Positions 1 through 64,000 of a stretch of DNA of 64,000 bases are shown in pieces (position 1 is the first letter of the stretch; each line of letters begins with the position of its first letter). The position numbers were made by a program, and so were the translations under genes. Under the pieces are notes generated by a model. It ran no database searches, was not told where the DNA came from, and was given only the letters and a program-made list of their open reading frames with translations. Origin of the DNA: Paludibacteraceae bacterium (GTDB lineage: Bacteria > Bacteroidota > Bacteroidia > Bacteroidales > Paludibacteraceae); assembly GCA_017450685.1 (NCBI GenBank), contig JAFSTB010000020.1, positions 29,171-93,170 on the forward strand, given 5' to 3'.

Positions 1-1359
1 AAAGAGGACGATAACCTGCGTATTATGACCACAGGAATGTATGGCGGTATAGGTGCCCTGATAATGCAACGCGATAGCAATATCTATGTCTCCGAACCAT
101 ACGCTGGTATGCCCGCACAAAGAAATGATGTACGTGCAGGCGACCGAATAATAAGAGTGGATAGTATGGAATGTTACGGTAAGACCAACCGCGAAGTCAG
201 CGACCGCCTCAGAGGAGAACCCGGTACAACCGTGACACTGCTCATAGAAAGAGAAGGTGAACCGCAACCCATCGAAAAAATACTCAAGAGACAAGAGATA
301 CACATACCACCCGTCACTTTCTATACCACTCTGAACGAACCTTACGGAACGGAAGAAGACGGCAAGATAGGATATGTCCTCTTCTCCGAGTTTACCTCAG
401 GCAGCGCAGTGGCACTGATGAACGCTATCGACGCAATGATCAAACGCGACCATATAGACCGACTTGTACTCGACCTGCGTAATAACGGTGGCGGCATAAT
501 AGATGAAGCCATACAGATAGTAGGCTTCTTCGTGGATAAAGATACCGAAGTGGTTACCACCAAAGGTAAGACCAATGCCTCCAATCGTAGTTACCGCACC
601 ATAATGCCGCCTATATATAAAGATATGCCGCTGGTGGTACTCGTCAACGGTCAGTCGGCTTCCGCCGCTGAGATAGTAAGCGGCAGTCTCCAAGACCTCA
701 AAAGAGCCACCATAATAGGGCAACGTACCTACGGCAAAGGACTGGTGCAAAGTATCCGACCGGTGGCTTACGACGGACACCTCAAAGTGACAACAGCACA
801 CTACTACCTCCCATCAGGCAGATGCATTCAAGCCATCGACTATTCGCAAAGACAGAAAGGTAACGAACTGAAAAAAGATTCTACAGGTGGCATACTGCCC
901 GATATAGTAATCACCGACTCACAAAAAGTGGATATAACCTATACCCTCTATCGCAAACATCTCAGTTTCGACTATGCCACTCGCTACCGCTCACTGCATC
1001 CTTCTATTGCCGAACCTAAACACTTCACCGTCACCGATGACGACCTGAACGACTTTGTCGCTTTCCTGCAACAAAAAGAATTTACTTATGAGACGGAAAC
1101 TTCGCGCTATTACAAAGATGTACTCAAAATGGCACATGAAGAAGATATCGATTCCGCCACTATTGCAATGATGGACACGGTGCTGCAACGCCTCCGCCCA
1201 TCATTCAAACATACAATAATGAATCGTAGCCAAGAAGTCAAACAACTGCTGGGTGCAGAAATAGTGACACGCTACTATTTTCAAGAAGGTAGAGTGGCTT
1301 ATATGTTGCGCGACGATAAAGAGTTGAAACGTGCTATCGAAGTCATACGCAATATGTAG
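1..1359 (+). CDS. S41 family C-terminal processing peptidase (5' truncated by window)
   Basis: The reading frame is open from base 1, so the N-terminus lies outside the window; the first internal ATG is at 25. Counted from that Met, a PDZ domain covers about residues 1-90, followed by the tail-specific protease core. The SASAAEIVSG segment places the catalytic Ser near 213, and YGKG places the catalytic Lys near 238, the usual 25-residue Ser-Lys spacing of Tsp/CtpA enzymes. A C-terminal region of about 190 residues resembles that of Bacteroidetes CtpA proteins. Expected role: periplasmic cleavage of exported or envelope proteins near their C-termini. The next gene starts 8 bp after the stop, suggesting one transcript. 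The family call is firm; the substrate is unknown. Confidence 0.93.
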   Translation, partial: KEDDNLRIMTTGMYGGIGALIMQRDSNIYVSEPYAGMPAQRNDVRAGDRIIRVDSMECYGKTNREVSDRLRGEPGTTVTLLIEREGEPQPIEKILKRQEIHIPPVTFYTTLNEPYGTEEDGKIGYVLFSEFTSGSAVALMNAIDAMIKRDHIDRLVLDLRNNGGGIIDEAIQIVGFFVDKDTEVVTTKGKTNASNRSYRTIMPPIYKDMPLVVLVNGQSASAAEIVSGSLQDLKRATIIGQRTYGKGLVQSIRPVAYDGHLKVTTAHYYLPSGRCIQAIDYSQRQKGNELKKDSTGGILPDIVITDSQKVDITYTLYRKHLSFDYATRYRSLHPSIAEPKHFTVTDDDLNDFVAFLQQKEFTYETETSRYYKDVLKMAHEEDIDSATIAMMDTVLQRLRPSFKHTIMNRSQEVKQLLGAEIVTRYYFQEGRVAYMLRDDKELKRAIEVIRNM

Positions 1360-1366
1360 CAACAGT

Positions 1367-3241
1367 ATGAAAAAACTGCTCCCCTTCTTCCTTCTGCCGC
1401 TTTTCGTGCTGTCAGTCTCCACTTGCGCCAATCGCGGATTGGGTCCACAAGGTGGACCTGTTGACTCCATACCACCACGAATGGTGCGTTCAACACCACT
1501 CAACGGTGCTCTTAACTACCAAAAAAAGCAAGTGGAAATAGGCTTCGACGAATATATACAGTTGGACAACCCTTCCGAAAACGTTATCTTCTCACCTCCG
1601 CAAAAACAGCAACCACTCATCGAAGCACGAGGCAAACACATTCGTATCACCTATCAAGATACCATCCAACCAAACACCACCTATACCATCGATTTCGGTA
1701 ACGGAGTGCAAGATAACAACGAGAGCAACCCGATGGAAAACTTCTCTTTCTCCTTCTCCACCGGCACTAATATGGACTCACTCGAAGTCTATGGCACACT
1801 TATCGACGCAGAGACACTCACACCTCTCAAAGGAGTGATTGTAGGACTGCATACCTGCCAAGATGACTCAGCCTTCGAAAAACTACCCTTTACGCGCATA
1901 GGCAAAACCAATAGCGAGGGAGAGTTCACCATCCGTAACATAAAAGAAGGTACTTATCGCTTGTACGCTCTGCAAGACCTCAATCGCGACTATATCTATC
2001 AGCCGGGTGAACGCATCGCTTTCTGCGACCAACCAATCAAACCGTATATAACCGTCAGAACGGAAATAGACACTATATGGCGCGACTCCGTTACCAATGA
2101 CAGCGTCTATCACCTGCCCGATAGTATTTATACGGCTGAGTATTTCTACTTCGAACCGTCGGATATATTGCTCCAATCGTTTGAAGAAGATATGCAACAT
2201 ACCTATTTGGAACGCGTGGAACGGACTGAAAGACGCAATATAAAGTTCGCCTTCGTCGGTAAACAACCCTCTATGCCGCAGTTGAAAGCACTGAATAACG
2301 ACTCGTCACCCTCATGGGATTGGCTCAAAGAAACTAAATACACTTTCAACCCTAAAGGTGATACACTCACTTGCTGGCTCTTAGACACCACCACCATAAA
2401 AACCGATTCACTATGTCTCGTCCTCTCTTACCATAAGACCGACTCCGCTTATCAACTACAACCCCAAACGGATACATTGTGGGCGGTCTATCGTATGACA
2501 CAAGCCGAAAAAACTGCACTGAAAAAGAAGAAACGTAAAAAAACAGAGCAGAAAGAGACAATACAGATACTCGAAATAAAAAGTAATGCTCGCAACACTT
2601 TTGAGGTGTTCGATACTATGCAATTGACCCTGCCTACACCTGTCAGCCGCATAGATATGAACGCTCTGCACTTTGAGAAACAGAATGATACACTATGGGT
2701 GCAACAACCATGTCAGTATCAAGCCACCGATGAGGCACAGCACACGTGGCGAATACTAACGGATGTTCAACCGGGTGCAACCTATCGTCTCACTGTCGAT
2801 TCGGCAGCCGTGGCTGATGTGTACGGCTTGACCAACAACGCTCAAACATTCACTTGGAAAGTGAAAGCACTCGACCAATATGCCACGCTGCGAGTACACG
2901 TGGAAGAAAACAACCCCCTCTTCATCGTTCAACTCCTCTCCGAAAGAGACCAACCGGTGCGAGAACAAAGAGTGAAAAACTCCGAAGTGATGTTCCGTAA
3001 CCTCGCCCCCGGTACCTATTATATGCGCATTGTGGTGGATAGCAACGGCGACGGCAAATGGACAACAGGCAGTTGGAAACAGAAAAGACAACCCGAACAA
3101 GTGTTCTACTTTAGAAAAAAAATGACACTGCGTGCTAACTGGGATTTTGAAGAGACCTTCACCTTCCAACAAGTACCGCTCCTCGAACAAAAACCGCGCT
3201 CACTAATAGAAAAAGCAACCAATGCCAATAAAAAGAAGTAA
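1367..3241 (+). CDS. Ig-like (SbsA/Big_5 type) domain lipoprotein
   Basis: I chose the ATG at 1367 rather than an upstream GTG at 1331 because it gives a clean lipoprotein signal (MKKLLPFFLLPLFVLSVSTC) with the lipobox Cys at about residue 20. The mature protein (total about 624 aa) starts with a bacterial Ig-like domain (roughly residues 35-120, with TPLNGA and FDEYIQ), then a carboxypeptidase-regulatory-like stretch (LYALQDLNRDYIYQPGE), and a similar segment near the C-terminus (RIVVDSNGDGKWTTGSW). The family is common in Bacteroidetes as an outer-membrane-associated lipoprotein of unknown function. It sits between the S41 protease and PnuC, with a 20-bp overlap with the latter. The domain call is good; no function is known. 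Confidence 0.85.
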   Translation: MKKLLPFFLLPLFVLSVSTCANRGLGPQGGPVDSIPPRMVRSTPLNGALNYQKKQVEIGFDEYIQLDNPSENVIFSPPQKQQPLIEARGKHIRITYQDTIQPNTTYTIDFGNGVQDNNESNPMENFSFSFSTGTNMDSLEVYGTLIDAETLTPLKGVIVGLHTCQDDSAFEKLPFTRIGKTNSEGEFTIRNIKEGTYRLYALQDLNRDYIYQPGERIAFCDQPIKPYITVRTEIDTIWRDSVTNDSVYHLPDSIYTAEYFYFEPSDILLQSFEEDMQHTYLERVERTERRNIKFAFVGKQPSMPQLKALNNDSSPSWDWLKETKYTFNPKGDTLTCWLLDTTTIKTDSLCLVLSYHKTDSAYQLQPQTDTLWAVYRMTQAEKTALKKKKRKKTEQKETIQILEIKSNARNTFEVFDTMQLTLPTPVSRIDMNALHFEKQNDTLWVQQPCQYQATDEAQHTWRILTDVQPGATYRLTVDSAAVADVYGLTNNAQTFTWKVKALDQYATLRVHVEENNPLFIVQLLSERDQPVREQRVKNSEVMFRNLAPGTYYMRIVVDSNGDGKWTTGSWKQKRQPEQVFYFRKKMTLRANWDFEETFTFQQVPLLEQKPRSLIEKATNANKKK

Positions 3242-3872
3242 CCTCTTCCCCGCACTCTTTCTCATAACAGGACTGGCAGTGCAGGTCGCGGCATTTATAT
3301 GGATGCCCGACAACCCTTGGTCACTGGTAAGCGGAATGTTAGGGATATGCTCGGTTGTACTCTGCTCAAAAAGAAATATACTTACCTTCGTCTTCGGCTT
3401 CGGACAGATAATAACCTACACCTACCTTTGCTATCTCGAGCGGTTCTACGCCGGCATAGCAATGAACGCGTTCTATTTCCTTAGCCAAATATATGGCATC
3501 TATGTCTGGCGCAAAAGACTCATAATGAGCCAAACAGATACCATATCAATGACCGTCTCCACACGCGGGTTGAAAAAAACGACACTCCTTATAGGATTGA
3601 TAATCATTCTGTTTGCATCTTTAGCCGTAGGTTTTCTTTTAGCCGCTTACACCAATGATAGTCAGCCCTATTTCGATGCTTTCACCACCGTACCCGCCAT
3701 CGCAGCACAAATACTGATGGTCTTAGCCTATCGCGAACAATGGTATATATGGCTCTTGATTGACATTCTTTATGTGGCAATGTGGGCACAAGCAGGTAAC
3801 GCTTGTATGGTGATGCAGTATGTCTTCTGGTGCGCCAACTGCATCTACGGTCTAATAGAGTGGAAAAAATAA
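3222..3872 (+). CDS. pnuC: PnuC-type nicotinamide riboside/mononucleotide transporter
   Basis: A 216-aa integral membrane protein with about seven hydrophobic segments. The C-terminal WLLIDILYVAMWA segment and the preceding YREQWYIW match the PnuC signature (W-x-x-x-D-x-x-Y), and the NAFYFLSQIYGIYVWRKR segment is also typical. Length matches the family (200-240 aa). Predicted role: facilitated uptake of nicotinamide riboside or a related vitamin precursor through the inner membrane; substrate choice within PnuC/T-like proteins cannot be read from sequence alone. It overlaps the preceding lipoprotein gene by 20 bp, so it is probably co-transcribed with it. A long hairpin lies about 110 bp downstream. 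Confidence 0.9.
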   Translation: MPIKRSNLFPALFLITGLAVQVAAFIWMPDNPWSLVSGMLGICSVVLCSKRNILTFVFGFGQIITYTYLCYLERFYAGIAMNAFYFLSQIYGIYVWRKRLIMSQTDTISMTVSTRGLKKTTLLIGLIIILFASLAVGFLLAAYTNDSQPYFDAFTTVPAIAAQILMVLAYREQWYIWLLIDILYVAMWAQAGNACMVMQYVFWCANCIYGLIEWKK

Positions 3873-3979
3873 TAACGCTCGAACGCCGGAATAAATTATT
3901 GGTACTTCCTAAACAACAAAGTTGTTATGACCGGTATTGATGACTTGACGTTAGAGACGTAGTAACCTCTATAAAAGTA

Positions 3980-4025
3980 AAAATCGGACAAATCGTATAG
4001 TCCACTATAATATTTGTCCGATTTT
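3980..4025. repeat. Long interrupted dyad (possible terminator), first copy of a paired element
   Basis: AAAATCGGACAAAT at 3980-3993 pairs with ATTTGTCCGATTTT at 4012-4025. The centre is itself a 6-bp stem (TATAGT/ACTATA) with a 2-nt loop, separated by a 2-nt internal bulge, so almost the whole 46 bp folds on itself. It lies about 110 bp after pnuC and could end that transcript, although no long T-tract follows. The same outer arms recur at 4142-4177 on the promoter of the next gene, which a plain terminator would not explain. The stretch 3873-3979 shows nothing else recognisable. Confidence 0.75.
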
Positions 4026-4109
4026 GTGTTATATAATTGTATTTCAGGAATATAGATATTGCATTTTTTGCCACTTTCGGTGTTAGTTCAAATTATTTTT
4101 GCTAAAATT

Positions 4110-4141
4110 GTTGCGCAATATGAAAAAATGCCATACCTTTG
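4110..4141 (+). promoter_or_regulatory. Bacteroidetes-type promoter of the first DUF4143 ATPase
   Basis: The -7 box TACCTTTG is at 4134-4141, with a GTTG -33-like element ending at 4113 and a 20-bp spacer. The start codon is 52 bp further on, leaving room for the dyad at 4142-4177. Confidence 0.65.
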
Positions 4142-4177
4142 CGGACAAATCATATACTCAACTATACGATTTGTCCG
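4142..4177. repeat. Operator-like dyad at the ATPase transcription start, second copy
   Basis: CGGACAAATC at 4142-4151 and GATTTGTCCG at 4168-4177 form a perfect 10-bp inverted repeat with a 16-bp spacer. It begins directly after the -7 box and so would cover the transcription start. Arms and part of the spacer (CTATAC against CTATAA) match the dyad at 3980-4025. This is the expected place for an autoregulatory operator or an mRNA leader hairpin. Confidence 0.75.
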
Positions 4178-4193
4178 ATAATATGATAATGCC

Positions 4194-5360
4194 ATGTATT
4201 TGAGAGATTTACAAAAGGAACTTTTATTATTGACCAAACAGTGGAGTGTAATATCGGTGACCGGTCCGCGTCAGTCAGGGAAAACGACATTATGTAAGTT
4301 GGCGTTCCCTGATTATGAGTATGTCAATTTGGAGAATCTTCCGATGCGTGAAATGGTGGCGAAAGATCCGATGGCTTTTTTGCAGCGATTTAAGACCGGT
4401 GTAATCATTGACGAGGCGCAACTGCTGCCGGATTTGTTTTCGTATATACAGGTTATAGCCGATGAGGATAAAATAAGCCGATTCGTTTTGTCGGGAAGTA
4501 GTGATTTCCTGCTTATGAAAAACATCAGTCAGTCGCAGGCAGGGCGTGTGGCTGTACTGCGCCTTCTGCCCTTGACCATAAGCGAATTAGGCGATATATC
4601 AAGGTATTCAACAGATGATTTGCTATACAATGGTTTCTATCCCGCCGTTTGGGGCGATGGAAAAAAGGCCGACTATGTGTATGAGAGTTATTTAAGCACC
4701 TATATAGAGCGTGACTTGCGGCAGTTGGTCAACATCAAAGACCTTGAACTCTTTCGCAAATTTATGGTGTTGTGTGCCACACGGATAGGAACAGAGTTCA
4801 ATGCTGCTTCGTTGTCAAACGAACTCGGAATAAGTGTTGTTACGGTAAAGGAATGGTTGAGACTGTTAGAAGCATCCTATATCTGTTATCAGTTGCCGCC
4901 CTTCTTCCGAAATATCGGTAAAAGACTCGTCAAAACTCCAAAAATATATTTCTACGATGTGGGATTAGCGTGTCATCTATTAGGAATACAGTCAGCAACG
5001 CAAGTGGCGACACATCCTCTGCGCGGTAACTTATTTGAGGATATGGTTGTTACAGAAATGCTAAAGACACGATTTAATGCAGGACAGCGCAGTAACCTGT
5101 TTTTCTATCGCGACAAAGGGCAGCATGAGGTGGATGTTTTACAAGAGTTTGGCAATGAATTGCGAGCATATGAGATAAAATCAGCAACAATGATCAGTCA
5201 GGATTTTTATCGCAATATGCGGTATGTTAAGCGTCTGTTGGGAGAAACCTTGTTATCTACACAGGTCATATACGATGGAGAGAACGAGTGGGATAAGGCA
5301 GAGGAAGGTTTCATCAATTATCGCCGTTGGAAAGAAAATAATCCGTGGCAGGAGAAATAG
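4194..5360 (+). CDS. AAA ATPase with DUF4143 C-terminal domain (copy 1)
   Basis: 388 aa. Walker A is GPRQSGKT at residues 24-31; Walker B is GVIIDEAQ with Asp73-Glu74; a sensor-like SGSSDFLL follows near 100. The middle has a winged-helix-like segment (NELGISVVTVKEWLRLLEASYICYQ). The C-terminal DUF4143 region ends in the PD-(D/E)XK-like pair HEVDVL and AYEIKSA, so an ATPase joined to a nuclease-fold domain is expected. The family is widespread in Bacteroidetes and archaea, but its cellular role is not established. The promoter carries a private dyad. The stop codon lies 11 bp before the start of the following glycosyltransferase, which is probably co-transcribed. It interrupts what otherwise looks like a glycan gene cluster. 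Confidence 0.93.
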   Translation: MYLRDLQKELLLLTKQWSVISVTGPRQSGKTTLCKLAFPDYEYVNLENLPMREMVAKDPMAFLQRFKTGVIIDEAQLLPDLFSYIQVIADEDKISRFVLSGSSDFLLMKNISQSQAGRVAVLRLLPLTISELGDISRYSTDDLLYNGFYPAVWGDGKKADYVYESYLSTYIERDLRQLVNIKDLELFRKFMVLCATRIGTEFNAASLSNELGISVVTVKEWLRLLEASYICYQLPPFFRNIGKRLVKTPKIYFYDVGLACHLLGIQSATQVATHPLRGNLFEDMVVTEMLKTRFNAGQRSNLFFYRDKGQHEVDVLQEFGNELRAYEIKSATMISQDFYRNMRYVKRLLGETLLSTQVIYDGENEWDKAEEGFINYRRWKENNPWQEK

Positions 5361-5371
5361 TAGTACCGATA

Positions 5372-6409
5372 ATGCAAACCACTCAACCCATACTTTCTAT
5401 TATCGTCATTTCGCATAATCAGCGAGAGGACTTGAAGAGGTGTCTTGACAGCATACTGCAAATGCGACTTGACTATCCCTTCGAGATTATCGTTTCCGAT
5501 GACCGTTCCGCCGACGGCACTTTCGAGTTGGCGCATGAATATGCGAGGCGGTCTAAAGCAAGAATTATCGCTTTGCAATGCAACTCCGACGAGTGCCATC
5601 CTGCCAATAACTCACAACGGTCAGGCTATAACCGCTGCAATGCTTATCCTTATGCCAAAGGTAAGTATATAGCCCACGTGGATGCCGATGACTATTTCCT
5701 GCCTGATGCCACCGTCTATCAACAGCAGATTGAGGCACTCGACAAACATCCTGAATGTGCACTGGCAATGAGCAACTGCCTATGCGTTAATGAAGGCGAA
5801 CCCATAGAGAACGGACACCCGTGGATATTGCCAAGGCAGATGCATAATGGTGAAGTACTGACGGAACAAGAGTTTATACAAGGCGATTATTTTCGTATCA
5901 ATCAGTGCTTTATCCAACGCCGTAATCCTGCCGTCAATCCAGTGGCACTCTATGGCAAACGATATGTGGACGCCGTGATAACCTATCATCACCTGCAGTT
6001 TGGCAAAGTGGTGTGGGTTGATGCCTGCGATTATGTCTATGTGGGGCATACCGCTTCCGTCACCGGACAAATGGCAAAAACCAACCACGATGCAGACATA
6101 ATATGGTGTATGGCAATCTATATATCGGCTCTTATACCTCGATGGAAACATTTGTTTTTGTCCCAACCCTATTATGCCGAATTGCGACGAGTCATTGCTC
6201 TTGCCTTATCACACTATCAGTTGCAAGACAAAAACAGAGAAGGGTTAAAAGATATGGATGTGTTTATGTATAAGTGCTTTAACCAAAACTATCTCTCTTA
6301 TATAGACCAACAACGTTTAACCGCTGCTAACACCATAATGACAATTGCCAATCGCACGAATGCACCCGGCATATTCTCATCCTTATTGTTCAAACTGCTG
6401 ATTCGGTAA
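5372..6409 (+). CDS. Glycosyltransferase family 2
   Basis: I chose the ATG at 5372 over a GTG at 5345 that lies inside the ATPase gene; translation from it starts MQTTQPILSIIVISHNQRED. The GT-A fold is clear: SIIVISHNQ at the N-terminus, then DDRSADGT, then the DVDADDYF metal-binding region near residue 105 (AHVDADDYF). About 345 aa, the usual size for a single-domain GT2. Expected role: transfer of a sugar from a nucleotide-sugar to a surface glycan; donor and acceptor are unknown. It is the first enzyme of the glycan cluster. Its stop codon touches the 33-bp repeat array of the next ATPase. Confidence 0.88.
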   Translation: MQTTQPILSIIVISHNQREDLKRCLDSILQMRLDYPFEIIVSDDRSADGTFELAHEYARRSKARIIALQCNSDECHPANNSQRSGYNRCNAYPYAKGKYIAHVDADDYFLPDATVYQQQIEALDKHPECALAMSNCLCVNEGEPIENGHPWILPRQMHNGEVLTEQEFIQGDYFRINQCFIQRRNPAVNPVALYGKRYVDAVITYHHLQFGKVVWVDACDYVYVGHTASVTGQMAKTNHDADIIWCMAIYISALIPRWKHLFLSQPYYAELRRVIALALSHYQLQDKNREGLKDMDVFMYKCFNQNYLSYIDQQRLTAANTIMTIANRTNAPGIFSSLLFKLLIR

Positions 6410-6506
6410 ACTTACCCCCATTTTGTAACAAAATCTTCGTCAACTTACCCCCATTTTGTAACAAAATCTTCGTCAACTTACCCCAATTTTGTAACAAAAA
6501 TTTTTG
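6409..6506. repeat. 33-bp tandem repeat (about 2.7 copies) upstream of ATPase copy 2
   Basis: Units start at 6409, 6442 and 6475, exactly 33 bp apart. Copies 1 and 2 are identical; copy 3 diverges after its first half. Each unit carries a run TTACCCC followed by the near-perfect palindrome ATTTTGTAACAAAAT. A further half-site (TTTTTGTAAGTAACAAAAAT) runs into the promoter. The array begins at the last base of the upstream glycosyltransferase stop codon. Its position just upstream of the -33 box suggests binding sites for a regulator. Confidence 0.93.
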
Positions 6507-6532
6507 TAAGTAACAAAAATATAGTACCTTTG
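6503..6532 (+). promoter_or_regulatory. Promoter of ATPase copy 2
   Basis: TTTG at 6503-6506, an 18-bp spacer, and TACCTTTG at 6525-6532, followed by GCGGCGGAT. The start codon is 25 bp after the -7 box. The -33 box overlaps the end of the repeat array. Confidence 0.75.
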
Positions 6533-6557
6533 CGGCGGATTTGAGAAATTAGAAAAA

Positions 6558-7904
6558 ATGAACCTTTTTAAGCGTGACATAGAAAAGGCACTGCAAGACT
6601 GGGCAGAAAGTGCAGATCGCAAGCCGCTTGTTTTGCGTGGTGCAAGGCAGGTAGGGAAGACATCGGTTGTGAATAAATTCGGTTTGAAATTCGACAACTA
6701 CTTGTATGTCAATCTGTATGATGATAATATTTGCCGTGTCATAGATGAGGCGATAAGTGTAGAACGGTTAGTGCCAACGCTGTTTGCCAATGCCGGAAAA
6801 GGATTGAAAAAAGGTAAGACATTGCTTTTCTTTGACGAGATACAGAACTCGTCGAAAGCCGTTTTATGGCTTCGTTTCTTTTATGAGCAAATGCCTGACA
6901 TATATGTCATTGCAGCCGGTTCGCTATTAGAGACGATGATTGACCGGCAGATAAGTTTTCCCGTTGGCAGGGTGGAGTACTTGGCTATGCACCCTGTGTC
7001 GTTCAGGGAATTTTTGTCGGCAAAAGGCGATGATGCTATTCGCCAGGCACTTCATAACGATGTTACTTTATGCAACGCCTTTCATTCTAAACTCAGTGAA
7101 GCCTTTAAGACTTTCTCCCTCATAGGAGGAATGCCGGCAGTGGTGGCACATTACATAGAGCATCAGGATTTGATAGCCCTTAACAAGTATTTTGATACGC
7201 TGCTTAACGGTTATGCCGACGATGTGGAAAAGTATGCTGCCAATCGCACACAAGTGGAGGTGATCCGCTTGATACTGAAAGTGGGCTGGGCACAGGCGGG
7301 AAAGCAGATCTCGTTTGTCAATTTCGGCAATAGCAACTACAGGTCGCGGGAGATAGGTGAGGCTTTGCGTACGCTGGAAAAAGCGATGCTATTGGAGTTG
7401 GTTTATCCGCTTACACAAACGGCTATGCCGGCGTTGCCCAATATGCGCCGCCAACCTAAACTGCTGTGGTTAGATGCAGGGTTGGCAAGCGCAGCGGTTA
7501 ATAATAAAAAGGACATATTCAGCAGTCCGAACTTGTTTGATATATGGAAAGGTGCATACGCCGAGCAGTTGGTCGGACAGGAACTGTTCACTTTGTCTGA
7601 AAGTGTGAGAGCAAGAAGGCTGTTCTGGGTGAACGAGAGCACGCAGTCGTCGGCCGAAGTTGATTTTGTGTGGGAGTACGACGGAAGGCTTATACCGGTG
7701 GAAGTCAAATTAGGGCATAATAATCACCTTAAGTCGTTGCACCAATATATGGAGTTGTCTAAGGACGATGTGGCAGTGAGAGTATGGAATGCATCCGTTC
7801 AGGTGGATGAGGTGGAGACACTGTGGAAGAAAAAGAAATTCAAACTGATCAATATCCCCTTTTATATGGTAGGTTTCCTGCCGCAGATTATACAAACGGT
7901 GTAG
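6558..7904 (+). CDS. AAA ATPase with DUF4143 C-terminal domain (copy 2)
   Basis: 448 aa. Walker A is GARQVGKT at residues 28-35, Walker B is LLFFDEIQ near 93-100, and AAGSLLE is the sensor segment. The mid-region IGGMPAVVAHY is a signature of this subfamily. The C-terminal nuclease-like motif is intact (AEVDFVW, then LIPVEVKLG). The N-terminus (FKRDIEKALQDW, then RKPLVLRGARQ) is the one matched by the truncated remnant at 19987. The gene is preceded by its own 33-bp repeat array and followed 72 bp later by a WbqC-like gene. Expected to be a cytoplasmic ATPase; no substrate is known. Confidence 0.93.
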   Translation: MNLFKRDIEKALQDWAESADRKPLVLRGARQVGKTSVVNKFGLKFDNYLYVNLYDDNICRVIDEAISVERLVPTLFANAGKGLKKGKTLLFFDEIQNSSKAVLWLRFFYEQMPDIYVIAAGSLLETMIDRQISFPVGRVEYLAMHPVSFREFLSAKGDDAIRQALHNDVTLCNAFHSKLSEAFKTFSLIGGMPAVVAHYIEHQDLIALNKYFDTLLNGYADDVEKYAANRTQVEVIRLILKVGWAQAGKQISFVNFGNSNYRSREIGEALRTLEKAMLLELVYPLTQTAMPALPNMRRQPKLLWLDAGLASAAVNNKKDIFSSPNLFDIWKGAYAEQLVGQELFTLSESVRARRLFWVNESTQSSAEVDFVWEYDGRLIPVEVKLGHNNHLKSLHQYMELSKDDVAVRVWNASVQVDEVETLWKKKKFKLINIPFYMVGFLPQIIQTV

Positions 7905-7976
7905 GGTGGCATAGTACAATAACGGGACAATAGCCAGTTAATTAAATATGACAATAAATTTGAAAAATAAAATGTT

Positions 7977-8756
7977 ATGAAACTTGGAATAATGCAACCG
8001 TATTTCTTCCCATATATAGGGTATTTTCAGGCGATAAGTGCAGTTGATAAATATATTTTATATGGGAATCTCACTTTTATTAAAGATGCTTGGATGAATC
8101 GCAACCGCTTGATGGGTAAGGGTGGAAACGAGCATCTGATAACTGTGCCGTTGTTGCATAAGAGTTCCTATAAATGGATTTCGGAAATTTTGATAGATAA
8201 TTCATTTGACTGGCAGGGCAAACTATTAAAAACCATCACAATGGATTATGGCAAAGCACCTTTTTTTGATGAGATATATCCAGTCGTTCAGACAGCTTTA
8301 GAGCAACGTTACAACACATTGATGGAACTCAATGCTTCCACTATCAAGGCAATAGCACATATCCTTGAAATACATACAGACATAGATTCAGACAATAGTC
8401 GCTATGTTGAAATGGAATCCATATTGGCACATATTGAGGATGACTATTCTCCGATGCCTTATTTAGAAAAGACACGCCCAATTCGCAAGGTGGCACGAGT
8501 AATAGAAATGTGTCGAAGAGAAAAATCCGATTTTTTTGTTAATGCCATAGGTGGTATGGAATTGTACAATACTGAAGAATTTGCAGCCTATGGTATATCA
8601 CTTCATTTCGTAAAAACAAATGAAATTTGGTACAAACAATTCAATAATACTTTTGTTCCCAATTTGTCGATAATAGATGTTTTGATGCATAATGGGATTA
8701 AAAGCACACAAAGATTGCTAATGGAATACAAACTTACCCCCCCCGTAAATGCTTAA
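7977..8756 (+). CDS. WbqC-like family protein
   Basis: 259 aa. The N-terminus MKLGIMQPYFFPYIGYFQ and the WMNRNRL and YLEKTRPIRK segments are characteristic of the WbqC family, found in O-antigen and surface-polysaccharide clusters and thought to act in sugar modification; the reaction is not established. The FVNAIGGMELYN and WYKQF segments near the C-terminus are also conserved. The last codons run through an eight-C tract (8737-8744), where a one-base slip would only change the final few residues. The sequence before the tract (AAACTTACCCCC) repeats the start of the 33-bp unit at 6409. Composition is more A+T-rich than the neighbouring GT genes. Confidence 0.85.
   Translation: MKLGIMQPYFFPYIGYFQAISAVDKYILYGNLTFIKDAWMNRNRLMGKGGNEHLITVPLLHKSSYKWISEILIDNSFDWQGKLLKTITMDYGKAPFFDEIYPVVQTALEQRYNTLMELNASTIKAIAHILEIHTDIDSDNSRYVEMESILAHIEDDYSPMPYLEKTRPIRKVARVIEMCRREKSDFFVNAIGGMELYNTEEFAAYGISLHFVKTNEIWYKQFNNTFVPNLSIIDVLMHNGIKSTQRLLMEYKLTPPVNA
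8737..8744 (+). repeat. Poly-C tract (8 C)
   Basis: Eight consecutive C residues within the last codons of the WbqC-like gene. Tracts of this length can slip during replication. Here the effect would be limited to the C-terminal tail. Confidence 0.9.
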
Positions 8757-8821
8757 TAATATGGCATATCGTATAGTGTGTCGTTGGTCGGTATTATAGT
8801 GTTATTTATCAGTAGTTTCTT

Positions 8822-9769
8822 ATGACCGTAAAAGAAGTGTTTGAGTTGCGCAAGGAAGGGCGCATAGAAGAGGCATATAATGCCATACTGCCTATGTATA
8901 AAGTTCATCACGGACATTATACCACTCTTTGTATGTTCTGGTGTGCGGCTGATATGGCTCGGTTGCATATTTCGCAAGGCAATACCAATGAAGCGGAAAA
9001 GATATTGCAAAGCCTTATCCGCCTTTATCCCTCCATAGAAGACAAAGATCTCTCCGCTAAACGTACACTGCTCACTATCGCTCTCTCGCTCAAAAAAGCG
9101 AATAAATCCTTCTCCCTTTACCACTTTATGCAATGGTGGGGTATAGACAACCTTACCGACGATGATTATAAGTCCGTTCAGTCAGCCTCTCACCCTCTGC
9201 CATCCACCGGTCAGCGCATCGCCATGCACTTATTTCGCGAGGTGCGTGAGCAGAATGATGAAAAGCAACTGACAACGACACTGACATATATAGAAAAGGC
9301 TCTATCCCATATACCTCGCAATCGCCATCTGCTTCGCGCTAAAGCATTGCTCTTATGTCGATTAGGACAAACGAAAGAGGCAGAGAAGATCTATCGCCAA
9401 CTTGCTCAATACGGCAAAGAAGCCTATCTCTTCAGCGAACTTTCTGAACTCACTGCCGATAATGCCGAAAAGATAGCCTTAACCGTCAAAGCCATACAAC
9501 TGCAACGCACTGAGACTTTTCGTCAGAAAGACCGACTGCGTCTGGCTCAGATGCTGCAACACAAGCGTCCGCCGTTTGCCCGTTATGAAGTAGATATGTG
9601 CGTCAAGACCCGTCAAATCGCCAAACAACATAATAATCGGCGAATCAATGCCTTGCTTCGCCAACTGCAAGACGTAACACCCGCCACTACCAATGAGCAA
9701 CAAGCCTTCTATCAAAAAGCCTTAGCCTACCTGCAAAAGTCAAATCCGACACAAACTCGGAAAAAATGA
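8822..9769 (+). CDS. Tetratricopeptide-like protein of unknown function
   Basis: 315 aa, no signal peptide. Helical-repeat patterns are visible at the N-terminus (ELRKEGRIEEAYNAI, then NEAEKILQSLIRLYP) and in the middle (RAKALLLCRLGQTKEAEKIYRQLAQYGKEA), the usual TPR spacing. I recall proteins with a similar MTVKEVFELRKEGRIEEA-type start in Bacteroidetes defence-like loci, but nothing else here supports such a role. The last codons (PTQTRKK and the TGA stop) lie inside the first 33-bp repeat unit of the next ATPase cassette, so the present C-terminus appears to have been set by that array. Confidence 0.7.
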   Translation: MTVKEVFELRKEGRIEEAYNAILPMYKVHHGHYTTLCMFWCAADMARLHISQGNTNEAEKILQSLIRLYPSIEDKDLSAKRTLLTIALSLKKANKSFSLYHFMQWWGIDNLTDDDYKSVQSASHPLPSTGQRIAMHLFREVREQNDEKQLTTTLTYIEKALSHIPRNRHLLRAKALLLCRLGQTKEAEKIYRQLAQYGKEAYLFSELSELTADNAEKIALTVKAIQLQRTETFRQKDRLRLAQMLQHKRPPFARYEVDMCVKTRQIAKQHNNRRINALLRQLQDVTPATTNEQQAFYQKALAYLQKSNPTQTRKK

Positions 9770-9852
9770 CAAAATCGACCCTGCAAAACTCGGAAAAAAT
9801 GACAAAATCGACCCTGCAAAACTCGGAAAAAATGACAATATTTTGTGTAATT
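9754..9852. repeat. 33-bp tandem repeat (two full copies plus a third running into the promoter)
   Basis: Units start at 9754, 9787 and 9820, exactly 33 bp apart. Each begins AACTCGGAAAAAATGACA and continues AAATCGACCCTGCAA; the third changes after GACA into the promoter. The first unit overlaps the 3' end of the upstream gene and contains its TGA stop. The sequence is unrelated to the array at 6409, although the period is the same. Confidence 0.95.
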
Positions 9853-9873
9853 AAATAATACACAGTATCTTTG
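9842..9873 (+). promoter_or_regulatory. Promoter of ATPase copy 3
   Basis: TTTG at 9842-9845, a 20-bp spacer, TATCTTTG at 9866-9873, and GCGGCGCATTATT downstream. The start codon is 20 bp after the -7 box. The whole region from 9819 to 9885 recurs, diverged, at 11333-11398. Confidence 0.8.
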
Positions 9874-9893
9874 CGGCGCATTATTAAAAGACT

Positions 9894-11306
9894 ATGTTAG
9901 AGCGTAAGTTTAGCGAACAAATAGTGACCTTCTTTCAAAAGCAGAAGAGCATAACTGTTGATTCAGCTGTCGGATTGAATGGCAGGAAAATTATGTTGGT
10001 CAATGGTGCCAGACAGGTAGGTAAGTCGTATATCATTCGGCAAGTGGGGCAAAAACTATTTAATCATTATATAGAGATTGACCTCAAGGCAGACAGTGAA
10101 GGGGCAAGGGATTTTGAGAGGGTTAGAAGCGTTGATGATTTTTATATCAAACTGGGTGCATTAGCAGGCGATAGGTTGTCTGACAGGGCGGGTACGCTTG
10201 TTTTTTTAGATGAGATACAAGCCTATCCACACCTGCTTACTATGTTAAAATTCCTCAATCAAGATGGCAGATATACTTATATCGCCAGTGGTTCGCAACT
10301 TGGTGTAGCACTTTTCAATACCCCATCTGTGCCATTGGGTAGTGTGGAAATACAGCAAATGTACCCTCTTGATTTCGAAGAATTCTTATGGGCTATGGGC
10401 TGCGGTAAGGATGTGATTGAATTGATGGAGCAATCGTATAATAAAGGTGAAAGACTATCCGAATCACTGCATAATTATATGATGCGGATGTTTCGTTATT
10501 ATCTGCTGACAGGAGGAATGCCGGATGCGGTGAATCAGTTCGTGAAAGATCAAAACATGGCACTTATAAGAACCATTCAAACGAATATACATAACCTGTA
10601 TGCGATAGACGCTTCACAATATGACGTTGCACATCGCCTTAAAATTCGCAGAATATATGATATGATTCCTTCAAACCTCGAAAATAAAAAAAAACGTGTC
10701 ATAGTAAAGGATATTGAGAATAAAAAAGGCAAGCAATTCTCTGATTATGAGGAAGAGTTTGAGTATCTGGTGGAATCAGGTATTGCATTAGACGTTGTGG
10801 CAATCAGTAATCCGCACTTCCCCCTGTATGAGTCGGTTACCAAGAGTCTGCTTAAATTGTATTTGAACGATGTGGGTATATTGACGGCTATGCTTTACGG
10901 AAACAATATAGATGCCATTCTGCAAGACGAAAGAAGTGTCAATCTCGGAACCGTTTATGAGTCGGTAGTGGCGCAGGAGTTGCACGCACATGGAAACAAA
11001 TTGCATTATTATGATAATAAGAAAAAAGGTGAAGTGGACTTTCTTATTAACGACTTCAACAGCCTATCCGTTTTGCCTATAGAAGTCAAATCCGGTAAGA
11101 ATTATAAAGAACATAGTGCTTTAACACATTTTATATCCAATAGTGATTATGGTATAAAAAATGCAATTGTTTTGTGTAATGAACGTGAAGTGCAAGTGAA
11201 AGACGGTATCACATATCTGCCGATTTATTATTGTATGTTTATAGGTATTCATACTCAACAATCTATCAACAATCTATCTATACCTCCAGTACCATTATAC
11301 AATTAG
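9894..11306 (+). CDS. AAA ATPase with DUF4143 C-terminal domain (copy 3)
   Basis: 470 aa, the longest of the five. Walker A is GARQVGKS at residues 38-45, Walker B is LVFLDEIQ, and the sensor region is IASGSQLGVALF. LLTGGMPDAVNQF matches the mid-domain signature, and the C-terminal nuclease-like motif is GEVDFL then LPIEVKSG. It has a repeat array and promoter on its left, and a diverged copy of that array end and promoter on its right, driving the next glycosyltransferase. That arrangement suggests insertion next to, with duplication of, an existing promoter. Composition is A+T-rich compared with the flanking GT genes. Confidence 0.93.
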   Translation: MLERKFSEQIVTFFQKQKSITVDSAVGLNGRKIMLVNGARQVGKSYIIRQVGQKLFNHYIEIDLKADSEGARDFERVRSVDDFYIKLGALAGDRLSDRAGTLVFLDEIQAYPHLLTMLKFLNQDGRYTYIASGSQLGVALFNTPSVPLGSVEIQQMYPLDFEEFLWAMGCGKDVIELMEQSYNKGERLSESLHNYMMRMFRYYLLTGGMPDAVNQFVKDQNMALIRTIQTNIHNLYAIDASQYDVAHRLKIRRIYDMIPSNLENKKKRVIVKDIENKKGKQFSDYEEEFEYLVESGIALDVVAISNPHFPLYESVTKSLLKLYLNDVGILTAMLYGNNIDAILQDERSVNLGTVYESVVAQELHAHGNKLHYYDNKKKGEVDFLINDFNSLSVLPIEVKSGKNYKEHSALTHFISNSDYGIKNAIVLCNEREVQVKDGITYLPIYYCMFIGIHTQQSINNLSIPPVPLYN

Positions 11307-11332
11307 CCAATCTGAAAAAATAAATCAGATAC

Positions 11333-11398
11333 AAACTCTGAAAAAATGACAATATTTTGTATAATTAAGGAATAATCAGTACTTTTGCCGCGCATTAT
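11333..11398 (+). promoter_or_regulatory. Duplicated promoter segment driving the glycosyltransferase pair
   Basis: This segment aligns over about 66 bp with 9819-9885: AAACTC(G/T)GAAAAAATGACA, ATATTTTGT(G/A)TAATTAA, then the -7 box and a shared GCGCATTAT. The promoter itself is TTTG at 11356-11359, a 20-bp spacer and TACTTTTG at 11380-11387. A further TCTGAAAAAA lies upstream at 11311. The glycosyltransferase start codon follows 20 bp after the -7 box. Confidence 0.8.
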
Positions 11399-11407
11399 AT
11401 ACGAAAA

Positions 11408-12406
11408 ATGACAACACCTTTAGTCTCTATATGTTGTATCACCTATAACCACGCTCCGTTCATACGCGGATGTTTAGATGGCTTCCTTATGCAGCAGATG
11501 CCCTCATGTGTGAGAGAGTATTATGCTCACAAGTATGGCAAAGAGACATCGTTAGACGAGTGTGAGAAAAAAGAACCGTGGTACGAAATACTTATTCACG
11601 ACGACGCTTCCACCGATGGCACTGCCGACATCATCCGTGAATATGAGCAGCGTCATCCCAACCTGTTCAAACCTATCTACGAAACTGAAAACCAGTACAA
11701 AAAAGGTCACCGTACAGATATCGACTTTTTCAATTATAAGCGTGCCAAAGGTAAATACATCGCCTATTGTGAGGGCGATGACTATTGGACTGTTCCCGAC
11801 AAATTGCAGCGACAAGTGGATTTCCTTGAAGCACACCCCGCCTATTCGGTATGCTTCCATAAAACGAAGATATTAAACACTCTGACCAATCAAATGCAAC
11901 CTGATAACTGGATGCGCTTCGATTATCCGGACAGTATAGACGAAGATGTTACGCCGTCATATTTCCTTCGCTCGTCGGTGGGGCAACCTTTGTCAATGGT
12001 GTTTAGAACAAGCCGATACGACTACGAGTGGCAAAAACACTATAACGACTACTGCGATACAATGGAGATTTACCATCTTCTGCGTACAGGCAAAGGGCGA
12101 ATGATGAAGTTTATAGGCGGTCAGTATAACCTGCACGGCGGTGGTGTGTCTGCCACAATGGACGAGTGCCAACGCTCAGTGGAGACAATGGATGATTTCC
12201 TGACTATGTATCTCTATACTCGCGATGAGGAGTTGAAAGCATATTTTATCAAAGCAGTATTCTTTGCGAAAGATTTGTGCACCCAAAACGGTCAAAAAGT
12301 GAAGTTCCGAGAGTGGATGCACGCAATAAAGAAAAAGAGTTTGAGAATGTGGCTATATTACGAATACATCAACCTTAAACGTACCATTAAAAGCCTGTTC
12401 GTATGA
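11408..12406 (+). CDS. Glycosyltransferase family 2
   Basis: 332 aa. VSICCITYNHAPFIRGCLDG opens the GT-A fold, followed by ILIHDDASTDGT and the acidic YCEGDDYW motif near residue 125, which binds the metal-nucleotide-sugar. CFHKTKIL and GGGVSATM are typical of this GT2 subgroup. Role: sugar transfer in surface glycan assembly; donor unknown. The stop codon overlaps the start of the next GT by 4 bp (ATGA), so translation is probably coupled. It is driven by the duplicated promoter at 11333-11398. Confidence 0.9.
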   Translation: MTTPLVSICCITYNHAPFIRGCLDGFLMQQMPSCVREYYAHKYGKETSLDECEKKEPWYEILIHDDASTDGTADIIREYEQRHPNLFKPIYETENQYKKGHRTDIDFFNYKRAKGKYIAYCEGDDYWTVPDKLQRQVDFLEAHPAYSVCFHKTKILNTLTNQMQPDNWMRFDYPDSIDEDVTPSYFLRSSVGQPLSMVFRTSRYDYEWQKHYNDYCDTMEIYHLLRTGKGRMMKFIGGQYNLHGGGVSATMDECQRSVETMDDFLTMYLYTRDEELKAYFIKAVFFAKDLCTQNGQKVKFREWMHAIKKKSLRMWLYYEYINLKRTIKSLFV

Positions 12407-14520
12407 AACTTACGTTTATCTTACCCTGCTATAATGTGGAGAGATATATCTCTCGTTGCCTCGATAGCATCTTCGCTATTGAGACAATGAATGCAGGTGT
12501 TATCGGTTCTTCTGATTGGACTTTTGAAGTGGTATGTGTTCTCGAACCCTGTCAGGATACAACGCCTGATTGGTTGCAGTTTTATGTTGCTCAACACCCC
12601 AATATGCGGGTGGTGACAAATGTCGAACAGTTAGGCAGCGGTTTGTCGAGAGAGGAAGGTTTACTGGTGGCAGACGGTGATTATGTGTGGTTTGCGGATT
12701 CCGATGATGAGATAGTACCTGCTGCGGTTGAGCAGTTCATCACTACCATTGAGCAAGACGATTTGGATGTGTTGGCTTTTAATTTTGACAACGTGGATGA
12801 AAACGGTTATGTCTTTTTGCCGTCACGTATTTTCAAAGACACATTGCCAATGGAAGGTTGTGAGTTCGTGAACACAACATTCGGCAACCGATTGTATAAC
12901 CACGTAGGTTTTGCGTGGCGGTTTATATACAAGAAGTCTTTTCTAATAGAGAAGAATATTCATTTCCCCAAGGGTTTATGGGAAGATGCTCTTTATATGC
13001 TTCGCGGAATGATAGAAGCAAACAGAATAGCATCCGTATCGGCAACCGGCTATCGCTATTGGCATCATACTACCTCTCTCTGCCGTCAATACGGAAAGAC
13101 ACAGTCAGGCAAAGATGGCTTTGACTTCTATATACAATCAGCAATCGTTATCTATCAGTATGCGCTTTCAGTGCAGAATGAAGAACTGCAAAACCGACTG
13201 AAAGATATAGCCTTAACAAATTATTTCGGTAATTTTCCCGTTTTCCTTTTCAGAAACACGAGTGAGGAGAGAACGGCTTTCTATAGTGAGTTGAAAAAAA
13301 GAGAAGTGAATACTGTACCTTTATTGAGCAAAGGCAATATCTATCAACGACTGCTTCTGTTGCCGACGGTCGGTCGCTATATGTCGGAAATAGGAACGGC
13401 AATATATAGATGCAAGAAACAACGGCTCTCGTTTGTAAAGAAAGCAGATATGTCAAACGAAGTGGTTACGGTTGCGCCGATGGTCACATCGCCACTCGGT
13501 TACGCAAAGTCGAATCTCACCATAATAGTGCCAGTTTATAATGCAGAGAAGTATCTGGGTGAGTGCTTACAATCGATTGCCAATCAGACTCATAAAGACT
13601 TTCTTTGTCTTCTTGTCAATGATGGTTCCACGGATCATAGTCAGCAGGTGATAGACGAGTTTTGTAGTCGCGACAATCGCTTTGTATCGTTGCTGAAAAA
13701 TAACGAGAAGTCGGCTGACCTCGCTCGTTATTATGCTCTCCAACGCACCACATCAGAATGGATAATGCATATAGATGCCGATGATGTTATCGTACCGGAT
13801 TTTGTGAAGCGAATGCTTAAAAGGCAGAAAGAAACAGATGCGGATGTGGTATGCGCACGGCTGATAGGATGTGAAAAAGAGACGGAGGGTGAGGCTTACA
13901 GAATACCTGTTAAAGGTTTTGATATGACTTGTACAATGAGCGGCTACGAAGCCTTCTTGCAAAACATCGGAGGCTGGGCTTTCTCCGCTAATGCCGGTGT
14001 CCTATACAGAAAAAAACTGACAGAAAACATACCCTATAAAGGCAATATCAATTCCGATGAGTTCTCACAACGTCTATTGCTCTATTATGCAGATAAAGTG
14101 GCATTTGAAGACGTACATTATCTTTACAGAGCCAATGAAGGCATAAGCGAGACTTTCTCACCGAGAATATTCTCGCGCACGATGACCGATATCGATTTGG
14201 TGCGTTTCCTTGATTATTGTTACCCTTACCAAACCGAAAAGAAAAAACTTATACGCAAGCAGTACTTACTGAACCTCATACACCTCAATGGTGATTACTA
14301 TACTCACACCTCGTCATTAAGAGAGGAAGAAAAGAGCCGCATTCAACATATCCTTCGCACTTCTTATAAGTTCTTAAGGGCGGATATTGGTGCGAATAGG
14401 CAAAATTACCCCCCCCTATATAGGATATTCGCAAGGTTTGGCGATATAATATTTGCCATAATGAGTGTTTTGTATGTCAAGTGGCGGCGTAAAAAAGGAC
14501 GCGTGTGGTATTACAAATAG
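12403..14520 (+). CDS. Tandem glycosyltransferase with two GT2 domains
   Basis: 705 aa with two GT-A domains in one chain. The first starts MKLTFILPCYNVERYISRCLDS and has WFADSDDEI near residue 105. The second starts LTIIVPVYNAEKYLGECLQS near residue 370 and has MHIDADDVI about 85 residues later. Two-domain GT2 enzymes of this kind often add alternating sugars or make a repeating unit; that role is an inference here. The C-terminus (IIFAIMSVLYVKWRRKKG) is a possible membrane-association segment. An eight-C tract at 14409-14416 precedes it, so a slip would remove this tail. The gene overlaps the preceding GT by 4 bp. Confidence 0.9.
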   Translation: MKLTFILPCYNVERYISRCLDSIFAIETMNAGVIGSSDWTFEVVCVLEPCQDTTPDWLQFYVAQHPNMRVVTNVEQLGSGLSREEGLLVADGDYVWFADSDDEIVPAAVEQFITTIEQDDLDVLAFNFDNVDENGYVFLPSRIFKDTLPMEGCEFVNTTFGNRLYNHVGFAWRFIYKKSFLIEKNIHFPKGLWEDALYMLRGMIEANRIASVSATGYRYWHHTTSLCRQYGKTQSGKDGFDFYIQSAIVIYQYALSVQNEELQNRLKDIALTNYFGNFPVFLFRNTSEERTAFYSELKKREVNTVPLLSKGNIYQRLLLLPTVGRYMSEIGTAIYRCKKQRLSFVKKADMSNEVVTVAPMVTSPLGYAKSNLTIIVPVYNAEKYLGECLQSIANQTHKDFLCLLVNDGSTDHSQQVIDEFCSRDNRFVSLLKNNEKSADLARYYALQRTTSEWIMHIDADDVIVPDFVKRMLKRQKETDADVVCARLIGCEKETEGEAYRIPVKGFDMTCTMSGYEAFLQNIGGWAFSANAGVLYRKKLTENIPYKGNINSDEFSQRLLLYYADKVAFEDVHYLYRANEGISETFSPRIFSRTMTDIDLVRFLDYCYPYQTEKKKLIRKQYLLNLIHLNGDYYTHTSSLREEEKSRIQHILRTSYKFLRADIGANRQNYPPLYRIFARFGDIIFAIMSVLYVKWRRKKGRVWYYK
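14409..14416 (+). repeat. Poly-C tract (8 C) inside the tandem glycosyltransferase
   Basis: Eight consecutive C residues at codons about 669-671 of 705. A one-base slip would frameshift the last 35 or so residues, including the hydrophobic/basic tail. Confidence 0.9.
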
Positions 14521-14522
14521 TG

Positions 14523-14574
14523 ATTATTCCTTTGGATTTTTCCTAAGTAGGTTAATTATTCCCTTGGATTTTTT
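14523..14574. repeat. Two-copy 32-bp spaced repeat without an ATPase gene
   Basis: ATTATTCCTTTGGATTTTT (from 14523) recurs as ATTATTCCCTTGGATTTTTT (from 14555), 32 bp apart. On the minus strand the units read GGAAAAATCCAAAGGAAT, recalling the GGAAAAA starts of the arrays at 9754 and 19903. It directly follows the stop of the tandem GT gene. No ATPase lies nearby. Confidence 0.6.
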
Positions 14575-14694
14575 AATAGTTTTCGTAATTAAAACAAATA
14601 CAAGACCTTAACATTTTTTGTAAATTTGGTGAATGTGTGAAAAGTTGCAAATTACCGCTTTATAAAATGTAAATCAATTATTAAGATCATAACT

Positions 14695-15336
14695 ATGGAA
14701 TGCAAGCAAGTTATATCAAAAACCCTCAATGCCTTTTATAACCATTTGGCGAGATTAAAATTGAAAAACAAAGATTTCTCAATAATATCCAATTCGTGTT
14801 GGGGCGGAGTGGTGTATCACAAACTAAAACTCCCTTTTTTGTCCCCTTTTATTAACCTTGATTTTGATGACAAAGATTTTTATAAACTTGCTGCGAACCT
14901 CAGATACTATATGAGTCTTGATTTGCAGCCAGTTCATGGATTGGAAAAGTTTCCTACTGCTTATTTAGGAGATATCCTTCTTCGCTTTGTGCACTATAAA
15001 ACAGATGAAGAGGCATTTTCCAAATGGGAAGAAAGGAAAAATAGAATAAAATACGACAATTTGTTTTTTCTGACATCTGACCGTCCTAATGGTGATAAAA
15101 TCGTTCAAGATGATGATATTCGTTCCTTGAAAGATGTTGCTTGCAAAGGTCGTGTTGTGTTTACGGTACGTGATATCCCTGATTGTGACTACCTTATACG
15201 TCTACCGAAAGATGAAAGTGGTGATTTTGTGAATATCTATATGCTCGACCATACACCCTTTCTCAATAGATGGCAGTGGGAATATCATTTTGACTATATA
15301 CATTGGCTCAATACAGGTATCGTTAAACAACTATGA
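14695..15336 (+). CDS. DUF1919 exopolysaccharide-type protein
   Basis: 213 aa. The segment IISNSCWGGVVYHKLKLPFL with following INLDFDDKDFYKLAANLRYY is the N-terminal signature of the DUF1919 family (SNxCWGG), which occurs in capsule and exopolysaccharide clusters. The central HYKTDEEAFSKWEERKNRI is also typical. The biochemical role is unknown; a glycan-modifying or transferase role is inferred from context. Its stop overlaps the next gene by 4 bp (ATGA). The 174 bp upstream hold the 32-bp repeat pair and an A+T-rich stretch, without a convincing promoter. Confidence 0.82.
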   Translation: MECKQVISKTLNAFYNHLARLKLKNKDFSIISNSCWGGVVYHKLKLPFLSPFINLDFDDKDFYKLAANLRYYMSLDLQPVHGLEKFPTAYLGDILLRFVHYKTDEEAFSKWEERKNRIKYDNLFFLTSDRPNGDKIVQDDDIRSLKDVACKGRVVFTVRDIPDCDYLIRLPKDESGDFVNIYMLDHTPFLNRWQWEYHFDYIHWLNTGIVKQL

Positions 15337-16070
15337 AGAATCTATTTATTATCGGCAGCCTTCTGTGTAACCTGTTTTTAATAGCGGCTCTTATCTATGT
15401 GTGTTGCTATAAAACAGACTTATCTCGTCGCTTGAAGGCGAAAATCACAGGAGAGTTTTATATGGCCAATCGTGCCGATGACAATTGTGTAACGAGTTGG
15501 AATACTTGCGTTACACAACTTGACTATAAGGCTGACATCGTTTTTTTCGGTAACTCACTGACAGAAGGCGGAGAATGGCAGAAGCAGTTTCCTGATGTTA
15601 AAATTGTCAATTCGGGTTACATAGGTGATGACTTGAAAGGAATGATGCGTCGTGTGTGCCAAATAAAGCACCTGCAACCGAAGAAAATCTTTATTATGGC
15701 AGGTATTAATGGCTTGAAGAACAGAACATCGGCAGAATTTGAAAATCAATACTCTATGCTTGTTGATTCAATTCGCGCAGTCTCACCACAAACGCAGGTT
15801 TATTTGGAAAGTCTGTTGCCGGTGGGACGAACATCGGGTTTCTGTCCTTCTGACAAGATTATAAAAGCCAATGAAATAATAAAGAAATACGCGGATAACC
15901 ACAAACTCGTTTATATTGATTTATATCATTTATATGCTGAAGACGACTATATGCCGGATCAATATACTTATGAGGGTGTTCATCTTAAACCTGAAGCCTA
16001 TTCCTTTTGGTATGATGCAGTGAAACCTTTTGTTAACTTTTCAGATAATATTTATTATGACAAACAATGA
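15333..16070 (+). CDS. SGNH/GDSL-type hydrolase, membrane-anchored
   Basis: 245 aa. One N-terminal hydrophobic segment (LFIIGSLLCNLFLIAALIYV) should act as a signal anchor. Block I is IVFFGNSLTEGG, with the nucleophilic Ser near residue 72; the GMMRRV and IMAGINGL segments supply the Gly and Asn blocks; the final block is YEGVHLKPEAY, with the catalytic His but Glu in place of the usual Asp two residues earlier. Predicted periplasmic esterase or acetyl-handling enzyme acting on the glycan. It overlaps both neighbours by a few bases and so is translationally coupled in the DUF1919-SGNH-GNAT run. Confidence 0.85.
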   Translation: MKNLFIIGSLLCNLFLIAALIYVCCYKTDLSRRLKAKITGEFYMANRADDNCVTSWNTCVTQLDYKADIVFFGNSLTEGGEWQKQFPDVKIVNSGYIGDDLKGMMRRVCQIKHLQPKKIFIMAGINGLKNRTSAEFENQYSMLVDSIRAVSPQTQVYLESLLPVGRTSGFCPSDKIIKANEIIKKYADNHKLVYIDLYHLYAEDDYMPDQYTYEGVHLKPEAYSFWYDAVKPFVNFSDNIYYDKQ

Positions 16071-17124
16071 AAATGGCTTGAAATACAGACTCTTTACAAT
16101 CAAGAATCTAACCGATTGGCTTTTCCATAATAGTCAGAACGGCATATCAAGAAAGATAATAGCAGTGCCAAGAGCATATGCTTTTGTCGTCAATCCTCAT
16201 GCCAAAGAAGATGATGTGGTGTTGTCGGTAGTATATAACGATGCGGACGAACCTATCGGTTATACTGCCGTATTCGGTGAACGTTTTGTCAGACCTGTAT
16301 TACATGAACGATATTTCTGGGGATCCACTCAATGGCTTGAACCTGAATATAGAGGAAAAGGCGCATCATGGAAAATGATGAAAGATATAAAAGAAGCGGT
16401 TGACAACAGATATATAGCCTTGGACTCAACAATTGCTTCTTGCAGACTTGACCAGAAACAAGGCTCCAGAATCATTTATTATCCGCGTTATTTTATGCGA
16501 TTTCGAACGGATGCGAAAACCCTGAAAGCCAAAATAAAACAGAAATGGGTTGAATGCAAAAATAAAAAAATACTATCACAGGTTCGGTCTGAAGAATATA
16601 CCAATCAATATGTGAATTTTATAGACGATGAATCATATCGGTTCATATCAGAACATAGCAGCACTAATTTTTTCCTTCGAACACAGGAGATGTTAAATTG
16701 GCAACTCCATAATCAACTCTATGTACAGACAAAAGGCGATAAACATGTTGATAATGAGTTGTGCGAATTTGGCGGTTATGTGGATAAGATTAGCGTTGAG
16801 ATAATAAAAGTGTATGTGAAAAAGCAGTTGGTAGGAATTTATGTTTTGCACACAATTGACGACACTTGCACACTTTTGTATCTTTACTTGGATGAATGTT
16901 ATAAGAAAAATGTATATGCATCTATTGCTGCATCCATTTTAGATCAAAATCTACGTCGTTTTCGCACTTTTAATAAGTGCTTGTTCGATTTTTTGTGTAA
17001 TACAGGTATAACACATTTGAATAAAAGTCAACTCTATGAAGAGGTGTCTTTTACGATACCTGCTGATTTTGAGGTGGATGCTTCCTTGCAACTGCAAGGT
17101 GGGGATGGAGATATGTTCGCGTAA
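16057..17124 (+). CDS. GNAT-like acyltransferase of the glycan cluster
   Basis: I chose the ATG at 16057 (MTNNENGLKYRLF) because the upstream ATG at 16030 lies well inside the preceding gene; the overlap is then 14 bp. About 355 aa. An N-acetyltransferase fold is suggested by WLEPEYRGKGASWKMMKDI (motif A, R-x-G-K-G), roughly residues 100-118. The C-terminal half has a second, weaker GNAT-like pattern (VKKQLVGIYVLHTI). Expected cytoplasmic transfer of an acyl group to a sugar; substrate unknown. The family call rests mainly on motif A. Confidence 0.65.
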   Translation: MTNNENGLKYRLFTIKNLTDWLFHNSQNGISRKIIAVPRAYAFVVNPHAKEDDVVLSVVYNDADEPIGYTAVFGERFVRPVLHERYFWGSTQWLEPEYRGKGASWKMMKDIKEAVDNRYIALDSTIASCRLDQKQGSRIIYYPRYFMRFRTDAKTLKAKIKQKWVECKNKKILSQVRSEEYTNQYVNFIDDESYRFISEHSSTNFFLRTQEMLNWQLHNQLYVQTKGDKHVDNELCEFGGYVDKISVEIIKVYVKKQLVGIYVLHTIDDTCTLLYLYLDECYKKNVYASIAASILDQNLRRFRTFNKCLFDFLCNTGITHLNKSQLYEEVSFTIPADFEVDASLQLQGGDGDMFA

Positions 17125-17130
17125 TTAGAT

Positions 17131-17988
17131 ATGAAAAATAATCTTCCTTTTGTTGTTCAGCCGTTGGGTGGGCTTGCCAATCGGATGCGCGTGGTGGCTA
17201 AATGTGATGAAGTAGCAAAGGCAGCAGGCGTTGAGATGCAAGTATGTTGGGTGAAAGACGGAGGCTTGAATGCCAACTACGGCGACTTGTTTGAAAAGCC
17301 GTTGTTTGCTCTTTCTGATGCCGGTGCACCGCGTGAAGTGTGTTATTGTTCGCGTCGCTGGTATAGACGTATGCCCATGTTGAAATATAAGTTAGCCAAC
17401 GGTTTTGATAAGATGCTTTGCGCACCTTTTGCCGATGCTATGCTCGATGGGGACGAAGAACATCCCGAAGTGTTCTGCCATAAATTGGTGCAATGGCTAA
17501 AAGAAGGTAAACGCATCTTCCTCTCAACCGGAAGTTTTCTTGGTGTGCCACGCAACTTGTCAATGTTCGTTCCGCAACTTTCTATTACACAACATATAGA
17601 GCAGTTCGTAAAGCAACACCCGTTCTCGAATGAGCATACTTATGGCGTTCATATACGCCGCACGGATAACACGTGGGCAATAGATGCTTCGCCATTGGCA
17701 TTGTTTGAAAAAAGAATTGAGAGTGTGCTGAATACAGATGGTGATGCCAATTTCTATTTGGCAACGGACGATAAGGATACCATATCAACGCTGAAAGAGC
17801 GTTTTGGAGAGCATATATTGGTGCGTGATAAGGACTTCCGTCGTTCATCTTGCGAGGGAATCAAAGATGCTGTTGTGGATATGTGGCTGCTCTCAAAAAC
17901 GAAAGAGATCTTCGGTTCGTTCTATTCCTCTTTCTCTGAAATGGCAAGTTACATTGGCGGTAATAAACTGACAATTGTGAAGAAATAA
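17131..17988 (+). CDS. Fucosyltransferase-like glycosyltransferase
   Basis: 285 aa. The N-terminus VVQPLGGLANRMRVV resembles the G-G-L-x-N-x-x GDP-binding loop of alpha-1,2/1,6-fucosyltransferase-type enzymes. The central YGVHIRRTDN gives the HxRRxD motif of that superfamily, and FYLATDDKD with IFGSFYSSFSEMAS completes the C-terminal nucleotide-binding lobe. Expected role: adding fucose or a related sugar to a surface glycan. The exact GT family (11, 23 or related) cannot be fixed by eye. It lies 6 bp after the GNAT-like gene. Confidence 0.8.
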   Translation: MKNNLPFVVQPLGGLANRMRVVAKCDEVAKAAGVEMQVCWVKDGGLNANYGDLFEKPLFALSDAGAPREVCYCSRRWYRRMPMLKYKLANGFDKMLCAPFADAMLDGDEEHPEVFCHKLVQWLKEGKRIFLSTGSFLGVPRNLSMFVPQLSITQHIEQFVKQHPFSNEHTYGVHIRRTDNTWAIDASPLALFEKRIESVLNTDGDANFYLATDDKDTISTLKERFGEHILVRDKDFRRSSCEGIKDAVVDMWLLSKTKEIFGSFYSSFSEMASYIGGNKLTIVKK

Positions 17989-18020
17989 ACAAGTAATAAT
18001 TCATACAATTGATTATCAAT

Positions 18021-19799
18021 ATGTTGCGGAGTACATACGTACATACAGCGCGGCGGCAGTGGCTCGTGTTTGCCGCCTTTGCTTTGGTAGTGTTTGTTAA
18101 AATTATTTCTTTTCACTGGTTCTGTTTTCATTCGGTTATTCTTTCTTCTCTCTTTCACCATCCGACGGAGTTCGTCCGTTTTTGGCTCGGAAAGATAACA
18201 CCGGTAGTCTTTTTATCCAGTTTTATTTTTATATCCAAGCGTTATTGGTGGACGGTTGTCATTCAAATGCTGATAGACACATGGCTGATAGCCAATCTAT
18301 TCTATCACAAAGCCCAACACTTATTTCTATCGTCGGAAACGATGAAAATGGCTGGCAATTTGACTGGTGTATGGGACTCATTGTTTTCTTACTTAGGCTT
18401 TGATATTGTGAGTTTCGTGGTATGGACTGCAATCTATACCATTGTGATTGTCGTAGTAAAAAAAACGGATGAGCGACCTAAGCGTCATCTTAAGACTTTT
18501 AGTATTTTGTTTCTTCTCTCGCTGCTATTCAGCGTTGTCGGAAACTATTGTTATTATCTGTATTTGCAAGAGGTGGATGATGATAGCGATAGCTTTCGAC
18601 ATTTTTTCCCCTTCGCGCACGCACACTATTATGCTAAAGTGCGGACTCTGATGGATTATAATGAATGGACGCGCATATATATAAAAGACTATTCCATAGT
18701 TAGTTATTTCCCCGCCTGCTTTCTTTATAACGTTCTTCATCCGACTGGTGAGATTATCTCTTTGACAGAATACCAAGAAAAGCAGGTTGAGTCTGCGTTG
18801 TATACTAACAACCGTCAGTATGTCACGCCGAAAGGGAATCTTGTTATAATCCTTGTGGAGAGTTTGGAATCGTGGGTATTAAGGGATGTAGAAGGGTATA
18901 ATTTTATGCCCTATTTGAGGGAGTTTGCACATCGTGATAATGTCCTTTATTGCGACAAGGTGCATGCACAAGTAAGGCATGGCAATTCTGCAGACGGACA
19001 GATGATTGTTCTTACAGGCCTGTTGCCAATCAGCAACGGTGCTACTTGCGTGTTGTATCCTCATAACGACTACCCATCTTTCGCCGAATGTTACAATAAT
19101 TCTATCATTATCAAAGCCAATGCGGGACTATGGAATCAATCGATAGTGACATATAGTTACCATTTCAAGCAACTGCTTGAACCCACCAACAGAGACTGGG
19201 GTGGTGACCTGCAACTGATGGAAAAGATGGCCAACTATATAGACACTGTTCAGCAGCCGTTCTGTATGTTGGGCTTCACGATGGATTCGCATGTCAGTTT
19301 CGACTACGGAGCGGAACATCCGACTTATCAAATCCCAGGAATGCCGAAAATGCTGATTGACTACCTTAATTGCCTCATTCATACTGACGCTTGTATAAAC
19401 CGCTTGATTGATAAAATTATGATGAGCGACTTGAAAGACAACACCACTATTGTTATAACAGGCGACCACACCATCTTCCGCTCAAAGAATGAGGAAATTG
19501 ACGAATATGCCACATCAAAGAACCTGCCGATGCAAACAACAAAGACTTTTACACCTCTCATCATTTATTCGCCTGACATTAAGCATAATATCTATATCAG
19601 TGAAGATGTATATCAAGCGGATATCTTCCCTACTATTCTGCCTTACATCGGTTTGGATGAGTTCTTTTGGCACGGTGTAGGTGTGGATGTTTCTGATAGT
19701 GCCGCTATGCACCATCGTGCGATGACAGAAACAGAAGCCTATCATATGTCGGAGTTGATAATCAAATCAAATTATTTCGGTGTCAAAATGCCCAAATAA
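18021..19799 (+). CDS. LTA synthase-like sulfatase-fold phosphotransferase
   Basis: About 592 aa from the ATG at 18021 (MLRSTYVHTARRQW); an upstream TTG at 18009 is less likely. Four to five N-terminal membrane segments occupy roughly the first 190 residues. The extracytoplasmic sulfatase-type domain then has IILVESLESW (first metal site), HGNSADGQ with a Ser where LtaS uses Thr as nucleophile, TGLLP, and ITGDHTIF near the C-terminus (second metal site). Such Bacteroidetes proteins are thought to add phospho-groups (for example glycerol phosphate or phosphoethanolamine) to envelope glycans; the substrate here is inferred only from context. It is the last intact gene of the cluster. Confidence 0.85.
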   Translation: MLRSTYVHTARRQWLVFAAFALVVFVKIISFHWFCFHSVILSSLFHHPTEFVRFWLGKITPVVFLSSFIFISKRYWWTVVIQMLIDTWLIANLFYHKAQHLFLSSETMKMAGNLTGVWDSLFSYLGFDIVSFVVWTAIYTIVIVVVKKTDERPKRHLKTFSILFLLSLLFSVVGNYCYYLYLQEVDDDSDSFRHFFPFAHAHYYAKVRTLMDYNEWTRIYIKDYSIVSYFPACFLYNVLHPTGEIISLTEYQEKQVESALYTNNRQYVTPKGNLVIILVESLESWVLRDVEGYNFMPYLREFAHRDNVLYCDKVHAQVRHGNSADGQMIVLTGLLPISNGATCVLYPHNDYPSFAECYNNSIIIKANAGLWNQSIVTYSYHFKQLLEPTNRDWGGDLQLMEKMANYIDTVQQPFCMLGFTMDSHVSFDYGAEHPTYQIPGMPKMLIDYLNCLIHTDACINRLIDKIMMSDLKDNTTIVITGDHTIFRSKNEEIDEYATSKNLPMQTTKTFTPLIIYSPDIKHNIYISEDVYQADIFPTILPYIGLDEFFWHGVGVDVSDSAAMHHRAMTETEAYHMSELIIKSNYFGVKMPK

Positions 19800-19866
19800 T
19801 TTAAGGTATTAACTTTTATTCTGTTTGCTGCTTTGCATAAATTCTTAGTGCTTTTTCCCCATATTT

Positions 19867-19897
19867 TTTGCTATGAAGTAAAACTTTCGTACCCTTG
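19867..19897 (+). promoter_or_regulatory. Promoter in front of the ATPase remnant
   Basis: TTTG at 19867-19870, a 19-bp spacer and TACCCTTG at 19890-19897, followed by CGG. It faces the truncated ORF at 19987 and is still close to consensus. Confidence 0.6.
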
Positions 19898-19902
19898 CGG
19901 TC

Positions 19903-19986
19903 GGAAAAATGTGAAAGAGGCGGATTAAAACACTTGGAAAACTGTGATAAACAAGGGTAAATGTACTTGGAAAACTGTGATATAGT
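19903..19986. repeat. 33-bp periodic repeat in the leader of the ATPase remnant
   Basis: GGAAAA(A/C)TGTGA recurs at 19903, 19936 and 19969, exactly 33 bp apart. The last two units share a longer match (ACTTGGAAAACTGTGATA). The array lies between promoter and start codon here, whereas it is upstream of the promoter at 6.4 and 9.8 kb. Confidence 0.85.
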
Positions 19987-20079
19987 ATGCTTAAAAGCAA
20001 GATAGACAGGTATTTATGCGATTGGTATAGTGCTAATGATAAAAATCCGCTAATTGTGAGAGGTGCGAGGAAGATTTGA
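19987..20079 (+). pseudogene. Truncated AAA/DUF4143 ATPase remnant (N-terminus only)
   Basis: A 30-codon ORF beginning MLKSKIDRYLCDW and ending NPLIVRGARKI before TGA. It matches the N-terminus of this ATPase family up to the Walker A loop; copy 2 has RKPLVLRGARQ at the same place. The GxGKT part and everything after are missing, and 160 bp later prfC ends on the other strand. Promoter and 33-bp array are preserved, so this is a decayed cassette of the same kind as those at 6.5 and 9.9 kb. Confidence 0.75.
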
Positions 20080-20242
20080 AAGGATATTATATGATACAAT
20101 CGCGTTTACCTAAGCGGGTCTTCGGACTCTTGTAACACCTATGGCATCGTAGAGATGATATGACATTTATCACCGGTGCGAACGCCCCTTTTTATGAGTC
20201 GCTGCGAGATAACCTGCTTCCTTCACTGAGAAAACAGGTTAT

Positions 20243-21733
20243 TTAGAACTCGCTGGTGAAGTGGAAGCGGATATGTTTATAGTCTTGTTGTGCCATTGAA
20301 AGCACATACGCGCTGTCTGCCATAAACACTTCTCTGCCCTCTTTATCCAATGCCATATATTGTGCTTTACGTTTGCGGAACATCTCCAGTTCTTGCTCAT
20401 CGTCGCTCTCTATCCAGCAGGCTTTGTACATCGGCAGGCTCTCCCATCTGCATAGCGCATTATATTCGTGTTCCAAGCGGTATTGAATGACCTCAAACTG
20501 CAGTTGTCCTACCGTGCCTATTATCTTTCTTCCGTTGAGTTGGCTCACGAAGAGTTGTGCCACGCCTTCGTCCATGAGTTGTCTGACACCTTTATCCAAC
20601 TGTTTTTGTTTCATTGGGTCGGCGTTCTCTATGTATTTGAACATCTCTGGTGAGAAGGACGGCAGTCCTTTGAAATGCAGGTTTTCGCCGCTTGTCAGTG
20701 TGTCGCCTATCTTGAAGTTGCCGGTGTCGGGCAGACCCACTATATCACCTGCAAAAGCCTCGTCCACAGTTTCTTTCTTTTGTGCCATAAAGCAGGTGGG
20801 AGCAGAGAAGCGCATCTGTCTGTTTTCGCGCACATGAGTGTAGTAGGTGTTCCTTTCGAAGCGTCCGCTGCATATCTTAAAGAAAGCGATACACGAGCGG
20901 TGGTTGGGATCCATATTAGCGTGAATCTTAAAGCAGAAGCCTGTGAATTGTGGTTCCATCGGGTTTACTTGTCTCTCTTGCGCTTCAATGGGTCGCGGTG
21001 AAGGTGCGTTCTCTACGAAGAAGCGTAACAACTCTTCCACGCCTATGGTCTTGTATGCGGAGCCGAAGAAGACGGGTGCGAGGTCTCCTGCGAGGTACTG
21101 TTCGCGGTCGAAAGCGGGATAGACACCGTCAATGAGTTCCATATCGGCTTGCTCTTTGTCGGTGAGGATGTCAGGTCGGTTATTGAGGAAGAAGACACTG
21201 TCGAAGGTCAGACCTTGTCCGTGAGCCCAAGTGACGGGTGTCACTTTGATGCCCAGTTCTTGTTCCACATCGTCCATAAGGTCGAAGGGGTCTTTACCTT
21301 CGCGGTCCATCTTGTTCATAAAGACCATGACCGGTGTTTTTCTCATTCGGCACACTTCCATCAGTCGTCTTGTCTGTGTCTCCACGCCTTTGGCGGAGTC
21401 GATGACGATGATGACGGAGTCAACGGCAGTGAGGGTGCGGAAGGTATCTTCCGCGAAGTCTTGGTGACCGGGTGTGTCGAGGATATTGATATGATAGCCG
21501 GCATAGTCGAAACCCATAACTGAGGTCGCTACGCTAATGCCGCGCTGTTTTTCTATCTCCATCCAGTCGGAGGTGGCGGTGCGTTTTATCTTGTTGGATT
21601 TGACGGCACCTGCCACGTGTATGGCACCGCCGTAGAGCAGCAGTTTTTCAGTCAGAGTAGTCTTACCGGCATCGGGGTGCGAGACGATGGCAAAGGTGCG
21701 TCTGCGTAGTATTTCGTCTTGTAGTGTCATCAT
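20243..21733 (-). CDS. prfC: Peptide chain release factor 3
   Basis: 496 aa translational GTPase. G1 is SHPDAGKTTLTEKLL, G3 is LDTPGHQDF, and G4 is FMNKMDREGKDP, with RRTFAIVSHPDAGKTTL at the N-terminus typical of RF3 rather than EF-G. RF3 recycles RF1/RF2 from the ribosome after termination. The start codon overlaps the stop of pheT (ATGA), so it is translationally coupled to pheT on the minus strand. A second in-frame ATG follows immediately. Length matches the RF3 family (about 520 aa). The 3' end overlaps a small unassigned plus-strand ORF. Confidence 0.95.
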   Translation of the reverse strand: MMTLQDEILRRRTFAIVSHPDAGKTTLTEKLLLYGGAIHVAGAVKSNKIKRTATSDWMEIEKQRGISVATSVMGFDYAGYHINILDTPGHQDFAEDTFRTLTAVDSVIIVIDSAKGVETQTRRLMEVCRMRKTPVMVFMNKMDREGKDPFDLMDDVEQELGIKVTPVTWAHGQGLTFDSVFFLNNRPDILTDKEQADMELIDGVYPAFDREQYLAGDLAPVFFGSAYKTIGVEELLRFFVENAPSPRPIEAQERQVNPMEPQFTGFCFKIHANMDPNHRSCIAFFKICSGRFERNTYYTHVRENRQMRFSAPTCFMAQKKETVDEAFAGDIVGLPDTGNFKIGDTLTSGENLHFKGLPSFSPEMFKYIENADPMKQKQLDKGVRQLMDEGVAQLFVSQLNGRKIIGTVGQLQFEVIQYRLEHEYNALCRWESLPMYKACWIESDDEQELEMFRKRKAQYMALDKEGREVFMADSAYVLSMAQQDYKHIRFHFTSEF

Positions 21734-24222
21734 CTGAGTTTTGCGCCGAATTGTTGTTCGAAGGTATGTTGCAGTCGTGCCATTATGTTCTCTATCTGCT
21801 TATCTTTGAGGGTGTCATTGGGGTCTTGAAGCACGAAGGACAGAGCATACGATTTTTTACCTTCTTCGAGGTTCTTGCCTTCATAGACATCGAACAGCGT
21901 TACTTGTTTGAGCAGTTTGCGTTCGGTGTTGAGTGCTGCTTGTTGCAGGTCGGCAAACTGTGTGTTCTTATCCACGAGCAGTGCGAAGTCGCGTCTCACT
22001 TCGGGGAAGCGTGGCAGGTCGGTAATGACGGGATGGTATTGTTTGTTCAGTTGCAAGAGCTGTTGCCAATAGAGGTCGGCATAATAGACCGGGTTGTCGA
22101 TGTCGAACTGTTTGAGCAGTGCCGGAGCCACAGCCACCATATATCCTATGCTTTTGCCGTCTTTGGTTTTGATAAGCAGTCCGTCGCTGAAGCATTGGCA
22201 TATACCGCAAGATGTGTCTTTGTCGGGGTCGATGGTAGGTTCGAGAACCAGTTTATCAACGGCTATGCCAAGGCGTGTAAGGATATTATTAACGTAGGCG
22301 TGCAGTTGATAGAAGGATGTCTTTTCATCTTTTCTCACCCACGAGGTGATGGTCTTGTTGCCTGTCAGCCAAAGTGCGAGGTGTGTCTCTTCGGTGTAAG
22401 CATCGATTGGTTCGTTGTTTTCTTTGAGGCGTGACTTGTCGTAGTGGTAGCAGTTGCCGAACTCATAGAAGCGCAGGTTGGTCTGTTGTCTGTTTACATT
22501 GCGTTGTATGGATTCCAGTCCGCCGAAGAGCAGTGTCTGTCGCATCACGCTCAGGTCTTGTGATAGCGGGTTTTTCACTCTTACGCAGGTGTCGCGCCAT
22601 AGACCGTTGTCGTAGTATGAGGCTTTGCTCAGCGAGTTGTTCATTATCTCGAAGAAGCCTTGTGCCGTCAGTTGTTCGGAGAGGCGTGTTTGCAGTGCTT
22701 GCGGGTTAGGTTTGATGTCGTAACTGAGACTGGTGTTCACTTTCTCAGGGAACTCTATGTTGTTATATCCGTATATGCGCAGGATATCTTCCACTATGTC
22801 ACATTCGCGTTGTACGTCAACACGATAGCGCGGCACGCGGCAGTCATAGATTGTTTCGCCGTTGGCAATTGACTTGGTGAAAGTTATTTCGAGTGCGTTG
22901 AGTATAGTGTCTATCTTGTTTTCTCCGATCTCTTTGCCTATCAGTTGATTGACGCGGTTGAGGTTCATCTGTACGGCGAAAGGTGGGAAGTCGGTGATGC
23001 CGTTGTCGCTAACGGGCATACTTATCTGTCCGCCAGCCACTTCTTTGATGAGCATTGCAGCGCGTTTGAGTACGTATAGTGTGTTATTAGGGTCGCCACC
23101 TCTTTCGTAGCGGAAGGAAGCATCTGTTTGCAGTTGGTGTCGGCGTGATGTCTTGCGAATGCTGACGGGGTCGAAGTAAGCACTCTCAAGGAAGACGTTG
23201 GTTGTCTGCTCTTTGACCCCTGACTGTTGTCCGCCGAACACACCTGCTATACACATAGGTTCGCGCTCGTTGCATATCATCAGGTCTTTGTCTGACAGTG
23301 TGCGTTCTACGCCGTCTAATGTAACAAATTTCTCTGCTTGTTGTGCGGTGCGTACTATCACGTGTCTGCCTTCTATCTTGTCGGCATCAAAAGCGTGAAG
23401 CGGTTGCCCTGTCTCCATAAGGATGAAGTTGGTTACATCCACCACGTTATTGATAGGTCTGAGTCCAATAGAGAGCAGTGCCGTCTTGAGCCAATCGGGT
23501 GATTCTTTCACGGTTACTCCGCTGATGCTCACGCCTGTATATCTTGGGCATAGTTCGGGGTTGGCGATAGTGACGGAGATAGGCAGGTTGTTGTTATCCA
23601 CTTGGAACCGGCTGACATCGGGTTTGGTGAGCGTTACTTTTTTGCCTTGAGCGGTATAGTAGGCATAGAGGTCGCGTGCCACGCCATAGTGAGATGCGCC
23701 GTCGGCACGGTTAGGTGTTATATCAACTTCGATAAGATAGTCATCTTCAATGTGATAGTAGTCGCGTGCTTTGGTGCCGACAGGTGTGTCTTGGGGCAGC
23801 ACGATGATACCGTCGTGTGAGTTGCCTACACCTATCTCATCCTCCGCGCATATCATTCCTAAACTCTCTTCGCCGCGTATCTTACCCTTTTTGATAACAA
23901 AACTGTCGTCGCCTTGATAGAGTCGTGTGCCTATGGTGGCGACCACCACTTTCTGTCCGGCAGCCACATTGGGTGCACCGCATACTATCTGCACGTCGCC
24001 TTCGCCGTAATCAACGGTGGTGATATGCAGGTGGTCGCTGTTAGGGTGGGGGATACAGGTCTTTACTTCACCGATGACCAGACCTTCCAAACCGCCTTTG
24101 ATGGTCTCTGTTTTTTCTACTGTTCCCACTTCCAAACCGATGGAGGTGAGTGCTGTTGCCACTGATTGTGCATCATCCAGCGGGGTGATGTAGCGTTTGA
24201 GCCAATTGTAAGATATATTCAT
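21730..24222 (-). CDS. pheT: Phenylalanyl-tRNA synthetase beta subunit
   Basis: 830 aa, the full length for bacterial PheT. MNISYNWLKRYI opens the protein; the tRNA-binding EMAP-like domain (about residues 40-150, with VCGAPNVAAGQKV) follows; B3/B4 editing and B5 domains occupy the middle (RYTGVSISGVTV, RRHQLQTDASFRYERG); the core and the FDX-ACB anticodon-binding domain end at the C-terminus (FPEVRRDFALLVDKNTQF). It charges tRNA-Phe together with PheS, which is not in this window. A clear promoter lies upstream on the minus strand, and prfC follows with a 4-bp overlap. Confidence 0.97.
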   Translation of the reverse strand: MNISYNWLKRYITPLDDAQSVATALTSIGLEVGTVEKTETIKGGLEGLVIGEVKTCIPHPNSDHLHITTVDYGEGDVQIVCGAPNVAAGQKVVVATIGTRLYQGDDSFVIKKGKIRGEESLGMICAEDEIGVGNSHDGIIVLPQDTPVGTKARDYYHIEDDYLIEVDITPNRADGASHYGVARDLYAYYTAQGKKVTLTKPDVSRFQVDNNNLPISVTIANPELCPRYTGVSISGVTVKESPDWLKTALLSIGLRPINNVVDVTNFILMETGQPLHAFDADKIEGRHVIVRTAQQAEKFVTLDGVERTLSDKDLMICNEREPMCIAGVFGGQQSGVKEQTTNVFLESAYFDPVSIRKTSRRHQLQTDASFRYERGGDPNNTLYVLKRAAMLIKEVAGGQISMPVSDNGITDFPPFAVQMNLNRVNQLIGKEIGENKIDTILNALEITFTKSIANGETIYDCRVPRYRVDVQRECDIVEDILRIYGYNNIEFPEKVNTSLSYDIKPNPQALQTRLSEQLTAQGFFEIMNNSLSKASYYDNGLWRDTCVRVKNPLSQDLSVMRQTLLFGGLESIQRNVNRQQTNLRFYEFGNCYHYDKSRLKENNEPIDAYTEETHLALWLTGNKTITSWVRKDEKTSFYQLHAYVNNILTRLGIAVDKLVLEPTIDPDKDTSCGICQCFSDGLLIKTKDGKSIGYMVAVAPALLKQFDIDNPVYYADLYWQQLLQLNKQYHPVITDLPRFPEVRRDFALLVDKNTQFADLQQAALNTERKLLKQVTLFDVYEGKNLEEGKKSYALSFVLQDPNDTLKDKQIENIMARLQHTFEQQFGAKLR

Positions 24223-24261
24223 AGTCTTTTAAATGTTTTCTTTTTGTTGTCAATAAGCGCG

Positions 24262-24293
24262 CAAAGGTACGCTGTTTTTGCCGATTGTGCAAA
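24262..24293 (-). promoter_or_regulatory. Promoter of pheT-prfC
   Basis: On the minus strand TTTG (24293-24290), a 20-bp spacer and TACCTTTG (24269-24262), then CGCGC. The pheT start codon is about 40 bp downstream. Confidence 0.8.
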
Positions 24294-24324
24294 TATATGC
24301 TCAAAATGCCGCTTATATAGAAGA

Positions 24325-24345
24325 AGTGAGCCGTTGAGGCTCACT
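24325..24345 (-). terminator. Hairpin at the end of the B12-type operon
   Basis: AGTGAGCC (24325-24332) pairs with GGCTCACT (24338-24345) around a 5-nt loop. It overlaps the stop codon of the last gene on the minus strand and is followed by a modestly T-rich run (TTCTTCTATA). Confidence 0.55.
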
Positions 24346-25408
24346 CTATTACTATCTTTTGTGTCTTGCTGTGTGTTTGTTTAATATAGACACCTGTTTG
24401 CGTGGGTTGTTGTGAACCTAAGTATGTACCCGTGAGTGAGTAGTAGGCTATAGAGCGTTGATTATCTTGCTGATTATCATATAGTGCTGTGGTGAAGTGC
24501 AGGTCTTCAGCGCCGTTTATCTCTGTGCTTGTTTCGCCTATCCAGCCGCATTGTTGGTGTACGCCGGTAGCCACTTTGACGAAGTGTATGCCTGGCAGGC
24601 TGGCGGGGTTGCCGTTCTCGTCTATTGCCCAGTCGATATCCAACTTGGCTTCTTCGGTGGTGTTAGGGTGGTTGTCAGCATAACCGTAGTCGTAGGCATA
24701 TTGCACGTAATAAGTGCCTTGTCCGCTGAGGTCTTGATAGTTGTCGGGCAGTCGCGTACCTTCAAAATAGAGTAAGTCTTCTTTCAGCCACAGAGGGAAG
24801 TAGTCTTGTTGGTGGAAGGATAGTTGGAAGAGGTAGCCTATGCTGTCCAGGCTGTTGTGCCATTGTATGTATGTAGTGTCAGTGAGGTAGCGGTTATTGA
24901 CTGAGGGTGTAGGTTTATGGTTAAGTGGCGTGCGGTAGTAGGTGAGAGCGTAGTGGTGGTTGGTGAGAGTGTTGTTATGTTCGGAGCCTGCCAGTTCGTA
25001 CCATTGGTCGTCGGGTTTGCCGTTGCCGTTGAGGTCGTAACTGACCCATATACAGGCGGGTTCGGACGAGCCGCCTTTGGCAGTCACTTCGCTTGAGTTG
25101 GAGTAGAAAGCGTTGCCATAGACGATGAAGTCGGTTTGTCCGGGCAGGTTAGGTACGAGATGGTCAAAACCGAAGGTGATATAACCACCCCAACTGCCGA
25201 GGGAGATCAGTTCTTGTGCATTATCGGCGATAGCCTCTTCGGCTTTTTGTCGCATCGTCTCTTCTGTGTCGCCTTCTTCATATTCGGGCAAGAGGTTGAT
25301 GAACTGTCCCGGTGCGGGTCTAAACTCCCACACACGAGAGATATACGGGCTTTGAGCATTGACTACAATGCTGATGCAGAGAACGATAAGGGTGAGTATG
25401 TGTTTCAT
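24341..25408 (-). CDS. Secreted protein of the BtuB/BtuG-type locus with sorting-like C-terminus
   Basis: I use the ATG at 25408 (MKHILTLIVLCISIVVNAQS), which gives a clean signal peptide and lies 10 bp after the btuG-like stop; the longer ORF would run into that gene. About 355 aa. The core has VWEFRPAPGQF, SLGSWGGYITFGFDH, VYGNAF and NGNGKPDDQWYELAGSE, a pattern seen in surface proteins encoded next to BtuB/BtuG pairs in Bacteroidetes. The tail (YYSLTGTYLGSQQ, then GVYIK and KIVIE) resembles a type IX secretion sorting domain. Probable role: surface accessory protein in corrinoid capture, inferred from position. It is the third structural gene of the minus-strand operon. Confidence 0.75.
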   Translation of the reverse strand: MKHILTLIVLCISIVVNAQSPYISRVWEFRPAPGQFINLLPEYEEGDTEETMRQKAEEAIADNAQELISLGSWGGYITFGFDHLVPNLPGQTDFIVYGNAFYSNSSEVTAKGGSSEPACIWVSYDLNGNGKPDDQWYELAGSEHNNTLTNHHYALTYYRTPLNHKPTPSVNNRYLTDTTYIQWHNSLDSIGYLFQLSFHQQDYFPLWLKEDLLYFEGTRLPDNYQDLSGQGTYYVQYAYDYGYADNHPNTTEEAKLDIDWAIDENGNPASLPGIHFVKVATGVHQQCGWIGETSTEINGAEDLHFTTALYDNQQDNQRSIAYYSLTGTYLGSQQPTQTGVYIKQTHSKTQKIVIE

Positions 25409-25418
25409 ATAGATATGA

Positions 25419-26600
25419 TTATTTGTATAAGAAGGCGAAGTGTGCGGGTATATCACCTGTTCTGACCGACCATTGGCATTTGCCGTCGGGTGAGAAGCAG
25501 TAGAGCGTGCCGGGTGTGACATAGTTTTTGGCATCGGTGACGAAGATCTCTTTGGTGACGGGGTGTACGGCTATGCCGTAAGGTATCTGTATCTGTTGTT
25601 CGGTGCCGTCGCTAATGAAGAGGTGTGTTTTTATCTCGTGTGTTTTGACATCTACGATGCCGTAGGTGATAGTGTTTTTCATCTCTATGTACGACCATTC
25701 GGTGGAGTAGAGGTAGAGTGAGTCGCCGTCGAGACAGAAGTTGCTGACAGCCATATCGATAGTGTCGGTCACCATGTCGGTTTGTGTATCGAGGCAGTAT
25801 AGTTGTGAGGGTGAGTTAAGATAGTCGCCTCTTGATGTTATCCACAGTTGGTTATATTGGTCGGCTCTTAGGTGGTGTAGGTTGATAGCCACTTCCACTC
25901 GTTTGATTTCGGTGAATGTTTCAAGGTCGATGACGCTGACGGTGTTTTCGTAGTTAGGTGTCATATATCCGCCTGAGTTGGCTACATACAGTTTGTTGCC
26001 TACTATTTCCAATTCGTCGGGTTGGAATCCCACTATACATTGTTTGGTTATTTGCAAGGTGGCTGTATCGAACTGTGCCACATATCCTTTTTGTTCGTAG
26101 TTAGGGTTTATTTCCACCGGACCGGCGTAGGATGTTATATATCCGTATTGTCCTTTGAATCTGAGGTATCGGCAGTTGGGTATGTCTATTTGTCCTATTC
26201 GTTTGGCGGTGGCAGCGTCCATCACTTCCACTTTGTTGGAGCAGTTGATGACGGCATATAGACGTGAGCCGTATATCTTGATGTCGTTGCCTACGTCGCC
26301 TAACTCTTTGGGTACATTGGGGTTAGCCTGTGCAAAGATATTGCGTGCGTAGGTGGCTGTTGAGAAGTCGTAGTAGTCGAGAGTGGCTTTGTTGCTACCC
26401 ATGTTTCCTTCGTTGAGCAGGTAGAAACCGGCGATGGAAGTAAGTTGTTGTGTGCCGTGTTGCTCTTCTTCGGCGCGAAGAGTAACTTCATCTTTCCTGC
26501 AAGCCGTGAAAAGAGTAAAGAGGATAGCGACAAGGAGTATGTGACTGAGAGGTTTGTTACTCTCAAAAGGTGAATGATGATTGGTAGGACGGTAGATCAT
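25419..26600 (-). CDS. BtuG-like surface beta-propeller lipoprotein (DUF5074/YncE type)
   Basis: 393 aa. The lipobox ILFTLFTAC places the lipidated Cys at about residue 34. The rest is a YncE-like propeller: repeats include GFYLLNEGNMGSNKATLDYYD, VEVMDAATAKRIGQIDIP, NKLYVANSGG and GIAVHPVTKEIFVTDA. In Bacteroides, BtuG is a surface lipoprotein that binds vitamin B12 very tightly and hands it to BtuB. Its start codon overlaps the btuB-like stop by 4 bp (ATGA), which supports a paired function here. The assignment to B12 rather than another cofactor is by family and neighbour, not by binding residues. Confidence 0.82.
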   Translation of the reverse strand: MIYRPTNHHSPFESNKPLSHILLVAILFTLFTACRKDEVTLRAEEEQHGTQQLTSIAGFYLLNEGNMGSNKATLDYYDFSTATYARNIFAQANPNVPKELGDVGNDIKIYGSRLYAVINCSNKVEVMDAATAKRIGQIDIPNCRYLRFKGQYGYITSYAGPVEINPNYEQKGYVAQFDTATLQITKQCIVGFQPDELEIVGNKLYVANSGGYMTPNYENTVSVIDLETFTEIKRVEVAINLHHLRADQYNQLWITSRGDYLNSPSQLYCLDTQTDMVTDTIDMAVSNFCLDGDSLYLYSTEWSYIEMKNTITYGIVDVKTHEIKTHLFISDGTEQQIQIPYGIAVHPVTKEIFVTDAKNYVTPGTLYCFSPDGKCQWSVRTGDIPAHFAFLYK

Positions 26601-28759
26601 AGTATCACTTTGACGATGCCTTTTCCGTTGATACCGGGCATAGGGTAGTTGAGGATGACATCATATTGTTGGTTAAGCATATTGTTTATTTCGATAGCGA
26701 AGTGCAGTCGGGGTGTGATGTTATGCTTATTGCTACTTTTCAGCGGCATCTGATAACTGATACTCACATCGTGTGTGTACCACGGCTGTTCGTGATTGGC
26801 GGGGATATTGGCGGAGTTATGGTATCTCTCGCCCACATAGACGAAGGCGTAGTTCAGCGAGAGTGTCGGTTTGGGTTCGTCGGTCGTCTTTTTTCGCTTT
26901 ATATGCCATTGCAGGTTGGTTGTTGCGCTACCCGAATGCCATGGTATATAGGCTATTTGTCCGCCATAGGTTATCTCTTTGGGTGCCGAAAAATCCTGTG
27001 CTTTTTGGTAGGTGTATGCGGCAGCGACGGTTAGCAGCCACTGGTTGGAAGCGGCACTCTCATTGCCGAAGAGACAAAGAGTGGTGGCAGCATTGACATC
27101 CACGCCGCGTATCTCTACTCTGCCTATGTTCATTATCTGCCAACGATACTGACCGTTGCCTTTGGGGATTGCCACTATCTTGTTGGTCACCTCATTGAAG
27201 TAGCCATCCGCTTTGGCACTCACTTTTCTGACAACGCCCCTCGACCACTGTTTGTCGTATTGCACACCGCCGTCATATTGTGTCGTATATTCAGGCAGGA
27301 GGGATATATTACCCATGTCGGTGTAATAGAGGTCGTTGAAGGTGGGCATACGGAAGATGCGTTTGTAGAAAGCGCGAAGATACAACTCCTCTTTCAGGTA
27401 CGGTTGATAGGAGATGGAGACGGATGGCGTGAATTGTGGTTTCTGCCGATAGGATGTAGGGGTGAGCAGGGTAGGACGGTGCAACTTATCGTGGATGAAA
27501 GTGGCTAAAAGGGATGCTTGCGCCTTGAGATATTTCCAGTCCAACTGTGTTGCCACTGCCGCTAAGACGGTATGTCGGGTAGGATAAACAAAATTGACGA
27601 GGTTACTGCTAAGGTAGTTCCATTGGTAGTCGGCTGATAGGGCTATATCCCAATTAACGCCTTTACTATCAATGCTTGTCATACTCTTGTCTCCGAAGAT
27701 GCTCCAACGGTTTGCCACTGACAGATAGACCTCTTGTTGGGTAAAATGGTTGTCTATATACATCAGTGTGGTGTCGGGGTTGAGGTAACGCATATAGTCG
27801 TTGGAATACTTGGCATTAGCCTGAAAATCATAGCCTTGTACTAATGTCTTTGTGAAGTTGGCTTGTACGAAGGCGTTTCTGTCCCATTGTCGTTGTGAGT
27901 TGGTCCATACATTATTCACTATTGCTCCCGGAATGCCTTTTTCGCTGTCGTAGAAATAGCCTTTGATGTGCCATTTGCCGTCGTTGAGATATCCGAACAG
28001 ACCAACCTCAGCGCGCCAAGTCTTAACATCGCCGTTATGACGTACGGCGGTAGTGTCCCAAGCCACCGTTTTGTCGGGCATAACCTTCCGATAGCGGAAA
28101 TGGTATCTGCCGTGAGCGTACGTATATTCGGCGTTGGCACTCAGATGGATATTGTCCGTCAGGCGTTGCTCGTACAGAATAGAGGGATTGGCAAGTCCGA
28201 AAGTGCCGGCTTTCATTGTCACGTGCAGGTTGAAGTGTTTGCCTTGTTCGAACTTCGGGCGGCGTGTTTTGATGTAAAGTGTGCCTGCCGAACCGTAGTC
28301 CTTGGCGGCTTGAAAGATCTCCGATTTCTGACCGTTATACAAAGCCAACTCTTCGATGTTATCCATAGAGAACTTACCCAGATCGACCGTTCCGTTTTGG
28401 GCATTGCCTATCTCTATTCCGTCGTAGAAGACCCCTAAATGGTTGGTTCCCATAGAACGTATATCCACTGTTTTTAAGCCGCCTACGCCGCCATAGTCTT
28501 TTATCTGAACGCCTGAGAAATAGCGAACGGCATCTGCCACACTCTGCGTGGACAGCGTCTCCAAACGTTTGCCGTCTAATTTCTGAACGGGGATAACAGG
28601 TTCGTCTTTGCGTTTGGCACTGACTACAACCTCTGTTATGGTGAACTGCTTGTCGATGCTATCCGACACGGAAGAGGTTGCAGACGACTGTAACCGTTCT
28701 TGTGCTATTAAAGGCAGAGAGAGTAAGTGGAATATAAGCAAACAGCAGTAACGACTCAT
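26597..28759 (-). CDS. BtuB-like TonB-dependent outer membrane receptor
   Basis: 720 aa. Signal peptide (LLIFHLLSLPLIAQ), a TonB-box-like FTITEVVVSAKR region, the plug (YFSGVQIKDYGGVGGLKTVDIRSMG cut into recognisable pieces: VQIKDYGG, TVDIRSMG, HLGVFYDGI), then the beta-barrel with NMLNQQYDVILNYPMPG near the end. The C-terminal pattern is that of Bacteroidetes BtuB receptors. Role: TonB-driven uptake of cobalamin or a related corrinoid across the outer membrane. The operon order is HTH protein, btuB, btuG, accessory protein; no carboxypeptidase-like CarboxypepD_reg domain precedes the plug. Confidence 0.85.
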   Translation of the reverse strand: MSRYCCLLIFHLLSLPLIAQERLQSSATSSVSDSIDKQFTITEVVVSAKRKDEPVIPVQKLDGKRLETLSTQSVADAVRYFSGVQIKDYGGVGGLKTVDIRSMGTNHLGVFYDGIEIGNAQNGTVDLGKFSMDNIEELALYNGQKSEIFQAAKDYGSAGTLYIKTRRPKFEQGKHFNLHVTMKAGTFGLANPSILYEQRLTDNIHLSANAEYTYAHGRYHFRYRKVMPDKTVAWDTTAVRHNGDVKTWRAEVGLFGYLNDGKWHIKGYFYDSEKGIPGAIVNNVWTNSQRQWDRNAFVQANFTKTLVQGYDFQANAKYSNDYMRYLNPDTTLMYIDNHFTQQEVYLSVANRWSIFGDKSMTSIDSKGVNWDIALSADYQWNYLSSNLVNFVYPTRHTVLAAVATQLDWKYLKAQASLLATFIHDKLHRPTLLTPTSYRQKPQFTPSVSISYQPYLKEELYLRAFYKRIFRMPTFNDLYYTDMGNISLLPEYTTQYDGGVQYDKQWSRGVVRKVSAKADGYFNEVTNKIVAIPKGNGQYRWQIMNIGRVEIRGVDVNAATTLCLFGNESAASNQWLLTVAAAYTYQKAQDFSAPKEITYGGQIAYIPWHSGSATTNLQWHIKRKKTTDEPKPTLSLNYAFVYVGERYHNSANIPANHEQPWYTHDVSISYQMPLKSSNKHNITPRLHFAIEINNMLNQQYDVILNYPMPGINGKGIVKVIL

Positions 28760-28770
28760 TGTTCTTTCTC

Positions 28771-29034
28771 CTACTCATTGGCGTAGAACTCGCCCTTCCC
28801 AAAGAATATCCAATAGATAGAAACACCGAACTTGGTACAAAGATTATATATATTATCCACTGTGCAGGAGAGGTCGCCCCGCTCCAGCATAGAGAAGTTT
28901 TGAGGCAATAAACCGGTGGCTTCACAAAAATCTTTTTTCATCCTCACTTTCTCGTCGGCATACAACAGACGGTAGGCTTTAAGAAAGCGTTTATCAATCT
29001 CTAATCGTTGTTGACTTCTCATAAGGTCTTTCAT
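28771..29034 (-). CDS. Small helix-turn-helix protein upstream of the BtuB-like receptor
   Basis: 87 aa from the ATG at 29034 (MKDLMRSQQRLEIDKRFLKAY); the longer ORF to 29118 would start upstream of the promoter. The central MKKDFCEATGLLPQNFSMLERG is a helix-turn-helix of the XRE/Cro type. The C-terminus (FGVSIYWIFFGKGEFY) is common in Bacteroidetes phage-repressor-like proteins. It ends 11 bp before the btuB-like gene on the same strand, so it is the first gene of that operon and a candidate regulator of it, or of itself. The promoter TACCTTTG is about 20 bp upstream. Confidence 0.75.
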   Translation of the reverse strand: MKDLMRSQQRLEIDKRFLKAYRLLYADEKVRMKKDFCEATGLLPQNFSMLERGDLSCTVDNIYNLCTKFGVSIYWIFFGKGEFYANE

Positions 29035-29053
29035 TTGTACTCTAAAAACGCTG

Positions 29054-29061
29054 CAAAGGTA
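29054..29061 (-). promoter_or_regulatory. -7 box for the HTH-btuB-btuG operon
   Basis: TACCTTTG on the minus strand at 29061-29054, followed by CAGCG. I see no good TTTG at the expected -33 distance. The leader is only about 20 nt, too short for a cobalamin riboswitch. Confidence 0.65.
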
Positions 29062-29155
29062 CAACAAAATGGCGAAATGGTAACTAATATTACAATAAAA
29101 ATTATAAAATTTCGACAATTATTATAAACTCTTTCCATAAAAATCAGTCGAAGAA

Positions 29156-29187
29156 TTTGTAAGGGATTATTTTAGTGATTACCTTTG
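29156..29187 (+). promoter_or_regulatory. Promoter of murA
   Basis: TTTG at 29156-29159, a 20-bp spacer and TACCTTTG at 29180-29187. The leader to the murA start is about 145 nt and contains short repeats (GGTTAAG / AAGGTATGG and the 11-bp array at 29289). Confidence 0.8.
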
Positions 29188-29288
29188 CAGTGTTTTTTCG
29201 CAAGCATAGGGTAAATCAGCAGATAAAGAAATAAGGATGAGGTTAAGTTTAAGGTATGGTTAAGGTATGGTAAACCTAAGGTAAAACA

Positions 29289-29321
29289 AATATAATACGA
29301 ATATAATACGAATATAATACC
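29289..29321 (+). repeat. 11-bp tandem repeat (three copies) in the murA leader
   Basis: AATATAATAC(G/C) at 29289-29299, 29300-29310 and 29311-29321, followed by a partial AAATATAATA. It ends 16 bp before the start codon. Confidence 0.9.
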
Positions 29322-29337
29322 AAATATAATAGCTACA

Positions 29338-30648
29338 ATGGCAAGTTTTATTGTTGAAGGAGGGTATCGTCTGAAAGGCTCTATTGAGCCTCAAGGTGCC
29401 AAAAACGAAGCATTGCAGGTGCTTAGTGCAGTGTTGCTTACGCAGGAAAAAATAGTTATTCACAACCTGCCGGATATATTGGATGTGAATAATCTTATTG
29501 ACTTGTTGCGTTCAATAGGAGTGGAAGTGGAGAAGTTGCAGAAAGGCACATTCTCTTTTCAGGCGCGGCAGTTAGACACCGACTATATACAGAGTGCTGC
29601 TTTCCTGCACAAGTGTAATCGTCTGCGCGGTTCGGTGATGCTCGTTGGTCCGTTAGTGGCGCGATTGGGTTGGACCGTCTATTCCAAACCGGGTGGTGAT
29701 AAGATAGGCAGACGCAGACTGGATACACACTTTATGGGACTGCAAAAATTGGGAGTGCAGTTCGATTATGACACTGCTTTGTCCGCATATCGTTTTCATA
29801 CCGACTTACTCAAAGGCACTTATATGCTTTTGGATGAGGCTTCTGTCACCGGCACTGCCAATATCATTATGGCTGCGGTGTTGGCTCAAAGCAGAACCAC
29901 TATCTACAATGCCGCCTGTGAACCATACGTGCAACAACTATGCCGCCTGTTGGTGAAGATGGGTGCTCGAATAGAAGGCATTGGAAGTAACCTGCTTAAC
30001 ATTGACGGTGTTACCTCTTTGCACGGTGCTGAACATAGGTTGTTGCCTGATATGATTGAGGTGGGGTCGTTCATCGGTATGGCAGCACTGACAAGCAGTG
30101 AGATAACTATCCGTAATACCTCCGTTGCCGACCTTGGTATCATACCCGATGCTTTTCGTCGATTAGGCGTACAGGTCATTCAGCAAGGTGATAACCTCTA
30201 TATACCAGCACAGGAACATTATCAGATCGAGTCGTTCTTGGATGGCAGTATTCTCACTCTTGCCGATGCACCGTGGCCCGGACTGACACCTGACCTGCTG
30301 TCTGTCATGCTCGTGGTGGCTACTGAAGCACGAGGATCGGTACTCATTCACCAAAAGATGTTCGAGAGCCGACTTTTCTTCGTGGATAAACTGATAGATA
30401 TGGGTGCGCAAATCATCCTTTGTGACCCTCACCGTGCCGTTGTTATCGGTCATGACCGTGCCGTCCGACTGCGCCCTAACAACATGACCTCACCTGATAT
30501 CCGCGCCGGTATAGCGATGCTCTTAGCCGCTATGTCTGCCGACGGAACAAGCCGTATAGACCATATCGACCAAATAGACCGTGGGTATGAGAATATAGAG
30601 AGTCGGTTAAACGCTCTGGGTGCACATATAACGCGTTGTAACGACTAA
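29338..30648 (+). CDS. murA: UDP-N-acetylglucosamine 1-carboxyvinyltransferase
   Basis: 436 aa, full length. The conserved Lys22-Asn23 pair is in EPQGAKNEAL. The active-site loop reads KPGGDKIGRRRLDTH: the residue aligned with the catalytic, fosfomycin-reactive Cys115 of E. coli MurA is Asp (about residue 121). The Asp form is active in other bacteria and is intrinsically fosfomycin-resistant. The enzyme transfers enolpyruvate from PEP to UDP-GlcNAc, the first committed step of peptidoglycan synthesis in the cytoplasm. The U32 peptidase gene follows 6 bp later on the same strand. RAGIAMLLAAMSADGTS near the C-terminus is also diagnostic. Confidence 0.97.
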   Translation: MASFIVEGGYRLKGSIEPQGAKNEALQVLSAVLLTQEKIVIHNLPDILDVNNLIDLLRSIGVEVEKLQKGTFSFQARQLDTDYIQSAAFLHKCNRLRGSVMLVGPLVARLGWTVYSKPGGDKIGRRRLDTHFMGLQKLGVQFDYDTALSAYRFHTDLLKGTYMLLDEASVTGTANIIMAAVLAQSRTTIYNAACEPYVQQLCRLLVKMGARIEGIGSNLLNIDGVTSLHGAEHRLLPDMIEVGSFIGMAALTSSEITIRNTSVADLGIIPDAFRRLGVQVIQQGDNLYIPAQEHYQIESFLDGSILTLADAPWPGLTPDLLSVMLVVATEARGSVLIHQKMFESRLFFVDKLIDMGAQIILCDPHRAVVIGHDRAVRLRPNNMTSPDIRAGIAMLLAAMSADGTSRIDHIDQIDRGYENIESRLNALGAHITRCND

Positions 30649-30654
30649 GTCAGT

Positions 30655-32376
30655 ATGCTCACTCTGCTTGCTCCCGCTCGTGATATCAATGTAGCCAAAG
30701 CCGCCATTCAGGCAGGGGCTGATGCCGTGTATATAGGTGCTGACGCTTTTGGTGCACGACAGGCTGCCGCTAACAGCCTCAAACAGATACAAGAGTTGGT
30801 CTCATACGCGCGTATGTATGGTGTGGACGTGTTGGTGACACTTAACACGCTGCTTACCGAAGATGAACGACAACAAGCCGTGCAGTTGGCTTGGCGGCTA
30901 TATGAGATAGGAGTGGACGCACTCATAGTGCAGGATATGCGTTTGCTGCAAGAACTGTTGCCGCCTATACGCCTGCACGCCTCTACACAATGCGACAACC
31001 GTACAGCCGAACAAGTAATGCGTTTGCAGCAAGCAGGTTTTCGACGTGTGGTCTTAGCACGTGAATTGAGTCTGAACCAAATACGAGACATCCACAAAAC
31101 CGTGTCGCAAACGGCTCAGCCTATTGAGTTAGAGGCTTTTGTGCATGGTGCCTTGTGCGTCAGTTATAGCGGCAGATGTTATATGAGTGAGGTGATGATG
31201 AACCGTTCTGCCAATCGTGGTTGCTGTGCGCAGATGTGCCGACAACGATACGATGTGTTAGACAAAGACGGAAATGAGGTCATTGACGACACAGGCAGAC
31301 CTATACATCAACGTTATGTGTTGTCGCTGCAAGATATGGACCGTAGTCAATACCTTAAAGAGATGGTGGAAGCAGGTGTAACTACATTTAAGGTTGAAGG
31401 CCGACTCAAAGATGCGGCATACGTGACTAATGTGGTGGCTTATTATCGGCAGTTGCTCGACCAACTCTTCCCCAATGAGGTGCGCTCTCACCATTCGTAT
31501 AAGTATGGCTTCACACCTAATCCCGAAAAGACTTTCCATCGTGGTGCAACCGACTATTTCCTCACCTCTCGTACGCGGCAGATGGCTGATTGGAACTCCC
31601 CCAAATCAACCGGCGAATATATAGGTACTGTCATATTGACCCAGCCGCGATATATAGAGGTCAGGTTAAGAGAAGGCATAACTCTGCATACCGGCGATGG
31701 TATCAACTATGGTGATACGGGCTTTGCTATCAATAAGATAGAGGGTAATAGGTTGTATCCCAATATACCGAGGAACTGTGCTTTTACTATGCCTGCTTTA
31801 GGTACGCGCCTGTTCCGCAACCAAGATAACGCTTTCCTTTCATCGCTTACCGCCGAACGACGCATACCGGTCACCATAACCATGACTGAGACGGCTGACG
31901 GTTTTTGTCTTTCTATGTGTCAGGATAAGAAAGAGTTGGCTCGCCTTGATGTGACAGACGACAAACAGGAAGCGGAGAACAAACTTAGGGTATTGAACCA
32001 GACCAAAGAGCAGTTGGCTAAATTAGGCGATACACCGTACATAGCAAAGGAAGTGGTTGTTGCTTCTCTGCCGTATTTTTTCCCTGTCAAGCGGCTTAAC
32101 CAATGGCGTCGTGAGTTGGTGGCTGCGGCTATCAAGAAAGCAGCCGAGACCCGACCGACCGATGATGTCAGAACCGTGAAGTCCGTTCTTACCAATCCGC
32201 AACGACCGCCAAAGAACCTGATGACCTGCCAGTATTGCCTCTTGAGCGAGATGGGACACTGTAGGAAGACTAATCCTATGTCAGCCGAACCGGCTTATCT
32301 GCGACTGCAAAACGGCAAGATGATGCGACTGCTCTTCCACTGCTCTGATTGTCAAATGGAAATACAAGAGTGTTAG
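30655..32376 (+). CDS. U32 family peptidase / RlhA-like protein
   Basis: 573 aa. The N-terminal TIM-barrel-like part has LLAPARDINVAKAAIQAGAD and YIGADAFGAR; the U32 signature appears as EAFVHGALCVSYSGRCYMS with ANRGCCAQMCRQRY, whose cysteines are typical of an iron-sulfur or metal site. A DUF3656-like middle domain follows. The C-terminal TCQYCLLSEMGHC adds another Cys cluster. Members of this family include RlhA, which hydroxylates C2501 of 23S rRNA; that role is possible here but not shown. It is co-directional with murA and ends before a strong two-way terminator. Confidence 0.85.
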   Translation: MLTLLAPARDINVAKAAIQAGADAVYIGADAFGARQAAANSLKQIQELVSYARMYGVDVLVTLNTLLTEDERQQAVQLAWRLYEIGVDALIVQDMRLLQELLPPIRLHASTQCDNRTAEQVMRLQQAGFRRVVLARELSLNQIRDIHKTVSQTAQPIELEAFVHGALCVSYSGRCYMSEVMMNRSANRGCCAQMCRQRYDVLDKDGNEVIDDTGRPIHQRYVLSLQDMDRSQYLKEMVEAGVTTFKVEGRLKDAAYVTNVVAYYRQLLDQLFPNEVRSHHSYKYGFTPNPEKTFHRGATDYFLTSRTRQMADWNSPKSTGEYIGTVILTQPRYIEVRLREGITLHTGDGINYGDTGFAINKIEGNRLYPNIPRNCAFTMPALGTRLFRNQDNAFLSSLTAERRIPVTITMTETADGFCLSMCQDKKELARLDVTDDKQEAENKLRVLNQTKEQLAKLGDTPYIAKEVVVASLPYFFPVKRLNQWRRELVAAAIKKAAETRPTDDVRTVKSVLTNPQRPPKNLMTCQYCLLSEMGHCRKTNPMSAEPAYLRLQNGKMMRLLFHCSDCQMEIQEC

Positions 32377-32390
32377 CAAGTAACTGAACA

Positions 32391-32433
32391 CCATCAAAAA
32401 AAAGCCCTTGATAACAAGGGCTTTTTTTGATGG
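32391..32433. terminator. Bidirectional terminator
   Basis: CCATCAAAAAAAAGCCCTTG at 32391-32410 pairs with the complementary arm at 32415-32433 around ATAA. The stem is flanked by A-tract on one side and T-tract on the other, so it can terminate both the murA-U32 transcript and the convergent transcript of the large secreted protein. Confidence 0.95.
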
Positions 32434-32453
32434 ATAGTGTTTGGTCTTGCTAA

Positions 32454-35400
32454 CTATCGCAGTTCTTTTTTACCGTTGCGGATGATAATGCCGTTGTAAT
32501 TGTCATCAACGGGTTGTCCTAACAGGTTGTAGGCTTGACCGTTATCATCGGCGTTGGTGTCGATGACGCCGGTAGGCGTTTTTTCTGTGGCTTCAAATTG
32601 CGCCGTGTAAGTGATATCACCTACCACCATACTTAATTCCGGTGACCAACCGCTGAAGGTATAGATGTAGGTCTCATCTTCTTCGCGTGTAGGCACATCA
32701 CCACTATATTCAGGCATCATACCATATGCAAGTATATCGTCTTCCAATACCTTTCCGTCATAGTTAAGGAAGCGCACGGAATAGACGCGCAGGTTGCTTT
32801 CGAATTGTGCGGTGTAGTCGGCATCAGCTGTAACAGCCACAATCTCTTTATCCCAACCGGTGAAGGTGTATTCATATTCAGCGGTGGCAGGTTGTGTAGG
32901 TGTCTGACCTGTGTATTCTGGCATTTCGTCGTATGCGAGAGTGAGTTCTTGCAGTGTTTCGCCATCGTAGTTAAGGAAGCGAATGGTGTATGTTATAGCG
33001 TTGCTCTCGAATTGTGCGGTGTAGTCGGCATCGGCTGTAACAGCCACAATCTCTTTATCCCAACCGGTGAAGGTATATTCATATTCAGCGGTGGCAGGTT
33101 GTGTAGGTGTCTGACCTGTATATTCGGGTGTTTGTCCTTCTGCCAACAAGATTTGTTGTAATATAGTGCCGTCGTAATTGAGGAAGCGGATAGTGAAGTA
33201 TTTAATATCGCATGTATAGTGGTAGCGATTGAAGGAGTGTGAGGTGAGTGTGTTCTCTTCGTAGGTCTCCACCAGTTCGGTGCGCAGTCTATCGTCGTCT
33301 TCATAACTGCGTTCGTTGCGATTGCGATAGGTCCATTCGTCGTTCAGCCATTGATATTCGTTGGTAATTATTTCCAGTCCGCGAGAGTTGAAGACGTGGA
33401 TGTTTCTTGTTTCGTTGACCCATTCGGTGTCGTTGAATCGTTCCAAGATGTCTTCTGTCAGTCGTTTTTGGCTGTCGTAGATATATGTATGTCTGAATAC
33501 GCCTACCCAGTCACCTGTGTCGTCGGTTGTTTTCCACGAGTAGTTGATTTCTTGTTGCAGTTGGTCGTTCTCGTCGTAGATGCGTTCGGTTTTGTAGGAG
33601 CCAACCCAGTCAAGGTTTTGTCCGAGGTACATAATGGAGACCACTTCTCGTCCTTTGCTATCGTAGGAATAGAGATACCAGTACCCGGGGTATAAAGTGC
33701 CGTTTTTATTATTGAGTCTTTTCTCTTCTAATTTGCGGTTGTTCTGGTCGTATATCCACGTTATTTCATAGGTTGTTATCCAAGTATCGTCAGTGAAGGT
33801 TGCCTGTGCGTGATAGACCATATTGCCGGCAGCGTCATATTGCCATTCTTCTTTGTCTGTACCTATCCAAACAGTGTCGCTACCGCATTTATATGCAGCG
33901 TTTAAGATGGTATGTCCTGCCTCGTCATATTCGATGTCGGTGCGGGTCATAGAGGTCATTTTCCAAGCACCGTCGGTATAGGTGTCGTTTTCTGTTTGGA
34001 TAAGTATAACTTTCTGGTTATATGTATTGACTGTTCTTGTAGTGGGGGTCCACTCGTCGTTTATATATTGGTAGTTGGTGATGGTGTCGGCTTTGTTGTT
34101 GTTGGTGTAGGATGTCACTTTTTTCGTTGTGTAGGTCCATTCGGTGCCGTTCCATGTGGCAGCATATTCTTCGGCAACGAGACTGCCGGTATAGACATAG
34201 CCTGTGAGGGATTTATTCACCCATTCGCCGTCTTTCCAAGTGTAGGTGATTTTTTGGTCGGTCTTGTTGTTGCTGTTGTAGGAAGTGGTAGTTTTGGAAG
34301 AACCTACCCATTCGCCGTTTTTCCAAGTATATACTTCTTTGTTGGTCTCGGCGTTTTTGGCGTTGTATTCGCTGACGGTTTTAGAGGAGTTAACCCATTC
34401 GTTGTTAGTCCATTTATATTTGAGAATGAGTGTTGTTTTGCCTGCGTTGTTATATTCCCATTCTGTTTTGGACGAGCCTGCCCATTCGCCGTTTTTCCAA
34501 GTGTATTGTTCGTCGAGCAGTTTCTTTTTTGATTCGTTGTATAGATAAATCTTTTTATAACTGCCTGTCCATGTGTCTGTTTCGGGATTGTAAGCTGTGT
34601 AATAGGAGTCGAGCGTTTGGTTCTGATATTCGTCGTATTCGTACTCATACTTGCTTGTAGGCAGCCAACTGCTTGTTTCCGTGTTCCATACGGCTGTTTG
34701 TGCGAGCAATGTTTGGTTGTTAATGTTGTAGATATAGGTTGATTGTGTGGCACCTATCCATGTGAGGGTGTTAGTGTCGAAATTATATTCAGTTGTTTCG
34801 GTGGGTTTGCCTGCTTGGTTGAAGAGATAGGTATAGCGTTTTTTCCCTTGCCAATCGTTGTTTGCCCATGTGGAGATAATCCATTCGGTGGTGTTACCTG
34901 CGTTGTCGAAGGTGTAGTCGTTCTTTTCGGAGCCTATCCAGTCGTTCAATTCTTCGCTCCAAACCCAGGTGGAGTTGGAGGTCGTTTTGCCATTGTTGTC
35001 GAAGGTATAGTCTTTCTTTTGTGAGCCTATCCAGTCGTTGGTCTTATCGCTCCATACCCAAGTAGAGGTGGATATAAGTTTGCCGTTGTCGTTGTAGGTG
35101 TTTTCTGTTTTGGTGATACCTCTTTTTGTGCCTTCTTCCCATTCCCATTTGGCTGTTTGAATGGTGCGATACTTATCGTCGTAGATATAGGTGGTAAGTG
35201 TGGCGGGTTGGTTCTCGCTATTGTAACCGATGACGCTATCCACGGGGCAGTCGGTGGCTTGCGGAGCCATAGGTCTGTGGCTGTCAGAATCGATATCTGG
35301 CATAGGATGAGCAAACGGCAATACAAATGATTGTGTTGCGCTGTCGGATGTGAGAGCCGATGTGTCTAATTCGAGGAGAAGAGAATCGGTTGTTTCAACG

Positions 35401-35510
35401 AACAGATCTTCGTTGTTTAGAAGTGATTGAGCGTTGTTATCGCTTGACAATTGAGCCCTAACGGACATAAAGGCAATTAGGGCAAGAAAGAAGAATAAAT
35501 ACTTTTTCAT
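32454..35510 (-). CDS. Large repetitive secreted protein with Flg_new-type repeats and sorting-like tail
   Basis: 1018 aa from the ATG at 35510 (MKKYLFFFLALIAFMSVRAQ, signal peptide). Residues from about 85 to 750 hold about 20 repeats of 30-38 aa built on W-x(n)-W-x(n)-Y-x-Y-(D/N) (for example WVWSDKTNDWIGSQKKDYTF). Three Listeria-Bacteroides (Flg_new) repeats of about 69 aa follow (IRFLNYDG, then FTGWDKEI, then YTAQFE); the first two are nearly identical at DNA level. The tail NLLGQPVDDNYNGIIIRNGK resembles a type IX sorting signal. Probably a surface-exposed or secreted adhesin-like protein; no enzymatic motif is seen. It is monocistronic between its own promoter and the terminator at 32.4 kb. 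Confidence 0.85.
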   Translation of the reverse strand: MKKYLFFFLALIAFMSVRAQLSSDNNAQSLLNNEDLFVETTDSLLLELDTSALTSDSATQSFVLPFAHPMPDIDSDSHRPMAPQATDCPVDSVIGYNSENQPATLTTYIYDDKYRTIQTAKWEWEEGTKRGITKTENTYNDNGKLISTSTWVWSDKTNDWIGSQKKDYTFDNNGKTTSNSTWVWSEELNDWIGSEKNDYTFDNAGNTTEWIISTWANNDWQGKKRYTYLFNQAGKPTETTEYNFDTNTLTWIGATQSTYIYNINNQTLLAQTAVWNTETSSWLPTSKYEYEYDEYQNQTLDSYYTAYNPETDTWTGSYKKIYLYNESKKKLLDEQYTWKNGEWAGSSKTEWEYNNAGKTTLILKYKWTNNEWVNSSKTVSEYNAKNAETNKEVYTWKNGEWVGSSKTTTSYNSNNKTDQKITYTWKDGEWVNKSLTGYVYTGSLVAEEYAATWNGTEWTYTTKKVTSYTNNNKADTITNYQYINDEWTPTTRTVNTYNQKVILIQTENDTYTDGAWKMTSMTRTDIEYDEAGHTILNAAYKCGSDTVWIGTDKEEWQYDAAGNMVYHAQATFTDDTWITTYEITWIYDQNNRKLEEKRLNNKNGTLYPGYWYLYSYDSKGREVVSIMYLGQNLDWVGSYKTERIYDENDQLQQEINYSWKTTDDTGDWVGVFRHTYIYDSQKRLTEDILERFNDTEWVNETRNIHVFNSRGLEIITNEYQWLNDEWTYRNRNERSYEDDDRLRTELVETYEENTLTSHSFNRYHYTCDIKYFTIRFLNYDGTILQQILLAEGQTPEYTGQTPTQPATAEYEYTFTGWDKEIVAVTADADYTAQFESNAITYTIRFLNYDGETLQELTLAYDEMPEYTGQTPTQPATAEYEYTFTGWDKEIVAVTADADYTAQFESNLRVYSVRFLNYDGKVLEDDILAYGMMPEYSGDVPTREEDETYIYTFSGWSPELSMVVGDITYTAQFEATEKTPTGVIDTNADDNGQAYNLLGQPVDDNYNGIIIRNGKKELR
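32800..33125 (-). repeat. Internal direct repeat of about 119 bp in the secreted protein gene
   Basis: The segment at 32800-32918 recurs at 33007-33125 with only a few substitutions, 207 bp (69 codons) apart. It encodes the second halves of two adjacent Flg_new repeats. Recombination between the copies would add or remove one repeat in frame. Confidence 0.85.
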
Positions 35511-35536
35511 ACCTTTTTCGCGTTTGTTTTGCGCTG

Positions 35537-35568
35537 CAAAGGTACGGCAAAACAGTTGATTATGCAAA
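35537..35568 (-). promoter_or_regulatory. Promoter of the large secreted protein
   Basis: On the minus strand TTTG (35568-35565), a 20-bp spacer and TACCTTTG (35544-35537). The start codon is about 27 bp downstream. Confidence 0.8.
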
Positions 35569-35599
35569 TAATTTGAAAATTAAAGGAAAAGAAATTGAC

Positions 35600-35634
35600 A
35601 CTTGGAAACTACAAAAAGAAAAAAGTTTCCAAGT
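35600..35634. promoter_or_regulatory. Inverted repeat between divergent promoters, candidate TetR operator
   Basis: ACTTGGAAACT at 35600-35610 and AGTTTCCAAGT at 35624-35634 form a perfect 11-bp dyad with a 13-bp spacer. It lies just upstream of the -33 box of tetR, between tetR and the divergent secreted-protein promoter. Confidence 0.6.
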
Positions 35635-35637
35635 TTC

Positions 35638-35668
35638 TTGTTCAAACAAAAACTATGCCGTACCTTTG
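35638..35668 (+). promoter_or_regulatory. Promoter of the tetR-RND efflux operon
   Basis: TTG at 35638-35640, a 20-bp spacer and TACCTTTG at 35661-35668. The start codon of the TetR gene is about 65 bp downstream. Confidence 0.75.
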
Positions 35669-35733
35669 CCACCGTTTTTGCGCAAGGTGTTTTGTGCCGG
35701 GCGTGAATAAGAGGAAATCAATGACTTACAGAT

Positions 35734-36384
35734 ATGATAAAAACAGAGAATACAGACAATGAGCGTGACTTTGAGCAGCAGCGTGAGCAGATTATTCAGT
35801 TGGCGATGAAAGATTTTCGTCATCTGGGTGTTCGCAGTATGTCGGTTGACGATGTAAGCAGGCAGTTGGGAATATCGAAGAAGACGTTCTACAAGTATTT
35901 TGCCAACAAGGAAGAGTTGGTGGAGGCGGTCTTGCAATCGATACGGAATAATGTTGTTCTTTATGTCACAAAGTTTTTAAAGGGCAAGTCTGCCATTGAG
36001 TGTATCAGAAGTTTGATTGAGTTACACGCGAAGGTTGATTCCATACATAAAGATCCGCCGTTTGAGTATGACGTGAAGAAGTATTATCCTAATTTGTATA
36101 AGCAACATATACAGTATGTTCATGACTTTACGCGTCAGACTTTGGAGAATCATTTGCGGCAGGGAATAGAAGAAGGTATCTATCGCAAGGATTTGGATGT
36201 GGAGATGTATGCATTACTTTTCTCTTTGATACAGTTGGGTGTAATGCGGAATGAGGATAATATATGTGAGGTTAATCCTCATCGTATCATACGCACTTTT
36301 TTTGACTCTTTTTTCCGCTCTATCTTGTCGGATGAAGGTAAGACGGAGGTTGAAAAAGAGTGGAAAATAAAAACGAATAAATGA
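35734..36384 (+). CDS. TetR/AcrR family transcriptional regulator
   Basis: 216 aa. The N-terminal helix-turn-helix is MSVDDVSRQLGISKKTFYKYFANKEELV (residues about 35-60; key part QLGISKKTFYKYF). The C-terminal domain is the usual divergent ligand-binding helical bundle. It is the first gene of a run leading into an RND efflux system (outer membrane protein 18 bp downstream), the common arrangement of a local repressor of the pump. The candidate operator is the dyad at 35600-35634. The inducer is unknown. Confidence 0.92.
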   Translation: MIKTENTDNERDFEQQREQIIQLAMKDFRHLGVRSMSVDDVSRQLGISKKTFYKYFANKEELVEAVLQSIRNNVVLYVTKFLKGKSAIECIRSLIELHAKVDSIHKDPPFEYDVKKYYPNLYKQHIQYVHDFTRQTLENHLRQGIEEGIYRKDLDVEMYALLFSLIQLGVMRNEDNICEVNPHRIIRTFFDSFFRSILSDEGKTEVEKEWKIKTNK

Positions 36385-36402
36385 TAAACAATAAATAAAA
36401 CG

Positions 36403-37806
36403 ATGAAAACGAAAAATGAAGAAATGTCTTCTACTCGGGTGACGTTGTTGCGTTGCTCTGTGTTAGTGATGATGTTAGTTGGTTTGTTGCCTGTTCGTAT
36501 GTCGGCAGACGATATTATTATGCGCAACGACCATGTGATGGCAGCCACTCGTGGTGAGCAGACGGTGTCAGTGCCTCAGCAGTTGAACCTCTCGTTGCAG
36601 GAGGCGCAGCGTTTTGCCGTTGAGCAGAACCGCTCCCTTCGCAATGCCTCGTTGTCTGTACAAGAGGCGTATGCGCAACGATGGCAGACGATTGCCGCTA
36701 TGTTGCCAAGCGTCGATGCCGGCTATAGTTACAGCAACTATTGCGGATATAGTATGAGTATGAATATGATGGGTCAGAGTATAGACATCAATATGCCCAA
36801 TGTGGGTGCGTGGAACGTGACGGCAGCCGTGGGTATCAATGGTCAAGGTGTGGTAGGAGCACTGCTGCAAAACCTCGCTATCGATATGAAAAAGATTTCA
36901 CTCGAACAGTCGGAGACCGAACTAAGAGGCAATGTGATGACCTCCTACGTCACCATTTTGGCTCTGCGCAGTATATCTCAACTCTTGGATTCGAGTTTGG
37001 TCAATATAGAAGGTCTGGCACGAATGACGCAAGCGGCTGTTAATGTAGGTGCTGCCGAACAGACGACTGCCGACCAGATAAAAGTGAGGGTTAACACTCT
37101 GAAAAACAATATCAATGCGCAGAACCGAAACATCGAGTTGGCTATGTCCTCGCTCAAGGTGTTGCTTGATGTGCCGGTGGAGACACAGATAACCCTGACC
37201 GACGATATCGACCATCTGCTCTCACCCGAGGCCGTTCTCACGCTCTTGTCGGAGAATTTCAACGTGGAGCAGAACCTCAACTACCGTATGCTTCAGAAGA
37301 ACACGGAGTTGGCTAAACGCAATATACATATGGCAGGTTGGGCATACGGTCCGACGGTGAGCCTCGCATACAACTACACCAAGCAGAACTACTACGGCGA
37401 TGGCGGTATGCGTATGACACCACCTAACCTTGTGCAAGTCAATGTGTCCATCCCTCTATGGTCGAGCGGCAAACGTGCGGCAGGTGTAGTGGAGAAGAAG
37501 ATCGCTTACGAAGAAGCAAAGAACTCACTCTCAGAGATGGGCGACCAGTTGGGCATACAGTATCAGCAGTTGCGTTATAACCTCTCTAACGCTTACGAGA
37601 CCTACGGCAACGAGAAAGAGAACATCGAAGTGGCTCAACGTGTCTTCACATCCGCAACTGAGAAGTTCCGTTGGGGTACGAGCAGCAACCTCGAACTGAC
37701 CAATGCCAGCAACGACCTCATCTCCGCTCAATCAACCTATGTGCAGGCAATGCTGACGCTGGTGAACGCTGAAGTGGAACTGCAGAAATTCTTGAATAAT
37801 AAATAA
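36403..37806 (+). CDS. TolC-type outer membrane efflux protein
   Basis: 467 aa. An N-terminal hydrophobic segment after MKTKNEEMSSTRVT acts as signal peptide (VLVMMLVGLLPVRMSA). The mature protein has the two OEP repeats: LSLQEAQRFAVEQNRSLRNA with QRWQTIAAMLPSVDAGYSYS, and a second half with ARRVFTSA-like coiled coil (AQRVFTSATEKFRWGTSSNLE). It forms the outer-membrane exit duct of the tripartite pump. It sits between the TetR regulator and the fusion protein in a co-directional operon. Confidence 0.92.
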   Translation: MKTKNEEMSSTRVTLLRCSVLVMMLVGLLPVRMSADDIIMRNDHVMAATRGEQTVSVPQQLNLSLQEAQRFAVEQNRSLRNASLSVQEAYAQRWQTIAAMLPSVDAGYSYSNYCGYSMSMNMMGQSIDINMPNVGAWNVTAAVGINGQGVVGALLQNLAIDMKKISLEQSETELRGNVMTSYVTILALRSISQLLDSSLVNIEGLARMTQAAVNVGAAEQTTADQIKVRVNTLKNNINAQNRNIELAMSSLKVLLDVPVETQITLTDDIDHLLSPEAVLTLLSENFNVEQNLNYRMLQKNTELAKRNIHMAGWAYGPTVSLAYNYTKQNYYGDGGMRMTPPNLVQVNVSIPLWSSGKRAAGVVEKKIAYEEAKNSLSEMGDQLGIQYQQLRYNLSNAYETYGNEKENIEVAQRVFTSATEKFRWGTSSNLELTNASNDLISAQSTYVQAMLTLVNAEVELQKFLNNK

Positions 37807-37821
37807 AAAACATATACACAG

Positions 37822-38841
37822 ATGAAAAAACTATTTATGGCAGCAGCCTCATTGCTATTGCTTGCAGGTTGCGGAACGACGACTGAGACGCAAGAGCAAG
37901 AGCGTGTAGAGCAGGTGAGTACCACCGTTCTGCATACTCGTGAGATAGAGCGTGAGATACGTTTGAGTACTAACCTGCAAGCCTATCTCACCCAGAATGT
38001 GGCACCATCGCTCACCGGACGCATCGAGCATATCTATTGCGAAGTGGGCGACCGCAAGCAAGCCGGCGATATGCTGGTGCGTATGGACCAGACACAGTAC
38101 AAGACAACGAAGATAGCGTTGGCTAACCTCAAGGTGGAACTCAATCGTGTGGAGCAACTGCTCAAGTCGGGCTCGGCTACACAACAACAGTACGACCAAC
38201 TGAAAGCACAATTCGACCAGACGCAAGAACAACTGGATTTTCTTGAGCAGAACACCTATGTTAAAGCACCTTTTGCAGGTGTCATCTCAGCCAAGACCTA
38301 TGAGGATGGTGAGTTGTTTGCAGGACAACCTATTGTCGTTCTCTCGCAACTGGACAAACTGAAAGCCTTGGTGGCTATTCCCGAAACCTATTTCACTCGT
38401 TTTAAGGAAGGTATGCGCCTTAACCTTACCTCTGAGATCTACCCGGGCGAAACTTTCCCTGCCACTGTGGAGGTGGTCTATCCCACTATTGACGCTTCTT
38501 CACACACCTTCCAAATAAAAATCCTCATTCCCAACGGACGTAATATGTTGCGTCCGGGTATGTATGTGATGACCTCTATCGGCTTGGGCAAAGAGAACGC
38601 TATCCTGGTGCCTTACCAGTCGGTGGAGAAACTGGTGGGTGCCAACAACCGTTATGTCTTCCTCAACGAAAACGGCAAAGCCAAAAGAGTGGAAGTGGAG
38701 TTAGGTCAGCGTTTCGACCAAGACATCGAACTCATCTCGCCGCTGATAACCGACGGAGTGGAGATGGTGACTGTAGGACAGCATAAGCTGACTGATGGTG
38801 TGTCATTGAACGTTGTTGAGAAAAAAGAACAGTCGCTATGA
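37822..38841 (+). CDS. RND efflux periplasmic adaptor (membrane fusion protein)
   Basis: 339 aa lipoprotein: LLLLAGCGTTTE gives the lipobox Cys near residue 14. The lipoyl-like halves are seen as VAPSLTGRIEHIYCEVGDRKQAGDMLVRMD and YVKAPFAGVISAKTYEDGE (key parts GRIEHIY, APFAGVIS), separated by a coiled coil (LKVELNRVEQLLKSGSATQQQYDQ region). A beta-barrel and membrane-proximal domain follow. It bridges the inner-membrane RND transporter and the TolC protein. Its stop overlaps the start of the transporter by 4 bp (ATGA). Confidence 0.93.
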   Translation: MKKLFMAAASLLLLAGCGTTTETQEQERVEQVSTTVLHTREIEREIRLSTNLQAYLTQNVAPSLTGRIEHIYCEVGDRKQAGDMLVRMDQTQYKTTKIALANLKVELNRVEQLLKSGSATQQQYDQLKAQFDQTQEQLDFLEQNTYVKAPFAGVISAKTYEDGELFAGQPIVVLSQLDKLKALVAIPETYFTRFKEGMRLNLTSEIYPGETFPATVEVVYPTIDASSHTFQIKILIPNGRNMLRPGMYVMTSIGLGKENAILVPYQSVEKLVGANNRYVFLNENGKAKRVEVELGQRFDQDIELISPLITDGVEMVTVGQHKLTDGVSLNVVEKKEQSL

Positions 38842-41800
38842 GTATCTATAAATCAGCCATCGAAAAACCTATTACCACCGCCCTTATTTTCATTGCGGTG
38901 ATAGTAATAGGTATATATAGTTATATCAAACTGCCTATCGACCAGTTCCCGGAGATGGATCCGCCGTACATAACGGTGATGACCACCTATCCCGGTGCTT
39001 CTGCCAGTGAGATAGAGACGAACGTGACGAAGGTGATGGAGAACTCGCTCACCTCCATTGACCACCTCAAGCATATAACCTCACAGTCCAAAGATAATAT
39101 CTCTGTTGTGACGTTGCAATTAGAGTGGGGTTCTAATATGGACGAGGCAGTTAACGATGTGCGCTCGTTCGTGGATATGACCAAAAACAACCTGCCTGAC
39201 AACTGCGGTACACCGATGATCTTCAAGTTGTCCACATCCTCTATGCCCGTGTGCCAGTATGCTATCACTGCCAACGAGACATACGCCGGACTGGATAAGA
39301 TTCTTAACGATGAAGTTATCCCGCAACTCAACCAAATAGACGGTATAGGTAATATATCTCTTTCCGGTTCGCCTGACCGATATGTGTATATCAATATCGA
39401 CCAGCAGAAACTGGATGCTTATGGTCTGACCCTTGAGCAGGTGGGACAAGTGGTGACAGCCAACAACCTCAACCTCTCTTCGGGTACCATCAAGATGCCG
39501 CAAGAGCAGTATCAGATGCAGGTGCGCTCGGAGTATATAGAGTCGTCGGAGATAGCCGACCTGATGGTGACTATGACACCACTCGGACAACAAGTCTTCA
39601 TACGTGATATAGCCACTATCAAAGATACAATCAAAGACCTGTCGCTCGACGAAAAAACCAATGGCCGTGAGTCAGTGCGTTTGGTGATTGCCAAGCAGTC
39701 GGGTGCCAACACCGTACAGGTGTGCCAAGATGTGAAAGAAGAGTTGGCAAAGATACAGAAACAACTGCCGTCAGATGTGAAGATCCAACTCATCTACGAC
39801 TCTTCCGAAACGATACAAAACTCCATCGACTCCCTCAAAGAGAGTATCCTTTATGCGCTGTTGTTCGTGGTGTTGGTGGTGCTCTTCTTCCTTGGCAAAT
39901 GGCGCGCCACTTTCATCATCGGTGTCACCATTCCTATCGCTCTTATCGTGGCGTTCGTCTATCTGAAGATGGCTGATTCGTCGCTGAACATCATTTCATT
40001 GTGTTCGCTCACCATAGCCATCGGTATGGTGGTGGATGATGCTATTGTCGTCTTGGAGAATATAACCCGCCATGTGGAGCGTGGTGAAGACCCGCACGAA
40101 GCCAGTATATACGCCACCAACGAGGTATGGGTCAGCGTTATAGCCACCACGCTTGTCTTAGTGGCTGTGTTCGTGCCTATGACGATGCTACCAGGTATGG
40201 CAGGTATTATGTTCCACGAGTTGGGATGGATAGTCACCATCGTATGTTGCACCTCTACCGCCGTCGCTATCTCACTCACACCTATGCTCTGCTCCAAACT
40301 GCTCAAAGCCAAAAAAGTGTATGTCAATGAGCAAGGCGAATTGGTGGAGGACGCGAAAGAACGTAAGTCGTGGTACGACAAGACTGTGGTGCGCTGGCTC
40401 GATAAAGTGGATGCCGCCTATGCTAAGTTGCTCGGCTGGTGCCTCAATCATAAGAGTGTCACCCTGTTTATCCTTATTCTCTTCTTTATCGCTTCTCTGC
40501 TGCCCGTCTTCACTAATCGTATTGGTACCGACTTTATGCAGGAGCAAGACAATGCGCGTATCACCGTCACTGTCAAACTGCAACGCGGTACACGTATTGA
40601 AGAGACACTCAAGACCGCACGCAAATTAGAGACACGCTTCGTGGAACTCGTGCCCTGCATCGAACTGATAAACACTTCTGCCGGTTCGAACGACGAAGCC
40701 ACTATCGCCGCCCTGTTCAACTCTACGATGAACAACAAGATATCGATGATTGTTCGTCTGCCTAAGAAATGGCAACGCGACCAGACGATATGGGAAGTGG
40801 CAGAGGTGCTGCGTGAGGAAATGGCGCGCTACCCCGAGATAATCGAATATCAGTGCTCCACTTCCGGCTTCGGCGGAATGGGTAATAACTCCGTTGATGT
40901 AGAGATCTATGGTTATGACTTCGACAAGACCAGTCAGTTGGCAGAGCAATGCCGACAACTATGTCTGCAACTGCCCGGCGCACGTGACGTGAAGATATCC
41001 CGTGAGGACGACCGACCCGACATCAAGATCGTGGTGGACAAAGAGAAAGCCTCGCGTTTGGGCTTGTCGTCAGCCACTATCTCCACCTACCTGCGCAACC
41101 GCGTGACAGGTATGTCTTGCGGCTACCTCAAAGATGACGGTTCAGAGTACGACATACTTGTGCGTCTGGAAGAGAAAGACCGCAACTCTATCTCCGGCGT
41201 GATGGACCTCACTATCCCCACTGCCACAGGCAAACGTGTTAAACTGAGTGAAGTAGCCACCATTGGCGAATACTGGGCTCCGCCTACCATCGAACGTAAA
41301 TCACGCCAACGTATAGTCACCGTCAGCGTCACACCTTACAACACCACGCTGGGCGAACTGGCACAAGAGGTGAACGACAAGGTGCTGCCGAAAATGGATT
41401 TGCCTCTGGGCTATTCAATACTGATAGGCGGTAGTTATGAAGACCAACAAGATACCTTCAGTGATATGAAACTGTTGCTGCTTTTGATTGTCTTCCTTGT
41501 CTTTGTGGTGATGGCTTCGCAGTTCGAGTCACTCCAAATGCCCTTTATCATTATGTTTGCCGTACCTTTCGCTTTATCCGGTGTTATCATCGCTCTATGG
41601 ATAGCCGGTCGTTCACTGGATATGGTTGGTGCACTGGGTGTGATACTGCTCGTGGGTATAGTGGTGAAGAACGGTATCGTGCTGGTCGATTATATCAACC
41701 TTATGCGTGAGCGCGGATATGAAGTGAATGAGGCTATTCGTATGTCCGGACAGAGTCGTCTCCGTCCTGTGCTTATGACGGCTTTCACCACCGTCCTCGG

Positions 41801-42017
41801 TATGATACCTATGGCCGTCTCCGCCGGTGAGGGTGCCGAGATGTGGCAACCGCTGGGTATAGTGGTTATAGGTGGTCTGACGGTATCTACTTTCCTCACT
41901 CTGCTCATTGTACCGATACTCTATGGTATGATGGCAAGACATGGCGACAGAAACAAGAAAGACAGCCTGCGCAAAAAATTCATCTTTATGGATATCAAAG
42001 TGAAGGATAAAAAATAA
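38838..42017 (+). CDS. RND multidrug efflux transporter (HAE1/AcrB type)
   Basis: 1059 aa, full length. It starts SIYKSAIEKPITTALIFIAV; porter-domain motifs (YPGASASEIETNVTKVME) follow, then the TM4 region GMVVDDAIVVLENITRHVERG with the proton-relay Asp pair. The duplicated second half has GIVVKNGIVLVDYINLMRERG and SRLRPVLMTAFTTVLGMIPMA. It pumps amphiphilic compounds from the periplasm or inner membrane outwards at the expense of the proton gradient, in complex with the two preceding products. Substrates are not predictable from sequence. A 97-aa PII-like gene follows 9 bp later. Confidence 0.95.
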   Translation: MSIYKSAIEKPITTALIFIAVIVIGIYSYIKLPIDQFPEMDPPYITVMTTYPGASASEIETNVTKVMENSLTSIDHLKHITSQSKDNISVVTLQLEWGSNMDEAVNDVRSFVDMTKNNLPDNCGTPMIFKLSTSSMPVCQYAITANETYAGLDKILNDEVIPQLNQIDGIGNISLSGSPDRYVYINIDQQKLDAYGLTLEQVGQVVTANNLNLSSGTIKMPQEQYQMQVRSEYIESSEIADLMVTMTPLGQQVFIRDIATIKDTIKDLSLDEKTNGRESVRLVIAKQSGANTVQVCQDVKEELAKIQKQLPSDVKIQLIYDSSETIQNSIDSLKESILYALLFVVLVVLFFLGKWRATFIIGVTIPIALIVAFVYLKMADSSLNIISLCSLTIAIGMVVDDAIVVLENITRHVERGEDPHEASIYATNEVWVSVIATTLVLVAVFVPMTMLPGMAGIMFHELGWIVTIVCCTSTAVAISLTPMLCSKLLKAKKVYVNEQGELVEDAKERKSWYDKTVVRWLDKVDAAYAKLLGWCLNHKSVTLFILILFFIASLLPVFTNRIGTDFMQEQDNARITVTVKLQRGTRIEETLKTARKLETRFVELVPCIELINTSAGSNDEATIAALFNSTMNNKISMIVRLPKKWQRDQTIWEVAEVLREEMARYPEIIEYQCSTSGFGGMGNNSVDVEIYGYDFDKTSQLAEQCRQLCLQLPGARDVKISREDDRPDIKIVVDKEKASRLGLSSATISTYLRNRVTGMSCGYLKDDGSEYDILVRLEEKDRNSISGVMDLTIPTATGKRVKLSEVATIGEYWAPPTIERKSRQRIVTVSVTPYNTTLGELAQEVNDKVLPKMDLPLGYSILIGGSYEDQQDTFSDMKLLLLLIVFLVFVVMASQFESLQMPFIIMFAVPFALSGVIIALWIAGRSLDMVGALGVILLVGIVVKNGIVLVDYINLMRERGYEVNEAIRMSGQSRLRPVLMTAFTTVLGMIPMAVSAGEGAEMWQPLGIVVIGGLTVSTFLTLLIVPILYGMMARHGDRNKKDSLRKKFIFMDIKVKDKK

Positions 42018-42026
42018 TCCATTATT

Positions 42027-42320
42027 ATGAAAAGTGTAATGATAATTTTCAACCAAGCCAATACAGAGCGTGTTGAATATATGCTTGATACATTGGGCAT
42101 CAATGGTTTTACCTTTTTCGAGCAAGTGCAAGGTCGTGGTACCAACGGTGGTGAACCCCGCCGTGGTACACACGCATGGCCGGAAATGAACTCAGCCGTT
42201 ATAACCGTCATACCCGACGAGAAAGAGGACGAACTGTTGGAGACCGTTCAGAAATTGGACTTGCGAAACCCTGAAATAGGTGTCAAAGCCTTCTCTTGGA
42301 CCATCGACCGAATGGTTTGA
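42027..42320 (+). CDS. PII-like small protein linked to the RND pump
   Basis: 97 aa. The fold pattern (VMIIFNQANTERVEYMLDTLGINGFT, then EMNSAVITVIPDEKEDELLETVQKL) follows the ferredoxin-like beta-alpha-beta arrangement of PII/CutA-related proteins, and VQGRGTNGGEPRRGTHAWP corresponds to the T-loop region. It lacks the classic PII uridylylation Tyr motif as far as I can see. It follows the RND gene by 9 bp and is likely co-transcribed. A sensory or modulating role for the pump is inferred from position only. Confidence 0.65.
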   Translation: MKSVMIIFNQANTERVEYMLDTLGINGFTFFEQVQGRGTNGGEPRRGTHAWPEMNSAVITVIPDEKEDELLETVQKLDLRNPEIGVKAFSWTIDRMV

Positions 42321-42379
42321 GTGAGGACGTCTGACACTATCCGCTCAGTAGTCGCGCACTATTGAGTGCAACCGAAATG

Positions 42380-42510
42380 ACAGATGTACCTTCGCCGTCA
42401 ATCAATAGCAAAGGTACATCTGTTGCTATTACTATCCGATAAAACTTTTTTGTGTTGGTGCTTACTTTTCAAAACAGATGTAACGCACTATTGATTATTA
42501 GTGCGTTACA
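42380..42510. repeat. Two hairpins in the 366-bp gap after the efflux operon
   Basis: First: ACAGATGTACCTT (42380-42392) with its complement at 42411-42423, 18-nt loop. Second: TGTAACGCACTA (42479-42490) with TAGTGCGTTACA (42499-42510), 8-nt loop. The word ACAGATGTA occurs in both. Neither is followed by a strong T-tract. The rest of 42321-42686 shows no convincing gene; a start-less minus-strand reading frame just beyond the SpmAB stop is noted among rejected items. Confidence 0.7.
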
Positions 42511-42686
42511 TTGATACATCTTTAACTATGCGACAGTTATTGGACAGTAATAGTTTAGTGGTCCTTTATTCTTGTTCTTTATTTGCGAAGTAGTTGGAGC
42601 GTATCAGTTTATCGGATAGCGCGTAAGCCACCAGTTGCCCCAAAGGCAGGCGATGAAAAAGTGGTGTTGAAAGGTTCTCATATCGT

Positions 42687-43919
42687 TCAGTGAAAGAATA
42701 GGTAGCCTAATAGTATGGCAGAGAGTAGTCCGGCGAAGTCAGCAATGAGTGAGCATACGACGGCATATCTGATGTTTTTTATATTAACGCTGCCGAAATA
42801 GACGGCAAGGATGTAGAAAGTGGTGTCGGTAGAGCCTTGCACGATGCTCACCACGCGCCCCACAAAACTGTCGGCTCCGTACTGTACCATAGCGTCCACC
42901 ATCATTCCTCTTGCTCCGCTACCGCTGAGCGGTCGCATCAGTGCGGTTGGCAGAGCAGGCACAAAATCGGTATTGAGTCCTATCAGTGAGAAGCACCAAC
43001 CGATGCCGCTTACCATATAGTCCATAGCCCCTGAGGCGCGGAACATGCCTACCGCCACGAGTATGGCGATGAGGTAGGGTATGATACCCACGGCTGTTTG
43101 GAAGCCGCCTTTGGCCCCGTCAATAAAGGCATCATAGACATTGATTTTCTTTCTCATGCCAGCCGCAATGAACCAACCGATAACGCCGAGCAACAAGATG
43201 GCAGCGCCGGCACCTGACCAACGGCTGACGGTATCCTGTGGGAAGTGCATAGCAGCCCATATAAGCAGTGCCACTACGGCTGTTATACCACCTAAGGTGC
43301 CGAGAATAACCTTATCCCACAGACGTATCTTCTGTGCTATAGCCACACTGATTAGTCCTGCCATCGCCGCAAAATAGGTGGAGAGCAAGATGGGTAGAAA
43401 GACATCGGCGGGATTGGCTGCACCCATTTGTGCGCGATAGGTCATAATGCTGACAGGCACAAAGGTCAGACCGCTGGTAACCAACACCATAAACATTATC
43501 ATTGGGTTGCTGGCTGTCTGTTTGTCGCTATTAGTCTCTTGCATCTCTCTCATAGCCTGCAAGCCTAACGGTGTGGCGGCGTTGTCGATACCGAGCATGG
43601 TGGCTGAGAGGTTCATCAGCATAGAGCCGAAAGCCGGATGTCCTTTGGGCAGGTCGGGGAAGAGACGTGTGAAGAATGGACTGACGGCTTTGGACATACG
43701 GCTGACCACACCACCTTCTTCGCCTATCTTCATTATGCCCATCCATAGACTGAGAACGCCGGTCAAGCCGATGGATATCTCAAAACCGTTCTTGGCACTG
43801 CTGAAGGTGGAGTTAAGCACGTCACTCAGGCAGTCGGCATTGCCCGATACCAAACCTTGCACTACTGCCACTAAGATAGCCAGTAGTACCAGGGCTATCC
43901 ATATATAATTGAGGATCAT
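42687..43919 (-). CDS. Fused SpmA/SpmB-type nucleoside-recognition (gate domain) membrane protein
   Basis: 410 aa, strongly hydrophobic. The first half has FEISIGLTGVLSLWMGIMKIGEEGG and SPFFTRLFPDLPKGHPAFGSML, a signature of SpmA; the second half has FIDGAKGGFQTAVGIIPYLIAILVAVGMFRASGAMD and ALMRPLSGSGARGMMVD, as in SpmB. The two are separate genes in Firmicutes and one chain in Bacteroidetes. Role outside sporulation is unknown; a transporter-like function is suggested by the gate domain. It is the last gene of a minus-strand run after DUF4270. Confidence 0.9.
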   Translation of the reverse strand: MILNYIWIALVLLAILVAVVQGLVSGNADCLSDVLNSTFSSAKNGFEISIGLTGVLSLWMGIMKIGEEGGVVSRMSKAVSPFFTRLFPDLPKGHPAFGSMLMNLSATMLGIDNAATPLGLQAMREMQETNSDKQTASNPMIMFMVLVTSGLTFVPVSIMTYRAQMGAANPADVFLPILLSTYFAAMAGLISVAIAQKIRLWDKVILGTLGGITAVVALLIWAAMHFPQDTVSRWSGAGAAILLLGVIGWFIAAGMRKKINVYDAFIDGAKGGFQTAVGIIPYLIAILVAVGMFRASGAMDYMVSGIGWCFSLIGLNTDFVPALPTALMRPLSGSGARGMMVDAMVQYGADSFVGRVVSIVQGSTDTTFYILAVYFGSVNIKNIRYAVVCSLIADFAGLLSAILLGYLFFH

Positions 43920-43946
43920 ACGTTTGACTTTTCTTTATGTGGTTGC

Positions 43947-45392
43947 CTATTCCTCACCTATATAGGTATTGGTGAAGCCGCTATAGATGATTTCTATGTC
44001 CAATGGTGTTGATTGGTTTCTTGTGCTCATTATCTTTGTTGCCGTCACTGCCTGTTTCATTCTTATCAATGAGACGTACGAGCCGGTAGAGGCTGATGCG
44101 TATGTCACATCGACGGGTAGCAGTAGCATACGTAGTGTGTCGGCTGCTTCTGTTCCGAGTCGCAACTGACGGGTGAGGATAGTGGAAAGGTCGAAGTCGT
44201 AGTAGGAGTTGTAGGTCTGCGTGGAGGAGTTATAGACGGTGGTAAGAGTAGCCAGTTTGGCGACGGTGTCTGCCGGTAACTGGTTCTTTTTGAAGACGTT
44301 GTCGAACTCTCTCTCTTGCAGCAGCAGCATAGTGGAAGCCGGTGCGGCATAGTTGTCGTCCTTGCTCTTAGTGCTGGTGCCGTTGAGAACGTCTAATCTC
44401 AGACGCGCATAGTTGATATATGTGCTTTTGCGGTGTGACACACCATTGTCGATATCTTCCAGCACTTGTCGCATTGGTATTTTTATTAAGGTGTACGCGT
44501 GCGCGGGAGAGAGGATATAATTGACGGCAGTATCTTTCTCCAGATTGGTGTAGGTCGTACTACGGTCTTGCCATTCATATCGTGCTGCTTGTCTCACTTC
44601 GCTGTTGGCATACAGCACTTTATTGTCGTTCATGGTATGTGTCACGCCATCGCTTGTTTGGTAGGTATAGTGATAATGAACGGTGAGGCATAGACTATTG
44701 ACATACAATGCCACGGAAGCACCGTAAGTGGAGGTTATATATAGTCCCGGAAAATGCTTATTGAAAGTGTTTTGTGAGTCGTAACTTTGCAATTGGAAGA
44801 GGTAGTTAGCCCATTTGTCGCTCAGTCGTGCTCTTACGTAAGGTTGGTAGGCTGAGTAGGTGGCTGAGTAGAACGAGTCGGTGGGACTGGAAGCCACCAC
44901 CACTCTGTCGCTATTGAGTACGCGCAGGCTGTCGTTGAGTGAGCAGAACTGCGTTATATCCACGTCGGTAGGATAGATAGAGTCGAAGCGCAGAGGCTCG
45001 CCGTCTAACATATAGGCTCGTATGCCTAAGGGTGACTGACCGTCGCCGTACCACGAGCGGTAGTAGAGGTAGAGGCATACGGAGTCCAAGACTGAGTTGT
45101 CGGGGTATTGCCATCCTTCGGGGCAGGCGAACTGTGTGAGCATGTCGGCTTTGAGAGTACCATAGTCGTTGGTGTGGCACTCACCCAAAAGGAATGAGTC
45201 GGGTTGCGTATATATAGGCACTGCTTCCCAAAGCAGTGTGGAGATGTTGCTTACGGTGTCGGAGCGGACGATGACATCTTCGCCTTCGAGCAGGGCTGAA
45301 CTGCCTGCGCGGGTGACATCATCTTTGCATCCGCTAACGAGCAGTGCCAGTAAGCAGACTGTTGTAAAAATCAAGATATTCTTGTGGTTCAT
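43947..45392 (-). CDS. DUF4270 lipoprotein
   Basis: I use the ATG at 45392 (MNHKNILIFTTVC) rather than the one 9 bp upstream. About 481 aa. Lipobox LLALLVSGC near residue 21. VDSVCLYLYYRSWYGD and YNSYYDFDLSTILTRQLR match the DUF4270 family, abundant in Bacteroidetes and lacking a known function; several long beta-rich stretches suggest an outer-surface protein. The start lies 58 bp inside the upstream GT5-like gene in another frame, so the two are tightly linked, an arrangement that is conserved in many Bacteroidetes. Confidence 0.85.
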   Translation of the reverse strand: MNHKNILIFTTVCLLALLVSGCKDDVTRAGSSALLEGEDVIVRSDTVSNISTLLWEAVPIYTQPDSFLLGECHTNDYGTLKADMLTQFACPEGWQYPDNSVLDSVCLYLYYRSWYGDGQSPLGIRAYMLDGEPLRFDSIYPTDVDITQFCSLNDSLRVLNSDRVVVASSPTDSFYSATYSAYQPYVRARLSDKWANYLFQLQSYDSQNTFNKHFPGLYITSTYGASVALYVNSLCLTVHYHYTYQTSDGVTHTMNDNKVLYANSEVRQAARYEWQDRSTTYTNLEKDTAVNYILSPAHAYTLIKIPMRQVLEDIDNGVSHRKSTYINYARLRLDVLNGTSTKSKDDNYAAPASTMLLLQEREFDNVFKKNQLPADTVAKLATLTTVYNSSTQTYNSYYDFDLSTILTRQLRLGTEAADTLRMLLLPVDVTYASASTGSYVSLIRMKQAVTATKIMSTRNQSTPLDIEIIYSGFTNTYIGEE

Positions 45393-46161
45393 TGTTACCA
45401 TATTTCAGTATCGGTTTATTGCTTGTTTCGGCGTAGTTGAAGACGCGTGGGTTGATATCAGGTGCTGACATGACGATAGCGTCGGCGTGGTCGATAGCCA
45501 GTCGCATCAACTCTTCGTATCCGACGGGGAAGCCGGCTATGGAGCGCACATCGTTCTTGCGAACGCCACTCACCATCAGTTTCTGTGAGAACTTTGTGCT
45601 GAAAGGTGTTTGATAGGTGTTGTTGTCGATGGAGAGCACCACTTTTGATTTGGCGAAGAAAGGTGTGTCTGAGTAGGCTTTCTTCACATAGATAGGTGCT
45701 AAGGCGGACATCCAGCCCGAGCAGTGTACTATGCTTGGTGTCCATCTTAGTTTGCGCACTGTCTCCAATACGCTGCGCGGGAAGAAGATGGAGCGCACAT
45801 CATTGTCGGCATACTCGTTGCCGTCAGCGTCGAGGGTTATACCTTTGCGGTGGTTGAACAAGTCCTCGTTGTCCATAAAATAGATCTGTATGTGTGCCGA
45901 CTGTATGCTTGCCACTTTGACTATGAGCGGGTGGTCGGTATCGTCGATTATGAGGTTCAGTCCGGACAGACGAATCACTTCGTGCAGTTGGTTGCGTCGT
46001 TCGTTCACGTCTCCGAACTTAGGCATGAACGTGCGCGTATCGTAGCCGTGCGCTTGAAAGAACTCGGGCAACTGACGGTTTAACACTCTGATGGGGGTCT
46101 CTTGCGCAAGGTATGGGTATATCTCTTGCGAAAGGAATAAAATACGGTTCGGCTCGTTCAT
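45334..46161 (-). CDS. Glycogen/starch synthase N-terminal-like protein (GT5-N only)
   Basis: 275 aa, about half the length of a full glycogen synthase. The start MNEPNRILFLSQEIYPYL and PEFFQAHGYDTRTFMPKFG correspond to the N-terminal Rossmann lobe (ADP-glucose synthases open KILFVSSEVAPF). VHCSGWMSALAPIYVKKAY matches the conserved HxHDWxxAL region with changes (Ser for Asp). The C-terminal nucleotide-binding lobe is missing altogether. So it is probably not an active glycogen synthase; a regulatory or scaffold function is possible. It overlaps DUF4270 by 58 bp. Confidence 0.82.
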   Translation of the reverse strand: MNEPNRILFLSQEIYPYLAQETPIRVLNRQLPEFFQAHGYDTRTFMPKFGDVNERRNQLHEVIRLSGLNLIIDDTDHPLIVKVASIQSAHIQIYFMDNEDLFNHRKGITLDADGNEYADNDVRSIFFPRSVLETVRKLRWTPSIVHCSGWMSALAPIYVKKAYSDTPFFAKSKVVLSIDNNTYQTPFSTKFSQKLMVSGVRKNDVRSIAGFPVGYEELMRLAIDHADAIVMSAPDINPRVFNYAETSNKPILKYGNNEPQEYLDFYNSLLTGTAR

Positions 46162-46228
46162 ATCTGTTAATGATTATAAGGTTAAGGGAATGTCTGCATA
46201 TTCCCGCTAAATAAAGTTTCTCTATTCC

Positions 46229-46289
46229 ACTCACCACTCTCCATTTCCCACTTAAAAACTTCTCTCAACTCTCAACTCTCCACTCTCAA
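46229..46289. repeat. CAACTCT-type microsatellite
   Basis: A degenerate run of CTCAACT/CTCCACT heptamers fills the gap between the GT5-like gene and the flavin oxidoreductase stop. A similar run lies between nusA and infB (50504-50567). The rest of this gap (46162-46228) holds nothing I recognise. Confidence 0.8.
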
Positions 46290-47546
46290 CTAATGAACTT
46301 CTTTCAACTCCAACTTCTGTATTTCTTTCATCAGGTTTTGTGGTATTTTTTCTCCGTCTCTGAGGGTGCAGTGGTGGCATTTCATATCTATGGTGTACAT
46401 ACGTCCCACGCAGTAGTTCGATCTGCCGCATCCGGCGTGGTAGTGCGGGTCGGCTTCAACGTGTTTGACGAAGTCAGGGTCTTTGATTAGCACGTGTGCC
46501 ATTTGGAAGAGCGGGAATCCTTCGTCCATTATCTGTTGGCAGTTGTCGCCTGACTGCACTCCGCCTACATAGATAAGAGGTACGTCGGTTATCTCTTGCT
46601 GAAAGCGTTTGGCTTTGTCCATAAAGTACAGTTCGTGGAAGGGCTGTGTTGGCATCATCAGTGGTCCCACACCGGGCAGGTGCAGTGCTGCTTTGAGCCA
46701 CCAGAACGATTTCATCGGCATATAGTGAGCCAGTGTCTTGACGGGCATAGCACCGCCTAAGATGGTCATAGGTGAGGCACTGACCGTTCCGCCTGAGAGC
46801 ACTATGCCGTGAACTTTATGTTTGGCTATCTCTTTGGCAACGCGAACACCCTCTTCTATGTCTATGCCGCGTCGGCAGTCGTCCCACATATTGGTTTTGA
46901 CTACCACCGCCATATCATCTTTGGCATGGAGCATTACCTCGTCCAGCACCTCGTTGAGGAAGCGCACGCGGTTCTCGAATGAGCCTCCGTACTCGTCGCG
47001 ACGGCGGTTGGTGCGGGGTGAGATGAATTGTGAGATGAGGTAAGCATGACCTGCATGTATCTCCACGCAGTCGAATCCTGCTTCACGGCAGAAGTCCACC
47101 GCCTCACCAAATTTCTTAGCCATTCGGTGTATCTCGTCCACTCGCATACGGCGGTGTAGAGTGGGGGAGTAGAGGTTCAGCCCGTTGGAAGCGCTGATGG
47201 GGAAACAGTGACAGGTGTAGAAGTGCGTCATATTGCCGCAGTGCCCTAACTGTATGGATGCTTTGGCGCCTTCGGCGTGTATGGCATCGGTCAGTTGTTT
47301 AAGGTCGGGCAGTATCTCGTCGCGCACATACAGTTGTCCGTCGAACGACACACCGCTTTGATCCACAGCGCAGTATGCCACGGTGGTCATACCCACGCCG
47401 CCACGAGCCACCGACACGTGATAGTCTTGCAATTGTTTTGAGGGGCGATTGCCCGGACACATATTCTCGAAGGCAGCCGAACGAATGAAGCGGTTGCGAA
47501 GGGTGACAGGCCCTAATTGATATGGGGTAAATAAAGGTGAAGCCAT
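46290..47546 (-). CDS. NADH:flavin oxidoreductase (Old Yellow Enzyme family)
   Basis: 418 aa. The FMN-binding barrel opens with LFTPYQLGPVTLRNRFIRSA. QLGHCGNMT, VEIHAGHAYLISQFISPRTN with RRDEYGGSFENRVRF (key parts HAGHAYLI, EYGGSFENR) and IYVGGVQSGD are the family motifs. The C-terminus has a Cys group (HAGCGRSNYCV, KCHHC) resembling the iron-sulfur ligands of the bile-acid and enoate reductase branch, though shorter than in those proteins. Likely a cytoplasmic ene-reductase; substrate unknown. The next gene upstream, a steroid-reductase-like membrane protein, may be functionally related. Confidence 0.9.
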   Translation of the reverse strand: MASPLFTPYQLGPVTLRNRFIRSAAFENMCPGNRPSKQLQDYHVSVARGGVGMTTVAYCAVDQSGVSFDGQLYVRDEILPDLKQLTDAIHAEGAKASIQLGHCGNMTHFYTCHCFPISASNGLNLYSPTLHRRMRVDEIHRMAKKFGEAVDFCREAGFDCVEIHAGHAYLISQFISPRTNRRRDEYGGSFENRVRFLNEVLDEVMLHAKDDMAVVVKTNMWDDCRRGIDIEEGVRVAKEIAKHKVHGIVLSGGTVSASPMTILGGAMPVKTLAHYMPMKSFWWLKAALHLPGVGPLMMPTQPFHELYFMDKAKRFQQEITDVPLIYVGGVQSGDNCQQIMDEGFPLFQMAHVLIKDPDFVKHVEADPHYHAGCGRSNYCVGRMYTIDMKCHHCTLRDGEKIPQNLMKEIQKLELKEVH

Positions 47547-47622
47547 AGTTGTGTGTTTTAGGGAATGGTTGTCATTTCCCTTTGAATATGAACAAGGTTT
47601 AATTTCTCAGTATAAACGGTTT

Positions 47623-48402
47623 TCAATATATAAAGGGGAAGACACGTTTCAGATGCGGACTGAAGTCTTTTGGGAATTCTTGTTTATATTTATTGTATAT
47701 AGAGTTGGCTCTTGGTATAAGGTTGCAGCATGTGAACCAGAAGAATACCAGTCCTGCCCATGAGAAAGTGAGTAGAGCCCAACCTGCCCATTCGGTTATC
47801 TCGCCAAAGTAGTTGGCACTGGTGACGAAGCGGTATAAGCCTTTTTTCGGCATATAGTGATTAGTGTCACCGGGTTGTCGAAGGTGACGGATGACGTAGT
47901 CGGAATGAACGTTAATGAGCCATCCTATGACAAAGAGCACTGTTCCCAACACGAACTGCCACGAGGTGAGCCATTGCGATGAATAAGGCTGATAGACAGG
48001 TGCTAAATGGAAGAGCCAATAGCCCTGCAAATAGCCGTTAAGCAAGTTCCACAGCACTGATAGCAACATTATTACTATCGGCATCTTCGAGTCACCTTTG
48101 AGCAGGTATGGGAAGATGAACGACCGCTGGAAATAGTGCCATTGGAAGATAAAAAAGAAGATGAAATACGGCACTTGAAACCTCACTTCCGATGTGCCCC
48201 ACAGATAGAGCATAACTAAAAACACCGGCACTTCCATTAAGAACCAACCCACTTTGTTGTTGATGGCAGGTCCCCACTTATCGCTACGCATCTTGCCGTA
48301 ACCGGCATCCACGAAATACAATGATACGAACACTACAAATCCCAGTAGCGAAACGATAAAACAGACATTATAAAAAAGTTCCAATGAGTATGCTTGTTCC
48401 AT
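47623..48402 (-). CDS. Steroid 5-alpha-reductase-like membrane protein (DUF1295 type)
   Basis: 259 aa with about six membrane segments. The C-terminal region GLYRFVTSANYFGEITEWAGWALL followed by NLIPRANSIYNKYKQEFPKDF carries the conserved NYxGE(I)xEW and the C-terminal pattern of 3-oxo-5-alpha-steroid 4-dehydrogenases and related isoprenylcysteine-methyltransferase-like proteins. Role: reduction of a lipid or steroid double bond is plausible; substrate unknown. It has its own promoter and is followed 76 bp later by the flavin oxidoreductase. Confidence 0.88.
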   Translation of the reverse strand: MEQAYSLELFYNVCFIVSLLGFVVFVSLYFVDAGYGKMRSDKWGPAINNKVGWFLMEVPVFLVMLYLWGTSEVRFQVPYFIFFFIFQWHYFQRSFIFPYLLKGDSKMPIVIMLLSVLWNLLNGYLQGYWLFHLAPVYQPYSSQWLTSWQFVLGTVLFVIGWLINVHSDYVIRHLRQPGDTNHYMPKKGLYRFVTSANYFGEITEWAGWALLTFSWAGLVFFWFTCCNLIPRANSIYNKYKQEFPKDFSPHLKRVFPFIY

Positions 48403-48457
48403 AAAAAGAAATTTTGGATAAATAACGGCGTGACGTATATTTCACGCAAATTCGGCT

Positions 48458-48489
48458 CAAAGGTATTGAAAATAGTTTAATTGAGCAAG
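48458..48489 (-). promoter_or_regulatory. Promoter of the steroid-reductase-like gene
   Basis: On the minus strand TACCTTTG lies at 48465-48458 with a CTTG element (48489-48486) 20 bp upstream. Confidence 0.65.
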
Positions 48490-48575
48490 CATTTAAGCAA
48501 AATTTATCTTTTTTTCTTCGTATAAGCCGTTTTTTTACACATATTTGTATAAAAACCATTGTTTTTGCCAATAAA

Positions 48576-48607
48576 TTTGCGCAATCGAAAAATAGGTAGT
48601 ACCTTTG
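48576..48607 (+). promoter_or_regulatory. Promoter of rimP-nusA-infB
   Basis: TTTG at 48576-48579, a 20-bp spacer and TACCTTTG at 48600-48607. The leader to rimP is about 150 nt and contains the short repeats at 48661-48749. Confidence 0.85.
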
Positions 48608-48660
48608 CAGCGGATTATGTGGGATGGAGAGATGTGGGGAGCCCCTGCGGGTTCCCGTAT

Positions 48661-48749
48661 TTGTATAAGAGGGGTGTCCGATTTTGTGTAAGATTAGATT
48701 CTGTATAAGAAAAGTGTCTGACTATTATAAAAAGTGTCTGATTATTATA
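48661..48749 (+). repeat. Short repeats in the rimP leader
   Basis: TGTATAAGA(GGG/AAA)GTGTC recurs at 48662 and 48703. AAGTGTCTGA(C/T)TATTATAA recurs at about 48712 and 48732 with a 20-bp period. The repeats end about 10 bp before the chosen rimP start. Confidence 0.7.
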
Positions 48750-48760
48750 AACCGAAAGAT

Positions 48761-49219
48761 ATGATTACCGTAGAGCAAGTAAAAGAGTGGGTGAATACCT
48801 ATCTTGCCGGCACTGACTATCAGTTGCAGACCGTGGAGATCGACGCGGAGAACAATATCCTTGTGGAGATTGACCGTATGGGTATGGTGGATGTGGACTA
48901 CTGTGCCGAACTGAACAGATATCTGTTCGAGAAGCTGGGTGACGAGAATTATGCCATCGAAGTAGGCAGCGTCAGTCTCACCGCACCTTTCCGCTCACGT
49001 TTGCAGTATGATAAGAACGTGGGGCATAGGGTGGAAGTGCTCACTGCCGACGGACAGAAATTGCGCGGATTGCTCGTCAGTGCCGATGATGACACCTTTG
49101 CCGTGGATGTGGAGCAGATGGTGGCTGTGGAAGGCAAAAAACGCAAACAGAAACAAATAGTAACACTCACCTTCCCGTATAACGGCGTTAAACAGGTGAG
49201 ATATGACCTTAAAATATAG
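48761..49219 (+). CDS. rimP: Ribosome maturation factor RimP
   Basis: 152 aa from the ATG at 48761 (MITVEQVKEWVNTYL); an upstream GTG at 48734 lies inside the leader repeats. The N-terminal domain has VEIDAENNILVEID and MVDVDYCAELNRYL; EVGSVSLTAPFRSRLQY corresponds to the conserved E-V-S-S-P-G-(L)-x-R-P-L motif in its Bacteroidetes form. The C-terminal Sm-like domain follows. RimP aids 30S subunit maturation. The order rimP-nusA-infB is one of the most conserved operons in bacteria. Confidence 0.92.
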   Translation: MITVEQVKEWVNTYLAGTDYQLQTVEIDAENNILVEIDRMGMVDVDYCAELNRYLFEKLGDENYAIEVGSVSLTAPFRSRLQYDKNVGHRVEVLTADGQKLRGLLVSADDDTFAVDVEQMVAVEGKKRKQKQIVTLTFPYNGVKQVRYDLKI

Positions 49220-49245
49220 TATGAAAACAAATAAATACAACATAA

Positions 49246-50499
49246 ATGGCTACAAAACAGAACACTGTCAATCTCATTGACATCTTTTCCGAGTTTAAGG
49301 AGTTCAAGAAAATCGACCGTCAGACTTTTATTAACGTTCTTGAAGATTCGTTCCGTAACGTTATTGCCAAGATGTACGGTTCGGACGCAAACTACGATGT
49401 TATCATCAACCCCGACAAAGGTGATTTGGAGATCTATCGCAACCGCCTTGTTATGGAAGATGATGATGTGGCAAACCCTGAGACACAGATCTCTCTGAGC
49501 GAGGCACGCGCCATCGACGACGAGGCTGAAGTGGGAGAAGAGATAACCGACAAAGTGGAGTTCGCTTCTTTCGGCAGACGTATGATACTCAACCTCCGTC
49601 AGACCCTGGCTTCCAAGATCTTGGAGTTGCAAAAAGAGAACCTCTATCTGCGCTATTCGGAGATGCTCGGTCAGGTGGTGAGCGGCGAACTGTATCAGGT
49701 GTGGAAGAAAGAGATGTTGCTCCTCGACGAGGACGGCAACGAACTGTATCTGCCCAAACAGAACCAGATACCCACCGACTTCTATCGCAAGGGTGACACC
49801 GTTCGCGCCGTGGTGGTGCAAGTGGATAACAAAAACCAAAACCCGAAGATCATCCTCAGTCGCACCTCTCCGCTCTTTCTGCAACGCCTCTTCGAACAAG
49901 AAGTGCCTGAGGTTCACGACGGACTGATAGCAATAAAGAACATAGCACGTATTCCGGGTGAAAGAGCCAAAGTGGCAGTTGAGAGTTTTGATGACCGTAT
50001 CGACCCCGTAGGCGCTTGCGTAGGTATAAAAGGTGCACGTATCCATGGTATAGTGCGCGAACTCAGAAACGAGAACATCGATGTTATCAATTACACACCG
50101 AACATCAACCTCTATATTCAGCGTGCACTGGCTCCTGCCAAAATATCGTCGATGAACATCAACGAAGAGGAGAAAAAAGCAGAGGTCTATCTCAAACCCG
50201 ATGAGGTCAGCCTTGCCATTGGTAAAGGCGGTTTCAACATCCGCTTGGCAAGTATGCTCACAGGCTATCAGATTGACGTTTATCGCGAGATGGACGAAGA
50301 AGACTCAGAAGATATCTATCTGGATGAGTTCAACGATGAAATCGATCAATGGATAATAGATGCTCTCAAAGGTATAGGTCTCGACACTGCTAAGTCTGTC
50401 CTCGCCTTGAGCAAAGAAGAACTGAAGAGTCGTATCGACCTTGAAGATGAGACGATAGACGATGTATATAATATCCTCTCGGCTGAGTTTGAAGAGTAA
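49246..50499 (+). CDS. nusA: Transcription termination/antitermination protein NusA
   Basis: 417 aa. N-terminal RNA-polymerase-binding domain (about residues 1-125), S1 domain, then two KH domains: DRIDPVGACVGIKGARIHGIV and DEVSLAIGKGGFNIRLASMLTGY (key parts GACVGIKG, AIGKGGFN). The C-terminus is short and acidic, with none of the extra repeats of E. coli NusA. It binds RNA polymerase and nascent RNA to modulate pausing and termination. Located 26 bp after rimP. Confidence 0.95.
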   Translation: MATKQNTVNLIDIFSEFKEFKKIDRQTFINVLEDSFRNVIAKMYGSDANYDVIINPDKGDLEIYRNRLVMEDDDVANPETQISLSEARAIDDEAEVGEEITDKVEFASFGRRMILNLRQTLASKILELQKENLYLRYSEMLGQVVSGELYQVWKKEMLLLDEDGNELYLPKQNQIPTDFYRKGDTVRAVVVQVDNKNQNPKIILSRTSPLFLQRLFEQEVPEVHDGLIAIKNIARIPGERAKVAVESFDDRIDPVGACVGIKGARIHGIVRELRNENIDVINYTPNINLYIQRALAPAKISSMNINEEEKKAEVYLKPDEVSLAIGKGGFNIRLASMLTGYQIDVYREMDEEDSEDIYLDEFNDEIDQWIIDALKGIGLDTAKSVLALSKEELKSRIDLEDETIDDVYNILSAEFEE

Positions 50500-50503
50500 A
50501 AAA

Positions 50504-50567
50504 ACTCTCAACTCTCCAACTTCTCTCAACTCTAAACTCTCAACTCTAAACTAAAAAACTCAACTCA
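50504..50567 (+). repeat. CAACTCT-type microsatellite between nusA and infB
   Basis: Degenerate heptamers (CTCAACT, CTCCAAC, CTAAACT) fill the whole intergenic gap up to the infB start codon. The same motif is found at 46229-46289. Confidence 0.85.
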
Positions 50568-50569
50568 TC

Positions 50570-53338
50570 ATGGCAATCAAACTTATCAAAGCTTGTAAAG
50601 AACTCAACATCGGCATGTCCACCGCCGTGGAATTCTGTGCAAAGCAGGGTAAGGAAATCGCTACCGACCCTAATGTCCGTATCGAAGACGACCTGTATCT
50701 GCTTTTAGCCAAGGAATTCAACCGCGATATGGCAATCAAGTTAGAAGCAGAACGTCAGGCACAAGAACGCCAAGAACGTGAGATGCCGCAGACACTGACC
50801 GTTGAAGAGTCACGCACCAACCATATACCCACCGAGATACCTCAACCCAAGGTGGTGGGTAAGATCGACCTCGACGCAGAGCGCAAAGCCAAAGAAGAGG
50901 CTCAACGTCAAGCCGAAGAACAGGCTCGTCTGCAAGCCGAAGAGGCTGCGCGACTGGCTGCCGAACAAGAGGCTGCCAAACGTGCCGCTGAGGCTGCACG
51001 ACTGGCTCAGATAGAAACCGAACAGCGCGCTCACGAAGAAGAGAAAGCAAAAAAAGAGGCTGAAAGAAAAGCCAAAGAAGAAGTGCAAAAGGCTGAAAAA
51101 GAGACTAAAAAAGAGCAACCTAAAACAGAACAATCAAAGGCGGAAGTGTTCACTCTGCGTAAACCGCAACTGACAGCACAACCTAAGGTAGTTGGCAAAA
51201 TAGACCTCGACAGCCTCAATCAAGCCACTCACCCCACCAAAAAAAGCAAAGAGGAAAAACGCAAAGAGCGCGAAGAACGTATGCAAGCTAATAATGCTAA
51301 TAATGGCGCGCAAGGCGGTGAGAAACGTAAACGCGAACGCATCAAACAAAACAAGGTGGACATCAACGATGCACGCAACCAAAAAGGTAAAACCAATAAG
51401 AACAATAAACGACCCGTCAAAGTGGAAGTGGACGACGAAGAGGTGCAACGCCAGATAAAAGAGACGTTGGTGCGTCTGCAAAGCCAGAAAGGTAAAACAG
51501 CCACTTCCAAACATAAACGCGACCGCCGACAACTCGAACGCGAAAAAATGGCGGAGGAGAAAAAAGCAGAACAAGCACAGTCAACAGTGCTCAAACTCAC
51601 TGAGTTCGTCACAGTTAACGACCTCGCCGTGATGATGAACGTTCCCGTAACCAAGATTATCGGTACTTGTATGTCGCTCGGTATGATGGTGAGTATCAAC
51701 CAACGCCTCGACGCAGAAACAATCAACATCGTTGCAGAAGAGTTCGGCTTCACCACCGAGTTCGTCTCGGCGGAAGTGGTGCACGACATACAACAAGAGG
51801 AAGAGGTTAACAATGAGGAAGATATGGAAGAACGTTGCCCTATCATCACCGTTATGGGACACGTCGATCATGGTAAGACCTCATTGCTCGACCATATACG
51901 CAACACTAATGTCATTGCCGGTGAAGCAGGTGGTATAACACAACATATAGGTGCTTATAATGTGCAACTGAAGAACGGTCGCCACCTCACTTTCCTTGAC
52001 ACCCCGGGTCACGAAGCCTTCACCGCTATGCGTGCACGTGGTGCCAAAGTGACGGATATAGCCATTATCATCGTTGCTGCCGACGACGGCGTGATGCCAC
52101 AGACAAGAGAGGCTATATCACACGCTCAAGCAGCAGGCGTACCAATGATCTTCGCTATCAATAAGTGCGATAAACCCGGCGCTAACCCCGAAAAGATAAA
52201 AGAGGAACTGGCTAATATGAACCTCTTGGTTGAGGACTGGGGCGGCAAATATCAGTCGCAAGACATATCCGCAAAGAAAGGTACGGGTGTGTTCGAACTG
52301 CTTGAGAAAGTGCTGCTTGAAGCCGATATGCTCGACCTCAAAGCCAATCCTAAACGTCGCGCTAAAGGCTCTATCATCGAGTCCTCACTCGACAAAGGGC
52401 GTGGCTATGTCTCCACCGTTCTTGTCAGCGACGGCACACTGCACATGGGCGATATAGTGCTTGCAGGCTCTTTCCACGGTAAAGTGCGCGCTATGTTCAA
52501 CGAACGCGGACAAAGCATCGACAAAGCACTGCCCGGTGAACCTGCCGTCATACTCGGTCTGAACGGAGCACCTACAGCAGGCGATGAGTTCAATGTGATG
52601 CCTAACGAACAAGAAGCCAGACAGATAGCCACCAAACGTGAACAACTGCAACGCGAGATGTCTATCCGTACAAAGAAACATATAGGCTTGGAAGAGATAG
52701 GACGACGACTCGCTATCGGCGACTTCAAAGAACTCAACCTCATCGTCAAAGCAGACGTGGACGGCTCGGTGGAAGCACTCTCCGACTCGCTGATCAAACT
52801 ATCAACGGAAAACATACAAGTCAATGTCATCCACAAAGGTGTGGGTGCTATCTCCGACTCCGATATCCTCTTGGCAGAGGCTTCCGAGGCTATCATCATC
52901 GGCTTCAACGTCCGTCCTACAGGTACGGCACGAAAGATGGCTGACACCGCTGAAGTGGACGTGCGCGTTTATAACATCATCTACGATGCCATCGAAGAAG
53001 TCAAATCCGCTATGGAAGGTATGCTCTCACCCGACATAAAAGAAGAAGTGACTGCCACTCTCGAAGTAAGACAGACCTTCCATATATCCAAAGTGGGTAC
53101 TATAGCAGGCTGCGTGGTCAAAGAAGGTAAGGTTAAACGCTCTAATAAAGTGCGCGTTATACGTGACGGTATTGTTATCTTCACAGGCGACCTCGCCTCA
53201 CTCAAACACGGCAAAGATGATGTCAAAGAGATGGGTGTCAACCAAGAGTGCGGCGTAAGTATTCGCTCTTATAACGACCTCGTGGAAGGTGACCTGCTCG
53301 AAACATTCGAACAGATAGAAGTTGCCAAAACACTCTAA
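50570..53338 (+). CDS. infB: Translation initiation factor IF-2
   Basis: 922 aa. A long charged N-terminal region (about residues 60-340), rich in Ala/Glu/Lys heptads ([17 protein letters not shown]), precedes the conserved core. The GTPase domain has [25 protein letters not shown] and [10 protein letters not shown]. Domains II and IV follow ([21 protein letters not shown] near the C-terminus, key part AGCVVKEGK). IF-2 delivers initiator tRNA to the 30S subunit. A 12-bp hairpin about 45 bp downstream probably ends the operon. Confidence 0.97.
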
Positions 53339-53383
53339 AAACCTGCCATTTTGGCAGAAATAAACATTTGGCACGGATTTGGT

Positions 53384-53416
53384 AAGTATCAGACAGGACG
53401 GACTTGTCTGATACTT
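53384..53416 (+). terminator. Terminator of the rimP-nusA-infB operon
   Basis: AAGTATCAGACA (53384-53395) pairs with TGTCTGATACTT (53405-53416) around a 9-nt loop and is followed by TTCT. A smaller stem (CTGCCATTTTGGCAG, 53343-53357) precedes it. Confidence 0.8.
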
Positions 53417-53476
53417 TTCTAATATGTTCAATCCGCCGGCTAACATAATGCAAATAACTTAAAATCATTATTATAT

Positions 53477-55468
53477 ATGTCAAAAGGTAATATTGGGGTA
53501 ACAAGTGATAATATCTTCCCCGTCATCAAGAAATTTTTGTACAGTGACCACGAGATCTTCCTTCGCGAACTGATTAGTAATGCCGTTGATGCCACACAAA
53601 AACTCAAAACCCTCGCTTCCGTGGGAGAAGTGAAAGGCGACTTAGGCGATACACGCGTGCGCGTCACCATCGATAAACAGAAAAAAACACTCACTGTCAG
53701 CGACCATGGCATAGGTATGACCGCCGACGAAGTGGATAAGTATATCAACCAAATAGCCTTCTCCGGAGCGGAGGAGTTCCTCGATAAATACAAAGACAAA
53801 ACAGAAGCCATCATCGGACATTTCGGTTTGGGCTTCTATAGTTCCTTTATGGTGTCCGACAAAGTGGAGATCTTCTCACTCTCCTATAAAGACGATGCCA
53901 AAGCCGTTCATTGGACCTGCACAGGCAACCCCGAATACACTATGGAAGAGACCATCAAAGCAGAACGAGGTACGGATATAGTGCTGCATATCAATAGCGA
54001 GTTCGAACAGTATTTGGAAGATGCCACCGTGGAAGGACTGCTCAAAAAATACTGCAAGTTCCTGCCTGTTGAAATAGCCTTCGGAAAAAAGAAAGAATGG
54101 AAAGAGGGTAAAGAAGTGGAACTCGACGAAGAAAATATCATCAACGATATTCACCCCGCGTGGACACGCAAACCCTCTGAGATGACCGAAGATGACTATA
54201 AGAAGTTCTACCACCAACTCTATCCCGACCAATACGAAGAACCGCTCTTCCATATTCACCTCAATGTCGATTATCCCTTCCACCTCACCGGTATCCTCTA
54301 TTTCCCGCGCATCAAACGCAACATCGACGTAAGAAGGAACAAGATACAACTATATTGCAATCAGGTCTTCGTTACCGACGAAGTGGAAAACATCGTACCC
54401 GAATACCTCACACTGCTTCACGGTGTGATCGACTCACCCGACATCCCGCTTAACGTCAGCCGTAGTTACCTGCAGTCGGACAACAACGTGAAAAAAATAT
54501 CTTCGCACATAACCAAAAAAGTAGCCGACAAACTGTCCGAACTCTACAAAAACGACAAAGACGACTTCTGCAAGAAATGGGACGATATCAAACTCTTCAT
54601 ACAATTCGGTATGCTCTCCGACGAGAAGTTCTACGAACGTGCCACAGGTTTCGCACTGCTCAAAAACCTTGAAGGTAACTATTTCACCCTTGCCGAATAT
54701 AAAGAGAAAGTGAAAGAGAACCAGACAGATAAAGACGGTAATCTGGTGCTGCTCTATGCTCAGGATGCAGACTCTTCCTACGCCTATATAGAACGCGCTA
54801 AACAGAAAGGTTACGACGTGCTGCTTATGGACGGCGAATTGGACGTACACGCTATGTCGCAAGCCGAACAAAAAGATATGGCAAACCGCAAAGACGGTGA
54901 GAAAGGGTCACTGCGCTTCGTCAGAGTGGATAGCGATACAATAGAAAACCTCATACGAAAAGAAGAAACAGTACAAGATAACTACACCGCCGAACAAAAA
55001 GAAGGCATAACCAAAGCCTTCGAAAACTGCCTGCCACAAAACGAACGACTCCGCTATTACGTCAATTGCGAAGCAGCAGCGGCTGACGCACTGCCCGTTT
55101 TCCTCACTCAAAACGAGTTTATGAGACGTATGAAAGAGATGTCACAACACCAACAAAGTATGTCTTTCTATGGCTCTATGCCCGACCAATATAACCTCGT
55201 AATCAATACTGCTCATCCCATAGTGAAAGAACTAATCGACAAAATGACATCCGAAATTGTCGAAGAAACAGTCGATAAAACACCCGACGAGAACAACAGC
55301 AATGACGATAATAAGGTGCAGGAAACAGTCACCAAAACCGTCTATACTCTTTCTAATGAAGATGAGCGACTCAAACAACTCATCGACATTGCACTGCTCG
55401 CTTCCGGACTGCTTAAAGGTGAAAGTCTGGCACAATTTGTAAAGCGAAGTGTCAATTTGTTACAATAA
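53477..55468 (+). CDS. htpG: Hsp90-family chaperone HtpG
   Basis: 663 aa. The GHKL ATPase domain is clear: FLRELISNAVDATQKL, VSDHGIGMTADEV and IIGHFGLGFYSSFMV (key residues in ELISNA, DxGIGM and GxFGxGFYS). The middle domain has DSPDIPLNVSRSYLQSD with the conserved Arg. The C-terminal dimerisation domain is present. A stretch near residues 590-620 (TPDENNSNDDNKVQE) is a low-complexity insertion common in Bacteroidetes HtpG. Cytoplasmic ATP-dependent chaperone. Only about 60 bp separate it from the infB terminator; no consensus promoter was found there. Confidence 0.97.
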   Translation: MSKGNIGVTSDNIFPVIKKFLYSDHEIFLRELISNAVDATQKLKTLASVGEVKGDLGDTRVRVTIDKQKKTLTVSDHGIGMTADEVDKYINQIAFSGAEEFLDKYKDKTEAIIGHFGLGFYSSFMVSDKVEIFSLSYKDDAKAVHWTCTGNPEYTMEETIKAERGTDIVLHINSEFEQYLEDATVEGLLKKYCKFLPVEIAFGKKKEWKEGKEVELDEENIINDIHPAWTRKPSEMTEDDYKKFYHQLYPDQYEEPLFHIHLNVDYPFHLTGILYFPRIKRNIDVRRNKIQLYCNQVFVTDEVENIVPEYLTLLHGVIDSPDIPLNVSRSYLQSDNNVKKISSHITKKVADKLSELYKNDKDDFCKKWDDIKLFIQFGMLSDEKFYERATGFALLKNLEGNYFTLAEYKEKVKENQTDKDGNLVLLYAQDADSSYAYIERAKQKGYDVLLMDGELDVHAMSQAEQKDMANRKDGEKGSLRFVRVDSDTIENLIRKEETVQDNYTAEQKEGITKAFENCLPQNERLRYYVNCEAAAADALPVFLTQNEFMRRMKEMSQHQQSMSFYGSMPDQYNLVINTAHPIVKELIDKMTSEIVEETVDKTPDENNSNDDNKVQETVTKTVYTLSNEDERLKQLIDIALLASGLLKGESLAQFVKRSVNLLQ

Positions 55469-55479
55469 TTTGCACTTTT

Positions 55480-55511
55480 ATTTGCACATTAACACAAATT
55501 GCCTTACCTTT
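55480..55511 (+). promoter_or_regulatory. Promoter of the PUR-family gene
   Basis: TTTG at 55480-55483, a 20-bp spacer and TACCTTTG at 55504-55511, followed by CGGCG. The start codon is 45 bp downstream. Confidence 0.88.
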
Positions 55512-55556
55512 GCGGCGAAATGTTGAAAAATAGCATTTTTATTAAACAAAATTACT

Positions 55557-55985
55557 ATGGATAACCGCAGATTTGAAGACAAGCGCGAACCGGAGATAGT
55601 GTACTCGCGCGCCGTAAAGGCAGGCAAACGCATTTATTATTTGGATGTTAAAAAAGCACGTAACGACGATTTGTATCTGTGCATAACGGAAAGTAAACGC
55701 CGGCAAGCATTCGAAGACGAAGCGCCACAGTTTGAAAAACATAAACTCTTCCTATATAAAGAAGACTTCGCACATTTCACTGACGGACTGCAAGACGTTA
55801 TCAACTTCGTCAAAAACCAAGTGGGCGAGATTGCAGAACGTGAAGAATGGACCCCCGCTACACAAGATAATATAACAGGCGAAGAAGATATAACAGTGGA
55901 AGAAGAAAAAGAAGGAGTGGTGGAAGAACCTAAAGTGGAAGAAAAACCACGTCGCGGACTCTTCGGCTTCGACAGACGCAAATAA
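55557..55985 (+). CDS. PUR-alpha-like DNA/RNA-binding protein (DUF3276)
   Basis: 142 aa. IVYSRAVKAGKRIYYLDVKKAR with DLYLCITESKRR and HKLFLYKEDFAHFTDGLQDVI (key parts RTYYLDV-like RIYYLDV, KLFLYKEDF) is the single PUR repeat typical of Bacteroidetes and spirochaetes. The C-terminal 45 residues are acidic/low complexity (EEEKEGVVEEPKVEEKP) ending RRGLFGFDRRK. PUR proteins bind single-stranded nucleic acid; BpuR of Borrelia is a known member. It is monocistronic between a strong promoter and a terminator. Confidence 0.9.
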   Translation: MDNRRFEDKREPEIVYSRAVKAGKRIYYLDVKKARNDDLYLCITESKRRQAFEDEAPQFEKHKLFLYKEDFAHFTDGLQDVINFVKNQVGEIAEREEWTPATQDNITGEEDITVEEEKEGVVEEPKVEEKPRRGLFGFDRRK

Positions 55986-56015
55986 TGCAGACTAAACAAA
56001 TATGTGCTATCAATA

Positions 56016-56069
56016 AGATGCAACGAAGTCTGTGCAAAGAGTTAGATGCAACGAAGTCTGTGCAAAGAA
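56016..56069 (+). repeat. 28-bp direct repeat after the PUR gene
   Basis: AGATGCAACGAAGTCTGTGC and the next six bases recur exactly, starting at 56016 and 56044. No coding function is apparent. Confidence 0.9.
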
Positions 56070-56143
56070 TATAGTCGCAAATAAATAAACAACAAATTTA
56101 CAAACAATAGATAAGTCTTTACAAATTAGATTTATAGCAAAAA

Positions 56144-56164
56144 GCGGATGATCCTCTCATCCGC
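56144..56164. terminator. Terminator of the PUR gene (two-way)
   Basis: GCGGATGA (56144-56151) pairs with TCATCCGC (56157-56164) around a 5-nt loop, with AAA before and CTTTTTG after. It can also serve the converging lipoprotein gene. Confidence 0.88.
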
Positions 56165-56193
56165 CTTTTTGTGTGAAAATCAAGACCCTGGAG

Positions 56194-57288
56194 TTAGAAA
56201 GTGAAACCTACTGAAACAGTTAAAGACTCAAATAGCTCACTGACCTCAATCGAAAAGATATCTGTACCTACTGAAACATTCACGTGCTTGCCTATATATA
56301 AACCTAAACGTAAAGCACCATAAATAGACCCTTCAGTTGAAGAAAACTTCTCTTCTTTCGTAGAATTATAGTATCTACCATTCCTATATTCTTTATACGT
56401 TATTGTAGTTTTTTCGTTTTCCTTCCAAAAACCGACACCCACTCTCATATCAAGGAACGGTGCTACTTGAGTGCGAGAGAAATAGAAACGAGGATTGAAA
56501 TAGAAGTGCATAATCCAATCCTGTCCCGTTCTTTTGCTATCCTCATACTCTTTATTCAGGAATAGTCCATTTACGTTAGCACCTATACCAAGCATAGTAT
56601 GCTTGCTCACAAACCATAGATTCGACCAGTTGATGTTCATACCATGCGAATAAGGTTTGGTATCAGTCGCACCATCCCACGCACATACATAGCCCACATC
56701 AAGTGTACCATGGTATCTCTTCCTGCCATCAGCAGCACGCCAATCTTTATAGTCACGAGGTGTACGGCTCGACTTGGGAAAGAACGAAGGTGCTGTTGTG
56801 TTTCTTATATTTCTGCCATCCTTACCACCTCCAAGATAGATAACATTATTATTCACCGTTGGTGGCTGCAAACCGTTAAGAATACGCATATCCTCTTCAG
56901 TAGCAGTGCGGAAATGACGATAACGAGCAGGATAACCGCTAACAGTCATCTGATAGTTATTCTTAAATGCTTTCTCCCGCTGACTGACCACTCGCTCACG
57001 AGGCTCAATGATAACATCGGCTTTCGACTCCTCCATCATCTTGCCAATCAACACCTTGCTCATCTCTTCCTTCGATACCTGATGAGAGAAAGTGTTTTGC
57101 CAGGTAGTGTCCGCTGAGACATACACCGTATCCACCACCAAATCTGCCACTGTCGGCATCTGGGTGATATGGCTCTGTATATCTACCGACTTACCCGTAC
57201 GCAGACTATATGCACTCTGCGTCGTCTTGCAAGACACCATACCCGCTATCAGTATCAAACATATTGTCAGATTGCGAATATGTCTCAT
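56194..57288 (-). CDS. Lipoprotein with C-terminal beta-barrel-like domain
   Basis: 364 aa. Lipobox LILIAGMVSC near residue 20. The N-terminal 120 residues (VDIQSHITQMPTVADLVVDT, then ESKADVIIEPRERVV and MTVSGYPARYRHFR) match the neighbouring gene upstream. From about residue 190 (YHGTLDVGYVCAWDG) to the final VSVGFTF the pattern of alternating beta strands ending in Phe suggests an outer-membrane barrel. I do not recognise the family. The two paralogous genes are 6 bp apart, and probably form one transcript from upstream of 57843. Confidence 0.75.
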   Translation of the reverse strand: MRHIRNLTICLILIAGMVSCKTTQSAYSLRTGKSVDIQSHITQMPTVADLVVDTVYVSADTTWQNTFSHQVSKEEMSKVLIGKMMEESKADVIIEPRERVVSQREKAFKNNYQMTVSGYPARYRHFRTATEEDMRILNGLQPPTVNNNVIYLGGGKDGRNIRNTTAPSFFPKSSRTPRDYKDWRAADGRKRYHGTLDVGYVCAWDGATDTKPYSHGMNINWSNLWFVSKHTMLGIGANVNGLFLNKEYEDSKRTGQDWIMHFYFNPRFYFSRTQVAPFLDMRVGVGFWKENEKTTITYKEYRNGRYYNSTKEEKFSSTEGSIYGALRLGLYIGKHVNVSVGTDIFSIEVSELFESLTVSVGFTF

Positions 57289-57294
57289 AATACA

Positions 57295-57843
57295 CTATTT
57301 TCTGCGATTCTTAACTTGTTCTTTCGCCTGAGGTTGTGACTCCGAAGCAGCAGTAGCATCTTTCTCACATGCTTTCGGAGCCGGATTAACCACCTCATTA
57401 CGTATCTCACCACCATTGATTACCATCTGTGGAGCATTCTGAGCCTTCTCCTTCTCAATCAAGAACTTCTGCTGCTCCTCAAATGAGATATTGCGGAAAT
57501 TAGTGTGACGAGCGGGATAACCACTGACAGTAACACTTGTCAAACGATTGTCTATATAATCGTATGTGAAAAGAGGATTGATAAGCACATCCGCATTGTG
57601 CTTCTCTAATAACAGACCAATAGCGTTCTCACGTATCTTGTCCGCTGACATCATCACACCCTGCTCTACATCCATCGTAAACGATACCTTGTCCTCACTC
57701 ACCTGCAAATCAGCCGTCGTCCACTGAGCACGCATCTCAACCGGTACATCTGTCGAACGAGCAGTACGAAAGGTACACGAAACACTACTTGAGCAAGATG
57801 CCATCAGACAAATTGCAACCAAAGGCAAGAAAAACTTTTTCAT
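57295..57843 (-). CDS. Small lipoprotein paralogous to the N-terminal domain of its neighbour
   Basis: 182 aa. Lipobox VAICLMASC near residue 17. ENAIGLLLEKHNADVLINPLF and VTVSGYPARHTNFR align with ESKADVIIEP and MTVSGYPARYRHFR of the next gene, so one domain is shared; the barrel part is absent and replaced by a Gln/Lys-rich tail. No recognised family. The promoter region on the minus strand is weak (a TAACTTTC -7-like element at 57867-57860, TTTG at 57889-57886), directly beside the first mosaic dyad. Confidence 0.75.
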   Translation of the reverse strand: MKKFFLPLVAICLMASCSSSVSCTFRTARSTDVPVEMRAQWTTADLQVSEDKVSFTMDVEQGVMMSADKIRENAIGLLLEKHNADVLINPLFTYDYIDNRLTSVTVSGYPARHTNFRNISFEEQQKFLIEKEKAQNAPQMVINGGEIRNEVVNPAPKACEKDATAASESQPQAKEQVKNRRK

Positions 57844-57889
57844 AGTCTTTTGATTTTAAGAAAGTTATAAATAGTTAATAAAATACAAA

Positions 57890-57921
57890 CTGCTCAAATA
57901 AACGAACGGTTTTATTGGGAC
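57890..57921. repeat. Mosaic dyad 1 (half-site types a | b')
   Basis: Left half CTGCTCAAATAAACG (type a), right half CGGTTTTATTGGGAC (type b, inverted), joined through an AACGAACGG core. It lies upstream of the lipoprotein pair on their promoter side. Confidence 0.8.
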
Positions 57922-58124
57922 ACATTTTGCCGAATTTTACCCCAAAAATCAAGATAACAGCTGCTAACCGAACCTACAAATTGCCCTTTTCTTATGCCAA
58001 ACTGCTTTTGACAAAATGACACACATTTTCCTTTATAAAATATCATTTTTGGGTCATTGAGTATGTTTTCCCTATCAAAATTTAACTATATGTTGCAAAA
58101 ATATAACAAAAAAGTGCGCAGAAA

Positions 58125-58156
58125 TTTGCACACTTGCTTTCTTTGTTTTACCTTTG
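58125..58156 (+). promoter_or_regulatory. Orphan promoter pointing rightward
   Basis: TTTG at 58125-58128, a 20-bp spacer and TACCTTTG at 58149-58156, then CCGC. No convincing gene follows; mosaic dyad 2 starts 26 bp downstream. Confidence 0.75.
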
Positions 58157-58182
58157 CCGCTGTTAGAGAACAAAAAATACTT

Positions 58183-58214
58183 GTCCCAATAAAACCGTTC
58201 GGTTTTGTTGGGAC
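58183..58214. repeat. Mosaic dyad 2 (half-site types b | b')
   Basis: GTCCCAATAAAACCG pairs with CGGTTTTGTTGGGAC around TT; 14 of 15 positions match. Both arms are of type b. Confidence 0.9.
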
Positions 58215-58339
58215 AAATCGTTGTAAGTGGCTGGTAATGAGTGGAGAGTTTTTATGGTTGAGAGTGGAGATGCTTGTTGGGTACGCAGGAAGGCACACCT
58301 GCGTACTGAAATTGGCTTATCAATCATTGGAAAGAAAAA

Positions 58340-58372
58340 CTGCTCGAAAACGAACGGTTTTATTTTGAGCAG
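58340..58372. repeat. Mosaic dyad 3 (half-site types a | a')
   Basis: CTGCTCGAAAACG on the left and GTTTTATTTTGAGCAG on the right, both of type a, through a CGAACGG core. Confidence 0.85.
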
Positions 58373-58445
58373 TTTGTATGCGTCGCGATATCGAAGAGAG
58401 ACCTTCATAAGGTTCTGATAATAAAAATAGTGCCGAAATATGTCG

Positions 58446-58476
58446 CAAATGTAAAGCAATATTTTTACTGCTCAAA
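58446..58476 (-). promoter_or_regulatory. Orphan promoter pointing leftward
   Basis: On the minus strand TTTG (58476-58473), a 19-bp spacer and TACATTTG (58453-58446). The -33 box lies inside the type a half of dyad 4. No clear gene is downstream. Confidence 0.65.
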
Positions 58477-58500
58477 ATAACCGTTCGGTTTTGTTGGGAC
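58468..58500. repeat. Mosaic dyad 4 (half-site types a | b')
   Basis: CTGCTCAAAATAACCG on the left (type a) and CGGTTTTGTTGGGAC on the right (type b inverted), through a CCGTTCGG core. Same half-site order as dyad 1. The 960 bp from 57844 to 58803 hold only these repeats, the two orphan promoters and the ATPase promoter. Confidence 0.85.
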
Positions 58501-58648
58501 GGGTAAACGGCTTGTAATCAGGCGAATTGACGTTTTTAGTCTCAGGCAGGACTCCAGCTCCCCCAAGTGAATCCAACCGCAGGTGACACACCTGCGTACC
58601 CAACACGCACGGCTCTGCCGATCGTTCGGAGCGAAGCGGAGATAAGAA

Positions 58649-58692
58649 GTAACCAACATGCAGTTACGAAGCGACCTTTGACGTACTGAAAA
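58649..58692. repeat. Bracketing repeat R, copy 1
   Basis: GTAACCAACATGCA followed by GTTACGAAGCGACCTTTGAC and GTACTGAAAA. The same block recurs at 60265-60310 and, less completely, at 61850-61881. Copies 1 and 2 enclose ATPase copy 4. Confidence 0.85.
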
Positions 58693-58743
58693 TTTGTACT
58701 CAGTTGCAAAAAATGATGAATTTTGAGAAATTTTTGCAATCCC

Positions 58744-58776
58744 TTGTAATTATTTTACAAAAACATACTATCTTTG
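58744..58776 (+). promoter_or_regulatory. Promoter region of ATPase copy 4 with dyads
   Basis: The -7 box TATCTTTG is at 58769-58776; TTG at 58744-58746 is the nearest -33-like element (22-bp spacer). Two dyads lie around it: TTGCAAAAA (58704-58712) with TTTTTGCAA (58731-58739), and TTGTAA / TTACAA (58744-58760). Confidence 0.6.
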
Positions 58777-58803
58777 CAGCGGATTTCAAAAACTCATAAT
58801 GTT

Positions 58804-60003
58804 ATGAAAGAGATTTTGCGCACGGATTATTTGGATTGGTTGTACTCGTGGCATGACAAGCCCATCATCAAAGTGCTGACTGGTATTCGCCGTTGCGGCA
58901 AGAGTACGCTGCTGCGGCAGTTCCGCCAACTCCTGATGGAACATGGAGTGAGTGAGGAACAGATTATCAGTATCAACTTTGAGGATATGTCGAACCAATC
59001 GCTTATGCAGGCTATGGCATTACATACATACCTTACAGAGCGTTTGCAGAAAGGGCGGATGACCTATATCCTCTTGGACGAGGTGCAGATGGTTGAAGAG
59101 TTCCAACGGGCGGTGAACAGTATCTATCTGCGTCCCGATGTGGATATTTACATAACGGGCAGCAACGCCCATCTGCTGTCAGGCGAATTGGCGACACTGC
59201 TTTCGGGCAGGTACATACAACTCCATATTATGCCGCTGTCGTTCAAAGAATATACACAAGGGATGCCGTATGTCCAAACACGCGATTACAACACCTACAC
59301 CACAACAACATCCTTCCCGTTCCTGTTCCGGCTCTCCAACGATACGGAAATACTACAGTATCTTCACGACATCTATGCCACCGTGATGATGCGTGACGTG
59401 GTGGAACGCAATAACATACAGGATATCAATGTACTGAACCGCGTTATTGCTTTTATGGCGGACAACATCGGCAATCTAACCAATCCGAAACGCATAGCGG
59501 ACACGCTCACTTCCGCCGGAACAAGAATATCACCGCATACAGTGAATACATATTTGGAGGCTCTGACCAATTGCTATTTGTTTTACCCTGCGCAGCGCAT
59601 TGATGTCAAGGGAGGAGAGATATTGCGGACAGGAAGGAAATACTACCTTGCTGATGTAGGAATACGACAGGTATTAGTCGGCAGTCAGCATACAGACAGG
59701 GGGCATATCTTGGAGAATGTCGTTTTTCTCGAATTACTACGCCGCCATCGCAACCAACAGGTTTATATCGGCAAAGCAGGAGATGCTGAAGTTGATTTTG
59801 TGTGCCAAGATGGGGGGCAGCGCGTCTATTATCAGGTGGCATTGACGGTGCGTGAGGAAAAGACATTACAGCGTGAACTTGCTGCTTTGCACGCGATTAG
59901 CGATAGTTATCCCAAGTTTCTTCTAACGCTTGACGAAGAACCGCCAATTGACCACAACGGCATCCGCCAGTTGTATGTATTAGACTGGCTGTTAGGTAGG
60001 TAA
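58804..60003 (+). CDS. AAA ATPase with DUF4143 C-terminal domain (copy 4)
   Basis: I use the ATG at 58804 (MKEILRTDYLDWLY); the longer ORF would include the promoter. 399 aa. Walker A is GIRRCGKS at residues 27-34, Walker B is YILLDEVQ, and the sensor region is ITGSNAHLLSGE. It belongs to a different branch from copies 1-3: the mid-part has RDVVERNNIQD and the C-terminal nuclease-like motif is AEVDFVCQ followed by YYQVALTV, so the usual E-x-K is Q-V-A. That form is common in this branch and may mean the nuclease-fold domain only binds. A terminator follows at 60067; repeat R lies on both sides. Confidence 0.92.
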   Translation: MKEILRTDYLDWLYSWHDKPIIKVLTGIRRCGKSTLLRQFRQLLMEHGVSEEQIISINFEDMSNQSLMQAMALHTYLTERLQKGRMTYILLDEVQMVEEFQRAVNSIYLRPDVDIYITGSNAHLLSGELATLLSGRYIQLHIMPLSFKEYTQGMPYVQTRDYNTYTTTTSFPFLFRLSNDTEILQYLHDIYATVMMRDVVERNNIQDINVLNRVIAFMADNIGNLTNPKRIADTLTSAGTRISPHTVNTYLEALTNCYLFYPAQRIDVKGGEILRTGRKYYLADVGIRQVLVGSQHTDRGHILENVVFLELLRRHRNQQVYIGKAGDAEVDFVCQDGGQRVYYQVALTVREEKTLQRELAALHAISDSYPKFLLTLDEEPPIDHNGIRQLYVLDWLLGR

Positions 60004-60066
60004 CACCTGTCCGAAAGAAAGAATGCGAAAGCATTCATCACAAAGACATACATTATTTTTTGCAAG

Positions 60067-60100
60067 AGAGATACTCGTTTATAGCAAGTATCTCTTTTTT
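60067..60100 (+). terminator. Terminator of ATPase copy 4
   Basis: AGAGATACT (60067-60075) pairs with AGTATCTCT (60087-60095), followed by six T. Confidence 0.85.
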
Positions 60101-60181
60101 GTGTATAGTTTTCAGTACGGGCAGCAGATATAAATTCCGACGTAAAAATGTACAATGACATAACTAACAACAAAACAATTA

Positions 60182-60310
60182 ACTAACCAACATCCACTCC
60201 TAACACGTAGTAACCAACATTCAGTAACCAACATTCACTCACCAACACGCAGTAAATAACACAAGTCCCCAACACGAAGTTACGAAACGCTCTTTGACGT
60301 ATTGAGAAAA
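60182..60310. repeat. 14-bp degenerate tandem repeat leading into bracketing repeat R, copy 2
   Basis: GTAACCAACATTCA occurs at 60210 and 60224; related 13-14-bp units (CTCACCAACACGCA, GTAAATAACACAA, GTCCCCAACACGAA) follow to 60278. The last unit runs into GTTACGAAACGC and TTTGACGTATTGAG, the R block also seen at 58649. The remaining part of the gap 60004-60318 holds only the terminator at 60067. Confidence 0.85.
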
Positions 60311-60316
60311 TCATTT
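60300..60316. repeat. 17-bp inverted repeat, left arm
   Basis: TATTGAGAAAATCATTT. Its exact reverse complement is at 61762-61778. The arm ends 2 bp before the stop codon of ATPase copy 5. Confidence 0.92.
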
Positions 60317-60318
60317 TT

Positions 60319-61599
60319 TCAGTCTTTCAGACAGCCGATAGGAACGACCATTGTGCCGTCTTTGAGAGAATAAGCATATTCTCCAACGGCGGTGAGTACC
60401 ATTCGGAATGCCGGTTCACCGGCACGTTCGGTATTTATTTTGCCTGTTAGTTTATTCAGCGATGCCTGTGCGGTTTCAATGGCTGTTCTACCACCGAGTT
60501 TGATTTCTATAAGACCGTATGAACCGTCGCGACACTCAATTACCGCATCGCATTCAAGTCCGTTCTTATCGCGGTAGTGATAGACTTTGGCATCAATGGC
60601 ATCAGCATAGACGCGCAAGTCGCGTACAGCCATTGTTTCAAAAATAAGTCCGAAGGTGTTGAGATCGTTGAGAAGTTTATTTGGAGTGATACCAAGAGCG
60701 GCTGCTGCGATGCTCGGATCAACGAAATAGCGGGTGTCAGCAGTACGAATGGCTGTTTTACTCCGAAGATTGGTACTCCATGCCGGCATATCTTCTACCA
60801 CGAATACTTTTTCCAATGCATTGATATATGAAATGATAGTTTTTTCTGACAGACTGTTTTCATCATTTGTCAGCATATCTTGATGGATTGTGCTAATCGG
60901 AGCCTGTGAGCCTTGCAGACGTGCTAATGAACGCAACAACAGTCGAACACGTCGTGGATTGCGCAGCGTTTCGTCCACACGCGATATATCCGATGACACT
61001 AACGCATCTACATAATTGTAAGCAGTCTTCAAGGCTATGCGGGGTGATCTATTCAATGTATCTGGCCAACCTCCGCGACATAACAAAAAGGCTATATCTT
61101 CCAAAGTATGAGCATTGTGTCCGATGACGTTATCTGCACTCTCAAACAGACTGCCGAGGCTCACCTCTCCTGTTGATTCGCCTGATTCCCACAGACTCAT
61201 CGGGCGCATTCGGAAATGTGCATATCGACCGGTACCGGTGTGATGTATTCTGTCTGACTCAAGGGGAACAGCCGAACCTGTTAGAATGAACTGACCTTTT
61301 TCTTGTCTGTGGTCCACCTCATAACGGATAGCATCCCATAGTTCGGGTATCGACTGCCACTCGTCAAACAAGCGAGGAACAGAACCCGCTAAAAGGTAAG
61401 GCATATTGGTTTGCGCCATACGAATACTTGATTCCAAAACAGAAGGATTAGCGAGCATCACTTTGCTTTTCGCCACCTGCTCGCAGGTGGTTGTCTTGCC
61501 ACACCATTTAGGACCTTCCACCAATACTCCGCCTGTCATTTCCAAATAATCTTGTAGCAATCGGTCTGCTATACGCCTTTTGTAGGTTATTTCTGCCAT
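60319..61599 (-). CDS. AAA ATPase with DUF4143 C-terminal domain (copy 5)
   Basis: I use the ATG at 61599 (MAEITYKRRIADRLLQDYL); the longer ORF would run into the promoter. 426 aa. Walker A is GPKWCGKT at residues 29-36, Walker B is PRLFDEWQ, with LTGSAVPLE as the sensor part. A third branch of the family (EGPKWCGKTTT is diagnostic). The C-terminal nuclease-like motif is intact: LECDAVIE followed by LIEIKLGG. The gene with its promoter lies between 17-bp inverted repeats and between copies 2 and 3 of repeat R. It faces ATPase copy 4 tail to tail. Confidence 0.93.
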   Translation of the reverse strand: MAEITYKRRIADRLLQDYLEMTGGVLVEGPKWCGKTTTCEQVAKSKVMLANPSVLESSIRMAQTNMPYLLAGSVPRLFDEWQSIPELWDAIRYEVDHRQEKGQFILTGSAVPLESDRIHHTGTGRYAHFRMRPMSLWESGESTGEVSLGSLFESADNVIGHNAHTLEDIAFLLCRGGWPDTLNRSPRIALKTAYNYVDALVSSDISRVDETLRNPRRVRLLLRSLARLQGSQAPISTIHQDMLTNDENSLSEKTIISYINALEKVFVVEDMPAWSTNLRSKTAIRTADTRYFVDPSIAAAALGITPNKLLNDLNTFGLIFETMAVRDLRVYADAIDAKVYHYRDKNGLECDAVIECRDGSYGLIEIKLGGRTAIETAQASLNKLTGKINTERAGEPAFRMVLTAVGEYAYSLKDGTMVVPIGCLKD

Positions 61600-61627
61600 A
61601 TATAGTAATATATTTGTTTCAACGCGA

Positions 61628-61659
61628 CAAAGGTATGGCATATTTGTTACTTTACCAAA
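61628..61659 (-). promoter_or_regulatory. Promoter of ATPase copy 5
   Basis: On the minus strand TTTG (61659-61656), a 20-bp spacer and TACCTTTG (61635-61628). The 23-bp repeat array lies just upstream. Confidence 0.82.
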
Positions 61660-61675
61660 TAAATATGGTATATAA

Positions 61676-61744
61676 TTACTAAAAATGGCTGATATTTATT
61701 ACCAAAAACGGCTGTATATCGTTACCAAAAATGGCTGTATCATA
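61676..61744. repeat. 23-bp tandem repeat (three copies) upstream of ATPase copy 5
   Basis: TTAC(T/C)AAAAA(T/C)GGCTG(A/T)AT recurs at 61676, 61699 and 61722, exactly 23 bp apart. The array ends at about 61744, 15 bp upstream of the promoter's -33 box when read from the minus strand. Confidence 0.92.
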
Positions 61745-61761
61745 TAAGTTCCTTGCTAAAC

Positions 61762-61778
61762 AAATGATTTTCTCAATA
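61762..61778. repeat. 17-bp inverted repeat, right arm
   Basis: AAATGATTTTCTCAATA, the exact reverse complement of 60300-60316. Together the arms enclose the ATPase copy 5 gene, its promoter and its 23-bp array, about 1.48 kb. Confidence 0.92.
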
Positions 61779-61821
61779 TGCTATACATAGTGAGCAACGC
61801 CTCCGAGCGTTGCAATAACCA

Positions 61822-61881
61822 TAACCAACACGCAGTGAATAACACGAAGTAACCAACACGAAGTTATTAGCCTGCAATTTG
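61822..61881. repeat. 14-bp tandem repeat and bracketing repeat R, copy 3 (partial)
   Basis: ATAACCAACACGCA (61822), GTGAATAACACGAA (61836) and GTAACCAACACGAA (61850) are 14 bp apart and run into GTTATTAGCC and TTTGACCTATAAG, a diverged version of R. The secreted-protein gene starts 40 bp later. Confidence 0.8.
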
Positions 61882-61921
61882 ACCTATAAGTCTATAATTA
61901 ACCCTCAAAAACAAAAAACCT

Positions 61922-64000
61922 ATGAAACAAAAACAATTCTCTATCTTATGTTGCCTCTTGCTCTCCGCAAGCATGGTAACACAGGCACAACTGCGTGACG
62001 CAGTGAATGACTCCCCCGAAGGAGGTTATATCCCCGAAAGAGCAAACTTTGTCAGCGGCAGGAACAACGCACCGGAGGCGATACAGGCATATTACTATTG
62101 CTTCTATCAGGAACCAGCTTGGATCCGCATAAACCAAAAAAATAGTAATTCAAGTACCGTCTTTCAAATATTATTTTGTACATCCGATGGTGCAGTGGGA
62201 CGCTTTGACCAAGTGACATTAGCAGGAACAAATGATATTCGTGGATCATTCACTTTTAATTCAAATAAGGTTAGTAATTCGAGCAATTATAACTACACTA
62301 TCGCTCAAAAAGCAAGTGGCTATTATTATGCCGAACCGATGTATGGTACAATAGAGTTTGTCTTTACTGGTAATTATGATGGAGACGGAGATCCTATCTA
62401 TACAGTTTATTTGGATGGTACGGTTGATAGTTATACTCCGGCTTATGGAAGTAAAAGTACGCTTTATGCTAGTTGGTCTGGAAATTTAGGTGTGGCTTTC
62501 TATAATTACAGCGGTGCAAAAACCACTCTCAAAGCTCTGACCACCATCACAGGTGCTGCCAATAATGGTTCTTATGGTACGGTATCTGGTAGTGGCTCAT
62601 ACAATTATGGTGCGCAAATCGAACTTGTTGCTACACCAAAACCAGGTTATGCTTTTGTCAAATGGGCTGATAATAACAGCACCGATCCTCACCGCATTGT
62701 GGCAGTAGGCAATAATGATGTTACATATACTGCCAACTTCGCTGTTCCTTCCGCAGGAACAATCACCACCAGTGCTTCAAATGGCACAGTCAGAGGGTCG
62801 GTGAACGAAAGCGGACGGTTCGTAAGTGGTACGAATTATCCCGGCGGCACACAAATCTGGCTCAAGCCTGTGGCGAATGACGGCTATTATTTCACGCAAT
62901 GGTCAGACGGCGTTAAAGATAACCCGCGTTTAGTAGTTGTCAATGGAAATGCCACTTATACTGCCCAGTTCGATGTACGTTATTTTACTCTTGATGTGGG
63001 ATGGGAGTGGAGTGATTGGAGTGATCATTCCAATGTCGTGGAAGGGTCGAACTCCACATGCTATGATTATACTTGGAGTGACAGTGACGGCGATTTTGTA
63101 TCATTAACAGCATTGTTCAGCAAGTACAGAATGCAGACTGTCAGCGGTTACAACTTTATGCCCAACGGGACATACAATATTATCAAAACAGCGGCGGAAT
63201 TAAACACCGTGGCAGGTGGAAACGGTTGGACTTTCGGTGGACCTGCCTATAGGTCAAGTGCTTCGTGCGGACCGAATACTGGTATCTATTTGAATTCGGG
63301 AACAGTAACAGTGATTGACGGAAAAGACGGGAAACCATATGTACAAGTTATTGCAGGTGTTGACTTTTCTGCAAGTCAGACGAGATACAGTGCATTCTTC
63401 CGTGTGGGACATACTACACCTTTATGGGAGATTTCCTTTGTTGATGGCGATGGCAATACAGTTCAGACAAACACCTATTTGGACGGGGCAACTCCGGTGT
63501 ATAGTGGTTCCACTCCTACCAAATCAGAAGACGCTTCATACACCTATTCATTTACAGGTTGGTCACCTGCCATTGGAACGGCAACAGCCGACCAAGTATA
63601 TACGGCTCAATTCAGCAGCTCACCCAAAGTTACCAACTACAACCTCACCTTCAGCGCGGGGGCTAATGGAGAGGTGACAGGTACGGCTGCAGATGCAGAC
63701 ATAGCAGCAGAAACGACACACTCATTAGCCGAGAACACATCTGTCACTCTGACAGCCACACCTAACGCCTTCTACACCTTCAGCGGATGGCAGAACACAT
63801 CAAGCGAAACAGTCAGCACCGACGCAACATATACTTTCAACCTTACTGCTAACACCGAACTCACTGCCCAATTCGCCGTAGCGACTAATATCGAACTGAA
63901 TGATAATGAGAACGCAACTTATTATGAAGCCTTCGATGCATTGGCAGGTACAGCAGGTAAGAACGTCACACTTGCGCGTACACTGAAAGGTAACACATGG
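61922..64000 (+). CDS. Secreted InlB/bacterial-repeat protein (3' end outside window)
   Basis: The frame is open from the ATG at 61922 to base 64000 (693 codons without a stop). Signal peptide MKQKQFSILCCLLLSASMVT with AQA-type cleavage. A beta-rich N-terminal part (to about residue 205) precedes divergent InlB B-repeats: VATPKPGYAFVKWADN, then KPVANDGYYFTQWSDG with TYTAQF, a Flg_new-like SFVDGDGNTVQTNTYL with FTGWSPAIG and YTAQFSS, and a further TATPNAFYTFSGWQ with LTAQF. The last visible stretch (FDALAGTAGKNVTLARTLKG) is typical of Bacteroidales surface proteins and is followed in relatives by a C-terminal sorting tail. Probably secreted and surface-attached; no enzymatic motif. Confidence 0.88.
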   Translation, partial: MKQKQFSILCCLLLSASMVTQAQLRDAVNDSPEGGYIPERANFVSGRNNAPEAIQAYYYCFYQEPAWIRINQKNSNSSTVFQILFCTSDGAVGRFDQVTLAGTNDIRGSFTFNSNKVSNSSNYNYTIAQKASGYYYAEPMYGTIEFVFTGNYDGDGDPIYTVYLDGTVDSYTPAYGSKSTLYASWSGNLGVAFYNYSGAKTTLKALTTITGAANNGSYGTVSGSGSYNYGAQIELVATPKPGYAFVKWADNNSTDPHRIVAVGNNDVTYTANFAVPSAGTITTSASNGTVRGSVNESGRFVSGTNYPGGTQIWLKPVANDGYYFTQWSDGVKDNPRLVVVNGNATYTAQFDVRYFTLDVGWEWSDWSDHSNVVEGSNSTCYDYTWSDSDGDFVSLTALFSKYRMQTVSGYNFMPNGTYNIIKTAAELNTVAGGNGWTFGGPAYRSSASCGPNTGIYLNSGTVTVIDGKDGKPYVQVIAGVDFSASQTRYSAFFRVGHTTPLWEISFVDGDGNTVQTNTYLDGATPVYSGSTPTKSEDASYTYSFTGWSPAIGTATADQVYTAQFSSSPKVTNYNLTFSAGANGEVTGTAADADIAAETTHSLAENTSVTLTATPNAFYTFSGWQNTSSETVSTDATYTFNLTANTELTAQFAVATNIELNDNENATYYEAFDALAGTAGKNVTLARTLKGNTW

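Follow-up and report, generated by a model that had tools for sequence, protein, structure and literature searches.

In the 64,000-nucleotide Paludibacteraceae stretch analysed here (the window) and among its relatives, an upstream repeat array is the usual companion of ATPases of the AAA_14-DUF4143 type. Judged from sequence, the ATPase very probably binds its own array, and in the best reading of the data gene and array would probably form a self-regulating cassette that is complete in itself, its protein reading the adjacent array.

Five ATPase genes and a remnant with their upstream arrays

ATPase genes were located at positions 4194-5360, 6558-7904, 9894-11306 and 58804-60003 on the forward strand and at 60319-61641 on the reverse strand, the last one belonging to the branch with 23-bp repeats; for the 58804 gene the list of open reading frames begins at an upstream TTG (58774). 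All five proteins gave Pfam AAA_14 and DUF4143 matches above the cut-off and were matched by the PADLOC PDC-S01 models. The remnant at 19987-20079 (forward strand) comprises the first ~30 ATPase codons, which run as far as the beginning of the Walker A loop and are followed by a stop codon (translation MLKSKIDRYLCDWYSANDKNPLIVRGARKI), and has retained its own array. Open reading frames, Pfam matches and the reading of the remnant thus agree with the first-pass annotation, which had listed five AAA/DUF4143 ATPases plus a remnant. The genes stand among glycosyltransferase and similar genes, and DUF4143 matches number up to 29 per genome.

The 6558 gene is preceded by three units of a 33-bp direct repeat with the core ACCCCCATTTTGTAACAAAA (6406-6500, forward strand), the first of which overlaps the stop codon of the preceding gene, and the 9894 gene by three 33-bp units with the core AAACTCGGAAAAAATGACAA (9753-9841, forward strand). 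Three 23-bp units belonging to the 60319 gene (61675-61740, reverse strand) carry the core TTACCAAAAATGGCTGTAT, given here for the forward strand. These three arrays were detected with TRF (limits 6409-6499, 9753-9838 and 61668-61740), and a 33-lag scan revealed a two-unit 33-bp array 5' of the remnant (19903-19982, forward strand). Upstream of the 4194 gene, a dyad with CGGACAAAT half sites at 3980, 3985, 4004 and 4012 (3980-4025) is related to another dyad, CGGACAAATC...GATTTGTCCG, just 5' of the gene (4142-4177). The private arrays that had been proposed for most of these promoters, namely the 33-bp and 23-bp arrays and the 4194 dyad, were all recovered. Of the two short dyads described for the 58804 gene, one reached the threshold (58706-58737), while a second clear dyad was not confirmed. 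That the arrays do not resemble each other held for their sequences but not for their period, which is common within a branch (33 bp for the 6558 gene, the 9894 gene and the remnant). Two further sites were noted: a lone unit of the 9894 core with 1 mismatch in the promoter of the glycosyltransferase gene at 11408 (11333-11352, forward strand), and a two-unit 32-bp repeat with no adjoining ATPase (14523-14573, forward strand; lag 32, score 17), a possible orphan array.

Upstream arrays are frequent among relatives and have a branch-specific geometry

Direct repeats of 32 or 33 bp were present upstream of 69 of 91 6558-type and 15 of 28 9894-type genes, compared to no more than 4 of 521 clean control genes with a lag of 32 or 33 and a score of at least 14, a threshold that was set after the data had been seen. 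Sixteen controls showed a lag of 31-34 or 64-67 at this score, 13 of them within 400 bp of an ATPase with common upstream DNA; for the final control count, 39 genes with ATPase-shared upstream DNA were taken out beforehand. Among relatives from named genomes, 70 of 80 had 32/33-bp upstream repeats and a clear array was absent in 10, while none of 386 random windows had such repeats; in Segatella copri one of two genes is without a clear array. Genes of the 60319 type carried 23-bp repeats in 22 of 24 cases, the best lag being 23 throughout, and 13 of 39 58804-type genes had sites 39-42 bp apart. Inverted repeats scoring at least 12 were found at 19 of 38 4194-type genes versus 22 of 200 sampled controls. 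At the Thermus relative TT_P0211 a direct-repeat array was looked for and none was found. Given the gene-level controls and the random windows, a chance origin of the window arrays is unlikely. The frequency of upstream repeats, for which a check had been suggested, is far higher at the ATPases than at other genes.

Array geometry belongs to the protein branch, with a period of 23 bp, 33 bp or about 40 bp. Out of 122 core-to-core distances, 103 were exactly 33 bp and 11 were 32 bp, with spacer sequences that are unlike one another. The array period is the same across phyla, and in many arrays the cores are conserved and the spacers diverged with the period staying at 33 bp.

Moreover, hardly any core occurs away from its own gene. 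Among the loci of 74 genes, 236 core matches fell into the own upstream regions versus 12 elsewhere, 8 of which form one second array; a single downstream match was found within 500 bp in loci some of which end sooner. Allowing up to 3 mismatches, the 6558 core occurred only in its own array within the 1.81-Mb draft genome, and a reversed control pattern gave 4 matches. Cores of paralogs within one genome were no more different than expected, so that avoidance of cross-talk between them is not seen and was rejected as an explanation.

Array cores co-vary with the winged-helix and nuclease-fold domains

In the predicted model of the 6558 protein (pLDDT 95.1), domain limits set by eye delineate an AAA domain (1-145), a helical region (146-229), a winged helix (230-305) and a nuclease fold from ~306. 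As to the Walker A motif, alignments A1 and A3 show no variation at G28, G33 and K34. Among proteins of at least 330 aa, the catalytic D/E/K of the nuclease site is complete in 35/35 4194-type (the window gene included), 75/79 6558-type, 26/26 9894-type and 2/2 60319-type members. By contrast, it is complete in 0/36 of the 58804 type, where E and K are absent in 36/36 and D is kept in 35/36; the window protein of this branch has QVA in place of E-x-K. Sequence searches against solved structures identified no close relative; the sole sensible match linked the C-terminal part weakly to the Cas4-family exonuclease 4r5q (E 0.028). The nearest folds in Foldseek include DNA-bound Cdc6/Orc1 initiators and the Pyrococcus abyssi ATPase PABY2304 (2qen); 8bob, a maltose-system entry, was also matched.

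Core and protein sequences co-vary (Mantel rho 0.238; best of 300 permutations 0.125). In half-core tests, for which the loci were thinned to 43, the 3' half of the core followed the winged helix (0.284; reached by none of 1000 permutations) and the 5' half the nuclease fold (0.223; reached by 1 of 1000); partial tests numbered 28 in all (20 + 8), and the Mantel procedure leaves some shared ancestry in. In the partial Mantel tests the spacer did not co-vary with the winged helix and was borderline with the nuclease fold (~0.05). For the helical region 146-229 tested against the entire core the value was likewise ~0.04, and the strongest single residue-base coupling involves residue 161 inside this region. 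Hence the core follows the protein, chiefly its winged-helix and nuclease-fold domains, as expected from the proposed co-variation of array and DNA-binding part. Together with the array frequency and the near-private cores, this supports the first-pass view that each ATPase recognises its own site. It also suggests that a PD-(D/E)xK-type domain can act as a sequence reader. A conserved, branch-specific site that is seemingly read by its own protein offers a ready substrate for binding, footprinting, structural and reporter work, and the co-variation promises many natural protein-site pairs from which a recognition code could be learned.

Overlap of arrays and promoters points to self-regulation

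A TAnnTTTG promoter box was recognised outside a core in 27 of 66 loci. In 17 of these 27 a core begins 24-29 bp before the box; a reversed control motif occurred in 1 locus only. In other loci the last core extends to the start, and upstream cores precede the -7 box by ~60 and ~93 bp. This overlap makes it likely that the ATPase controls its own promoter. Since a core lies over the space between the -33 and -7 elements or at the start in many loci, repression is favoured over activation, and we consider it the somewhat likelier form of such control.

The cassette would then pair one gene with an iterated operator of its own. The AAA+ protein would bind the promoter cores of its gene, which share one face of the DNA at intervals of roughly two to four helical turns, the spacing being set by the branch; in the 6558 branch, the 3' half-core would be read by the winged helix and the 5' half by the nuclease-fold domain. 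Because many loci have a core in the -33 to -7 interval or across the start region, an oligomer assembled on the cores would most likely close the own promoter, and the ATP state or an invader would relieve this closure. Array and gene would move as one.

Other readings were weighed against self-repression by an array-bound ATPase. Activators usually sit about where the upstream cores lie, and the array could accordingly be an activator platform or sensor site by which the protein switches itself on upon invasion. Section 7 of PMC4406477 lists RNA of the Thermus relative TT_P0211 as 6.6-fold higher in a strain with plasmid than in one without, a difference seen with Argonaute present only; this gene, however, has no direct-repeat array, and the cores that overlie the -33 to -7 space or reach the start speak against activation, which we regard as unlikely. 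Somewhat less probable still is a minimal mobile or homing cassette in which nuclease and winged helix act on the array as the end of an element. Homology of related cassettes does stop by the outer array edge and the stop codon (among 36 pairs, none extended beyond the larger array by over 60 bp or beyond the stop by over 100 bp), the window remnant still has its array, and within one family of Bacteroides plasmids the ATPase with its upstream DNA occupies the place of the hipB end and hipA of another plasmid. However, the empty-site comparison of this one plasmid pair revealed a replacement of DNA rather than a clean insertion, no more than two cores, spaced by 66 bp, are present in this copy, and sites occur in the 58804 branch even though catalytic E and K are missing from all of it. 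A two-ended element was rejected in view of the few cores outside own upstream regions and the single match within 500 bp downstream in the loci of the 74 genes, some of which end sooner. The exchange is compatible with joint transfer of a gene and its promoter. Thus, of the two alternatives in the first-pass description of a self-regulating or selfish module, self-regulation is favoured by the promoter overlap, while the selfish part finds little backing in the scarce downstream cores and in this exchange.

Iterated same-face sites are typical of origin and centromere systems, and DNA-bound Cdc6/Orc1 initiators are among the nearest folds, so that the repeats might mark a replication origin as iterons, or a centromere, in the manner of Orc1/Cdc6, plasmid Rep or ParR. 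The presence of as many as 29 DUF4143 matches in a genome, the setting of the window genes among glycosyltransferase and similar genes, the weakness of the Orc1/Cdc6 likeness (TM-score about 0.3) and the array-promoter overlap in many loci render this very improbable. Replication slippage leaving functionless arrays would account for the units that are identical in some arrays, like fresh duplications. We rejected it as scarcely credible, because cores are kept while spacers differ, the period is fixed within arrays and across phyla, and such arrays are almost always absent at control genes.

Relation to known systems

As described in PMC12988326, PDC-S01 is an ATPase fused to a PD-(D/E)-X-K superfamily domain, and validation is pending for most such defence candidates; according to this paper and PMC13356809, it ranks fourth among prokaryotic defences in how common it is, and no individual locus was more frequent in a rumen survey. 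All five window proteins resemble it in matching its models and in combining ATPase and PD-(D/E)-X-K domain. The literature searched yielded nothing on what PDC-S01 binds, and the descriptions in the available portions of PMC12988326 and PMC13356809 mention no array, operator or binding site, whereas the window genes have arrays. A defence role is conceivable, and we propose it tentatively. More doubtful is a further extension, in which an ATP-driven nuclease assembly would be parked on the array, with the protein counting its private address and holding it by winged helix and nuclease fold, the protein kept quiet and scarce until an invader releases it, and the whole amounting to a single-gene device, immune or selfish, that has an address code of its own.

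Orc1/Cdc6 and PABY2304 (2qen) have an AAA+ module and a winged helix in common with the window ATPases, which differ from them in having a nuclease-fold domain as well, and an array that is private to each gene and located at the gene's own promoter. Repeated sites in its own promoter are likewise bound by a protein in autoregulated toxin-antitoxin operons and in plasmid iteron/parC systems; here, in contrast, a single gene is involved, the geometry is set by the branch and a nuclease-fold domain apparently takes part in the reading. In MalT-type STAND regulators an NTPase occupies repeated DNA sites and regulates other genes, whereas the core described here is almost confined to its own gene.

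Repeat period belongs to the ATPase branch

ORF calling and Pfam searches identified five AAA_14-DUF4143 ATPase genes, starting at 4194, 6558, 9894, 58804 and 60319, and one remnant at 19987 in the window. Together with a scan of the sequence this confirmed the places given for these genes in the first-pass annotation, and sequence reading and repeat scans located the upstream arrays of evenly spaced repeats where it had put them. All five window ATPases matched the PDC-S01 models of PADLOC, a single-gene defence candidate that is presented without experimental proof in the accessible parts of the sources (PMC12988326, PMC13356809). The draft genome of the window (1.81 Mb, completeness 85.6%) contains 12 DUF4143 matches, 10 of them above the Pfam cut-off. 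One DUF4143 gene on its contig 33 (54718-55111, within locus L042) is apparently split into two pieces.

Array frequency was compared with that at other genes in a set from genomes of the window's order (99 + 60), with longer stretches added for control genes. ORF calling with a minimum of 100 aa gave 969 ORFs, 247 of them resembling the five window proteins, across the window and 214 loci. After exclusion of duplicates, of genes truncated at contig ends and of those with under 150 bp of upstream sequence, there remained 199 ATPase genes, assigned to branches by the window protein giving the best match, and 560 others, of which 39 with upstream DNA common to an ATPase were excluded to yield 521 controls. 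With a gapless self-match score of at least 14 within 250 bp upstream as array criterion, a lag of 33 bp was detected at 59 of 91 6558-type and 11 of 28 9894-type genes compared to 1 of 521 controls, and a lag of 32 bp at 16 of 91 and 5 of 28 compared to 3 of 521. Counted once per gene within 300 bp, 32/33-bp arrays precede 69/91 6558-type and 15/28 9894-type genes, an array common to a divergent gene pair (L208) being entered twice. The comparison with other genes proposed in the first-pass annotation thus came out in its favor, 32/33-bp arrays being far commoner at ATPases of these two types than at controls. At any lag, score 14 was reached upstream of 119/199 and downstream of 25/190 ATPase genes, and upstream of 70/560 controls before filtering.

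The repeat period belongs to the ATPase branch. Lags of 39-42 bp occur at 13 of 39 58804-type genes, several of them made of palindromes, and each of these lags reaches the threshold in 1 to 3 of the 521 controls. Inverted repeats scoring at least 12 were found at 19/38 4194-type and 19/39 58804-type genes compared to 22/200 sampled controls, at 23/91 6558-type genes, where some cores (the repeated units) are palindromic, and at only 4/28 9894-type genes. The window, a further locus and plasmids had led us to expect a period of 23 bp for the 60319 type. A subsequent search of 119 genomes returned 27 loci, 3 without the N terminus; among the 24 assessed, which take in the window gene, the further locus known beforehand and a near-identical pair of copies from a single genome, 22 passed at 22/23 bp, and 23 was the best lag in 24/24 when all lags from 12 to 70 were compared. 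A Collinsella plasmid, from another phylum, likewise shows 23 bp.

Array and gene recur together across phyla and mobile elements

In the best-scoring 80 of at least 569 relatives, a 32/33-bp array was present in 70 loci compared to 0 of 386 random windows from those loci. Their record labels, mostly of metagenome drafts, comprise Bacteroidota, Treponema, Desulfobacterales, Cloacimonadota, Acidobacteriota, Gammaproteobacteria and others; this cross-phylum set is not independent of the same-order set, as several of its loci carry the same array as a locus there (e.g. L298/L155, L286/L061, L280/L063). In IMG/VR, 17 of 30 examined loci (31 collected), near-identical contigs being entered separately, had a best lag of 32, 33 or 66 with a score of at least 14. 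Of 10 plasmid or phage loci hand-picked for reading, 9 show the period of their own branch or double it, among them 32 bp in Segatella copri HDE06, Vibrio coralliilyticus OCN008 and Fusobacterium animalis; no repeat of the branch period precedes the gene of S. copri DSM 18205.

Between related copies of the cross-phylum set, DNA similarity comprises array and gene and little beyond. In 36 of 48 tested pairs both members had an array and the alignment came as close as 60 bp or less to the start; in 0/36 did similarity extend more than 60 bp beyond the larger array or more than 100 bp beyond the stop codon, and in 19/36 the alignment covered at least half of the array. In 4 of the 5 pairs above 77% identity, similarity stops no more than about 10 bp from the array's outer edge. 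Some near-identical relatives also have their flanks in common (e.g. L230/L232, L311/L322). In one plasmid family the end of hipB and hipA are replaced by upstream DNA and an ATPase gene, whose array consists of only two cores, 66 bp apart.

Cores are fixed in spacing and often lie at the promoter

A motif seeded by eye, with 69 of the 80 cross-phylum loci as input (of the 11 omitted, 6 have an array and 5 lack one), converged on TTTaCCCTtAcTTTGTtACAAA with 188 sites in 66/69 loci. From one core to the next the distance is 33 bp in 103/122 and 32 bp in 11/122 cases, the spacers varying in sequence and being constant in length. A TAnnTTTG box, which we take to be the Bacteroidetes -7 element, lies outside a core and at most 70 bp from the start in 27/66 loci, the reversed control motif occurring in 1 locus. 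In 17 of these 27 loci a core begins 24-29 bp ahead of TAnnTTTG, between -33 and -7; elsewhere it is the start codon to which the last core extends in some loci.

The ATPase itself most likely reads the core

Core similarity tracks protein identity: a core in common (score of at least 12) was found for 10 of 15 pairs at 60-80% identity and for about 1% of 991 pairs at 30-35%. Co-variation of core halves with protein parts was assessed by partial tests on 60 cross-phylum loci, repeated on the 43 loci left after thinning to below 65% identity. The 3' core half co-varied with the winged helix (0.316, 0/200 permutations by the printed p; 0.284, 0/1000 after thinning), the kind of check that the first-pass annotation had proposed for the DNA-binding part, and showed no co-variation with the nuclease fold (residues 351-448) in either set. 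Conversely, the 5' half co-varied with the nuclease fold (0.269, 0/200; 0.223, 1/1000 after thinning) and in neither set with the winged helix. The spacer did not co-vary with the winged helix and was borderline (about 0.05) with the nuclease fold. The 25 strongest couplings include those of core positions 16-18 with residues 253, 254, 263, 264 and 268 and those of positions 9-11 with residues 360, 362 and 363; the top single coupling is between position 16 and residue 161, which belongs to the helical region. These sequence correlations suggest that the ATPase itself most likely reads the core.

The 6558 protein was modeled with a pLDDT of 95.1, and domain limits and the label "winged helix" are our reading of the model's secondary structure. 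The Pfam DUF4143 match (residues 221-385) hence spans winged-helix and nuclease-fold parts. For the whole chain, the closest solved folds belong to a Pyrococcus ATPase and to Cdc6/Orc1-like AAA+ proteins. The nuclease fold was assigned because of a conserved D and E-x-K, a weak Cas4-family match and the accessible part of PMC12988326. These catalytic residues are complete in 35/35 4194-type, 75/79 6558-type, 26/26 9894-type and 2/2 60319-type proteins and in 0/36 58804-type proteins, in which E is replaced by Q (once N) and K by a small residue. The 58804 type is predicted to be a dead-nuclease branch; since it lacks the complete D/E/K set and still has sites, these are probably independent of nuclease activity.

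Altogether, branch-specific iterated operators of DUF4143 ATPases are real and widespread, and undescribed as far as the literature searched shows: among the matches listed, titles and abstract openings hold no description of such arrays, most subscription literature lying outside this scope. Judged from sequence, the operators are most likely bound by the ATPase, and we infer that the array-bound protein regulates its own gene. In PMC4406477, the one paper in which DUF4143 turned up, RNA of a Thermus member is listed at a 6.6-fold increase when the Argonaute-bearing strain carries a plasmid. This T. thermophilus HB27 gene (L337, 14854-16074) has no direct-repeat array and shows, by eye, palindromes in the start region.

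Cores are nearly private to their arrays, with few stray copies

Within the fetched loci, the cores of 74 arrays (up to 3 mismatches in 18) matched their own upstream regions 229 times on the same strand and 7 times on the other, and 12 times elsewhere, 8 of these being one gene's second array; shuffled cores gave about 2 matches altogether. At one locus (L070, identical to L209) a 6558-type gene carries, beyond its promoter array, another one with roughly 12 units, which lies about 500-900 bp upstream. Searched against the draft genome, the 6558 core matched only its own three units (reversed control pattern, 4 matches). The 9894 core, whose control pattern gave no match, was found in its own three units, in one copy ahead of the gene at 11408, once with two mismatches, and with three mismatches in the array of a paralog on contig 33. 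The promoter of this glycosyltransferase gene at 11408 (11333-11380) nearly duplicates that of the 9894 ATPase and holds a single array unit; the neighbor may therefore be under the same control, or a promoter may have been duplicated.

A two-unit 32-bp repeat at 14523-14573, with no adjoining ATPase and a core resembling some of the 6558 branch, may be what is left of a lost cassette. The 58804 and 60319 genes are bordered by short repeats around AGTAACCAACA and ACGAAG (60184-60274, 61822-61864, and similar text near 58640). About two 207-bp repeats (32793-33195) lie inside a large ORF (32454-35567).
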